Shown: in pieces, positions 1-64,000 of the stretch
Numbering within the stretch: position 1 is the first letter of the stretch
Layout: each line of letters begins with the position of its first letter
Source: Albula goreensis
Taxonomy: Eukaryota > Chordata > Actinopteri > Albuliformes > Albulidae
DNA length: 64,000 nucleotides
Assembly (NCBI GenBank): GCA_022829145.1
Contig: CM040758.1
Coordinates: 24,411,575-24,475,574, forward strand
Direction of reading: 5' to 3'
Notes under the pieces: generated by a model
What the model was told of the DNA's origin: nothing
Databases searched by the model: none
What the model saw: the letters and a program-made list of their open reading frames with translations, nothing else
Made by a program: the position numbers and the translations under genes

Positions 1-688
1 CAAAGCATTAATGTACTCCTAAATATTGAACACAAATGTTTTCTGCACTATTCAAATCCAAGATTAACAGCTAGTCCTCACTACCACCCATGTAGAGTCC
101 CTTCTGTTATAGGTGCAATATCTGTTGACATTTTTTAAGCCAGATGTATATATCATTTCTACCATTTTTATTATTAAAGGTTCGAGCATTTTTATGAAGC
201 CAGTCACACTTTATTAAATGTTATTGCAGTTCTTCTATTTTTTATTTTGTAAAATATCCTATGGTTAGCCATTCCACCTATTGTCCATGTTGCAGTATAA
301 TAAACCTACCTCTTAATCCATCATCAACAAAATCTCAACAACATTAGATTCCAAATTGAAGTGAGCAAGATTTGGATGTAGCATGTTTGTTGGATGACCA
401 TACTGTAAAATTAGGTGGCCTGTTCACTGTCATGTTCCATGGAATATTTTGTGTATTTCTAAAGGGATCAGACAATAAATTTATCAAGATCTGTGGAGCT
501 CAACATTGAGAATCAAAATTATTTGTTCTTATTGTCAGAAAGATCCTTTTTTCACATTTACGTGAGTTACAATGTACATATTACTGGATTTGAAAAATAT
601 ACACAGATGTGAAAGACAACTCCTTTTGAAATGCATGTTATTTGTACAGAACTGAAGCATTGCAACTTTGTGATTTGCTTTGTCACCG

Positions 689-960
689 TATAAGAGGTGT
701 GGCTTTTAAATGACGAGACTGGGCTTATCTAAGTCGAACCACAGTGTGCGTGCGTGAACCACACGGTATACATTGACCAATGGGCAAGCATAAACACCCC
801 ATGAAATTTTGTCAGCTCACGTCTTCAGTTCGCTGTTACGCATCGCTTGAAGTGGACATGTTTTTCTGACATGACGTAAAAATGATCACCTCAAAAATTG
901 AGCAATGCAAAAAAATGTAATTACTGCATTAGTCTCATTATTTAAAAGCCACACCTTATA
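689..960. repeat. Inverted repeat, two ~30 bp arms about 210 bp apart
   Basis: The arm at 689-720 is matched by its reverse complement at 931-960. They differ by two substitutions and one 2-bp gap. The shared core is AAGCCACACC followed by a TTATA end, read on the right arm. The outer flanks do not match clearly, so transposon ends and target duplications could not be defined. It may be a decayed MITE or a stem-loop-forming relic. Confidence 0.55.
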
Positions 961-2555
961 TTTTCCCTTTTGTTGCTCAATGTTCACATTTTCTTTGTTT
1001 CCCCCAACCGTACATTGTACTATCATTATTTTGTTTGCCTTTTCTATTTTACCTTTAACACTGCCCACTCACACTCAAGAAACAATCAGAATTTTAACAA
1101 AGCCTAATTATTGCCTTGGATTTAATCATTGTATATAACTGCGTATTAAATTACCTAAAAAGACCTCCTTATGACAAGTTTCCAACCGCATTACGGTTAA
1201 AAAAGCCCAACATAATATATAAACTGACTTTGATTAATTAATATATTCCACCCAGGGGTAGTCTCTCAACAAAAATTACTGTTCTCATAAATGCCCTCGA
1301 AAGCGTGTAACATTTGACCAACACTGGACGAATATACTATTCAGTCAAACTCCATGGTTCCCTTAATTTCAGCCAACTTGTATTTCTTTGGCAGTTGTCA
1401 ACTACTCTGTCTATATGTTGTGGGTGTGAAATAGAATTTTATTCACGGCCTATGTATGGTAACCATCCAAAACAGACAATAAATATATTTAAATGTATTT
1501 GCACACTTAAAAATAAAATCCAGGATATTCAGAAGTAATTTGGCCCCATTCACAATCAAGGCAATTAAAGTAACAGCTGTCATCTAATAAGGCTGATGGA
1601 GAAAGCCCAAGTCCTGAGAGTGACATCTCTTCAGTCTGAGGTCTCGGTCAGAACTGGATCTTTACACAGTATTTATGCCGGGGACCATCTCATGCAGAGT
1701 GAGATCCCATGAACTGCTTGACTGGTGGAGCGACTACCACATGACAGTCCCAAGATTTTACTCTCCACGGCAAAAACACAATTAGTTAAATCCAGTAAAT
1801 CACTACTAGCTCCAGCCCAAAACCTCAGTTTCCCCTTGCACTAATTCAGCATTGACAGCATAGTAGTTACGATTACCTTATCACTTGCATTAAGCATTAT
1901 ATATAAAAAAAAAAACAAAATGCAAAAGTTGACACTGGCCTTGAGACTGCAATTTTGGGAATCTCCAGTCAATAAGACTGAGAAATGAAAACCCATCTCC
2001 CCTTCCCCGAAATACCTCAACATGTAAACATGCTGTACGACTCTGCTCAGCCTCAGCTACGATCAGGTTGTCATCTTCATCTGCATGCTTTGAAAACTTC
2101 TGACAATTAAGTTTTCTGCGCACAGCCAACACATTCTTCTGTAAGGAAAAACTTCACAGAAGCCACAATCGTCCCGATTGTGATTTGTTTACATTTGTAT
2201 GCAGCCCGTTTGAGCCACTGTAAATATTTTTTTTTTTTTTTAGTGGATGGTTTGAATGCAGGCTGCAAGCACTAATGCAATCACAACTGTGCAATCATTG
2301 TGGAAGAATCAACTACTTTTTAAATCTTTGAGCATTCTGCAAGATACCTTTGAAATTAATGTTATCAGTCCTGTGCTAAACTTCAACTGCATTCGTTCTA
2401 CTGCCGTGCAACATGGCAAAGGGGGTCACTTGAGGCTCATTGTCACTGGACGCCTGGAGTCCGAAATACCTTGGTGCTACGTGTGGTGTTTCAAGTATTT
2501 TACATACTTGCCGTTACAGAAAAGCTTGTAACAAAGGCCTAGTGTCTCTAGAACA

Positions 2556-2561
2556 ATAAAC
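2556..2561 (+). terminator. Possible polyadenylation signal of a convergent + strand gene
   Basis: AATAAA on the + strand, about 200 bp beyond the NCAPG stop codon on the opposite strand. It would end a + strand transcript such as LCORL if one exists here. The hexamer alone is weak evidence. Confidence 0.25.
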
Positions 2562-2655
2562 GTTTTGCAACTCATGGTTTGGAATGCTTCTGGTTTTTTT
2601 TGTGAGGTTTTCAAGTGTCACAAATGCTCCCAACATTTACAAAGGGATAGGGTCC

Positions 2656-2661
2656 TTTATT
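2656..2661 (-). terminator. NCAPG: NCAPG polyadenylation signal (AATAAA)
   Basis: TTTATT on the + strand reads AATAAA on the minus strand, about 100 bp past the NCAPG stop at 2757-2759. It is the first canonical hexamer downstream, implying a short 3' UTR. Confidence 0.55.
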
Positions 2662-2756
2662 ATTTGAGAAAGATAAATAACATGTCTATAGACGCAAGCA
2701 AAGACACATACAAAGAGAACATATCTAAAAGCTTAAGGCAACGTTAGGAAAGGAGG

Positions 2757-5700
2757 TTAGGATCCGTTTGCTTCTTGACTCATCAGGGTGCTCAGATCGA
2801 GCTTGGTCTTCTCCAGTGCTGCTGCTTTGGCCCGTCTGGATGCCCTGGTGGCTCGAGCCGCTGATTCCGGTACATTCTCCTCATCACTACGAACACACAT
2901 TTACGATGCACTGAGCTGCCATCTCTACACATTTCGCCTGTAGCGGTAACACAGTCAGCTAATGACACACGTAACTACAGTTGGGGCACTGCGGATGACC
3001 TGATTTTCAACAGGAAAATGCCACACACAATATTCTTATAGACAAAGTCAACCAAGATTTCAGTCTTTTAGCGTTTCCAAAAATAAATATTAATAACATT
3101 AAGAATAACACGTGTACCTGTCATCAGAAGATTCCCTGGCCTTACTGGACTTCCTTACTGCCACTTTTGCTGTGGTAGCTTTTCTTTGGCCTGAAAGAAA
3201 CCAGACAAGAACATTTACTCAACACTTCCATATTGAAGAAGGAAAAAAAAAAAAAAAAATGATGCACTCATCCCCCCCCCCCCCCCTTTTTTTGGGGGCA
3301 GTTTCTGTTCAGCTGAAGGCTTTCGACGCGGGTCTGGAAAGGAGCACTCAGGCAGCTGCAATATATCAACTTACTGTACATTGAGCTCAGAGGACTGGAA
3401 ACAACACTGGAAATGTAGGTGATAGGTCACTCAGTGCAACCGCAATGAAGCCAGATAAGCTGTGTGAACTGGATGACTTGTGAACGTGTCCTGAACACGT
3501 TATGCGTGTATTAAAGGATTTTCTTAACGACAGCAACGTACTGGCCGTTTCAGAACAACAAAGCTGCCATTTTCCTGCTTGTTTTTTTTTTTTTTTTTTT
3601 TGCAGACTAATTACCCGACTTAAAAACCAGGTCATAAGTCTGGAAATGATAGGATCGTCTTTATTCCAGCAAAATATTGATTATAATTACTAAATCTTAA
3701 ATTAAAATGTGTTTTTAAAAAGGCAATTATTCACACTAGCTTGTATACAAATCAGACCACACTATTTTATTTTTAAATCAAGCAAAGATACAGGGTTTTC
3801 TAAACAACTGAATATCCATTTAATTTCATTATTAACATTGTTAGCCTGTAAAGGTTTGCCATTACACACAAACTTCATTTAGGCTTCCAGACATATTACA
3901 TTATTCTGCAAAATGTCCAATTAGAACAACTATGAAATGTAGGATTTAAGAAAAATCTGTACCTCGCTTGGGCCGTTTGGCAGCTATCATGTTCTCCTCA
4001 CAGCTCTGCACATCTGTGGAGAATGAAGTGTAAATGCACATGAAGGATCTGCATGCCATGAGCTGAAGCTGGGAGTCAAAAACGGACATGCCTCGTCATT
4101 AGATCTGCCAGAAGCTATTACAGGCTAATGTTCTTCTTAAACTTATGAGAGAACCAAGACTACGATCACACCCGCTATGCAGGGCCAAAGGCAATACCTT
4201 TGCTTATGTAACTGAGTATTTTATTATCCAAAATAAAGCCCCATTCAGACTGCCATCTCTTTCAAGGGTGACTTAGCCAAGAAAGAAACATAAACCAACA
4301 CATGAAAGCATACAAAAGACACATGACAAAAAACAATCACTTAAAACAGTGTTAAAAATGTATTGCACCTTATTCTGTAATGCATGAATACGGGTGCGTA
4401 ACTCCGTAACTGTCCTGAAAATGGTGATAAGAGGTCCGACACCGAACCGTTCCCGTAACATGTTCCAAAACCCAGGTTCATAATGAAGTAAAGGTCGCTC
4501 AGATGAAATCTTACCTTCCCTGTCTTCAGTTTCATCCAACACCTGCCCGGGGACATTGTTACCCTGGGTCACGCCACTTCTGTCCTTTGGGACTCCCTTC
4601 AGCTGACAAAGGACTTTTTCAACGGCCCTCACACAGATCTTGTCGTTTACCTTCTGCAAACGGAGGGGAACATAATGGAGTGGTCATTAGCCAGGATGGG
4701 GCTGTATTGGACTTTAGATCATTCACTGTAATAGAGGCTTCCCTGTGAGAGCAGATTTTCATTGCAAGGTGAAGTGATTAAACGGCAGAGGGGAGGGAGG
4801 CAGGGAGACTTTCAACACAAGCACAAGACACTTACTCACAAGGTGGTTTGCCTTCTAGAACCAATATTGTCACACGAAATGCCTCTACACACTATTTTGG
4901 GTTTCATATTTCAGATCAAAGCATTTTGAGACTACCTCAGATGGTATGAATCAGGTTTTTTCCAAGTTCAGGAAAGAAATGCAATATTAATACTGCATAA
5001 ACAAGAGTGACCCTTTCCACCTCTCACAACCTATTTGTCAAAACATAAGTCACTGACAAACTATGTACTACGCTGCAGGAAATAAAACATCCAGACCACT
5101 GACTCCCTCACTGTTATGCTTAAAGGATGAAAATACATTTGTTTTCTCCTAAAGCTCCATTTAGCTTGACAGAAAAAACTTAATGTGAATTTTCTCCATT
5201 TTCTGTCAACTTTCTTCAACTTCTGAGCTTATATCGCTAGCCTGTATATAAGCTTTTTTGTTTTAATTTTTTTTACCTTGATGCATTCTATAAAAATGCC
5301 TTAATCGTGTTACATACAACGTGATATTTTGTTAAGAACAAGCAGACCATGTTAAGTGATGTTATGAATAGACTGATGTTGCACTTCCCCATGTAATCAG
5401 CCTGCTGAAACGCTGACGTGTTAGAGCACCCCCAACAGGCCGCTCACCTGCACGACATCCTCCAGGAGCAGCAGCAGGTCCTTCTTGGCCATACTGTCCT
5501 GGGTGCTGAGCTGCAGGGAGCCCAGGCTCTTGGCATACAGCCGAATCTCAGGGGCCGTGGGGTCGTTCAGAATCTCGTTACACAGACGCACGGCTAGGGA
5601 GTCGTGCACAGACAAGTCCTGCAAGGGCGTTAAATAAAAAAACATGTCAGAGCAACGTTTTACACACCTGCACATTCTTCCTCATTTACACTCAACAGTG

Positions 5701-8208
5701 TAATGTGTGTGAGGAGCAGGGCTTTAGAATTTGAAGCTCCCAGTCTCCAAAAAATTTGAGGGTACATTTATAAATTAAGAAAAGTGACTTTTTGCAAACA
5801 CATGACAAATAACTTTGAACACTGTCAATGACTTTTGCCATTTTCATAAAAGGGCTTTTACTTTAAATTCATAATACCTGGAAACCAGCGTCCTTGTTGG
5901 GCTGGATTAAGGCGCTTGGTCTCGTCAGTTCCATGAACAGCTCTGCCACGTTTGAGATGTCAACCTCGGCCAACGGCGACGTGGCGGGGGCGTTCAGCAG
6001 AGTCTGCAGGGTTGGGAGGAAGCTTTCCTCAAAGCACTCCTGATTGGACCTGGGGGCCGAGTACGAAACGGAGCACATTTTATGCTGCACTGCAACAAAC
6101 CTCTCTCCAAACCATCCAATCCAAAATCGCCCACTTTTTATTAGGGAACACCCTGTGCTTCTAACGGCCTGTGTGACTGCTTGGTTAACGTTTACATTTC
6201 GGCACTTAGCAGATGCTCTTTTGAGAGGGGACTTGAAGCAGAGCACATAAAAGGTTAGGCAAAAGACCAGAGATAATGGCAAGAAAACAATGTCACAAGT
6301 GTAATGGTCACATAAACATACAGTATAATGTATAATGCAATGGAAGGTCCACTGAGGGATTGAGGATATGGCGCTGTAAGTAGCAAATGGATTTGGGGGC
6401 ACAGTGTTAAATGTTGCTTTAAGTGGAGCTATTCACAGAGATCAGGGTTTATTGATCCAAGATGCAGTTTAAGATTTAAGGTGAATTCTCGCGTTGCAGG
6501 GGGATAGAGACAGAAGATCGCACTGTCGTGATTATTTGTTGCCACTCATCTCGCCACTTTGGGCGAGTGCAGAGGAGGAAATTGCAGCGATGTAATGTAA
6601 TGGGTAGCGAGCTGGGCTTATAACTCAGAGGTTGCAGGTTCAGTGCCCAGGTGAGCTCCCATGAGTAAGACACTTTACCTAAATTGCTTTGGTAAATAAC
6701 CAGCCACATAAACGGAAGGTGAAGTAAAGTGCGTTTTGGGTCTAGGCCTCGGCTAAAGGCCTAAAAGGCAGCTGCAAGTACATGAGCAGCACTGAGTGCT
6801 CTACCTGCTCTCTCGAGAGTACAGCTGGAAGAAGACACCCAAACAGTGGCGCAGGCGGGTGTCGTCCTCCGTCACAGGGTTGTACCACAGGAGGATGAGG
6901 CGGGACAGGAGCTTGGGGCTAGAGAGCCTGCCGGAGTACATGAGCTTAGCCAGGCCCTCTGCGGTCTCAGTCCTCAGGTCTGAAATCTGCACACAGAGAG
7001 GGGTGGGGTAAGAACTCGGCACTGTCCGTTCTCAAATATTCACCATTAAAGATATTCAAATGTGGAGTCCTAATTCTAAGATGCAGGATTCTCAACCTCT
7101 AGGGCAATATCAGGTCATGTACACATGTCTAATGAAATAAAAGCCACACAAACCTTTGCCCACAGAAACGCTGACATTAAAAACCATTAATAACAGGCAT
7201 GTGTAATGCAGGCCATCGTGCTGACTGTGCCGCAGGTTTGGGAAGCACTAACACACAAACCCGAGGGCGTATATGCTCGAGTAACTCGTACCTCACTGTC
7301 CAGGAACTCAGAGAGCATTCTAAGAATGGCCTGCACCGTGCTCTCGCCCTCGCTGTCGGCCTCCTTAGTGCCCCCGCTGGGCTGGTCCTCCTCTGAGCCC
7401 GAGTCCTCAGCCGGCGGGGACGTGGGCCGCTCTCTCACGGCGTCCAGCCCGTTCAGGTGCAGCTGGTCGATGATGGACTTCAGGGCGCTCACTCTGATCT
7501 TCGGCTCGTCCAGCTGCGCGATCTGTGGCACAGTGTGGAGACCATTTGTAACTCATTTTGAAAGTGCCAAAATACAATAATTTTAAGGATTTCTTAAATC
7601 AGACCTTTTATTGACTGAAAATGGTACCAACATCATCACTGCCTTATTTTCGATATTCATTTTTATGTGTATTTTTTTAAACGGAGCACCTGCATTAAGC
7701 ATGTATAAACCATCATGTAAATCAATCAGTGATGAAAAAAGTGTAACATGTCCCTCTTCCATCTTTTAATCTCATGCTGTGGTTCAGTTAACCAGTCAGT
7801 CAGTATCTCTGAGGTTCACATCTCTGGAGGTCATACAGTAAATGACAGAGCGTGTTGCTCTGGGTCGTACCTGCAGAAGCAGCACCAGATGCCTGTTAGC
7901 CAGGTCCTTGCTGTGGAGAGCACAGGTGCCAAGGCACACCACCGCCATGTTCCGCACTGCAGGGTGAGCGTTGGCTATGGAAGGCAGGATCTGCAGGGAG
8001 GAAGGGATTGAATCAAAGACACTAATGTTTACCTCTGACTAACCTCGGAAAATTAAGCCAAAAACCGTTCATTAAGCATGCATTAAACCCCACATTATGA
8101 CTGGAATAATGTAGCATGTTCAAAATCCTTTTATGTCATGCTAGCTTATCTCAGTGGGTTTTGAGATGTTGGCAAGTAATCCATAGCACTGTTAATGTTC
8201 CACATGCT

Positions 8209-8249
<41 letters not shown>

Positions 8250-11200
8250 AATTGGCTTCACTTCTATTCGTTTAAATTTTAAGACATTCAATTTTGCATA
8301 CTTTCTTCCAAAGATGACACACACGCACGCACACACACAATATTAATAGTAATCATTCATGCCTGACCCTGGAAGCCTGAAAAAAAACCAATTGTGGAAT
8401 AAGCCCAGGCAATCATTTAAAAATCCATACAAAAAATGCATAATGCTTTATATATTTTTTTTTTATTAAAAAAAATTATGTAAAGGACATACCAAAGACT
8501 CAAGGATTGCATTCATAGTGGGGCCGATTCCTTTCTTAATTGACATCTGCTTGAGAAGCTCGGAGCACATTGTCAGGCATTTGAGCAAGGTCTCTGGGTC
8601 GTTCTTCGGGAACATGAAAAATACATTTCACATCAGTACAAGAATACCCCGACCAATCAATACAAAGACAGTTATAGCGACTTACAAAAGACTTTCAGAG
8701 TTGCAGACAAATTTTCATCTAAAAAAGAACATTAATAAAGAAATGTAGCCGCTCAGAAATGTTTCGATTTCAAGTGCCGTATCTTGCAAAGCAGGAACTC
8801 ACCTTGAGCCAGCTGTCCAGCTTTGCAGCCAGCAAGCAGATTAAATAAGGATTAAAAGAGGACTCGAGTCACACTTGGACTTGAAGTAGCTGATTATTTG
8901 TTAAGAATGTGTTGGGTAATTGGTCGAATGAAGGGAAAAACTCCTCAGGACTTTTACCTTTGTACTGTTTATAGATGCTTGCTCACTTATGCCGTTCTCA
9001 TGGTTTGCTACACACATCTCCGATCTGGCCGACTGTTCAAGAGAATTTCCCTGGCTGTTATACACAGCAGTCTTTCCAAATTGGAGAGACACCGTGGCAG
9101 AGATCTGGTCCAGAGGCCTCAGTCAATGCAAAAAAACAAACAAACTGGCAACTGCATGCAGAAAAGTGCGAGAGACGTCTGCTCCAGTGCACACAGGCAA
9201 AGAGTGCAGCACAGTGCACAGCAGAACAGCACTGATCCAAACCAGCTTTTTACAGGCAAGCACAGCCACTGAAGCACAAAAACAACACCTTGCACCGAGC
9301 TACAGCTATGACAAACTGTCAGCGACATCCAAGCCTTTCTTACCTTAAAAATGCAAATGAATTAAACATCAATGATCAGACACGGTCTTTGAATAATTCT
9401 TTGACAAAGTGAATAGTGAATTAAGCATAAAATGTCAGGATCCAAAAAAAATGAAAAAGGGCAATGTAAAATCAAGGAAACTAGAATAATAGGCGAGTAA
9501 ATCACCTCCATTACAGAGCATTTTGACTGTGGCACGGGCACGCTATGCATTTCTGCCAGAGAAATATACAGATATTTTCCTGTCTTTTTTGTGGCTGCAG
9601 AGAGCACGGGAAGGGGAGGGGCAATCATTTCCCCAGAGCATAACAAAGCTGACCTTCATCTTCAGCAAGCACAAAACCTCTAAAGGGATCTACTGCATGC
9701 ACAGGAATATATATATATAGGTTGTCAAGACCAGAGACAGTCATGGCATGATTTTTCCACAGGGCAAATTTGTCAAGACATAAACGGCATCCTAACTTCA
9801 CCACAGACATGCAGATGAAGGCATAGCCCCCCCATGCACTTTCTAAGCAGGCGCTAACTGATATACATCGTACTGAATTTCCCTGCAAGCTCTGCATCAT
9901 TTGATTCAGTACATTTTGCCCAACTGGCGGAAAAAAAAAGAATATAAATACAATAAAGCTTCTGTAGCAGCAACACCAATTTTGTGTTGTAATTAGCAGA
10001 AGCGTTTGCATCTAAGCTCGGCAGTCAAGCATCCAGAAATTGATTATTCTTGTTCCAAATAAAAGACATAAAAAAAGCATTCATTATGATGCGCAAGACA
10101 TGGAAAACAGCCAAAATTCAATTAAGCTCAAAAAGGCAACAAATGACACACACACACACGCAGGCATGCGCGATGTACCTTCTCCACACGGACTTCTTTC
10201 ATTTCTGGTTCCTCTGCCTCCTTCATCAGCTGGTTCTTCAGGTTCTCCAGCTCTGTGATGGTGTCTTTGAGCTCTGAGGCGCGGCTGAAGTCCTGGGCTG
10301 CGATGCAATCCTCTAGGGTCTGCTTCGCCTCGAATATCTTCACTTTCACCTCCGCCAGCTTCCCAAAAAGGTGTGCAGAATGTTCATACACCCGGCAACA
10401 TACTAATATACAGGCCACAATAACTAAAATGTTTAAACATGAGCCAGAATGTTGCCTTTAACAAAACCAGTAGTTATGCCAATTTTAATGGGTAAAGTAC
10501 TGCTTTTGGTATGGTTTGCAGTTTTGCATGAGCTAAAGGTTGAGAAAATTGGATTCTGCATCAAAAGCCTAAAAGGATAGGGTGGCCCATAAAAAAAAAA
10601 ACCCCAAAAACAAATCAGTATTAATTCCCATGTCAGCATCACCCTCAAGGTTACCATTAGATTTTATAAAGTACAGTACAATGATAAAAATGCAAGCGAA
10701 AGATGTTTTCATATAACACTTGAATATGAGAAGCACAGGGCAAAGCCACTACGTCATTGTCACTCACCCTGACTTGCCTCCTCCTGGTTTCGTTCTCGTC
10801 AACGGGATCGGCGACCGGGACAATCGGCTCTCGAACATCAGAGATGATCTCTGCCACCTTGTGTTCAGCACAAGTAAAATGTAGTTTAGGGTTAGTTCTC
10901 GCAAAAGAACGTTCTAGTGGCACTGCGCCACCGCGTTCTCTTTCCAGCACCACAGTCAGACAGGAGCCACATCAACTGATTTGGAAACAAACAAGCAAGC
11001 ATTGGTGAACAATTCATGCAATACAAGAGACTGAAAATGCAGGTGCTATTTCACAAATCCACTTCCAGGTTTGGAGGATGTGAGGCGCCACCTTGGTAAA
11101 AGGTTGTGGTGAAATTCTTGGGTGGGGCTGGGCCACAGACTATAATCGCTAACACAAGCCAGGACCATCTCCGTTTCACTTACAACTTGGATCCTGCGGT

Positions 11201-14200
11201 CGTCGTCCTTCAGGATGGTGACGAGCTTCTCCACTAGCAGGGCTACGAGGGAGGTGGGGGTGTTTGGGAGGGTTAGCATCTCCTGCAGCACGGCCAGCAC
11301 CCTCTTCCTGCAACACACAGTGATGAGGTATGAGACCAGGGGAAGCACGATCTGTTCACTGCTCTTTGTTATGCTGAGAGGGGCTGTCATTCTACCAGAC
11401 TTCACCTGCTCACCGTCAGTGAATCAATCACTGCATTTCACTGCACAGAGCAAAACCTTTTGATTCATTCATACAAGTCAGTGACGGGCAGCTAATTGTA
11501 AGATCCACTCATTACGGCTTGCCTGGAACTCCATGCACTATCACAAGTCAGTACAAGTGAATGCTCGTCTGGTACAGTTTCGGTTTTCTGATCATCTACA
11601 CATGGAAAAGGAGAAGCTTCAGTTTGGAATTCGATAAGACTGTACACATTACCTTCCACCCTCTTCCACAGTGTCCAGACAGCCCACAAGATGAATCAGC
11701 TCTTGACCGATGAACTCCTTTGTCATGGCCTGCTCCACTCTGGTGTAGTCGGCCCTCTGCTCCTCTGTGAGAACGGGAATGCTCTTCAGGTACCTGCGAA
11801 GACAAGGACGGCATTTCAGCCGCATATGAAACCTCTGTAACCTTCGGTGGTAGACGGGAAAGACATCATGTTGAACATTTCTCTTTTAGCGGAGCCACTA
11901 TATTCCACTGCCTTCCCAGGCACACAAGGAGATTGCACCCGTTCCGGAGCCTCCTAAAATACTCTTTAAACCTGTCTGCAGACAGCGTAAATTTTCATAG
12001 ACAGCACCACTTACCCATACAGGTACTCAGCGAATATGGCTGCTTCAGGCAGAAGCTGGTCTAGCATCTCCTCCCCCTCATCTCCTTTAGCCTTGACGAA
12101 CTGGCAGAGCGCCCTCCAGTACAGCACCTTCTCACAGGTCAGGCTGTCCTCAGGGATCAGCTTCCTGTAGCGTGCACACAAACACACACACGCTTACTTT
12201 AGTGCCACATGTTACTGCAGTTTGAGCTGTGTGTATCAAACACAGAAGGAGCTGTCACAGATGAAATCGTTCCAGATTTTGTAGATATGCTGATTTTCAG
12301 ACCTTTAATATCTAAAGGGACAACAATATTTGTTTTATTGCTAAACATTTTCACCTGCTATTAGCTGTCAAAATGTGCTACAGCTCTTGATGTGTGTGAC
12401 TATGGCCTGCTGTATCAGATGTTCAAAATCCTGTGCTTTTCCCCTAATAAAAATAAAGAAATATAACATAACTGCATTGAGTAATATGCCTTTTTGCTCA
12501 GTGGAAATGTTTTCTTTTCTTAAACATGAAAAGCAAAGTGTATCAGCCTTGTCACTTGCTCCTCAACACTGGAAAAAGTTTGTGAGAGACAGCCCGTAAA
12601 TTTCACTGCCATTGCTACAAAGTGCACTGTGTGTCACTGTTGCACTAATTGAGTCCGTCTCAGTATTCAGTCTGTTAGAGGAGATTTTAAACTAGCGTTA
12701 AAAATGTAAGACCTGACTGAGGCCATTACAGATCCCATGGCACAAATTTGCCAATACTGCATGGTTCTCTGCTGCTCTTTAGAAATTCCTTATCTATCCA
12801 TCTAATTACATTCCCAGTTTAATTGACCAAATAAATCCTGTTCCCAGCCTAGCTGGTGTGCAGTGAGGGGCCGGCCACAAAATGGCTGCCATACATCAGG
12901 CAGGTGGGAGTAACACATTGGCAGTGGATGAAGAGTTTCCCACATTTCACTACAAAGCACTCGGCTCTGCAAAACAGCAGCTTTATAAACGATGTTCTTT
13001 TTTTTTTTTTTTTGCTACAAAGCTGCATACTCTCCTCACAGATGGCCAAAACCGATCTGCCACCATCCCCAGGCCTGTCGCATGCCACCAAGCTTTCACA
13101 ACATGTGAAAGACGCAATGCTGACAGCAAAATCGTTGAGGAGGTTTCTTGGATGCTACAAATAGTGAACATAATAAATTAAGCTAAATCACCACTGTGTT
13201 TTTTTGCTTCTCGTGCGAGAGAACTATGGTATGAATGAAAATATAGGCTGTGGCTTTGCAATTCAATCAAAAAACAAAAAAAAGTGTCACCTACATACTA
13301 CCAACCTACACACACATTGTTCCAGGTGCATGTTCTTACTTCACTAAACATCATAGATTTCAGCTGTCAAGTGCCTGCTTTTGTGGAAAATACTATTGTG
13401 GTTTCATACTGTGTTCAAAAAAATCTATTTCTGCATCTGTGTCAATGGACAACCATGAGAACAGGAAGAATAAAGGGTAACAGGTATATTTATTGTTCGT
13501 CTCGGAGTGTGAAGAAATGAAAATAACCAATCACCTTTGAGAAAATGCAGTCCTTACCTGCAGGTTGCCACTGGCAACAGCATATGTGCTCAACCAATAA
13601 CATATAAAGACTGACCTGCCAGAGTTTAAATTTGACATATTGTCTTTGCATCTTTTGCTACTTGATTTAAAATCACCTAAACGTTGAAAAGTATGCTAGT
13701 TTTTAGACTTGGTTCATTGTACAGTGTCATGTTAAAACTATAGGATGTGATAAATGAGCTCAAGAATGTCAGGCCGAATGAGGAGGGCTGTTAAACCGCA
13801 GTGTGCTGGGGGTTCAGAGCGGGGTTCTGGGGCAGACCTGGCATCCAGGCTCAGACGGTCCTGGAGGAGCTCCTCGGTGCTGAACAAGCTGAAGATGCTG
13901 CTGAGGGCAGTGACGGCAGCCCCCGGGCTGTTCTCCACGTCCAGTCTGTGCAGAAGCTCCAGCACGTCGTCCTGCGACAGCCTCAGCCAGGCCAGCAGCA
14001 GCTTCCTCTGCACCACCTCCTTCACTGCGACTGGAGGCCCCGCCCCCGCCACACGCAAGTTAGTAACATGTACACATGCATACAGACAGCATACAAACAT
14101 ACGCACACAGAGATTCAGACAGTTTTAAGCACACAGCTCTTCCTTTAGGCAAAGTTATTATTCAATAAATCTCTACAAGAAGAGTGCTCTCCTTTCTGCA

Positions 14201-17200
14201 TCTCAATGTCTATTTCTATGGACTAGGATCCCATTTGGCTTAATTAATATTCCTGAGTGAAGCACTGATACCACTCTACAAAACACACTGCCATACAAAA
14301 TTGCCTCTCACTTTCCGCTCAGATACAGGGTTCCGACTCAAACTAGATTTTGTCCATGACTTTTCAATTACATTTCAGGAGTAAATGTCAGACGTTTTTG
14401 GTATTGCAGTGTAGTCTGATCTAATTTTGCGATGTGGGCATACCATTTAGAGGCAAATTACTTTTTTAAAATATTCTAGAAAGTATTATAGTGCGAGTCT
14501 CTGAGGGCACACACTTCAGTCTCCAGAGAACAATTTTCAGGTGTGGAATTATGCCTGAAAAAAGCTGCACTATTTTGTCAGAACTATCACCACACTTTCC
14601 AAATTTGGGCCAGTCTCACCCACTGTTCAAAGACAAACAAGATATTTAACAGCTTTCCATGTCTTTTCTATGACTATTCATTGTGCAAATATTAAATAAT
14701 TTAAGGTTTTTCCTCTGACTGTGCTGCACAGAAACTAAAGCACTACACAAAAACAACTAGAAACAGCTGGACCCACTGGCCTTTTCTTTTTTTTTTTTTT
14801 TTTTTAGGTAAGATTTCAGAAATGTTGGCAGGAGGCCATGCTGGCTGAAAGTATCATGAATCAAAAAAAAAAAAAAAAAAAACTGGCAGTTTTCTTTAGT
14901 TGTACAGCTCTACAGCAGCCCATGTGGATTCTACCTGATGCATCATTCAGCCCCTGCTGAAGCAGGCTGACTCTCTGTGCAATGGACAACGCTCTGATGT
15001 GCACCTTGTCGGCCAGAACCTGGAACAGAGACCACAGGAGACAAGCATTTCATTCCATCACTGTTTTCCATTCTGCCTGCCTGCAGACAGGTTAGGTTTG
15101 TTGCATTTCTGCCATCACCACAGACATTCAGAATGTTTCCTGAAACATTTCCGTTTGCCAAACAAAACCGGCTAAATTTAAGGTCGAATGGATTCAATAT
15201 TTCATTACACAATTTGATAAACACCTGTAATTGCCACTGGGAAAAACTGTAAAATGTGTTTTTTTTTCCTTACTGATACACATGTTGTGACATTTAAAGA
15301 CGTTAAACAAAGCTTATGAAATTGTTGTCAAATAAATTTCTGCCTTCCTACAGGTGAAAAAACCGCAGCGGCAAAGCTACCTGGAAGGCCAGTTTGCGCA
15401 CGTTCTCCTTTACGTCTCGGGTGCGTCTCAGGATTTTAGGAAGAGTCTGAGCGCAGGGAGCAATGCAAGACAGCACAGCGCGCCTGACCTCAGGGTTGGA
15501 GTCGTTCTCCAGGATCAGCATGTAGGCTTTTCAAACGAAAACACAAAGCAAACAACTCACTCAAAATGCTGGCAAACTTGTGTCAACTTCAAGAAAGTCT
15601 ACTTCATAAGTCAAGCAGACAGATGCAGAAAATACACAAAATGAGATATCCTAGACAGGAGACTGGGGTATATCGTAAGTACAAAACAACAGCTATTATA
15701 CTCTTTGGAAGCCAGCAGCAGGGAAGAACGCTGAAAGAAAGGCAAAATTAGCTTCTCCAGACACATTTAGGGTCTGGAAGAAAAAGAATATTTGCTGATT
15801 AATCAATGGAAAAAGAACACTCATGTCCCTGCTTAAAGTTAATTTACAGCTAATTATCCAATCAATTCGCAAATTTGCAGCTCAAACACACAGCGGTTCA
15901 AGCTTTTTCCTACAGCCCCTCCTGAATAAATGAGCTGTTTGTGTGTCTCCACGCTTTGGAGGCCAGGGAGGAACAATAGCGCAATCAGAAATGAAACAGC
16001 AGCTAGTTTCCCTCTCCACGCCAAACAGCATGGATGCAAATGAGCCAGTCTGTAAGTCTGGCTGGCACGCCTAACGCACAGGTCAGCAAACCCACACGGA
16101 ATGACCATCCTAAAATGTGACAGACATTCTGTGGAGATGTACCAGTTTCCAATTATGCATATTTGAACATTTTGGCATCCAGATAGCAATTTTGTTTTAA
16201 AAAAAAAAAAAAAGCAAAACAAAACAAACAACAACAGAACTCAAACAATTAATACAGGCTATTAGTTAGCATTAGTGTACAGAACTCTCAGGCTCTTGTC
16301 ATTATTCACAGCTAAAGTTTTACTGCTGCTCAGGAGTATGTGCAAATTATGAATTATCACTGTCAAAAAAAAAAAAAAAACCCCTTTCATCTCCAGTTTC
16401 TGAGTTTGAAAAATGAATAATTGGTTGTGTGCTGTCAACAGTTCAATAATTTGCGACTAATAAGGTTTATTCAGGGAACTACGAGACTAAAATTTATCTA
16501 ATGTGGTGTAACAACAACACGATTTCTCATTTAGGGACAGCTTACCTTTTTGAGGATACTTTTTGAGGAACAGCACAAAAAGTTAGACTACAGACTACAA
16601 ATTAAAATGGCTTCCACTGTGACATCACAATTGGATACCTTTTATGGTGGGGCAGTCGGGATTCTGTGGCTCCTGTAGCCGGGCCATGGCCAAGGCTGCC
16701 TGGATCCTGACGTTGGGGAACTTGTCGGTCACACGAATCAGCATGGTCTCGTGGATCTTGTCGAAGAGGTCGTCGTCGATCTGGGCGTTCTCGGCCATCC
16801 CACCGAGCACTTTGTTGATGAGCTGGCAAGCCCGGAACCGCACCGCGTGGCTGTTGGCGTTGTGAGACTGCAAACGGGCAAGAATGACAGCAAGCCCAGA
16901 TTGCCGGGTCACCAAGGCAGCAGAATTTTTTTTTCTTCCCAAAAGCACAGCTAAACGCTCAAAGCTACTGCCAAATCAAATTCTTGCTCACACACTTTTA
17001 ATTACCACTGGTATAACAGCGCCTAATATTTCCTGATTAGTCAGGAAATTCAGATTTTCAGACCCCAGATAATTCATTCTGAGGCAGACACATCTTGAGC
17101 TTTGGCACTTTTTGACACCTACAGCAGGGGCTTTTCAGCATTAAAGCCAAGTACTAGCAGGGGCTAGCATGGACATTTAGGGACTAAAATCCCACAATGG

Positions 17201-18145
17201 TTCCAGATTAATCGGAACAAAATGATGAATGATGACATTCCTCTTTCCCGTCAATTAAAAACAGCATGAAATGCAAATTGCTCAATTCACAATTTAAACT
17301 CAATCCTGGCAATACAAATAATATACTGTACTACACAGGGCTGGTTAAGAGAACAATATTTAAATGTTTGATTGTGTACCTCCAGCAAAAAGCTAAATAG
17401 GTAATTCAAGAAGGGGTTCTCAGCTTCTTCCTCTTCCTCCTCAGTCGTCTCATCATTGTTGACGGGAACTTCAAAACTGGTGGCGAACTTGGAGACAAAC
17501 TCAATCACATTCTCCACTGCAGGCTCTCTCTTGTACACAATCATGGCGTACTTCAGGTAATGAGCAAACTCTTCATGGAAGGCAGACTTGTCTTCCAGCT
17601 GAAAATGTGAATAATAACAACAATTGTAAGGGTATGAGCAGGCCAAAGCTTCACACTGAAACACATACACAGTAAATACAAATTTACCATGAAATGAACA
17701 AAAAAACAAAATATACTTAACATACTAGTATGATCGGCTACCCTCAGACAAAATGCACAATTATAACTCAGTGCTCCACCTGTCACTAGGGAAAGCATGA
17801 AATTAAGACATTAAATTGTGTCTGTTGAGTTACCAAAATACATGACCAGTTTCATTCTGGACTTACAGCAAAATTGGCAAAAATTGTTTGGCCACAGCAA
17901 TCTAACCGGGTCAGGAAGTAAACTGAGTACGGTGAACACCGAGTGACCACATTTAAAGGCCATCAACTGCTCACTTTGTTTTCATTTTCTAGAATTAACG
18001 AATTGCTAGATATTATTTTTTGTAGACTGTTGATCACCTTATTGTATCTGCTTTTCAGAGCCGCCACGAGTTTGGCTTTGTTGTTGTGACCCTTCTGGGC
18101 TCGCTCAAATGCCTCCTTGATCGTCAGCTCATTGTCGGTAGTCAT
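2757..18145 (-). CDS. NCAPG: NCAPG: condensin complex subunit 3 (CAP-G), complete, 21 coding exons
   Basis: Non-SMC HEAT-repeat subunit of condensin I; with NCAPD2 and NCAPH on the SMC2/SMC4 ATPase it binds DNA and compacts mitotic chromosomes. Coding exons, 5' to 3' on the minus strand: 18038-18145, 17380-17598, 16639-16867, 15381-15526, 14935-15019, 13838-14030, 12015-12164, 11653-11793, 11184-11307, 10768-10857, 10179-10358, 8493-8603, 7871-7990, 7292-7522, 6805-6986, 5878-6049, 5448-5618, 4515-4653, 3963-4013, 3118-3190, 2757-2886. All phases agree, giving 1014 aa (human about 1015). Family segments seen: FHEEFAHYLKYAM and VYKREPAVE near the N-terminus, ENAQIDDDLFDKI, SNPEVRRAVLSCIAP, LELLHRLDVENS, MTKEFIGQ, LILLWYNPVTEDD, NQECFEESFLPTLQTL. 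An acidic run (TTEEEEEEAENPF) and a Lys/Arg-rich tail ending in ALEKTKLDLSTLM are also typical. Start: the ATG at 18145 follows a 9-nt UTR piece after an acceptor, and the IKEAFERAQ motif follows at once. No frame break or missing segment was found. Confidence 0.97.
6187..6250 (+). repeat. Teleost-type dispersed repeat fragment
   Basis: Contains the GGCACTTAGCAGATGCTCTT-type sequence found in many teleost interspersed repeats; a sister copy lies at 28694-28760. It sits in an NCAPG intron. Confidence 0.55.
6590..6770 (+). mobile_element. tRNA-derived SINE
   Basis: An A-box-like TAGCGAGCTGG (about 6605-6615) is followed about 30 bp later by a B box GGTTCAGTGCC (6637-6647), the internal RNA polymerase III promoter of tRNA-derived SINEs. 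The body then shows 'cctaaattgctttggtaaat' and a tail ending in a CGGCTAAA-type sequence, shared with 46095-46300 and 54870-55010. It lies inside an NCAPG intron. Confidence 0.6.
8214..8246 (+). repeat. Poly-A tract (A33)
   Basis: Uninterrupted run of 33 A in an NCAPG intron; poly-T on the transcribed strand. Confidence 0.9.
8604..10178 (-). other. NCAPG: NCAPG intron of 1.57 kb, with a possible 18-nt microexon
   Basis: Separates the exon ending in VEK from the one beginning NDPETLLKCL. ORFs of up to 124 codons lie here on both strands but resemble nothing. On the minus strand an 18-nt phase-0 segment (8803-8820, encoding LDSWLK) is flanked by an AG and a strong GTGAGT donor, so it could be a cassette exon. 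Confidence 0.5.
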
Positions 18146-18154
18146 CTTCACCCT
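18146..18154 (-). other. NCAPG: NCAPG 5' UTR segment of the first coding exon
   Basis: Nine nucleotides between a TTTGCAG acceptor and the ATG. The context AAGATG has a purine at -3. The preceding intron reaches back to the donor at 19348. Confidence 0.75.
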
Positions 18155-19348
18155 CTGCAAACAAAATGCATTTAACAAATCAAATCCAGTCGGCTAACAC
18201 CACTGACAACCATAACGCTGAAAGCATAATTGTTTGATTCTTGTCAATTACTAGCTAAACACAACCTGTCAGTTGGTGTTTGTATCGTAGTGCACCGAGG
18301 TTGATCGAAAGGTTGAAAGCCTTTTCTTGGCTTTCAACCGAGTCCTTTAAAGTTCTACAGTTTTTCCTTGAAACTTCTAAGGAAAACCTTGCTTTCGAAA
18401 CAATTTCAGAAGTGTAACAAACAAACAAACCACTGTGCACTGTATGTTTGTCAAGAAAAATTCTTTGATGATACAGATTTGTCTAACTAGCAGATACAGC
18501 TTGCAGCAGCAATAGTCCTCCAGCAGTGTGACTTCAGAAAACGGCACACGACTCCGCCACACCCTCACCCACCACATAAAAACAAGACAGCTCGCCTGAC
18601 CCAGCAACAGTTGACTTTCCTCGATAACCAAGCATTAGCTGTCGTGGTTGTAACTAACCAACGTTTTATTTATCATCCGTACAAATTAACTAGTGAAAGC
18701 TAGCCGTCTCAAAATAATACACCCTTTAGTTTGTAGTGATAAGGTAAACTAGCTTTTGCCCATAAGCCGAGCACAGCTCTATACAACCTTTACACTTCTC
18801 AAGTTACGCTATTCCCCACATGCTGTCTCATTAATTATCTTATTGTAAAAAAGTTTAGAATACTTGTTGGTTTGTTCACTGGCCAACTAATCAGCCTCTC
18901 GCAAAGCAATTAACTGCATCTGGCTAGCAAAAACCTTCGAATTTAATGACCAATCCTGAAAAACCTATCTTAAATAGCATTTAGCTAGCAACGTTAGGTA
19001 TCCCGACAGGACTGAATGAGAAAGCTAACATGTAAAGTTAGTGAGCGTTAGCTTCCAGAATTCAGTGGCATTAATCCCTACAACAATTTTATTTTTCTAG
19101 CGGAGTCATTAGCGAATTCTTCCCACCGGTCAAACTAAGGTTATCAACTCTGAGAAGCCTAAACTTGATGAGATATCACCTGATACTAGATCCGTAGCAA
19201 ACGATAGATGAAACTACCAGAGTTTAAATACGAGCATTTTAAGGTTAAAACAAAACATGGACATTTAAACAGTGTAATAACCAAGTAGCGGCATATATTC
19301 CAATAAAATATGTACGAAACTAATCAGTGTAACTACCATATATCTTAC

Positions 19349-19440
19349 CTTTATGCTGTTAACTGTATCTCCTACCAATGTTTCAGTAACGATAATTTCC
19401 ACTTCCCGAGCTCGAGCAGACTGTGACAAACAACCGCCAG
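19349..19440 (-). other. NCAPG: NCAPG non-coding first exon (start approximate)
   Basis: A strong donor (AAAG|GTAAGA at 19349/19348 on the minus strand) ends a short segment that begins just downstream of the promoter elements. It splices naturally to the acceptor at 18154. The 5' limit is inferred from the position of the CHR box, not seen directly. Confidence 0.6.
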
Positions 19441-19441
19441 T

Positions 19442-19464
19442 TTCAAATTTTTAATCTCGCGAGA
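19442..19464 (-). promoter_or_regulatory. NCAPG: NCAPG core promoter: CHR box plus TCTCGCGAGA element
   Basis: On the minus strand TCTCGCGAGA (19455-19464) is followed 7 bp later by TTTGAA (19442-19447). TTTGAA is the core cell-cycle genes homology region (CHR) bound by MuvB complexes (DREAM, B-MYB/FOXM1) at G2/M genes. TCTCGCGAGA is the palindromic CGCG element reported as the BANP binding site in vertebrate promoters. A GGCGG motif lies just downstream. These place the start site near 19440 and predict G2/M-peaking transcription; binding itself is inferred. Confidence 0.65.
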
Positions 19465-20667
19465 AGCGGGGCTCGCGTTCTTCTCGTGCAGAGATTGTTT
19501 ATTCTGATGGAGGATACGCGCTGTGCTTGCATACTTTCCTGTGTCAGCGAAGAGCCAGTATCTTCTCCATTTGTAGAGATTGTGATAAAATATTCAGATT
19601 GGCAATTCAGGTATAGAACTTTTAATGCGAGAAATAGAAAGCACCCCGTCTTTGATATAGTAGTATATTAGGTGACATCTGCAGCGCTTCTGCGAGACAA
19701 ATGTCAAGATAAAATGAAGTTACATTTAAAGAAACACTAACCTGTTTACATATGTAGACACACACTAACATTGTGCAATTAATAACATTAATACACTGAG
19801 AAATTGGCTGCTTATTGCACATTGAAAAATATTTGTTTGTAGTCTTATTAATAATTACCAGTTTGGATCAGGCCATTTCAAGGATGGTTGGGCTGTACCT
19901 TTCAAAGAAAAAGAAATTGGAACTGGGATTAAGTCAACATTTGTCACTGACATATACTTACAATTGAATAAGAGTGTTATGCTTTTTCTCCACAAGAGAA
20001 AGCAATGTAAGTGTCCTGATTGCTGAACTCGCCAAACAATAAACATGACTAGTTGTATTTAGGCATATTATGAGTCGAACTTCAGTACAAACGTTGACTG
20101 AGAAACCACCGAGTAATTTATCACACTGTGACCCTTTGCGTGTTGTCTCACCATTTTAATTTTTAGACAGAGAAAGATAGTCACAGTAAAAGTAGGCTAC
20201 AATGTCATACCAATGCAGTGCAGAGTATTCATTCCTCCATTGATGTAAAACTGTATCGTTTTTGTTATTGTGTGTTTGTCAGTGTTGTGATAAGAGTAGA
20301 TTACATAGAAGGACATGTGAAGGTGACACTTCTTCTAAGTCCTGTGGTAACACTTTTTTCACAGGCTATCTGTTTGAGTCGGTCGCAGTACAGCTCTGTG
20401 GTGCACTGTCTCTGAACCCTGTCAATCTCACTGTTGCCTAGAGTACACAGTAGCTGGGCGCAGAGGACAGCTGTACTCTCACCCGAGGGTAGGTTACAGA
20501 TCTAACACAAATCTATCTCTAAGGGCGCTTTAATTATTGTCAGTCTAAAATAAACGTTTTACCAAGTCCTCATCATTTAGCATCCTTATTTCCCTATATT
20601 TCATGATTTTCCTGTACCATTCTTAATATGTAAATACATTATTTCATAACAGAACGACTTCATGTGA

Positions 20668-20742
<75 letters not shown>

Positions 20743-21342
20743 GAGAGAAAGAGGGGAGGAAAGAGATTGACATACATTGTTGTGTATTATGTGTTTTTAC
20801 AGCAAAATAAATACAGTTAGTGGTTCTTAAAGCAAAATACTACGCTGAAGTTGTTTTTGTTTTCCTGTTACAAATACTTTTCAACACGAGAGAGCAATAG
20901 TGTGCAGCCTTCTGCAACAGTATGCGGGGGGGAGCAATGCTGCAGCGCTAGCTGTCACCGGTAATGTTACACTGTAATCACGCTCTCTCCGCCCTTGCCC
21001 AAAGACAGGTGTTCGGAACACATGCCTTCATCAATGAAGGCTCTTGGTTAAGGAAGCAAAAAAAAGTTGACAGCAGCGTATCGCTTCTTGGTCGCCGATG
21101 GAATGTGTGCTATTCGTGCTCGGTAGCCTCCTGTCAGCCGATGGGAAACTTAGGCGATTGTGTGACAGAAATGATCAAATCTGAAATATGCTCGCATTAC
21201 GCACTGCAGTGTACATTTATTTATTTTTTCGTCGAAGGATGGAAGTCACATTTTCAACAGCCTAGGAGCTGCTCTTGAGTCACGGCACAATCTGGATCAG
21301 GATATTTTTCCGGGGATTTTGGCTTGAAACTTGCTTAAGGTT
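19465..21342. other. 1.9 kb gap between divergent NCAPG and FAM184B
   Basis: Holds the upstream regions of both genes and a (TG)35 microsatellite. No convincing third gene was seen, and nothing like mammalian DCAF16. A 104-codon + strand ORF (20964-21278) ends 64 bp before the FAM184B ATG and could be an upstream ORF if transcription starts before it. Confidence 0.6.
20671..20740 (+). repeat. (TG)35 microsatellite
   Basis: Uninterrupted TG dinucleotide run of 70 bp, about 600 bp upstream of the FAM184B start codon. Confidence 0.95.
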
Positions 21343-21483
21343 ATGGCTTCAAGCTCCGGCAAAGCAACGCAGCCTACTGGAGCTTGCAACGGGACTGCCG
21401 CAGACTTCCCGAACATAGAACAGGAGCTCTATGACTACCAAATGCACACAAAAATGTGCAAGAAAATTGCACAGCTTACGAAG
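21343..21483 (+). CDS. FAM184B: FAM184B exon 1 (start codon exon)
   Basis: Encodes 47 residues, from MASSSGKATQ to MCKKIAQLTK, ending in AAG|GTAAGA at phase 0. The last 13 residues are the conserved FAM184 N-terminal motif. The next exon is 11.7 kb away. Confidence 0.93.
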
Positions 21484-22034
21484 GTAAGAATACTGTAAAG
21501 CAGACAGATGCACATCAGTTCCGCGCAAAGTGGTAATTAGCAATGGCAGTTGTAATAACGATATATCCCCGACACAAAAGGTTCATATTTGTAAAAATCA
21601 TATATAGCTGACCATCGGCAAAAATAGACTTAGTTTACTGTGAGGTGCTGTTCTGGGTCAGCTTATAGCTTTTCATATTACGAGCGTGGGCATGGAGGCA
21701 GCCTACAGTATTTTTAAGACAGCCGTTACATTCGAGGATGTCGGCACATTAAGTATTAATGCCGCGAGATAACAGCGAACCTTTACAAAAAAATTGTAGC
21801 CTATCAAGAAGCCAGTCCTTCCTTTAAGTTTAACTGTCTGTTTTATCTATTGGTTCGTTGTAACAGGTAACTGATTCTGCATGTGTAAACTGCAATGATA
21901 CAGGCACAATATGTAATAGGCTACATACCTAAGTGTCTTACCATTTCTAACTTTAAAGCTACTTAATAGGAATGACTGCATTTATTTTGAGACCATCAGT
22001 AGCATTTAATTTTTGATGTCACTTATCACCGCAC

Positions 22035-22067
<33 letters not shown>

Positions 22068-25000
22068 CTATTTTTCTGACATCTGTATAAAGGCACAGAA
22101 AAAGGCACACATAGGGGACACATAGTTAATGTCAGGTTGAAATGGTAAGGCATTCCTATCTTCATTTGTAACGGTAAAAGTTCTATGTGAACTGGAGGTG
22201 AGCACTGTGTTCTTTCACCACAGCACAAGAGCAGCTCAGACCTATAAAGTTCATTTCAAATGACTGCAGACAAATCCGCAGTTATCCGGAATCCCCCTCC
22301 GGTGTGTGTTAACCCCAACCCACCTTCCCATGCAGGTACACAATTATGAAGTTTAGTAGGTCATACCCTCAGGTCCATTCTCCTGACATCAGCAGTTATG
22401 ACAAAGGCTTTTATGTCTGCCATTTTTACCTTGTTAGCTTAAACTGAAATACTTGCACTGCATGTCCCTGCTGTGAAGTTCCTCTAGCCCTTTCTACACA
22501 TAATTGCCTAGGTGCCAAAGAAAGAAAAATGCCTTTATTAGCCCCACTGACAATATGAGCAAACGGGAGTATATTCCCATGTGACTGAATTACAGAGCTG
22601 TGCGGTAGCATAATTTGGTGTAGCACCTACATGGATCTTGTGGAATCTGAGTTTAAATGATTTGTATAAATTGGAAACTCAGGAGGCTACAGTTCACAGC
22701 TGCACCTGGATACAGACAAGAGGGATGGTTTATTTACAGGTTTGAAAACATGCTTTTATAACACACCCCATGAGTCCTTATTGTTCTGGGTATCAGACAA
22801 TTATGTATTTCAGGAAGCAGCTGAAAGCTTTGCTGCCTGCAGGGGCCACATCTAAAACTGAACCTATGGGGCTGTGTTTTAATACTCAAAACTCATGGTG
22901 CAAATGGTCAAAGTGGAGCGCGCCGCGCAGAGTAATTTCTGTCGCGTTTATTTGAGTAATTGCTGCCGGCTTCAGTTTCACACAGACAGGATGAGACAGC
23001 TTATGCGCCTGCAATGTTTACCCTCCAAAACTGCAATAAGACGAACTTCGCTCTGACAACAGCTATCATGCAAACATGGGTTTTCACATCTAAATGAAAG
23101 CTCCTATTATTTAATGTATCACTATCTTCTCTTATTACACCACAAGTTTGTACTGCCAAAATAGAGGTCATGGCCATTGATTATGTACGAACTAGCACCC
23201 ATGGTTGCCAGTGGAAGGGACCGTAGCGCAGGAATGTTGAAAACATTTCCAGCATTGATATTGTTTTGGAGGATGCACACAGATGGCTGAGTATTTGGAG
23301 TAGAAAAATTTCAGGCATTCTTTGCAGGCGGCGAGGGGTGGGACACTGAGTGTTGGTATCTTAGCTGTTACCCTGTACATGGTTTTTATACAGTCTTTTC
23401 CCGCACTGCTGACCACTGACCAAGCAAAACACCTTGTGTTTGATACTGTTCTCTCCTCCTTTACTTTGCGGAGGACATCATTCCCTCTCTCAGAACCCTT
23501 GGTTTTGTTTGTACATTTGCCCCACGATGAAGACATTTTCGTGCCAATGTCTGGTTGTGACAAATGGTCTGTCCTCCCATCCCCCTCCCTGTCTCAATTT
23601 TGGTTTAAATTTCTCAGTCCAGATGGGTTCAGAATCCTTAAAAAAAAAGCGAAAAAAAAAGCACAGGAGTGTAACCATGGAGATATGCCTTAATTGCAAC
23701 GCGAGAGCTTTGAAGTCCTTGGTGAGCACTGTGCCAGAATTACTCCCTCCACTCATTTCTGAGACTGGAATCTGCTTTTTTTAAATTATTGAATGCATAA
23801 TATCAGGGAAAGATCAACCAGAGTGTAAGAAACCCCCTGCTCAGTGAAGGCTTATAAACGCTTCCCTTCCTTTAAGAGAGACGGCGATTGGGGTTCCTGT
23901 CGGATTACCGAGCCCCCAGGTGGATGCTGTGGCATCGGCGCGGCCCGCAGTCATTTCAGTCGAGTGATAGACATGCTGATACATAGCGCCCAGCGCGCTA
24001 CCACAGGGGCAGTCATTACAACGGCATAATGGATTATGACATATTTTGTCATAACACTACCCCCCCCACCTCCCCTCAGCCCTTCTCCACCCCCCCATCC
24101 CTTCTCTCTCACTTCCCTCCCTCTCTGGGAGTATTTGGTAGCCTAATTGAACGTTTTTGGGGATTTTTTTTGCATGTGTGTGTTTGCACAGGGGGAGAAC
24201 TTACTCCCTCTTTTTTTCCACTTTCCAAACGGCTTATCACCACGGTACGGTGAAACTCTGGTGTAATCCGAGCGGTGTGAATCTCACACAGCCTGGGGGA
24301 AAGATTGATTCTTGATGAGTCAGTGGGGGCTATACCCTCACCCCCACCCACCCCCCCCCCCCACATCACCATGAGCACAGCAGATAACGCTGACAGTACA
24401 GATGTAGATTACCGCATTTGGATGACGCTGCGTTGAATGTAAATATTTACTGAAGGAGGATTCAGAATGGCTTGTGTCAGCAGTCGATATAAGATACAAG
24501 GGAATTAGCTGTATGGACACATGGGACAGAATGTGTATGTTTAAATAAACAGTCTTTCAGTGTCATATGTAGTTATGTATAATTATAATCCTGTAAGTCT
24601 TCCCTGCAGTTTGCTCTGTGGTAATGTACTCGAGCAGGAGTGTAAAAGTCATGTCCTGGTGGACCACAGTTTTTCTACCAATCAGCAGAAGGTTAATGGA
24701 CTCTATAGCCAATCAGTGACTTATCTTCAGTGCTAAAACACACCAAAAACCAATATACATGGTGGTCATCCAAGCCTGAATTTGACACCAGTGTTCTACA
24801 AAGTCCACAGTGTTACCTTGCGAGTATGGTGAATCAAGACCAAATCAGTCACAAGGATTCTTTAGACCCTAGCTAGTGCCTTCTTTCATTTGCCCCAGAC
24901 TCCACAATCCATGAAAACAGTAAAACCTCACCCAGTATAAATATTATACTCTCTTGCCTGTTCAAAATTTTCTGCACAGTACACCATCAGGATTGGTCCC

Positions 25001-28000
25001 TGGGTTGATGTGGACAGTTTTGAATGTTGCCCTCACAACAAGGCAGGTCAAGTGCAGAAATATAATCGGCTAGCGAGAGCGGCCGGTGATATACGGGCTA
25101 AAGATAACTAGCGGTGTGACTATGTTTACAGGCGGAGGGAAAGAAGACTCCCGCCAGCTGTTCCCCCGCCCCCCACCCTCACTGACAGCAGCAGTTCCTT
25201 TTTTTAAAACGCCAGATCCGCCGTTACGCCCAGGGAGGTTCAGTCACCTGCCTGCGTGGCGCCACACGCCACATTCCTCGAAAAACACAGCCGTGGTTTT
25301 TTTTTTTATTGTTATTAGCGGGAATGTTCTCGCGTGTAGCTGTGGAGTGGAACGATGTGGTGATATCTTCCTGACTGTCACTCTTACTGTTGTTCAAGTC
25401 CACGGAGTTAAAAGTCACACTGAGACTTAAGGGATCTGGTTTAATGACCCAAACTCATGGCATAGTGGTCAAAATAAGGTTTTGTTGATTTGAGTAATCG
25501 CTGCCTGTTTATTTCCAAATGGTGTGATGTCAGTTTCACAGGAGTGGAGAGCCTCAGTGATGTGCCTGGAAAGGCTCCATTCTGAACTGTTGTAAAATTA
25601 ACTCTGTAAGGAACACAAATATCGCAAATAACACATGGTACACCAATAGTGTTTGTCTTTGCGCCATGAGTTTGGACTCTCAATTAGAATCCAAAGAATG
25701 GCATTCCATTCACCTGCTGGAGAAGAGGTGTCAAGTGACTCTAGTCCTGGAGATCAGCAGTGTCTGCTGGATCTGGGAGTGAATCAGCACTTAAGTGATT
25801 AAGTCTTTGACTGGCATGAGAGTAGACACATCTTCGGTTCCAAGCCTGAAATTGGCAGGTGATTGAAAGGAGAACACCAAAGCCCAGATTGGAATTAAAT
25901 GTCTACATTGCGTGTGCAGACACTGCAGCCCTCCAGGACTGGAGGTAAACCTGCAGACACTGCACCCCTCCAGGACTGGAGTTAAACCTGCAGACACTGC
26001 GGCCCTCCAGGACTGGAGTTAAACCTGCAGACACTGCAGCCCTCCAGGACTGGAGTTAAACCTGCAGACACTGCAGCCCTCCAGGACTGGAGTTAAACCT
26101 GCAGACACTTCAGCTCTCCAGGACTGGAGTTAAACCTGCAGACACTGTCCCCTCCAGGACTGGAGTTAAACCTGCAGACACTGCGGCTCTCCAGGACTGG
26201 AGTTAAACCTGCAGACACCGTGGCCCTCCGGGACTGGAGTTAAACCTGCAGACAATGTGACCCTCCAAGACTAGTGTTTAACACCCCTGTGGCTGTCTGT
26301 TAATGATCACCAAGGCAAAAACTGTGTGTTGTGAGATGCTGAAGTGTACTAACTACTGAGGGCTCTTCTCTTTGATGAAATCAGAAGCGATGAGAAAGTA
26401 CTTTGCTGGACGTGCCAAGAATTTATGAAGCAAGCTCATTAAGGCTGTCTACTTCTATCACATTGGGCACTTGTCTAGGTTTTATCCTTGGATACTTGTA
26501 GAACCATCTCATTAATAAAACTTAAGAAAATATCTCACTCGTGCTGAGCAACAATAGCAGAGTGAGTGAGCAGCACTTTCCTCTGTCAAACAACCTGCAC
26601 TTCTCAGTGCAGGCTGCGATAGAATTTTGCCCTTAGAAATCCATCAGTATGTCAACCCTTCTACAAATTCAGATCGGCAACAGTCTCAGAATGTACAGTG
26701 TAATTAAACCAATCTCCATATGATCTGTCTGTTATTTATTCTTGTCGTATTGCAAATTAACACAGCAGTTAAACAAAGTGTCACATCCCATAGTGCACCT
26801 CGTGAGCTGAAATAAATACTCTTAATGAAATTAATGATGGATGTTGACCTGACAGCTCAGTAAGACAGACACTGATTGTTTTCCCAGTGCAGTGGATTAA
26901 TTAAGCCAAGGTTTCCATTGGACAGGATTTGTGTTAGCTGGCTGTTAAGATATTGTTAAATAATAACAAAAAAACACAACTATGATTGAGAGTCTAATTG
27001 TGCTGCAGTCAGCCTCTATACATTTCCATGGCTGGGGAGTTCCATTACCAGATCTCTTCAGAGAAGACATTCAGCTCTTCCTCTCCTCACACTAAATATA
27101 TTCAAGGATTAATGTTTTAATTATCTCACTTGGCAAATTTGCCCTTTTCAATACCAGCGGCTTTTCATTTTCCATTGTTGTGTGGGCATATTTGGCTTGA
27201 ATAAAAAAGCATATCCCAGAGTATAATTTTTAAATGAAATGAAAATAGTAAAGGCAGAAATACGTATTCTTTATTTTGCATATCAAAACTTTCTCTTTTG
27301 ATGGAGAGTATCACAAGATTCACATAATCTGAATACATGACAAGTACACAGTCATACTAATCATAAAAAAAAATCTGGATTAAAGTTTTTCTTTTTCATT
27401 AAGTCCATTGGGGAATATACTGGTAGCTGCTAGAATCTATGAAATATTAAATCAAGAGCAAATTACCCTCGTAGATTTGAATGTTCCTGTGTTGCTCAGC
27501 ACAGTTTGTTCTCAAATATGCGTTTGTAGAGCGCCAGCAAAAGCATATTATTCTGAGCTTGTCTCATTTTTCTGGTGGACTGGAGTAGACTGTCATATCA
27601 AGAATATGAAGACCTTATAAAGGCAGCTTGGTTCCAAAGCCCTAGTGAATACATTTACATCAGAAAATAGAGTAGGCGACACTTTCTTGCTTATTTTTCC
27701 TTTTGTATAGCGTGTTACCGGCCCTGCCTTTTGTGTATGATGCGGTTGGGAGGCGAGATAGGGTTTTCTTTCAGCCTGCTCGATGTTCTGTCTGACACTA
27801 TCGAAATATAAATTTTAAGGTCCCCTGGCTGTGAAGATACTGTTTGTGGAAGGACACACACCGCGGACTCCTACATGGTCTGGAGTATCGATTCCCTGCC
27901 TGCGTAATTTGCTGGTGAACCCATGAGGGGAAAATTAAGTGCCCAAATAATAGTTGGGAGGCTTCGATAAAGAAGACCCTGAACTGTGCGTTTTTGCATG

Positions 28001-31000
28001 AAGTACAAAGTGGCTGCTCTGTGTTGTATTCGTGTTGAGATTTGACACATTGGCCTTCATCAGTTGTTCACGTCCAGGTTGGAAAATGTCTAATTGACAC
28101 AAGCGGCTCTATTTTAATGGACCAAACTCAGAAGCACAAAGGTCAAAATTCTGGTAATGCCTTGAGAATTTGCCGCTGTGTTTATCTCAAAACCATGTCA
28201 CGTAATTTTCACACAAGCAGAATGCAACAGTAACTAGGCTTGCATTCCAGACTGGTATAAAATTAATCAAATTTACCCTGACAAAGATGAAACACGGATC
28301 TAAGATTTCTAATAAATGATGCACCAATTATATAAAGTAACAAGGTCTGGTTTTTTTTCATAAGTCTTGGCCTGTCAAAACAGAGCCAATTGCTCAAAGG
28401 CGAAGAGGCTTTCTTCTCTTCTCTTCTCTTCGTGAAAATCCCGTCTGCAGCATGGTTCCTCTTTGCCCTGGCAGATTAACAGTGAGCACGGCCTCCGAGG
28501 GCGGCCCATCTGTTCTGCCTGCCCCAACTGCAAGATCTGTCGTGCAGCGACTGCAGTTCCCATGAACTGTACGGTGGTGTCGCAGCGGCATGGTACGAGC
28601 GTCCATGCTTCACTCTCAGCCGGCTCTCCATTGATCAAAAAAAAAAAAAAAAATTGATGATTTCAGCCAAGTGGAGATGGAGGATCTAGTGTTGTTACGT
28701 TACATTAGGGGCATTTGTTAGACGCTCTTGTCCAGAGCGACTCACAAGGCAAAGTGCATAAGAATGATACAAAAAAGTGCAAAGATAACCCAAGAGAGGG
28801 TTAAAGTCCCAAGTGTCAAAGGTGACAGAATAGATCAGGACCCCCCTATAGACTAATCTAGTAGCAGTATTGCATCCCTATTTTGGCTTGCATCGTTGGT
28901 TGTGTGCTGTGAATATTCCATGGCTTTGTGACTTGCAACAAATGTATTCAAAAGTCTGTCTTCAAAGTCTAAATGTCTCCAAAGTCTAATGTGCTGTAAT
29001 AGTAAATTAGTTTTCTTTCTCATTTCCTTTAAAGTCTTTTTGAGATGCAGGTTTTTGTTGCTGTTGTTGTTGTAGCACCAATGGCATGCAAAATGTTACT
29101 TATAAATGTTGCGGAGATGAGAGAAAAGTTTTTTGGATGCATGTTTAATTAATTCTGTGGGAGATCCTCTCTGGACCCCATGAGAGAGCTTCGCCCTTGT
29201 TTGAGGCTTGTAGGGTGAGGAGGGAGATAGTGCCGCATCATATTGTAAGATCAAAGAAGGTCAAACTTCAAAACTTCAAGATTCGCATGAAAGTCTGAAT
29301 AGTCTCAGTTGCCTTGAAAACGATAGTTTATCTCTCTGGCTTTTGAATTTGATGCTTGTTCAGCGGAACAAATGGCACCCGAATCAGACAAGCAGCAGCA
29401 GGTGAATTTCACAGGGATTATTCCAACAGCACAAAATGATGTAGTGTGTGTGTATGTCTTTGTGCACCTGAGTGTTTGTAAGCGAATGTATGTTTGCGTG
29501 TGTATGTATGTACATTTATGTGTACCTGCACAGGTGTGTATGTATTTGCGTATGTTTTCTGAGCCTGTGTGTGGTTTTGTGTGTGTTTGTGGTTTGTGTT
29601 TGTTTTTGTGCACCTGACTGTTTGTGAGCATATGTATGTTTGTGTGTGCACCTGCAAGTGTGTGTGTTTTTGTGTGTGTTTTCTGAGCCTGTGTGTGTGT
29701 GTGGTGTGTGTTAGGGAGAGCAGTGGAGCCGTCGTAAAACACATTTGTGCCTTCAATCACAGATATAAAGGAACAAATGGGAGGAACAGAACAGCACTAG
29801 GCAGCAGATTGTCATTTTATTTTTACCCTCCATGCTGATATGATATTTCCTGGCTCGTGTCAGAAAGATGATGATGCGCGTTCCAGTCTTTTCACATTAT
29901 CACACACATATGACGATATCATGAGTGGCAGCAATTGGGGATTTGGTACTCCCAGTGTTGAAATCGCTCTGCGTTTCCGATTCCCCCTGCCATTGTTTTA
30001 GTCTGTGATTTTAGTTTGGTTATGTGGCTGCTGTTCACTTCACAGAATCAGACTTTTGTTCTCAGTTTTTTTTTTTCTTCAATTTCGTCACTTACTACAC
30101 ATATCCAGTATTAGTGGTGTCCTCTGGAGGTCTCTGGAAAGAGCTGAACGTAGCTCTCCATGTGCAGGGGGAGATTTAATTAGGGAGGTGAAACCTGCAG
30201 GGAGCAGCAGAAAAAAAAAAACAGAAACACAGAGGACACCCAGAGGTGCCTGGCCCATATCCAGCAATGGCTACGCCAAATGAATGCAAATGAGGTCAGA
30301 TTCTTACATGCTGGTAACAGCATGGTCGCAGAATCCCAGGTCGGAGTTGGAAGGTCGAAGGTCAAAGGTCATCAGCTCTGTGGAGTCGCTGGCAAGGGCA
30401 AACCGGCAGGGGTTTCATTTTATGAACCAGCTCTCTGTCTGCACCTCTCATACCATGAAGCACAGTCCGGAGGAAGTGTCAGGATTCTAGGAAGATTGAG
30501 ACGTCGGCGTAACTTGTTTTAGGGTTGGGAGATGTATCCCCCTGAACCCCCCAAAACTGTCATCCAACAGTGTTAGGTTTTGTCTGTGAAAATGCAGGGC
30601 ATCCAATGCCAATATTCATGTGACAGTTACGCCCGCAGAGTGAAATACACCCTGTATCTTGTGCGACAGCCTTTCATTAAATCAGAGCAGCTGTGTGATT
30701 ATTACATTGCATTAGAGACCTTTCTTGTAACAAATCATTTTAAATCAGTTTTATTAGTCATGGAACGGTAAAATGTTGACAGTACACAACCGATGATGCA
30801 GGCTTTCTGTCCGTGTCTCAGGCTTTAAAAATGGAGAAATTGAAGGCTGCAAGGCTGGTTCTATGGCCATTGAGAATATACTAAGCATCCTGAAGCACAC
30901 ACATACAAGTCTAGATCTGGACCGCTAGATCTGTTCTACTAGAAAGTAACATTCTAAATATAATTTCGTTTAAGTGACGAAATGTGAAGAAATGTTGCCC

Positions 31001-34000
31001 CATGTTTATTTTTGTTACTTTAGGATACTCGTAAAAACATTTTGAATGAAATCTCATGAAAAACTGGAGCCCACAGGTAGCACAGTACATACTTCTTCTG
31101 CTCAACCTATATGCTTTTTCCTTACCTGCTAACCAAACTCAGCCAGCTAAATTTTGCATGACTTTAATTTGCTTCAGTTTTCTGTTCATTTCCATATTTC
31201 CCACCCAAATGCATACTGTATCCGAACCAACTAGAAAACTGAGAATAAAGATTTGCCGTGTTGAAGTTAATGACAGACTGTGCGGTTGTGGTTGGATTAG
31301 ACGCCTTGGCCTTTGAAACAGTACTCTGCAGTTTTTATTTACGGTAACCACCCCCACACCCCGATAAAGCAGAGGATTATGGTGCCGTCAGCATTAAAGA
31401 CAGACCTGTTCCCTGCCAGCCATTTGTCTCCGATATTTACCCTGCATTATGTTTCTTACATATTCTTTATTTTAGTATTCATTACATGATTGTGTATCAT
31501 ATGAAGTCAAAAAGCATTTCAGAATGTCTTTGTGTCACATCCATTTAAAAAGAAACGGAGACAGTAATCAGTCTTTCGCAGCTTAGATTGCCTGTTAGAC
31601 AGTGTCCTCTGAGATGATTCCAGTTAGCATTCTCGGCAAAGGATGAAAAGACAAACAAATTACCAAGGGCAAAATCAGCATAACGTTTGAGACTCCCTAC
31701 ATCGCAATTGCTGTATAGTTTTCAGTCTGTCGTAGAATATATTCAAGGAACAAAACCTGAAATGTAATCTTTTTTTTGTTATTTAATCGCCTTCTTTATT
31801 TGCTCAGTTACTCCGTGTAATAGCTACATAATAGTGTTGATGGTATTTAGTGCCAACACATATACTCTGCACACACATACTGTGTGTCAAGTACAGTTTT
31901 ACCATTTCATGTGTTTTAGTGGCAGACATACCTAAAATACCCGTCTGTCTTCGTAGGTTTGCTGTATGCTCTTTGAGTTTGCCTGTTTGGTTGGAGTAGA
32001 AGCCCGTGGAGGTTGATTGCATTGGTCCTGCTGGTGCGTAAGGCTGACATTGAGTCATGGGGGGACTGTTTGACCCTTTTACTCCAGTAATCCATCACAG
32101 ACGGAAGGGCGCCAGGGTAAATGAGCGCGCCGCGTGCTAACAGAGACGTTTGAGGCTGCTGGAGAGTTATCCCAGATGAGGCTGTGGGCCTGTTGCCGTG
32201 GGTACGAGGGGCAAACTTGGACGGAGCTGTCGTTTCGCCCCCGCACTGCAGGTCTCACTTTTGCAAACAGGAAGTGGTCGTGTTTCATAGTCATCTGCTC
32301 GATCCATTAAGTTTATGAGTTAGGAGCGTCATAAATTATGCTTGAGTTATGATGACGATAATGATGATTATTATTATTGTTGTTGTAGTTAGTAGGAGTG
32401 TTTTGCTTACTGTGTATTGCACCTCTTTGCCTTACATTTTGCACTTCATATTTTACCCTAGATTTATATCCTTGAAACTAGAACTGGATTTGTACACTGC
32501 TAGAAAAATCAATTATTTTGAAAAAAAAAGGAAGATAAAACTTTGAAAAATTGTGCGGCTTCTGCAGAAGACTTCCTTCTCACAATTATGAGCCTGACAA
32601 GTGAAGCTGAGGTGGTTTTTTTTCTATCTGGAAATCTTGTGGGGTAAGCCCAGAGCAGTAGTCAAATGTAAACACTTACACAGAGTATACCGACCTGAAT
32701 CTCAGGATGTACAATATACTCACCTATTAGCCTTATTACAGTATGCCCACTTCCTCAGACAGTACACCCACCTATTAGCCTTATTACCATTAATACATAT
32801 GGGCTTTGGAGTTACAGTATGCCCACCTCCTCAGACAGTATACTCGCCTATTAGCCTTATTACCATTAATACATATGGGCTTTGGAGTTATAGTGTGCCC
32901 ACCTCCTCAGACAGTATACTCACCTATTAGCCTTATTACCATTAATACATATGGGCTTTGGAGTTACAGTATGCCCACCTCCTCAGACAGTATACTCGCC
33001 TATTAGCCTTATTACCATTAATACATATGGGCTTTGGGGTTACAGTGTGCCCACCTTCTCAGACAGTATACTCACCTATTTGCCTTATTACCATTAATAC
33101 ATATGGGCTTTGGAGTTATAGTGTGCCCACCTTCTCAGACAGTATACCCACCTATTAGTCTTATTGCGACCAGCCTTTGTCTGACAGGCCTGTTGTACGT
33201 CGTCTCCAGGTGATCTACTCCCTCAACACCAAGAATGAGGAGCAGGAGGCGGCACTCCAGTCCCTGCAGGAGGCCCACCAGGAGGAGCTACACAGGATTA
33301 CCAAGGATGCCAAGCGCCGGAGCCGCACCGAGAGCAGGGAGGAGGCGGAGGGGGGGCTGGAGGAGATCGACAACGAGGAGGGGGGCGAGGCGGAGCTGAG
33401 GAGGCGTGTCCAGGCCCTGGAGGGCTCCCTGGAGGAGCAGCTGCGCCTGAATGTGGAGACGCAGGCCGACTTCGAGGCCTACCGCCGCCAGGCCGAGGAG
33501 CGGGCTGAGGCGGCGTCTGAGGAGTCGCAGGGAGCGAGGAGGGACGCGGAGGCCCGGCTGGATCAGCTGGGCCGGGCAGCGGAGCGGCTGGAGCGGGAGA
33601 AGGAGGAGGCACAGGAGGAGGCGCGGAGGCTGAGGGAGGAGCGGGAGGAGCTGAGCAGGAGCAGTGAGGACGAGCGGGGCCGGCTGGAGGAGGCCTGCCA
33701 GGACCGGACCCTGGCGCTGCGGGAGGAGCTGGAGGCCCTGCGGGAGGCCAACCGGCGCCTGGAGGAGGCGTGCCAGGTGACGGTGGGCGAGCTGAAGGAG
33801 GCGCACAGGGAGGAGCAGGAGGCCATGAGGAGGGGCCTGGCCGACGCCCTGGCGCAGTGGAAGCAGAGGGAGCAGGAACAGGAGCAGTCGCAGCGTGCCT
33901 CCCTGCAGGACCGGCTGGCCAGGCTGGAGGAGGAGCTGCAGACGGCCACGCAGAGGCTGAGCGAGTCCAAGAGGCACTGCATCAAAGCGCAGGAGCGGAC

Positions 34001-36056
34001 CCAGGTACGGGGGGCCGGGGCTGGAGGGGTGGAGGCAAGCAGAGAGCCTCATTCAAAATGACAGAAACATCACTGACTGTGCAAAACCCCAGCTGCAGAA
34101 AGCAGACGTACAACCATGTACTGGCTCCACACATGCCTAAATCCATTGGATTCTAATTAGCTTAGTTCTTCGGCTAGGTAGGAGAGCTAATTACTGGAAT
34201 CTGCTGGTTCAGTGCATGGGTGGAATGAATGCCTGGCTGTACTTATATGTTCTATAATGGCAGTACTTGTACTTGATTTTTCTCACATATGTATAAGTAA
34301 TATATGTAGGTAAAGCACCCTAGCTGGAAAAAGGGGTAGCCTGAATGCTACAGCTAAATGCTTTTAAAAAAAGGATAGCCTAACTTATGTGTTGTGCTGG
34401 GCCAGCTCCTCAACATAAAGGGATGGTGAGGGAAATTGGACTCACCTCGTCCGTCGATAATCACCCTTGTCTTCCAGCCAGCTCGCTCATGCGGCCTGCG
34501 GAAACAGTCTGTGCTGCAGTGGTTCGCTAAATTGGTCCGAGGGGGTTTGTTACTTAAGTTCATTTATTTTGTCTTAGACAAGTGGAAACACAATGCAACG
34601 CTAGCGAGCTAGTGCGGAGTCTCAGAGGCCATTAGCAAACGGACGTTTCACCCTACCTGCCACGAGAAATATAAACAGAGAGGAGGGCCAGAAAACCAAA
34701 AAACCACCACAGGACACAAGGAGAGAGTAGGGAAAAACTGACAAGAAACCACAGAGCGTGTTCAAAAATAATTGAGTGGCCTTGCTTCGATAGAGCTCAA
34801 GGCACTCTCGCGGAAGGACAGGTAAACTATAAAAACGCCGTTATTATATGGGTATATCCATGTAACGTACGCTCACAAAATGGCAACAGGTTTCTGCCGT
34901 GCAGCCTTCATCTGGCCGTGACCGAGCTGAGTCATCTAATAAAATGCAGATTATGCATTACATTTATCATACACCTCCATCCACAGCGAATTGTACAGCT
35001 GACATACGTTTATACAGCAGGGCATTTCAGGTGAGATACACTGTGCTTTGCTCAAGGGTATAACGGCAGCATCCCAGCTGGGAGCCAAACCTACAAGTTT
35101 GCAGTAATAAGCCCAGCTCCCCATCTCAACCATACATTCTGTAGCAGGAATAGTTGCATCAACACAGATAGCAGCAGCAATAATAATAATGGTGATATTA
35201 ATGATAATAGCATAAGCATTTGTATTACTGGTATCTGGTTGGTATTGTTATACTCAGTAGTGATAGCTACAGTTCCCATACCTCATAGTTTGGACTTAAA
35301 ATGTGAACCTTTTGTAAGTAATTTTATTGTTTTGTATGACTTTTTGCTGGAGAACTTGTTCAAGGTCCAGTAGTTAGTTGCTCACACTCAACTTTCTGGT
35401 GCTCTGATGAACAATTTCTGGGTGTTTTTGAGGGAGACGATCCACGCCGTGGTCCCATCAGTGGTCTGTCACCCGATGCACTGATTTCTTGTTGTAATTA
35501 CAGCACAGTCAGTAATACTGTGCCTGCCTAGATTCGGACGGGGGAAATTAACGGTTACTCATCTCGCGCCTTTCCAACAAATTACGCACCCTGAAATAAC
35601 ACTGTTTGTTTTTTTTCCCCCTCATCGGCCGCTGCAAAAGGTGATCTTTAAATCGCTCTTGCCTGATAGATAAGACGAGAAACAACCGCTCCTTCCGCCA
35701 ACTCCGGCCGTGTCGTCGTTAACGACAGTGAGATGACAGGGTTCAGTTATAATGGGGGCAATTAGGACTCAGACGCAGCTGCGGAGCCGGGAACAGATGG
35801 TGGCGTTCGTCCCGCGCTCCTGCCCGTAAGCAGCCTCAGTGCTGCGGGCGGAGGAAGCTGCCGTCCTCGCTCTGGCATCGATCTGTAAGGAACGCTGGGT
35901 AAAACGGTGCATACTGATTAGGTTTACCTTGGGTGTGTTTAGCGTGTCCTGCTGGAACAGAGAGATTGGGATTTCAAAAAAATAAAACTTAAAAAAGAGA
36001 CGTGGTGGGGGTGGGGAAATGAAAGAGGAACAATAAAGGTCCCTTGTTAGAAATGT

Positions 36057-36093
<37 letters not shown>

Positions 36094-39000
36094 TGGGTGG
36101 GTGGGTGGTGTGTGTGGGTGCGTGGTTGGTTGGTGTGTGTGTGTGTGGATGGGTGGGTGTGTGTGTGATGTGTGTGTGTGGGTGGGTGGGTGGGTGTGTG
36201 TGTGTGTGTAGGTGGGTGCGTGGTTGGTTGGTGTGTGTGTGTGTGGGGGGTGTGTGTGTGTGTGTGGGTGGATATCTTCCATCTATCTACCTCCTATGTT
36301 GTCTCTCTCTCCCACCCTCCCTTCCTCCCTTCACCCTCTCTCTATGTTTCCTCATCATTTGTGGTTTTAAAATAACAGCCTCCACAATTATCCAAAACAC
36401 ATCCAAAACCCCAAATAAACTTTCTTTATGCGTTCCTTTAGTGTGTCTATACCGCTCCCTGTGTCACAACAGGCTTTGGGACATAACAGAGGAAAACAGT
36501 TGTTTTTGCTTAGTTCTTTTTTTTTCTTTTTCCGGAAACTCCAAAAGAACTAAAATAGCCTCTTTGAAGATGTATACTTAATTAGCTTTTTGGGAGACAG
36601 GGTTATTTAATGGCATCTGTGGGGTTTATTTATACTCAGCCTGTTAGCAGCGCGGGAGGCTAGCTAAACCAGGCTGAATCTCCATCACCAGGCCCCGGCA
36701 GGCTGGCTCTAGGTGCAGAGGAGCGAACAGGAAGTTCCTCATCCTTACAATGCAACGTGTGGAAAGGGGGAGATGTTTTCAAAATGTGTTTCGACCTGAA
36801 TCTTAAAAACCAGAGAATCTTTGTCATTGAATATCCCGTAGAAACACTGGCCTAAATCAGTCTGTCTGGGTGCAGGCTGTCGTTCTCGCCCACCACTCCA
36901 ACACCTGATTCCGATTACCCAGGTCGTGCTTGAAGACCTTCAACAGCTGATTGGCTGCACTGAGTGTTTAACACCCAGTTCTGAACTCCCACCAGCCACT
37001 CTCTGATAATATATGACACCTCTGCCTTTAGCTTGTTATCACCCTGGTTTAAAAGATTACTTCAATTTCCTTTTCAATCTTTTGTGTGATTTCTAACATT
37101 TTTTATGTAGTTGCTGATTGATCTAGACAGTTCTTGAGTGTATACCCAGGTCATTCAGTTAGTTAGCGCAATGAAACTGATGAGCTTTGAAGTTTCTAAA
37201 ATGTAAATTTTCCGGGCGTTTCACAGCAGGAAGCCAGACATCCTATTCAATTCAATTATCATAAGCTGGGGCAAGGTGGAGATTCCTGTAAGCAAATAAA
37301 TAACCCAGCTATGTCACATCACTCTATAGCACCCCCTACTGGCCAGTCGGACACCTGAAAGTACCTGAACTGAATATAGGTGGAAATGGTGTTTCTCCCA
37401 TAGTGAAGGCAGTATGTGTTTGATAATACAGCAGCAGTGTGTGCAAAGAGGTGAAGGCCAGTTGCTATAGAACATTCACAAGTGAATGGGATTGTGGGAA
37501 AAGGTTGAGGGGGTGGGGCTGATTAGTTTGGTTTTGGGTGGGTCGGTGGGTGGGGGGAGTCCAATAAAAGGCTGAGTTGATGAACCGCAGCCCCTGTCTC
37601 TGCTCTCAGGACCTGGAGGGGCAGCTTGAGGAGGCCCGGCGCAGGGTCGCGGGGGCGGAGCTCGTGGCGAAGAAGGCGGAGGAGGAGCTGGCTGTGGCCA
37701 AAGAGAGGCTCCTGCTACAGGAAAACGAGCTGCTGAACAAGTCGGGTACGTTCAAGAGCCGGTCCTGGATCGGAACATTCTCCTCATCCCACCATAAGAG
37801 GGTCAGCATTGACACTGGTTTGTACAGGAGGCAGAGAGGATGGGATGGATGTGAGAAATGTGAGAGCTATAACGGTTGGTCCTCAGCAGTAGTTCTCACC
37901 CTCGGTCCTCGAGCACCCCCATTTATGCTGGTTTTCGCTCCAACTTTGTCTTGTCCAAGTTTTGGACCTGGATCAAAATTGTGGTCCTAGACCCTCGTCA
38001 TAAACTACACGGGTAAAACACCCAGCAACAGGAAATAAAAAGTTAATTTGTTTTTATGTGATAATTTTTAGTTATGATATAATGTGATATAATATAGTTA
38101 TGATATAGTGTGATAGTTTTTTTTAAATAATGAGTCATTTGAACCGAAACCTGAACATGCTCAAAAAAAAAACTTGTTTGAGGTAAGGCCTAAGTAACAC
38201 GCAAACAGTATAAATATCCCCTGCCCGTTTTTCTGACACAGATCATCCATTTTCCTGGCCTCTTTCCCCAGCGCACTGCTGACACGTCTTGACGGTACCC
38301 GCCTTTTGATTGATGCCACCCGTCAGGGCTCTCTGTGTTCCGTGCAGCAGGGCTACAGAAACCCGAAGCAGGCCCTGCTCACTGCATCCTACAGGAGTAG
38401 TCCCTGGATACGCTCAGCTTACCGATGAGGCTAACCCAAATCAATAACGAGCCAGCGCCCGACTCAGATGTCAGGCTTATAACCAGAGGGAGCGCCACGT
38501 GTCCCTTTCAAGGGTCTGCATCATTTTTCAGAACTATATTATATATCGTATCTGCAACAGCTATGTCTGTTGCATTGTTTGCACAATACTTTAGTACTCC
38601 TGATTATTGCCATACTGTGTAACGCTGGTTTTCACATATTTTCACGTTCCCAGCCAACCCTGCTGACTTGGCTAAATTTCACATTGTGGTGCAAGAGTCA
38701 TTCCTTGAGAGGACCCCCCCCCCCCCCCCAGTGCATGGCTATGTGTTTCTAGTTTCCCGCTCTGTTGTGATTTAACTCTGCCCAACTTCTGTGGATGTGG
38801 TTTGCAGAAAATCCAGTGTCGTGTTCTGACAGATCACTATTCTGTGGGGTAGACATGCTGCAGCAAAGAAAAATCTACCATAAAACTTATGCTGGCATCG
38901 ATCAGATTTTAGAAAACCCAGGCTGGATTAGTTACCGAAGCTATCCAGACACTTTACCGCCGACTGTCTGGAGACGGTAGACACAATGGCCATCGTCAAG

Positions 39001-42000
39001 GCATCCATAAAAAAGAAAAAAACTTCTTTATTTTTTGTTTTTTTTATGATACAGAGGAACTGCTGAGTCAGTGTTCATCCCAGAGCAAGGCCTCCCTGGA
39101 GGTGGACCAACTCAGAGCTCAGGTGTGCCACCTGCAGAAGCAGGTGAGAGAGCTGGAGCAACAGACCAGCGGGAAGACCATCGACCACGCCCAACAGGTC
39201 AAGCAGGTACGGTCGAGATCATTAGAACAGACCCAGGCTGGGACCCAGTCAGATGTACAGTCCAATCAAAACACACTTTGCATAATGCTGCTTACTATGA
39301 ACTAGAGTGTCATAGTAAAGTCTGTTTCCATTGACTTGTATATGCTCTTAAAAAGACTCAGTTTATTTAATCGGATCCTGGCCCCACCCTCCAAATTTCT
39401 TCTACATTCCAAATGCAAACACACACAGACCATGTCACAGTCCAAATTCCATAACAAGAATTATAAAAACATCATCTAGAACCACTTATTATGAACATGT
39501 TATTTTTAATGTAGTTAGTCGTTCCCTGCTGAACATTACTGCAGAATGCTAATTTCTGTGGATCAGGAGACAATGTGAAAAAGATGCAGTTGACCATCTG
39601 TTGGTTTATAGCAGGATCTTGACAAACTAGGTCCCTGAGACCCCCTGTGTGTATGCTGCTATTCTGTACCAACCATAATTACGACCCATAAACAGAGCCC
39701 CATAAACATCCTGGAACAGCATGTTAATTGTCGTTAATTAGACACTTTCAGCGTCTGCTGGGGGTTGATTTCCCCTTTTAATGCCACATTATGTCATGAC
39801 AGCTATGCATGAAATGAAGAATAAATATCACGTACTTATATCTTGGGGCATTGTCAGACCAGTTCTTAGACTGATGCTCTCAGTTCTTTAATGCGCTGTT
39901 TGCCCAATGATTCTTTTAGAAAAAGGTATTATTATGAAATTATTAAATTATAGACTGACAAGTGAAATTAAATTGCTTAAATTGTGAACACCTTGACACT
40001 GGTATTAAACCATGGGTGGAAAATTACTTCAGATGACAGTGACTGGGACCAGGGTTGACCACCCCTGGTTTAATCCCTGAGAAACTCCAAATCCCAGCAT
40101 GCAAAGCGTCTCTTTTCAGGTCTTGAGCCTGATGGTGTTATGTCTGTGGTTCCTGTAGCAGGTAGAGGCCCTGTCCACCCAGCGCCAGGAGCTCCTGAGG
40201 GCCACGCCGAGGAGCTGAGGCGTGTCCGGCGGCAGACCGAAGAGGAGCGGGGCCGTCTGAAGGAGCAGCTGAGGAAGAGGCTGGAGGAGATGATGAAGAA
40301 GCACGCCGGAGAGCTGAGGAGCGTGCGGGCCGCCACGGAAACAGAGAGGAAGAAAGCACAGAGGGTGAGAGAGACAGAGAGTGGGGCCCCTGCAACACCC
40401 CAGAGTCGTATCAGAGTTAATGACGTCTGCCGATTCCCAACAGCATATGGAGCTAAATATCCCAACCGCATCTGTCGATTGTTTGCTTTACATCAATGTC
40501 AGACGATTAATTTATTCAGGAGACCGATTGGGGGACTTAATTTGCATTTGGAAGTATATTACATACGCAGAGAGCTGTCCATTCCCTTGACCAGGTTGGT
40601 AGGTTTATGTAGTGGAGAGAGGGAGCTTTAAAGTGTTTAAACTGAGAGTCCTAAAGCAGAACATCGGTCCCGTACCTTCCTTTTAGAGTACTGACTGGTG
40701 CTCTCACAGTCTCGGTTATACACAGGGGTGGGCGCCTACTTTCCTCTGCAGCCGTTGTGCTTCACAGGTTTCCGTTTCCACAGTTACCCTGGTCCATTAG
40801 CTAATACAGCAAGGCTTCAGCAGTAGATTAGATCACAGCACATTTTACACAGAGACACAGAAGCGGGAATTAGCAGTCTGTAATGAGATTATTAATGAAT
40901 TTAGCTAAAATGCCAGATCACATAAATGAGAGGGAAAGTTAGATAATTACTGGTACAAGTTTGCATGAAACCTTGAGACAGATGCAGCCCCGCTCGCCCA
41001 GGCCAGGTCATATGGGACTAAATACCCCACTCTCATCTGCCGATTGGTAACATTAACATTGACATTGGAAACTTAATGTATTCAAGCATAGCAAAGGGGG
41101 ACTAAGGGGGATTTAACTGAGGTTTTTTTAATTGATAAACGAGATTAGCAAAGCAAACTACAGAAGACTGTTCGGGTTGGATTCTGTCAGCAGAACACAG
41201 GGGAATAGGTGGAACTTCTCAAAGGGTAGATTGCACACTGATATCAGGAGTTTTCAATGACGGAACAGCTTGCCAGGTCATGTAGTAGAGGAAGAGACCC
41301 TTGGAGAGTTCAAGTCCCGGTTTAATGCAGCGACGGCTAGCTCTCTGCTCTCAAAATTATGTATTCTTATGTTGCGATTTTAGGTGTTTTAGTTGCCCCA
41401 CTTCTCAGGGTCGTAACTTTGAGCGGGCCTTATTTCTCATTCTGATGTGGTACATATCTTAAGTAAGGTAGCTGGCTCAAGGTTACAGCAGCAGCAGTCT
41501 CAAGACAAGTGCCTGGAAAATATGTACTAATTTTTTGGCATGGGATACCTGACTGGCTGGCCAGAGGGTGGATTTGATTAGCTGGGGCTGTCTGACTAAT
41601 TAGCTTCTTCCAGCTGCAGTCCCCTATACACAAGGGCTGTGTCTCAAGTTGCATACTTGTGTACTAGTTAGTACACATATCAAGTATGGAAGTTAATCGT
41701 CACCTGATCAAGTGCTTCTCAAACTCAAGTATGCAAGTATGCAAGTACGCATAGAATTCACCGGAAGTTCTCTTCGCGTACTTGGGAGGACAGAAAAAAG
41801 AAGTATGCATCTGAGCACATTATTCTTTCCCAGTGGTCATTGTGCTCTCAGAACTGACAGTGAAGAAGAATTTTAAAGTTTTTAAATAAATTACATTTTT
41901 TTCTGCAACAACATTGCTAGTTAGCGGTCAACTACAATTTCAGTTGCTGCTACCATTACCGGATGAGTTTCCTGCAAAGGTCAGAAAGGATGTGTTAGTT

Positions 42001-45000
42001 CAAGTATTTCTCAAATTAACACATTTTTACCATACTGTGTACTTGCATACTAAATAGTACATACTATTTAGTGTACTTGGAAGGATGTACGAACAAGTAC
42101 ACAAGTATGCAAGTATGCAATTTGAGACACAGCCAAGATCGTAGTTTGTCAACAGATGCAGCTGACCGTTGGATAATTAGTAAGGAACAATCTCTGAAGT
42201 AAAGCATTATGACCTCACAATGGAGACATTGTTTGTCAGGGCTCATATGCTTGAGTGAGGGTAAAACAGTAGTGCAGACAAATTAAATAGAGTTTCGCTA
42301 CACTCAACTGTCAGTCATTGGCTGTTTTGAACCAATCAAAATTTTTTATTTTCTCTGATTCTATATGGCAGCTCTTCCCATTTTTGATTCACTGAAGCTT
42401 CACTCCCCCATCTCTACCAGCATCCGCTGAGACACGGTCCCAGTTTTCCCTCACCGTTTTGCTGAAAAGTGCCAGCCCCGTTAATGAGGGCCTTTGCAAG
42501 CAACTCAAACAGATACAAATCTTTGGATGCTGTCTGTTTTTTTTTATTTTTTTATTTTCTGTGACCCAGATTCCCCACCGTGAGATTTACATGTAAATAT
42601 AGGACTGTTTGAGACAGCTTTCATAAGCACCAGCTGTTTTTCTGACGTCCCTGAATATGCTTCTTTTTGTTCTGTTGCACACACAAAAATCCCTCACGGT
42701 ATCCCAGAGTTAATATAGCAGCTCTGCGCTGTATTCCCTCAAGGTATCCATGAAGAAACGCACTTCTGATGAAAATAGTGCAAATAAAACCCACCGCAGA
42801 TACGGCTTCGTCCTGCTTCAGACTTCAGCTCAGTGGATGAATTTTAATAGAGATTATCCTTTTTTTTAAACATTTTGTTAAAATTTAAATTGAAAATGTA
42901 ATGTTTTTTTTTAAACAGAGCTGTAAAACAAAGATGGAACTCTATGCGCTGGTTTTTGTCCAATTATGCTGCCGTACTTTTCTTAACAGCTGTGTGCACT
43001 ACTGCTGATGTAACAAAAGAGCAGAAATAGTAATGAAATCCCAAAATAGATCAGCCCTCATGTACCCCAGCTGTGGTGTAAGTGTAGCCCTCAGTCGCTC
43101 TGCAAAAGGGATACTGAACTCCAGTCCTTGAGACCTGCAGCGTCCTCTGATTCTCTCACTTTAATAACCAAAACCCAATTCACATCCCAAGAAACCAGGT
43201 GTATTGAGTTAACTGTAATCTGCTGATTTAATCGATCAATTAGGTTCTGAGTTGTAATAAAAAACAGCGCGCCCTCTGGGTCTCGGGTTGGGACACAGTG
43301 GCGGACCCCGTGTCTGTGCTGCAAGCAGCCCTTCGGGGGGCGCGCGCGCAGGCGCGGGGGCACCCTCGCAGACGAGATTGATGAGATCCGTCGTGCGTGT
43401 CGCCGCAGGATCTGCAGACGCAGGCTGACGAGCTGAAGCAGAGGATCGAGGAGGAGCGCATGGAGCTGGAGAGAGAGAAGGAGGAGCTGCAGAGGAGACT
43501 GCAGGAGTCTGTGTGCCAGGTCAGCTTCCTGAGAAATGCTCGCTCTGCGCTTACTGCCTGGGAAACGCTCGCTCTGTTCTTACTGCCTGCCTAGGACCTT
43601 GTGTGCACCCCACGCCAGCCTTCTGCAGACCATTTACCAAGCAGATCTGACTGGGGTAGTCTGTACCCTGTACCCATTCACAGACCATTTACCAAGCAGA
43701 TCTGACTGGGGTAGTCTGTACCCTGTACCCATTCACAGACCATTTACCAAGCAGATCTGACGGGGTAGTCTGTACCCTTGTACCCATTCACAGACCATTT
43801 ACCAAGCAGATCTGACGGGGATAGTCTGTACCCTGTACCCATTCACAGACCATTTACCAAGCAGATCTGACTGGGGTAGTCTGTACCCTGTACCCATTCA
43901 CAGACCATTAGCCAACCAGATGTGATTGGGGAAGTCTGTACCCTGTACCCATTCACAGACCATTAGCCAACCAGATCTGACTGGGATAGTCTGTACCCTA
44001 TAACCATAAACAGACCATTTGCCAACCAGATCTGACTGGGGTAGTCTGTACCCTGTACCCATTCACAGACCATTAGCCAACCAGATCTGACTGGGATAGT
44101 CTGTACCCTGTACCCATTCACAGACCATTAGCCAACCAGATCTGACTGGGATAGTCTGTACCCTGTACCCATAAACAGACCATTTTCCAATCAGATCTGA
44201 CTGGGGTAGTCTGTACCCTGTACCCATTCACAGACCATTTGCCAACCAGATGTGATTGGGATAGTCTGTACCCTGTACCCATTCACAGACCATTAGCCAA
44301 CCAGATCTGACTGGGATAGTCTGTACCCTATAACAATAAACAGACCATTTTCCAATCAGATCTGACTGGGGTAGTCTGTACCCTGTACACATTCACAGAC
44401 CATTTGCCAACCAGATGTGACTGAGACCTACCCCCCACCCCCAATCTTCTATGCACGCTGCACACCAACCGTTCACAGACATTTATCTACCAGTTTTGAC
44501 TACGGTGACTACCAGTTTTGGACTCCTTACCCAGATTCCATTCCACACTAATCATTTGCAGACTATTTACCATACAGTTTTGAGGTATGCACCCAACCCC
44601 GTCCATTTAAGGAACTTTTGGCTGGCAGTGTTAAGTTAGCGGCCCCCTCCCCACTTCACTTTGATGATCTGACAGTAGTCTAATCAGACATTAGCATCAG
44701 TAGCCTGAAGCCGTCCCTGTTCAGCAGTCCCACACACAGTTATTTATTTTCGAATCAAACGCATGCTTCTTCATTGTTTTCATCGCCTCAAGGTTAGCAC
44801 CAGAAGTACGGTGTCTGCATTTCTGAGCGATTTATTCATCACATTATTTATAAGGATACACGCAGTTCAGAAAGAGTTCAAATGCAGATGCTTATATATC
44901 CAAAAAAAAAAAAAAAAAAAAACAAGCTCAACATTGCAGGAACAAGTAGGATGTTAAGTGTATCAGTGAAATGTAGCTGTGCGAGTTTGGTGACGTTAAA

Positions 45001-48000
45001 AACATTGGAAGCAATGACCTATTCCTCAACAATGGATGGTACACTTTTACATTAAGACTGGAATTAACTTTCACCTCTGCAGTGAACTCTCAAGGCAGAG
45101 CCATACTCATACGTTATGTGCTGCAGGAACCATGAGTGTGATTATGAGGGTCTATGGCAGCCAATAGCATCGATTACCATTAACTCTGCCTCCCATAGGT
45201 TCAATAATGTTTGTTTCCCCCCAAAGGGACATTCAAGAAGCAAACGCTCTATCCACTCAGATTTGTATTCGCCGATTGGCAATATCTCGCTCTAACAGCA
45301 ATTACAGCAGCCATGTCCAGTGTTCTCATGTCTGATCCAAAGTAAAGCTTGGCTTTCCCCAGGCAGTTAAAAATACAAAATCTTTTTTCATTTACAGCCG
45401 GCCTTGATAAATTGTGTGTAGTTTGTGGGATGCTCATATTTTCCTGTCTCGCATTTGGGCTCCAAAAATACCGAAGCATTGAGACTTCACCACAGAATTC
45501 AACAGACCTCCACTTGGATGACATTGCATGTGTGCTAAATGTAGGTGTGTTTTGTAGATGACAGACACAAGTCCTGTATTACACCCATATTCCTGTGTTT
45601 TGTTGATAGAGATTAAATACATTTTCATCTTTTCATCTTTCACTTTGCATTTATACATTTTTAGCAGGCTGAATACAATGCCACAGTCATGAGATTTAAT
45701 GTGTCATAACTGGGCCTATTTTTTTATAATATTATTGCACATGCTTCTAAATGTGACATTTAAAAAAAAAATCCTAATTCCCCCAGTTGTTGGACTGTGT
45801 GCTACTGCATTATGTAATGAGATAATTAGCCCTGTGTTGAGGCACGCTCCTGACTTAATTGGGTGAAAGTGAGGATCATGTGACCCAGCAGGGCCAGGAG
45901 GCTTCCGGAACCCTGCAGCCCTGCAGCAGCCAGTGCGATAGGCTGAGGGTGGAGCTGGAGCAGGCGATATGCTCCGCGACCCAGACCGAGGTACGAAACC
46001 CCAACATCTGTTCCCCCGGCCCCCCCTCCAACACCCTGATTTTTTGCCAGTTGCTCTTTGGCACTGAGTGTTAGACTCTAAAATTGCCATTGACAGTGTA
46101 GTGTAATGGCTTTGGAGATACTTAGCCCCTGTAATTCAGAGACTTCACCTTCATCTCCCACATTGAGCTCATAAATTAGTCATTGAACCTGAATTGGTTT
46201 TGTAAAATATCCAGCTGCATAAACAGATAGGTGTAATGTATAACGATGAACGTCAGCTATGTGTGAATAAAAGCGTCGGCTAAATTCCTAAATGCAAACT
46301 CAGAGGCAAGGGACGTGGGTGTGTCATAAGCAAGCGCGTCGAGAGCGTCTGCGCTCTCTGACAGCCGGTAGCTGATAGCTGTCAGAGCCTGCAGCTGGTA
46401 GTCAGGGAGCGCTTCCTCACCGCCGTCGCCCTTGGCTTTCACTGAGGGGGTCTTAGGCCTGCTGTCAATCTAAAGCTGCTTTGTGACAATTCGTTTTGTA
46501 AACAGCGCACTAAAAGTTTAATTTAATTGTCTGCATTGAACAGTAAGGAAGAGAGTATTCAGCAATTAGAGAGGTCTGAGGTCTGGAAAATCGGTAACGG
46601 CTGATGATAAATAATGGAAAGGTCATATTTTAGGAAAGTCGTATTCCAGCCCCAGCACCCCACCCTACCCTGCTCCCCGCTCCACCCCCTCGCCCAGGGG
46701 AAGGGAAGCAGCTGTCTGATGGGGCAGCGGCGTAGCTCGGCCACACAGAGCTGGCACTCCCCATCTCACTGTTTCACTCTGCCGCAGGTGCTCTTGCACC
46801 ACAGCGCCCCCTCAGCCAGGAAGGGGAATTACACCTTACAAATCTCTATCCCTCCCTGCTCCGGCTAGCACCCACCTCTCTGTCCATTTCACTCTTTCTT
46901 TAACTCTCAAATATCCCTCTCTCTCACTCTCTACCTTTCCCTCTCTCTATCCAATTCAGAATAAGTATTTCAGTTTCTCAATATTGTTGTAAATCCAGTA
47001 GAAACCATGGTAATCAAATCAGGCTTTGGAAATAAATTGGGAATACACTGTATTACACTATATGAAAACTAAACCTGGAAACAAACTATATGCTCATGTA
47101 AGTATTTGTAGTTAGTTATCTCCAGAGTGGTTTGTTCCTGAAAAACAGGCCACAGTTGATGTTACTCATTTATTGTAAGCAGATTCAGCGGCATCTTTTC
47201 AGGTTTAGCATTCCATAGCTGAAAATATTTGCTGTAGATTTTCATATCATGGAGGGCGTAGGAGCCGTTCTGAATTTGATGAATTATTAAAGCCTTAATT
47301 AGAGTTCTACACAGCTATGCGCCGGCTCTCTTTGTTTGCCACCGAGCGGCATTAATCAAATTTTACTGTTTCTCCCAGGAAGACCTTGAGCAGCTGAAAG
47401 AGAAACATCAAGCCGAGATCTCAGCTCTGAAGAAAGAAAAACAGATCCTGGAAGACAGAATCGTAGAACAGGCCCAGAAATACCATGAAGAAAAAAAGAG
47501 GTAGGAGAGGAGTATTGGACGATCCGACAGCTGTTCGATTAATAAGGAACCGCCGAGGCAGGAGTGAAAGAGAATTTTAAATTTGCCATTACGTAACATG
47601 GCTACGATCTGGAAGCTGTTTTGAATAACGAGAGAAACAGGGATGGAGCATCGTGTAAGGATTCACTTTGTGGGATCCTCTGATTGCTTCTCATGAGGTC
47701 CCCCCATCCCCCCAACCCCACCCCAGTCAGCTTTTAAGAGTCACATTCAATGCTGAAACAGTAAGGGTTCTCTTACTTCAAGCACACTGGCTGAACAGAC
47801 AGTAAGCAAACACAGGGGCACATAAATAATGATGAAGGGCTCGTAGCTGTCATTAAACCTGCTTAGAGGAGCCACTGAAATGGAGGACCTTTTGATGTGA
47901 CACTCCCGTCTCTCTCTCTCTCTCTCTCTCTGTCTATCCAGGTCAGAGAGCGAGAGCGAGTTCCCGGCGGCACGAGCTTGCCGAGCAGCACCTCTCCGCC

Positions 48001-51000
48001 CTCGCCCGTCTCCGGAGGGACAAGGACTCCGAAATCAAGGAAATAAAGGACAGCTTTCAGAGGAAGGTAAAAGCCCGGCGGTCAGAAGCATCTCAGGGGT
48101 TGTGCTGAAAACAAAGGCTGGTGTCTGTGAATGGCACATGGAGTGAAAGCATGTGGAGCAGCAAGGCAGGGGATTCAAGTCTCAGCCACACCATTACTCC
48201 AGAAAGGTCCACATTTAGCAATTACCAATTAGCCTTACCGGGGGGGAAAATATTGGGTAAATCAGTTAAAATCACCAGCCTCAATCGCTCACTCGTGGCC
48301 TTTCCTGGCCGGCCCAGCATCTGCAGCTCGGTGCCCTGAACATATGTTGATTTCATGAACGTCTGAGAGCGTAGGTCATGTTTAAGAGAGGGTAAATCTG
48401 GATCGGCGAAAGCCAGTCGCCACGTGAGTCGGGGGACTCATGCGTGCAGCAGCTTCCTGTGATTCTGTGGGAGAGGGGCTGGTAATGTAGCTCAGTACAA
48501 CGGGAAAAAGAGGAAGAAAAAAGGAAGGCTGGTAAACGAAGCTGTTGAGCCCCTGTGGAGCACAGACTCTGTGGGAAGTACCCTCTCTTTCCTCTTCCCT
48601 CTCTCTCTCTCTGCAAATTGAAATTCTCTCTGTCTCCCTCCCTTTCCCTCTATTATTAAATCTCTCTGTCTGTCTCTGTCTCAGTCTGACAGGTGTTTAT
48701 GATGATTTATTTATTTATTTATTCATTTATTATTAGTATTGTTGTTATTTTTGGTTTGCGTTATTTTCAGTGTTTTTCTGTCGATGTGTTTGCTATTGCT
48801 TTAATTCGATGGAAGCATTTTCCACTTGCTGGGCTTTTGCTTTTTGCTTCCTCTAATTAAGGTTAGAAAGTTAGAAATTCAATTCTCTCTTTATCTTTCT
48901 CTCTCTCTCTCTTACTCGTGGTCTCTGTCTCTCTCCCTCTCTCTCATTCCCCCCCACCCTCTATCTTACTGTCTTGATTTTTCTGTTTCTCTCTCCTTCC
49001 CTCTCTCTCTCCCTCTCTCTCATCCCCCCACCCTCTATCTTACTGTCTTGATTTTTCTGTCTCTCTCTCCTTCCCTCTCTCTCTCCCTCTCTCTCATCCC
49101 CCCCACCCTCTATCTTACCGTCTTGATTTTTCTGTCTCTCTCTCCTTCCCTCTCTCTCTCCCTCTCTCTCATCCCCCCCCCCTCTATCTTACTGTCTTGA
49201 TTTTTCTGTCTCTCTCTCCTTCCCTCTCTCTCCCTCTCTCTCATTCCCCCCACTCTCTATCTTACTGTCTTGATTTTTCTGTCTCTCTCTCCTTCCCTCT
49301 CTCTCTCCCTCTCTCTCATCCCCCCCCACCCTCTATCTTACTGTCTTGATTTTTCTGTCTCTCTCTCCTTCCCTCTCTCTCCCTCTCTCTTATTCCCCCC
49401 ACCCTCTATCTTACTGTCTTGATTTTTCTATCTCTCTCTCCTTCCCCCTCTCTCTCTCTCTCTCTCCTTCCCCCCCCACCCGCGCCCGAGCCGGTGTACT
49501 CAGCTCTATGCAGTACACGTTTCTCCAGCTCTGCTGCGTCAGGGCTGCCGCCGAACCTCATGGGCTTCGTGAGCCGAGCCAAACAAAACTGCATCCCTCG
49601 CTCCAACATCAACCAACATTTCACAATGTGTTCCACACCCCGTATCCTGTTTTTTTTTTCATTATTTATTGCATGCATCATCAAATGACGGAAAGAAAGA
49701 GCACGTAGATTTGCAATGACCTCTTTTCCAATAACAGCAGAGATCAAGAAAATGTCACTGTTTTATTCCCGTTTTTCCCCACCTGAGCTGAACCGTACGA
49801 TCGTCCCCACTATCGACCTTCCCCCGCGGACTCTGGAGAAAGCAGCCTCACCTGTGATCCCTCCCATATGTGTGGTGATTAGCTATTTTTCTCACTGCGG
49901 ATGTAACGCTAATCACTTATCGCTCACTTGTACTGCTGGAGGAACAGTGTGGAAGAACACAGAGTCAACATGCACTCAGTTTACAAGCCTGCAGGCACTT
50001 TCCCAGCCAGGGGAGGGCACTAGAGAGCAATGGGGCTGATTTATTAAACAGGCTCACCCGCTATTTCACCCTCCAGAGACGGAGGTCATTTTTGCCTCGC
50101 TATTGTGGACCTGCAGCCATAGCTGACAATGCGCTTGGCATTATGGGATACAGGGGTGAACCACAAACATAACTGTTTACTCTCAGACTTACTGACATTT
50201 GTAAAACTACAGTAAAACACATGAAAATACAGATAAAAACTTTGCTTCGGATGTGTTAATTGTTTGTGGTGGAAGAGAAAGTGATAATGGAAGAAGCACA
50301 AGGATTTCGGCACAAAAACTCCCTTTCAAGCTTTTGGCTAGTCTGACAGCAAAAAATGTAGCTAATGATTAGCTAAAGATTCCACACACCTTGTTCCATG
50401 GTCAAAATTAACCATCGATTGAAATGAGACCAAAAAAAAAGTCCTCCAAGACTAGAGAGATGTACAGAATAACATTTTGTTTCTGTTTTTTTTTGTTGGA
50501 CAGAAGAAGGTAGAGGGGAGGAGAATTGACCCTGGCTCGGACATGAGAAGCACAGGGGAACCTCTTTCCGATTCGGACAGCGAATGCCTGGAGCGGGAAA
50601 TGGAGAACACGGTGAGGCTCAACCACAGCCTGCGGGCGCAGCTGCTGTCCCCTTCTCAGGGAACGGAGCAGCTGATTCATCGCCAGGACATTAAGGTAGA
50701 GTAAAATACAGCCTCGACGCGGCCCGCTAGCCGGCGCTCCCCAAACAAGTGCACTTAACTTAATTACGTCTCCGAGGGGACCTTCCGGAAAACGATTTTT
50801 TTTTCTTTTATGCTGGCATTGCTGTGTCATTTATCTTGTCTGAGCCTGACTTATAACTGAGCATACCTGTCAGTCATAATTTATCAGTGCACACTGCATA
50901 GCGTTTTGACCTATGACCACATTGACTGCGTTTCCGAGTTGAGCCGAGTTCTGCGGGGAGTTGAAGTTTGCTGGGCAACAAGTAAATAGTCAGTAATAGG

Positions 51001-51650
51001 CCCAGTAAAGTCATTATGTCATTGAACATTGGCAGATACCGGTGTGGAAATTTCCCATGAGGCCGTTTAAAGGGTCTTTCAGTGGCCATATTAGCCACAG
51101 AGAAAAAGAAACTGATGGCACCCTATGCGATGCTAAGCAGGCTGGGGAATCGGGACAGCTTCGCAAACCTCTTAATTGCATCTGTTGTCTGTGCCCAGTA
51201 TTTGCCGGCAGAAGAAAATGCAATTGGCTCACAAAACAGGGTGCTTCAGAGGAATGGATGAGGGAGAGGGGTCGGAGCTGACGAGGAGAGATGAGGGGTT
51301 GGAGTGGGGGTACTGTGGAGGAGAGAGAGAAGAAGAGGTGTAGGGGAGGGGGTGTGTTGGATTCTGTACAGAGGGTGGAGGGGTACCCATCTGTAACTCA
51401 GTTCATATATGTTCATATACTCCAAAAACCCATGGAAGATTTCCATCCAGGGGTAATGTATAAGTGATGGCTTGAAAAGTCTACCTGGCATTTTCCCTTC
51501 TGCAAGACCAAATACGATTTATGCAAATGCTGGGTTTTGATGATGGTGAGAACAAAGCCGTAACAGTAAAAGATCAAACACAAAATGTTAGGACAGTCTC
51601 GCGCCTCCCTGTCCGACAGCTTCATATTCTACCTGTGTGTCTGTCTATCC

Positions 51651-51742
<92 letters not shown>

Positions 51743-53238
51743 GTCTGTCTGTCTGTCTATATGTTTATCCATCTATGTGCTATTTAATCTCCATCATGTT
51801 CAGCAGAGGTAGGCATTGTACTCAGGGCCTGAAACCCAGTAAAAACACATTCATTAAATTATGTGTGATTGATCACTAACCTTTACATTCTGCCATTTCC
51901 TGTATTGTGTAAGTCTGTGAGTGTTGTTTGGCAGTATTAATGCCAGCCCTGTGGGGTGAGGTATGTGGGTCTGAATCCACTGGATGGAACGTACCCTTTC
52001 AAGGCGGAGAAATTCAGTGACTCCATCACCTTTTCCCTCTGGGACTTTTTCATATGACACGCAGGAGTTGACAGGAATGGTGTTGTATCTGTTTCACTTT
52101 GTTTCGTTTTTTATGTCATATGAGTGTAGCGCCCCCTGGCCTGCAGTTCCCTTTCTGTTTGTTATTGGTCAGTTTAAGTAACCTATATTCCTGTGTGCAA
52201 ATGAGAAATCATGTCACTAAAATGAGTGGAGCTAACACTACATCCACAGTTTGAATTGATAATGGTAAATTTAATATCTCAGAATCACAGAGCAGTATGT
52301 CAGCAATCAAAAAACTCTGTACCAATGGTTTGGATCACAGTTCACAATGTAGGAATTTAGTCACTTTTAGCCAGTGTAGCCAGACAGAAGTAACTTACAA
52401 AAAAGGCCAGTTTTTTAACTGTTTTGTTTTTGTTTTTTTGTTTTACAAAAAGCCATCACAATGCCTGATAAGTAGTTTTTTTTCATTGGAGTGCCCCTGG
52501 GTGTCTCTGGGTGTGTCCCTGACCACACCCCTGGGTGTGTCTCTGGGTGTGTCCCTGACCACGCCCCTGGGTGTGTCTCTGGGTGTGTCCCTGACCACGC
52601 CCCTGGGTGTGTCTCTGGGCGTGTCCCTGACCACGCCCCTGGGTGTGTCTCTGGGCGTGTCCCTGACCACGCCCCTGGGTGTGTCTCTGGGCGTGTCCCT
52701 GACCACGCCCCTGGGTGTGTCTCTGGGTGTGTCCCTGACCATGCCCCTGGGTGTGTCTCTGGGTGTGTCCCTGACCACGCCCCTGGGTGTGTCTCTGGGC
52801 GTGTCCCTGTGCAGGATGCGGAGGATTGCCTGTGGCTGCAGCATGAGGAGGTGCTGCGGGCGGAGTGGCAGAGCCACCAGCAGGCCCTGAGGGCCCTGGA
52901 GGAGCGTGCCCAGGAGGAGCTGCAGGCTGAGAGACATCGACAGCAGGCCCAGCAGAAACTGCTCTTGGGTAACAGAGAGGGGTTAAGGCCCCAAGCACTG
53001 TATTGCTATCCCTAGTATTATTGTTATGTTTAATATAAGGATACCAATAAATGGATGATTGTTTCATATTTTTTTGTTTGGCAATGTGGAGAGACCATGT
53101 GAATCAGTCCTTCTTCTGTGTGTGTGTGTGTGTGTGTGTATGTGTGTGTGTGTTTATGCATCTGCGTGTGTCTGTGTGTCTGTGTGTATGTGCCTGTTGG
53201 TGTGTGTATGCGTCTGCGTGTGTGTGTGTGTGTGTGTG

Positions 53239-53279
<41 letters not shown>

Positions 53280-56200
53280 ATGTGTATTGCAGACAGGCAG
53301 AAGGCAGAGCTCTCCCAGCAGCACGCTGAGTGGTGCAGGCAGATCACGCAGAGGCACATGCAGCAGATCGAGGACCTGCAGGCTGAGCTGCGCACACACA
53401 CCGAGCTCGTGGCCCTGCAGCAAGTACGTAGGTGAGGCGAGGTGACACTGATCCCGGATCAGAGCTCAGCAAGTGCGCAAGAGGCCACTGGCTTTCCCTT
53501 CGCTCATTGCTCCCTGATCTGAGATCAGTGTTTCTAAAGGGATGAGTGGTTTTGTAAGTGTAATGTTCCCCGGATTAGTTCCGCTTATGAGCAGGATTTA
53601 GAAAATTGACCCTGAACGGTTTTCCTTTCAGTTCATATTTATAATCAATTTTTAATAGTTATCTAACAGAGCGACAAACAAACTGTTGACATCTAACCCA
53701 TAGTTCATACAGAGAGATAAATAACTAGGCAGACAGACAGACATATAGGCAGATAAGTTAAAAAGAATGTAAAGTTGTTGTGTACAGTAATACTGTGAGC
53801 CTGGGCTAGTATCCAGTGCAGTCCTGGAAGGTAACCAGGATCTAGCAGTGAGGACATTGAGGCGCACCTTGATGACATCATAATGAGGACTGGGCAGGGT
53901 AACTCAGTCAGATCAGCCCAGCATGACCGTTGCAAACTGGCTGCGCATGTGTAGCTGTACTCTGGGAACTGGTCACAGGCACAGTTTGTTTTAAATCAGT
54001 GTCATTTTACTGAACTGCAGCCTCAGACTTAAAGGAGTTGAGCATAAAAATGCTGCTCATTCTGGAACCCTTCGCTGCAACACTTCCACTCACTCCCACA
54101 TACATTTTGACATCAGGTCTTATGAAGTCTTGTCTGTGGTCTGACTGAATCTGCACACAGACACTGATTCATTGTCAGAATCAAAGGCTGTTTCTTGATG
54201 TTAGAAAATGAACTAATAGCCTTTTTTAGGGTGAACTATCCCTTTTAATTCCGTGGCAGATAAAGCAAAACCGACCTCTCACAACCTCTTTTCTTATTTT
54301 AACGAGCTGTGAAACTCTTTTTCTCTCTGTACTTTTGTTTTTTAACAAGCTGTGAAACCAGTAGCTTATTAGCGGTAGCCTCTCCACTCTTCCCAGACCG
54401 CCTCCCATGGCTCAACCCCCCCTCTGCTGCCTGCCTCCCCCCACCCACAGGACTTTAAGCAGCAGAACCAGGCCCAGGCCTTTGAGAGGCAGCTGGAGGA
54501 GAGCCGCGCGGAGGTGGCGGGGCTGAGGAGGGAGAATGGCCAGCTCAAGGAGCAGCTGGCCTCCCTGCACTCCCAGGTGGACAGCAAGACCCAGGAGCCG
54601 TACAGGTTGCAAGACCCAGAGCAGCATCCAAGGTGGGTGGCAGCATGGTGTAACGGTTAGGGAAAAGGACTTGCGCTTTGGAGGTTGCAGGTTCAAATCC
54701 CCATCAGGGTAATGTTGTTGGATAGTAGCATGCCAGAGCCATTTGTCTGCGGTGCCTTTGCAGGTGCTTGCTCTAATTGAGTACTGCACCACCTGGTTTC
54801 AGTCCACCTGGCCAATTTGCACAATCATGTGGTGCAGTGTGCTTTGGGAACCACCCTCAGGTTGACCTGCCTTGAAATGTAGCTGAATAGCTGGGGGGAA
54901 CTGGACTTGTTACTCAGTGGGTGCAAGCTTAGGGGGGAGCACTGCTGCTGTACTAATTCTTGTTAAGCAAGATACTTAACAAGAATTGCTTCTGTAAACA
55001 ATGTTTAAATGACATGTATGTGCTTTCAAAACATAAGTTAGTCACTCTGAATATTAAGCTTCGAATGTGAAATTCCACAGATTTATAGGGAGTATCTCAA
55101 TGAGTACTTCCTGATTAACTGGAGGAAATGAGGAAGTATATCACTCCTAGTTTCATTTGTAGGTTCTGGTTACTAACCAGTAGTGAGATATGCATACAAC
55201 AATATGGAAGCTGAAGACCTCAGCCTCTCCATCCGTTTTTGGTGTCACAGAGCCAACTCTCCATTGGCTGCTGTAGATCTATGCGTGTGAGCTCAGGGAC
55301 CATCGGCAGTAAGCCCTCACTGTCTAATTTTATCCCTCTGAGAGCCAACCAGCAACTGTAGCGTGTGTAATTAATGACTGACTGAAGAGATTATTTGCTT
55401 AAAAATTTAGCAGGCTTACTACCATTAGGTCCATTTTTGGTGGGGTCTGAGGAGAATCGTGTAGCAGTTTGAGATATTTTGTTGAAATTTGATGAGTATA
55501 AAATTCTGGGCTTGCGGGGGTGGAAGTCTGATGTGACGTCCTTTTGGTAGAGGTGGAAAACCCCAACTTCAGCAAGTAAAGTGCTACGTGGCATTGGTTC
55601 CACCCATGTGCTAAAATGCCTAATTTCACTGATTAGCTCCGCTATCTGGCTGAAGAGCTCTGCTAGTTACAATCCGCTGGATTAGTGTAAGAGTGGAGCA
55701 AATTCATGGGAGTACTGACGCAGGGATGTTCTCCTCTGCTCTTTGGCCTTATCATCAGTTTCCTGTAACCCCCAGAGTTACAAGAGATGCTCTTTTTAGG
55801 TAAGCCCCACCTCACCATTCCACATTTACTCCCCTCGTCTGGTTGGGCAGGTGATGCCACTTGAGTTGTATGGCAGATTTGGTTGATTTAGGTACAGAAA
55901 GATTTCATATTACAGCCACCCACCAAAATTCCCGATTGATCAGAAGCAGTCACACTTGGCTGATTTGTTTGCAAAGTGAATCAATTTAAGGTGAAGTGAA
56001 TCAGAGCAAGAAAAAAATAGGCAAGCCAGACAAGCGAAATTACCGGCACAGAATCTGTTGTGGAACGGCTTTGCTGCCAGCTAGCAGAGTGAAACAAAGC
56101 GAGTAATTGACTTTGTGTTTATCACAGAGTTTATCTACCGCTGCTTGCCCTCTGAAATTAAACTGAGGGTATTGGACTAATGTGATGGTTGCGTTTGGGC

Positions 56201-59200
56201 ATTTCAAATTGGAGAGGAAAAAATGTCATCGGGAATTCATAATTTTGACAACAGTAGTCAAAAGCTGCAAGATCAAGCAACAAAGATTCTACAAGTATTA
56301 ATAATTCATATATTTTAGTCCTGATTATCATAGCTAACATGCATTTAGCGCTTTACTGATGCTTTATATAGTCGCTGGTATACAGTATATGTATGTATAT
56401 GTATGGAAGTATTGTTCGTGTGGTCTGACATTTTTGCAAAAGTAGGACGATACTAGGACATTAGTTAGGTGAAATAACTTATTTTCCCCAACACTGTAAG
56501 TGGCCCTGGATAACACCATCTGCTAAGGGACTGTACTGTGATGTCCTAGTATTGTTCATGGATGCCTGTAGACGCTTTACGGCGATCGCGCATGCAGAGC
56601 CGTTTCAGTGCGGCACACGGAACATTCTGGAGGCGGGGGGACGGTTCACCCCTCCTTTGATCTACCTGCAGCTCCCCTGTGCCGTCTCTCAGGTGTTGGG
56701 ACGAAGGGGCGAAGAACAGACAGCACCTGGAGGTGGAGAATCTCAAGAGGGAGCACAGGAAGGAGATCCAGACCATTGTGTCAGACTTCAGCAGCGCCCA
56801 GACACGGCTACAAGCAAGGATCGTCTCCTTGGAAACAGAGTGCGTATCGCAGAGTTCTTGAGCGCATCGTCCATGCTGAAAAGGGCAAGGCTGTACAGTC
56901 AGGGGAGGTGAAACGAAACGCGCAGGAGGCATAACAACGAATGTTAATGCGAGAAGGAAACAGACGATTCGCCCGCGCTGTCTGAAATGAGACCACAGAA
57001 ATCCCAATTAAACAAAAAAAAAAAAAAAAATCACACAGGCAAAAATGACTTCAGAATCCTGAGCATGGCAAAATATTATTCTGGAGGTTTACATTGCCTT
57101 CCTGTAGAACAGCTGCAGTATCTCATTACGCATTTCAGTCAGCCAGTGGGACACAAGGAACTTTTTAAAACAATTATTTTTGTAATACTTTTTATATTTA
57201 AAAAGCCAAAAAAAAAACAATATTGAGGTACCATCCAATTATCTGGGGGATAATTGCTTTGAATTCACCAAGTATTGCATTTTGAGACATGCACTATTTC
57301 TGTACGAAATAATCAAAAGACTGAAGACAGTACTTTTAAAGGCGCTAATACATGATTCAGACTTGTTTCAGACTTGGTCATATGCTCTGTTCCAAAAGCT
57401 ACCGTTCTACCTTTTTAGTAGTGTTACTATGAGAAATATTTTTAAAAAGCAGGAAAAACGTGTGATGCAATTCATGAATCTGGTCTTGAATTCAATCATC
57501 AATCGCTTGCAGTGCTTGAGTGCTAAGTGCAAATTCAGATGCTCAGTTTGATTACTAATGTACTAAACAGATTTTTGTTTTTAAATAATTAAAGACTGAG
57601 AGAAAAAGAAGAAAAATGCAAGAGGCGAGAATCCAGAATAGAGGACCTGCAGGTCATTGGGATGCTCCAGGATAAGCTGAGCGAGAGGGACCAGGTCATC
57701 AAACGACTTGTGGTAAGTGGTTTCTGAAGTACAAAATACCTTTATCCTCAAGTCTTTATCAATAATGTATTGCATTTATGCGGGTCCTTCGTGTTAAGTG
57801 CTCTCAAGGTGGGGGGGTGGTGGGTGAAGGGCGTTTGAGATTCGCCTCCAACCTGTCACCCTCCACTAGGTGACACACAGTGGCCATTTTGTGGCTTAGT
57901 GTGTATTGCATGTCAACTGACGTGGAGGAAGAAAAAAGGTTTAACTTATGATTTCCTTACCACTTTTGTATGATGCAAGTAACAAATCAGATTACTGTTT
58001 TCTTGTGGGTTGAAAAAGCATTGCAGTGAGTCAGGAGCTCAGAGTCAGTTCTGCAGTGAATCTGCAGTGTCTCATGTAGCACAGTGTTCCCATCATATCA
58101 CCACAACATTGCTACTCAGCCCAGAGGGAGCACTGCTGTCCACTGGTCAAACAACACCACTTTCAGCAATAACCTGATTTTGCCAAATATTAGCCATTTC
58201 CATGTGCTCGTGTATTTGCACAGTACTCTAGCACATGGAAAACACACATGCATTTTTACAATGCACTTTTTGAGAGCAAAGATCAAAAGAGTTCACAACA
58301 AAGTCAAATGTGAAGGCCCAAACCAAATATCAAATGAAACAAGATAGCTAATAATAAGGATGCAGTTAAAACTGACAGCACTGTTGAAAAATGTTTTAAG
58401 CCTTGATTTAAAATTTAATTTAAAAATTGACACTGTAGCTGGTTCAGGGATGTGATTTTCAGTGATTAATCAAACCGTACATTTCTCATGGGGCCGTGCT
58501 AGCATTCGGCTTTATTTTTGAACACTCTCTGCTGCTATCAGCTGTCACCGGCTGGAAAAATCTCTTGATGCGTGTGCTTATGACACATCCAAGATCTCTT
58601 CCTCTGGGTACGATGCTCAGGGTATGAAAATCAGCATTTCCTCATGAATTCAAGAAGAGAGTACAGAAATCTTATCGCTCAGCCCCACCTAGCTAGCAGC
58701 CATTAGGCAGGAGAGTTTTGGAGAGGAGGGGTTGGGGGAGTGGGGGTATTGCCCCTGGCAAGGACATGTGGCCGTAACCCACTTTTAGAAACAAGTTACT
58801 GAGCCATTCCCACAGACAGTTCCAGAATAGAAGCGGAATGGAAATCTACCGAGTTCCGTGGCCGTAAGAAAGATGGAGAGTCTCGCAAAACTACCACCTT
58901 CCCTCATACCTTACTGGCTGCTCTCCGCGGCTAGAGGGCCTGTGTGCTCAGCAGCTTCCTGCTCCAGCCAGGCAGCTGAAGCACCTGTTTCTATGTTATA
59001 TTTCCATTTAAAAAATACATTGTTTTATTTTAAATAATGATCATGCTGTTTGAACCAATGAACCGTCCCTCCCTTAGGCGGATGAAAGTTGCTGTAAAGA
59101 GAGCTGAAAATCCTGACTGTAGCCAATGGCCTGTATTCAAAAAAACCATCACAGAATAGTATTGCTGATCTGGAGTCAGTTTTCCTCCACCCATAATATA

Positions 59201-62200
59201 ACATTAGCCATTATTTGGACACAAGGTAGAGCTGATCCTAGATCAGGGTCTGGGTCAAATTAGGAGTGCTGGTCTAGGATCAGATTTCCTAACTGTCTGT
59301 ATCCTAGCCTTATCCATCATGAGAAAAAGCAGCTGATCTGAGATCAGGGCTCATACTCTGAGCCTGTTTACTGGCCTCAAGTGTAGAATGTGATTTATCT
59401 CATAACAGGAGGAGAGGCACCACCTCCATCAGCACCCCCTGGTGGCCAGCGACAGCTCTACACTGAAGACGTATGAAAACAGACCACAACCCGGGAGCCT
59501 CACTCCAACGTTGAGGGTGAGTGCAGCTTCACTGCGCGGCCGGATCCAGGCAACACGCATACAGGAAAATCAGCTTCGATGTCAGGGGACAGGACTGAAA
59601 TACAGGGGGTCCTCGGGTTACGACGGTCTCGAGTTACGTCGTTTCGTGGTTACGACGTACTCCCATATATTGTTTAAAAAACCTAGTTTCGACCTAAGCA
59701 GTTTGGTTCGTAAATACGACCACAGAAATAAAGATAAGAAATTGTTCTCTCTCTTTTTTTATGAGTGTTTCGTTTAATTACTGTATTTTATATGTCCTTC
59801 ATGTGTTGTCTGTACAGTGTGAGTGACTTAAGGTGTTAACTTAGGTATAATTTAGGTATAAATTCCGACTTGCGTCGAAAATCGACTTACGACAAGTCGT
59901 AAGAACGGAACTCGTTCGTAAGTCGAGGACCCCCTGTATAAAGAATTGAGCCAGAGAAAGCTAAAGATGAGAATAGCTGTAAACTTCAAATAAGCTGATA
60001 GAGAGAGTAAGAGAGAGGGAGAGAGAGATCCACAACATCTGAGTTGAAAGTGAGGTTTTGTGGATCCTTTGAACTCAGACACTCAATGATTACATTCTTG
60101 TTGGAATATAGACGGTTAGAAAAATGCATCTACTCTCTTCAATTTGACAGGCAGAGTTTCCAGAGTAAAGATGTTTTATCTTGAAAGAGAGCGAGAGAAA
60201 GGTACTGTTTTTCATGTCACACAGTCAACAAAGACAGCCGGAAGAGAATACATTAAATTCACCATATGAATAACTCAGATAGAATTATATGAAAATAAAG
60301 TGGGAGAAAGCCGAAGCATCATTTGTTTTGATTGTGTGGGCAGGGAAAAAGAGGAGGGTGCTGCAAATTAAATTTAAATGCCTGACACTGTAATGAGACT
60401 AAGCAAACAGTGGACAACTGGTCACCCTGTCTGAATACATGCAACAACATTTACTTTGGCATTTGTGTGTGTTACAGCACATCACACCACGTAAAGTCAA
60501 GGACAAAACATTTGTTCCTAAAAACCAACCTACAATCATATTACTTTGCACCAGGCCAAAACCATTTTGTCTAAAAAGTGGATGCAAATCCAGGTCCTTG
60601 ATAGAAATCGATCTATGCCTGCCGCAGCGGTGTAGGTAAGCCATTTGGAAGCTCAGTAATCATCGTTATTTCTCTTGGCTGCCTCTGCCAACTAATCAAG
60701 TCACCATTGTAAATCTTAAAAGCATCCGTTCTGACACATACAGCAGTGCCAAAGTAAAAACATTTTTAAAAAACAGACAGGCATTTGGTGATTTGAACCC
60801 AGCGATTGTGTTTGGCTGTGGAGGGTTTATTCTTTTGATTGTTTCCAACAAGTACTGTATATGGAACAGCTCATTTTAAATACACACATTGTGTGTGGAG
60901 TTGATGAAACCTCACTTTCTGGTCCCTACATAATATCCCCATCCCCCCTGATTCTAATGATAAATCGGTAAGATTTGTTTTTGAATCAGATGAAGTATTT
61001 TTTATCAGACATGAAGATATCCAAAGCTTGTTGTTTTTCATGCCTTTCAGTTCTTTCTACATGTTATTCAGGATTAATCTGTTATTTTTATTCATTATTC
61101 ATGTTGTAAATGTATCAGAAAAAGAAGATGGAGGACACGCCCCCTCGCGTGATCAGCGTGCCAAACCTGAGCTCCTACGAGAGGAGCTTCCTGGGGCCCG
61201 AGTCCGCCGCGGCAGGGGCCCGGTCTCCGCAGGCCGTCAAGTCCCCCAGCTTCGAGCACGGACCGGGCCGGACCACCCCCAGGACCGCCACCCCCACCAC
61301 CCCGGTCCCGCCCCCCATCATGGAGTCCCCCGGCAGGGCGTGAGGTACAGCCGGGGGTCCCCCTCTGACGACTACCACCAGGGAGTGACCAGCTACGGCC
61401 AGCCCCCGAGGTCAGTCCACTGCTGGACAAGGGGTCATACACCAGGGTCAGGGACCAGCAAAAAGCACAACCCAGCACTATTTACATGGAATAAATGTGT
61501 TAGCTGCATACCAGAACAACGCTAAACAACATAACTTCACTTCAGTCTGACACACCCATTTCCTGAAAAATGTTCATAACATGACACAATTAGGGGCATA
61601 CTAAAATGTACTATTAATTTGATGTAATAAAAGATTTCAAGTGCGGAAACTGGGCTAGAAAGACAGCTTGAAAGAAGGTGAGACAAAGTAGGTGGAAGGA
61701 TGGGAGGAGATTGAGTTAGGTAAAGGAAGATGGAGACGATGAAGGGCACTGAAGTAAGAACACGGGGAGTATATGGAAACCTTTGCTGATATTTATAACA
61801 ATGTATATGTAAAATGGAGGTGACAAGTAATGTCTGTATCTCGCATCAGGGTTTCAGCTGCTACTAAAATAAACTCACTCCTGACTTTCTGCTACTATAC
61901 ATCTCAAGATGGTTTCCATAGTGACAAGTTATGGGTTGGTTGAGTGGATCCTTCTCATCTTTAAGCTGAAGATTTGACATCTTAAATCTCAGTCTCCAGT
62001 GGCCATCAGAAGACATCCCAAACTCGACAGTTCACACTGAACAGTTTCCAAAACTTTCTACATCTCGACAGTTGAGAGCATTTTGATCTGAACTCACCTT
62101 TATCATACACAGTAAGGGAAGCAGTCTGACCCACCTTCCCCCAGTTTAAATTTAATAAGGGCAGAGTAGGAGTTTCGTGTGGAAAGTGACTAATTTAAGA

Positions 62201-62313
62201 CAGTCCCACCCTTCTCTTTCAGAACCCCGTCCGAACAGCGGCCCCTCGAACCCGGGTCTGAAGGTCAGGACCCCCAGCGGCAGGAGTGGTTCACAAAATA
62301 CTTCTCCTTCTGA
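21343..62313 (+). CDS. FAM184B: FAM184B: coiled-coil protein, 18 exons, three single-base frame breaks
   Basis: Function unknown; the FAM184 family is long coiled-coil proteins. Exons: 21343-21483, 33210-34004, 37610-37745, 39055-39206, 40159-40364, 43409-43519, 45892-45990, 47379-47500, 47942 or 47947-48066, 50504-50695, 52815-52968, 53293-53423, 54451-54632, 56693-56839, 57595-57712, 59409-59516, 61119-61410, 62223-62313. Family landmarks: HTKMCKKIAQLTK at the end of exon 1, VIYSLNTKNEEQEA opening exon 2, KRLEEMMKKHAGE, EHRKEIQTIVSDFSSAQ, IEDLQVIG, VPNLSSYERSFLG and the terminal QEWFTKYFSF. Most of the rest is Glu/Arg/Leu-rich heptad-like helix. Phases agree throughout except inside exons 5, 9 and 17. 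One extra C/G in each restores one frame of about 1099 aa (human about 1060). Exon 9 could instead be explained by an A-run miscount at the end of exon 8. The start is the first ATG before the conserved N-terminus. Whether the breaks are real is unresolved. Confidence 0.94.
22878..22990 (+). repeat. Diverged dispersed block, copy A
   Basis: Shares ordered motifs with 25437-25550 and 28108-28225: a TTTAAT-like start, AAACTCA, GGTCAAA, a TTGAGTAAT-like segment followed by GCTGCC, then TTTCACA. No terminal repeats were found. Confidence 0.5.
25437..25550 (+). repeat. Diverged dispersed block, copy B
   Basis: Contains TTTAATGACCCAAACTCATG, then TGGTCAAAAT, TTGAGTAATCGCTGCCTG and GTCAGTTTCACA, in the same order as copies A and C. 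Confidence 0.5.
25915..26285 (+). repeat. 37-bp minisatellite, about 10 copies
   Basis: The unit contains CTCCAGGACTGGAGTTAAAC followed by CTGCAGACACTGCAGCC. The last copy decays into 'gtgtttaacacccctg', resembling the end of a common fish interspersed repeat, so the array probably grew from one end of such an element. Confidence 0.9.
28108..28225 (+). repeat. Diverged dispersed block, copy C
   Basis: Contains TTTTAATGGACCAAACTCAG, AGGTCAAAAT, TTGAGAATTTGCCGCTG and TTTTCACACAAGCAGAATG, matching the order in copies A and B. Confidence 0.5.
28694..28760 (+). repeat. Teleost-type dispersed repeat fragment
   Basis: Contains GGCATTTGTTAGACGCTCTT and then CCAGAGCGACT, the sequence common in teleost SINE and DNA-element tails; related to 6187-6250. 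Confidence 0.65.
29440..29720 (+). repeat. TG-rich tandem duplication, ~147 bp period
   Basis: The segment beginning TTTGTGCACCTGAGTGTTTG near 29458 recurs 147 bp later as TTTGTGCACCTGACTGTTTG. Both are embedded in TG/TATG-rich sequence, and long chance ORFs arise here on both strands. Confidence 0.7.
32698..33170 (+). repeat. 76-bp minisatellite, about 6 copies, abutting FAM184B exon 2
   Basis: The CTCAGACAGTATACTC motif repeats every 76 bp (for example 32829, 32905, 32981, 33057), separated by a conserved 'attaatacatatgggctttg' segment. The array stops about 40 bp before the exon 2 acceptor. Short ORFs inside it are repeat artefacts. Confidence 0.92.
33210..34004 (+). CDS. FAM184B: FAM184B exon 2 (265 codons)
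   Basis: The largest exon, phase 0 at both ends. It encodes VIYSLNTKNEEQEA, then a nearly continuous Glu/Arg/Leu-rich predicted coiled coil, ending SKRHCIKAQERTQ. Very GC-rich. A 254-codon antisense ORF across it is a shadow of the codon bias. Confidence 0.95.
34955..35131 (-). mobile_element. SINE-like fragment in reverse orientation
   Basis: Runs from 'ttacatttatcata' through 'ctttgctcaagggtataacg' to GGGAGCCAAACCTACAAG, the reversed B-box region, and 'gcccagctccccatc'. This order is typical of teleost tRNA-derived repeats read backwards. Confidence 0.55.
36058..36272 (+). repeat. TG / GGTG compound simple repeat
   Basis: A pure TG run (about 36058-36091), then GGGTGGGT-type and TGTG stretches repeating imperfectly. 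It produces spurious Val/Cys/Gly ORFs on + and His/Thr/Pro ORFs on minus. Confidence 0.9.
40159..40364 (+). CDS. FAM184B: FAM184B exon 5, with an internal frame break
   Basis: The exon enters at phase 0 with QVEALSTQRQELLRA, then hits an in-frame TGA at 40216-40218. The frame shifted by one base is clearly coding (HAEELRRVRRQTEEERGR, then KRLEEMMKKHAGE) and leaves at phase 0. The exon is 206 nt; 207 would keep both ends in phase, so one base is missing near 40199-40203 (GGGCC). Confidence 0.85.
41635..42134. mobile_element. 500-bp MITE with terminal inverted repeats
   Basis: The left end GGCTGTGTCTCAAGTTGCAT is mirrored at the right end, whose reverse complement begins GGCTGTGTCTCAAATTGCAT. 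The similarity continues into TACTTG/GTGTACT repeats. AAG flanks both ends (41632-41634 and 42135-42137), consistent with a 3-bp target duplication. There is no transposase ORF. Superfamily not assigned. Confidence 0.75.
43626..44430 (+). repeat. 55-bp minisatellite, about 14-15 copies
   Basis: The unit begins CAGACCATTTACCAAGCAGA, continues TCTGACTGGGGTAGTCTGTA and ends CCCTGTACCCATTCA. The copy starts at 43626, 43681 and 43736 give the 55-bp period. It begins about 105 bp after FAM184B exon 6. Confidence 0.95.
46095..46300 (+). mobile_element. Degenerate tRNA-SINE-like element
   Basis: The order matches the 6590-6770 element: a GTGTAATGGCTT head, 'cctgaattggttttgtaaa', 'tatccagctgcataaac' and a tail ATAAAAGCGTCGGCTAAA. 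The B box is decayed. Confidence 0.55.
47942..48066 (+). CDS. FAM184B: FAM184B exon 9, frame not continuous with exon 8
   Basis: The open frame gives RRHELAEQHLSALARL, then RDKDSEIKEIKDSFQRK, ending phase 0. Exon 8 ends with two bases of a codon, so the join fails as written. Either the acceptor is 47947 and one C is missing in the CCC at 47963-47965, or the acceptor is 47942 and the seven-A run at the end of exon 8 is one base too long. Confidence 0.7.
48888..49480 (+). repeat. CT-rich minisatellite, ~73-76 bp period
   Basis: Blocks of CTCTCTCC and CCTTCCCTC alternate with a marker 'cttactgtcttgatttttct' that recurs about every 75 bp, roughly seven times. It lies between FAM184B exons 9 and 10. 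Confidence 0.9.
50504..50695 (+). CDS. FAM184B: FAM184B exon 10 (64 codons, Ser/Asp-rich)
   Basis: Phase 0 at both ends. Begins KKVEGRRIDPG, contains the acidic serine stretch EPLSDSDSECLERE, and ends in HRQDIK. The acceptor has a good T-rich tract. I could not align it to a segment of human FAM184B from memory, so it may be skippable or lineage-specific. Confidence 0.75.
51645..51765 (+). repeat. (CTAT)n tetranucleotide microsatellite
   Basis: Nearly perfect ATCT/CTAT repeat of about 110 bp, flanked by CTGT variants. Confidence 0.95.
52493..52812 (+). repeat. 36-bp minisatellite running into FAM184B exon 11 acceptor
   Basis: About nine copies of a 36-bp unit built from GTGTCTCTGGGTGTGTCCCT and GACCACGCCCCTGG. 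The final partial copy, GTGTCCCTG, continues into TGCAG, the splice acceptor of exon 11 at 52815. Because 36 is a multiple of 3, long ORFs (164-197 codons) appear on both strands; they are artefacts. Confidence 0.95.
53117..53290 (+). repeat. TG-rich tract directly upstream of FAM184B exon 12
   Basis: TG repeats with TCTG/CATG interruptions, ending in TGTGCATGTGTATTGCAG just before exon 12. It takes the place of a normal polypyrimidine tract. Confidence 0.92.
53440..53530 (+). repeat. Fragment of a dispersed 'GATCTGAGATCAG' repeat
   Basis: Contains GATCCCGGATCAGAGCTCAG and CTGATCTGAGATCAG, motifs shared with 59150-59380 and familiar from the tails of teleost interspersed repeats. Confidence 0.4.
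54645..54790 (+). mobile_element. tRNA-derived SINE head
   Basis: The A-box-like TGGTGTAACGGTTAGGG (about 54649-54665) is followed by a B box GGTTCAAATCC, an excellent match to the pol III consensus. There is no clean tRNA acceptor stem, so it is not an independent tRNA gene. It starts within about 12 bp of the exon 13 donor. Confidence 0.7.
54870..55010 (+). mobile_element. SINE body/tail fragment
   Basis: 'gcactgctgctgtac' followed by an AAGCAAGATACTTAAC segment and 'gaattgcttctgtaaa', the same order as in the bodies of the other SINEs here. It may belong with the head at 54645. Confidence 0.5.
56470..56542 (+). repeat. Teleost SINE tail fragment
   Basis: 'gtaagtggccctggataaca' then CATCTGCTAAGGGACTGTA and a TGTGATG end, a mutated form of the teleost tail 'ctggataagagcgtctgcta'. 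Confidence 0.6.
59150..59380 (+). repeat. Dispersed repeat with several 'GATC...AG' blocks
   Basis: Contains GATCCTAGATCAGGGTCTGG, GTCTAGGATCAGATTT and GCTGATCTGAGATCAGG, resembling the tail regions of fish interspersed repeats; related to 53440-53530. Located just before FAM184B exon 16. Confidence 0.5.
59603..59936. mobile_element. 334-bp TA-flanked MITE (pogo/Tigger-like ends)
   Basis: The left end CAGGGGGTCCTCGGGTTACG and the reverse complement of the right end, CAGGGGGTCCTCGACTTACG, match at 18 of 20 positions. The element is flanked by TA on both sides (59601-59602 and 59937-59938), as expected for Tc1/mariner/pogo insertions. Inside are many TTACGAC/GTCGTAA repeats and intact CpG. There is no transposase ORF, so it is non-autonomous. 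It lies 86 bp after exon 16. Confidence 0.85.
61119..61410 (+). CDS. FAM184B: FAM184B exon 17, with an internal frame break
   Basis: Encodes KKKMEDTPPRVISVPNLSSY and a Pro/Thr-rich linker, then reaches TGA at 61341-61343. The frame shifted at the five-C run 61327-61331 continues as RYSRGSPSDDYHQGVTSYG and joins exon 18 at the right phase. The exon is 292 nt; 293 fits both neighbours. If the TGA is real, the C-terminal QEWFTKYFSF would be lost. Confidence 0.88.
62223..62313 (+). CDS. FAM184B: FAM184B exon 18 (terminal)
   Basis: A CTCTTTCAG acceptor, then TPSEQRPLEPGSEGQDPQRQ, followed by the conserved end EWFTKYFSF and TGA at 62311-62313. The match to the human C-terminus fixes the reading frame and shows the break in exon 17 is internal. 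Confidence 0.93.
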
Positions 62314-62472
62314 GAGCGAACCGTGCAGCAATCACCCCCAAAAACACCCGCAACGTCGAAGAAACGCAGCAGCCGTATTCATGTTGAGGCCTTTCTGACA
62401 GTATCTGCCTAGAGGTTTCCCAAGACCACGTCATACTGTGTGTGCCCATTCAGAGTAAGCTGATAATTATCA

Positions 62473-62478
62473 AATAAA
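62473..62478 (+). terminator. FAM184B: FAM184B polyadenylation signal (AATAAA)
   Basis: Lies 160 bp past the stop codon and is followed within 30-60 bp by a GT/G-rich stretch (TTGTTGTTGTTG, then GGGTGGGGG), a typical downstream element. Confidence 0.75.
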
Positions 62479-62763
62479 ATATTTTCAGTATTTTTTCCTT
62501 GGTCATTTTGTTGTTGTTGTTGATGGGTGGGGGTGGTGGGGGGTTCAAATACACTACTAAAATTTAGGAAAACATAATTACAGGACATTTTTGTTTATGA
62601 AACATTGCTTTCGGCCACTGATAAACTCAAGTGTCATTGCTCAATATCAAACTGCTCATTTTATTACACAGAAATTCTACCCTAAATAAAAGGAAATTCA
62701 TGCAGCAACAATAAAAAAAAAATCAATTTACTTTGCACTTTATATACTTGTTTACTTACATGA

Positions 62764-62769
62764 TTTATT
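62764..62769 (-). terminator. HASPIN: HASPIN polyadenylation signal (AATAAA)
   Basis: TTTATT on + reads AATAAA on the minus strand, 135 bp past the HASPIN stop. Together with the FAM184B signal at 62473 it leaves about 290 bp between the convergent 3' ends. Confidence 0.6.
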
Positions 62770-62903
62770 GTACAAAGGTCTTTTTCGACAGTTAATACAG
62801 TCAATTGTATTATTGGTGGCTAGAACATTTTCCTAACTGAAAGCAAGGCTGTACAAGATTTGCTGGAACATCTAACACGTTTGGAGGGGTCTTTAACGCC
62901 TGG

Positions 62904-63986
62904 TCACGCCTTCTGAAACAGACAGCTGCATTCTAGAACGTCGGTGGCGGATTTGTAGCTCAAAACCTCGCTGTGGAACTGAGCGATGCTTTTCTTCAGT
63001 TCCTTCATGGGCTTGGTCTGTGCTTTGTTTTTGTAGCTCATGCTGAGCAGTTTGTCTGACAGGTAATGGAGCCACAGTACATTGGTGTGAGGGTTGAATT
63101 CACTCCAGCTATTGCTGTAGAGACGGGGGGGAGACAAAAATGAAACAAACATCTCTTAATCTGGCTGTTTGTGAATTTCCACGAAAGCCACAAACAACAT
63201 CACTGCAACAGCAGAGAAAATGTGGCACAGCAAGAGGGGAAAGAAAGGGTTCTCACTTGTTTTCTTCCCGCATTTTGCGATAAATGTCAAACTGATAGTC
63301 CCCCTTTCCCATGAAGAGTTCCTCGTCGGCGGAAATGTCACAGGAAACGGTCAGCCCATCTGGAGGGGTCAAAGGTCACAGAGTTAGAGCATGTCATTTT
63401 GTACTGACCTTTTTAAATCAGACACACTATGGGGCTTTTATATCAACCTAAAATCAGCAAGGCGAGTAAAATGGCATCGCTGCAATTAATCAATTAAGCA
63501 CAGAAGAGGAGCAAACCCTGTGGCACTCTTGGGCCCAGGTTGGCCATCCCTGAGATACAAGGTTCCTACACACACTCCCCATTTCAAAATCCTACGCCTT
63601 CCCAGATCACTTCTCTCAAACATGCACCAGTCTGCCGCTGAGCACAGCTTCCATCTGTACTTAGCCCTGTAGAGACTCCAGGAGCGTCACACGCTTCAGA
63701 GCACATTAACTTGATCAAACAAACGAATGAAATCCGGCCTTCTCAAAACTTGTAATGACTCATTTTTGTACAAGCTGCATAACCAGGTATGAGTTTGAAA
63801 TTCTGAGTTCTTAGCGGGGAAAGAGGAAAAGGGGTGAGACTTGCCTATCTCCAGTCTGGACAGGGAGTAATCGATGATGTTGACATGGATCCCTCTGGTC
63901 TCTATGCTGTGTGGGGTGCCGTTCAGTACGTAAGTCCCCTCCTTCTCTTTAGTGGTCTTAACCAGGATATTTCCCAGTGCAAGTCC
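62904..63986 (-). CDS. HASPIN: HASPIN (GSG2) histone H3 Thr3 kinase, C-terminal exons; 5' part outside window
   Basis: Haspin phosphorylates histone H3 at Thr3 at mitotic centromeres, creating the Survivin docking site of the chromosomal passenger complex. Three exons are visible on the minus strand: 63845-63986, 63257-63359 and 62904-63114 (TGA at 62904-62906). They encode the catalytic loop DLHW(G)N, then ILVKTTKEKEGTYVLNG, the divergent DFG-equivalent IIDYSLSRLE (human has DYT), a GDYQFDIYRKMREEN segment, TNVLWLHYLSDKLL and the terminal SATDVLECSCLF. All align in order with human haspin. The first exon is one base short: TGGGAA is seen where TGG-GGA is needed (63973-63975), breaking the frame inside the catalytic loop. 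The first intron uses a GC donor. The kinase N-lobe and the long N-terminal region lie beyond 64000. Human HASPIN has a single exon, so the introns are notable. Confidence 0.93.
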
Positions 63987-64000
63987 CTGTAAAAATGAGA

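Follow-up and report, generated by a model that had tools for sequence, protein, structure and literature searches.

Frame breaks in FAM184B and HASPIN of Albula goreensis are probably small consensus indels in a poor patch of the assembly

INTRODUCTION

Unitary pseudogenes are marked by frame breaks in a gene that has no other copy. The locus described here resembles them in that its frame breaks lie in genes for which no other copy was found, but it differs in that, apart from the breaks, the modelled exons have kept their splice sites and show no nonsense codon, and in that adjacent, unrelated genes are broken too.

False indels in an assembly can mimic such gene damage, and PCDH17 of the zebra finch is an example in the part of Kim et al. 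(2022, PMC9516821) drawn on here. Those cases and the present one share apparent gene damage from indels, but the errors described there occurred in older Sanger/Illumina assemblies and were biased to GC-rich 5′ regions, whereas the breaks reported here are not limited to GC-rich exons. In the part of Rhie et al. (2021, PMC8081667) used here, unpolished CLR long-read contigs are given as Q30-35, with short indels as the commonest error and frameshifts as the result, and a locus that was left unpolished carries TLK1 frameshifts. The likeness is that single-base indels break conserved genes within an otherwise continuous assembly; the difference is that the errors there are those of long-read contigs, whereas the present breaks were read from the consensus. 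Automated annotation that took the assembly at face value would list HASPIN, FAM184B and LCORL as damaged genes of Albula goreensis.

RESULTS

Genes of the window and unbroken controls

The window, by which we mean the whole 64,000-nucleotide stretch of DNA that was analysed, is C18:24411575-24475574 of the Albula goreensis genome (931.9 Mb, 208 contigs). From left to right, the genes are an LCORL-like gene (L003, left of the window), NCAPG (minus strand), FAM184B (plus strand), HASPIN (minus strand) and a MED28-like gene (L041, to the right). The LCORL-like exon was identified by gene order and by a match to PF15090 (E 3.3e-27), a family that we take to be the link to LCORL/LCOR. The gene to the right of HASPIN was named from its sequence and is presumably MED28. 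Rfam and tRNA scans of the window detected nothing.

2760..18145, minus strand: NCAPG, control gene with no frame break in the modelled part
21343..62312, plus strand: FAM184B, 17 exons modelled, from E1 (21343-21483) to E17 (62223-62312)
45874-45990, plus strand: possible small extra FAM184B exon with a weak acceptor
59409-59516, plus strand: FAM184B exon 15, a modelled exon

FAM184B exon E2 scored 63.7 bits against Pfam PF15665 (FAM184; E 2.5e-17), above the curated cut-off of 32.7, which places it in the family. With E2 as the query, no second FAM184B copy was found, and two FAM184A paralogues (on C7 and C9) were recovered at 37-41% identity. All scored FAM184B junctions have GT and AG, with poor scores at E10-E11 and E13-E14; the weight tables for splice-site scores were taken from general knowledge. 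The modelled exons contain no in-frame nonsense codon besides those that the shifts create. The reading frame is nevertheless not continuous from exon to exon, being broken at exon 5, at exon 9 (E8 of our model) and, when the donor at 61410 is used, at exon 17 (E16 of our model); the exon numbers are those of the original prediction.

Coding sequence without a break served as a control. NCAPG was predicted to carry no break, and this was borne out where the gene was modelled: 17 exons chain into 903 amino acids with no stop. The product matches PDB 6igx_B (condensin subunit 3) over residues 7-499 and 578-902 (E 1.5e-289), a comparison that leaves out residues 500-577 and the exons between position 5448 and the last exon. 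The FAM184A exons on C7 (3237 bp) and C9 (2949 bp), with a G+C content of 57-61%, also chain without a stop. Best-scoring sites were used at 13 of 16 C7 junctions, the other three requiring a lower-scoring pair for phase, and at 14 of 14 C9 junctions, where the chain lacks two exons and includes one spurious stretch. The MED28-like coding pieces beside HASPIN are likewise open.

Frame breaks in FAM184B exons 5, 9 and 17

The original prediction described four breaks, in FAM184B exons 5, 9 and 17 and in HASPIN, each repaired by one extra C or G. Exon 5, HASPIN and, with donor 61410, exon 17 behave in that way, but exon 9 does not.

40162-40364, plus strand: FAM184B exon 5, 203 nt between the best splice sites
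40195..40209, plus strand: FAM184B exon 5 frame break, one base short (or two in excess)

The matching FAM184A exon on C7 both starts and ends in phase 0 (the gene chain did not recover its C9 counterpart), and thus FAM184B exon 5 is either one base short or has two extra bases. When E4 and E5 were joined, the frame was restored by 207 of 354 single insertions and by 0 of 353 single deletions, and the change point in codon usage located the break at 40195-40209. Splice-site scoring found no good alternative acceptor for the exon. We conclude that the exon 5 break is present as predicted.

47379-47500, plus strand: FAM184B E7, 122 nt, ends in phase 2
47942-48066, plus strand: FAM184B E8 (exon 9), 125 nt
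47942..47974, plus strand: FAM184B exon 9 frame break, located by codon usage; one base in excess, or two or five missing

Exon 9 is also broken, but the predicted repair, one C at 47963-47967, leaves stops in place. The frame was restored by 0 of 248 single insertions and by 108 of 247 single deletions, and the deletions that restored it spanned 47464-47500 in E7 and 47942-48013 in E8. The intron between E7 and E8 is in phase 2 here and in both FAM184A paralogues, where the two exons join directly. Before the conserved stretch there are 27 nt in the FAM184A paralogues and 22 in E8, and therefore exon 9 has either gained one base or lost two or five. Splicing to an acceptor at 47949 would preserve the frame; its score is -4.1 compared to 5.9 for the acceptor at 47942.

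A 34-base exon at 47727-47760 would let the single-C repair work and scored 2.8, compared to a 90th percentile of 1.65 for 120 stretches of intron taken at random. We rejected this candidate because the two exons are adjacent in both FAM184A paralogues, with a phase 2 intron between them, and also because the segment at 45874-45990 better explains the extra exon in the original prediction.

61119-61410, plus strand: FAM184B exon 17 (E16)
61261..61340, plus strand: FAM184B exon 17 frame break, located by codon usage; only if donor 61410 is used
61337..61345, plus strand: alternative weak donor GGC/GTGAGG (here and below, a slash within a motif marks the splice junction), last exon base 61339; joins exon 17 to exon 18 in frame with the sequence unchanged

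With the donor at 61410, exon 17 lacks one base, as the frame was restored by 225 of 293 single insertions and by 0 of 292 single deletions. The predicted break therefore stands for that donor, but it could be localized only to 61261-61340, an interval full of C/G runs, and no repair at all is needed with the donor at 61339, whose use yields an intact protein, conserved C-terminus included, with no base changed. The break may thus be harmless if donor 61339 is used. The score of that donor is -1.1 compared to 3.6 for 61410. Moreover, both FAM184A paralogues have phase 2 at this intron and an AG/GT donor at an R codon, like the donor at 61410, and donor 61410 is favored for that reason.

The break in the HASPIN catalytic loop

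63845..63986, minus strand: HASPIN catalytic-loop exon, from the PDB 2vuw alignment, the phase of the upstream exon and the join
63257-63359 and 62904-63114, minus strand: two downstream HASPIN exons, within 62904..63359

The part of HASPIN inside the window matches Haspin in PDB 2vuw (E 2.1e-06). Against PF12330 the last exon scored 41.9 bits, above the cut-off of 25, and the broken exon alone scored 16.7, below it. The upstream exon, which lies outside the window in L002, ends GAA CAC AG/gtgagg and hence in phase 2, so that the reading across the junction is FEHR/DLHW. In that phase, DLHW is followed by EISWLR and a stop, and LALGNILV is found in another frame, whereas PDB 2vuw has LHWGN. 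The catalytic loop is therefore not readable in one frame. The break sits between W and G of DLHWGN, where GGG is present at 63973-63975 and the motif needs one more G. We conclude that the predicted HASPIN break is exact and that the missing base belongs to this G run.

A 645-amino-acid frame in L002 is open and was taken by its position as the N-terminal HASPIN exon; it had no Pfam match. One Haspin locus was found in the genome, by a family search that recognized just two of its exons and so could miss a diverged second copy.

A broken neighbor and the local density of breaks

The LCORL-like coding stretch of 4.6 kb (L003:4389-8988), just left of the window, is spread over three overlapping frames. 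It contains two breaks, both of the -1 kind, one of which is firm. The first is confined only to 162 bases, in which an intron could hide; the second lies within 41 bases, where the only C/G run of three is at the edge of the interval. With the LCORL-like exon broken, three neighboring genes are affected, and over about 70 kb the breaks amount to two in the LCORL-like gene (one firm), three in FAM184B and one in HASPIN.

Single-exon protocadherins, together with in-genome paralogues, offer a cheap way of telling a poor patch from gene loss, although its value is limited here by the many broken genes in one of the two clusters. From 200 candidates, 150 matches were scored, and a gene was called intact when its frame was at least 760 amino acids, a cut-off of our choosing. 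Among the matches listed, frames were intact in 50 of 53 genes of the C6 cluster, 54 of 91 of the C2 cluster and 5 of 6 others. The three short C6 genes comprise one with one frame shift, one with two and one with an in-frame stop. In the C2 cluster (C2:628126-1120670), 37 of the 91 listed genes fell below 760 amino acids, compared to 3 of 53 in C6. Six of these 37 were aligned; one gene (L028) has five shifts, and the indels are mixed, of 1 and 2 bases and of C, G and T. L028 looks like a real pseudogene, which would mean that genuine gene decay is found in this genome. The C2 cluster was kept out of the main comparison because several mixed indels occur in at least one of its broken genes.

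When the 5 to 6 local breaks in 13.0 kb were compared to the C6 cluster, where 3 genes were broken in about 130 kb (2.45 kb assumed per gene), the Poisson P value was 8e-7 to 2e-3, a range that reflects the break count and the use of either the mean or the upper limit of the control rate. With C2 as the yardstick and all of its short frames counted as errors, 2.8 breaks were expected locally, and the excess was not significant (P 0.15 for five breaks and 0.06 for six). Pooling C6 and C2 gave a moderate excess (P 0.03 for five and 0.009 for six). These P values are optimistic and overstate the excess, since FAM184B and HASPIN were selected post hoc for their breaks. Those in the LCORL-like exon came to light later, and for 4.6 kb at the C6 rate the P value is 0.10 for at least one break and 0.005 for at least two. 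Five intact protocadherins had 41-44% G+C, lower than FAM184B, a mismatch that the GC-richer FAM184A control answers in part.

We conclude that the four breaks described above, three in FAM184B (exons 5, 9 and 17) and one in HASPIN, are probably small consensus indels in a poor patch of the assembly. The stretch would be poorer than most of what was sampled, most events would be losses of single bases, with exon 9 either gaining a base or losing two or five, and the errors would not be specific to C/G runs. From the breaks, the phases, the controls and the LCORL-like break, each read directly from the assembly, we infer that the DNA of the sequenced animal is most likely intact at the break sites. 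Against a poor patch, NCAPG is unbroken inside the same stretch, the MED28-like pieces are open and the C/G runs of tandem arrays are not shortened (see below). The original prediction had preferred errors to two decaying genes, and that preference holds up better: the catalytic loop is broken in the only Haspin locus found, and the LCORL-like gene is broken too. If the C2 breaks are also errors, the assembly is poor elsewhere as well, which still speaks for errors rather than decay; should they be real, gene decay is frequent in that cluster. A poor assembly elsewhere does not make decay here likelier, and the odds are thus unchanged.

The alternative that survives best, although we consider it unlikely, is that FAM184B is truly decaying in the species and that the damage in HASPIN and LCORL is erroneous or arose separately. 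Such decay would fit the presence of three breaks, of which one differs in size, within some 3.3 kb of coding sequence next to a clean NCAPG, as well as the failure of the E2 query to find a second FAM184B in a genome with two FAM184A paralogues. The junctions and the open codons of the modelled exons argue the other way, as do the broken genes on both sides and the fact that the exon 17 break can be spliced around.

C/G runs and the proposed homopolymer under-calling

43626..44423, plus strand: 55-base tandem array (control), 42 C/G runs of at least three in the consensus, none shortened
52493..52809, plus strand: 36-base tandem array (control), 36 C/G runs of at least three, none shortened

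The original prediction had named a cause, namely, homopolymer under-calling at C/G runs in GC-rich exons. Four tandem arrays of the window together contain 99 C/G runs of at least three, none of which had lost a base. Indel columns in the arrays were few: a C in a substituted stretch, one T missing, one T extra and a GT pair at an array edge. In the 36-base array the aligner placed a gap in one GGG, yet the run reads GGG, and the GT pair is what is missing. A fifth array (30 runs) was excluded because its C runs differ between copies and are mostly longer than the consensus. As separate observations, C-run length differs between copies of a 74-base tandem array at 48928-49475, and the 36-base array reaches up to the FAM184B E10 acceptor at 52815.

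Homopolymers of up to A33, T20 and C16 are present in the window. FAM184B E2 (795 bp) is unbroken despite 30 C/G runs and NCAPG despite 63, and the stop-free FAM184A chains contain 81 (C7) and 86 (C9). In FAM184B exons, 39.5% of the 15-base intervals and 94.4% of the 80-base intervals include a C/G run of at least three, and runs are therefore so frequent that the link between break and run is weak, except at HASPIN. The HASPIN exon has only 50% G+C, which does not support a cause tied to GC-rich exons. If exons 5 and 17 are counted as run losses, 3 of 116 runs were hit in FAM184B and the joined HASPIN exons, whereas none of 367 was hit in the controls (Fisher P 0.014); the excess thus belongs to these two genes and not to C/G runs in general.

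Under-calling at C/G runs is thus an improbable cause. It would account for a HASPIN break pinned to a G run, for the C/G runs within the exon 5 and exon 17 intervals and for the Fisher result. Not all events are losses at homopolymers, however, and the predicted common direction of the errors fails at exon 9, where a change of -1, +2 or +5 is needed. Moreover, the array runs, the intact E2 and the long homopolymers were all preserved, and no clear C/G run marks the firm break in the LCORL-like exon.

Unlikely alternatives: HASPIN loss and tolerated breaks

It is very unlikely that the animal truly has a catalytic-loop frameshift in its only HASPIN, beside a decaying FAM184B and a broken LCORL; if it did, it would be a vertebrate living without a working Haspin kinase. 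Nor was there a sign of decayed duplicates, as searches of the genome with two Haspin exons and with FAM184B E2 found no intact copy elsewhere. Among the paper titles listed for FAM184B pseudogenes or for haspin in teleosts, none was on loss in fish.

Least probable of all is that the breaks are real and tolerated, FAM184B remaining coding through donor 61339 in exon 17 and acceptor 47949 in exon 9 while the exon 5 and HASPIN breaks are errors or rare alleles, because, although both sites preserve the frame, both score poorly, the paralogues' AG/GT donor at the R codon agrees with 61410 and exon 5 is without a good alternative site.

HASPIN sits between FAM184B and the MED28-like gene, and to our knowledge the arrangement FAM184B-HASPIN-MED28 is absent in mammals. 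The HASPIN intron that follows 63845 (within 63838-63850) begins with a GC donor, GATAG/GCAAGT, instead of GT.
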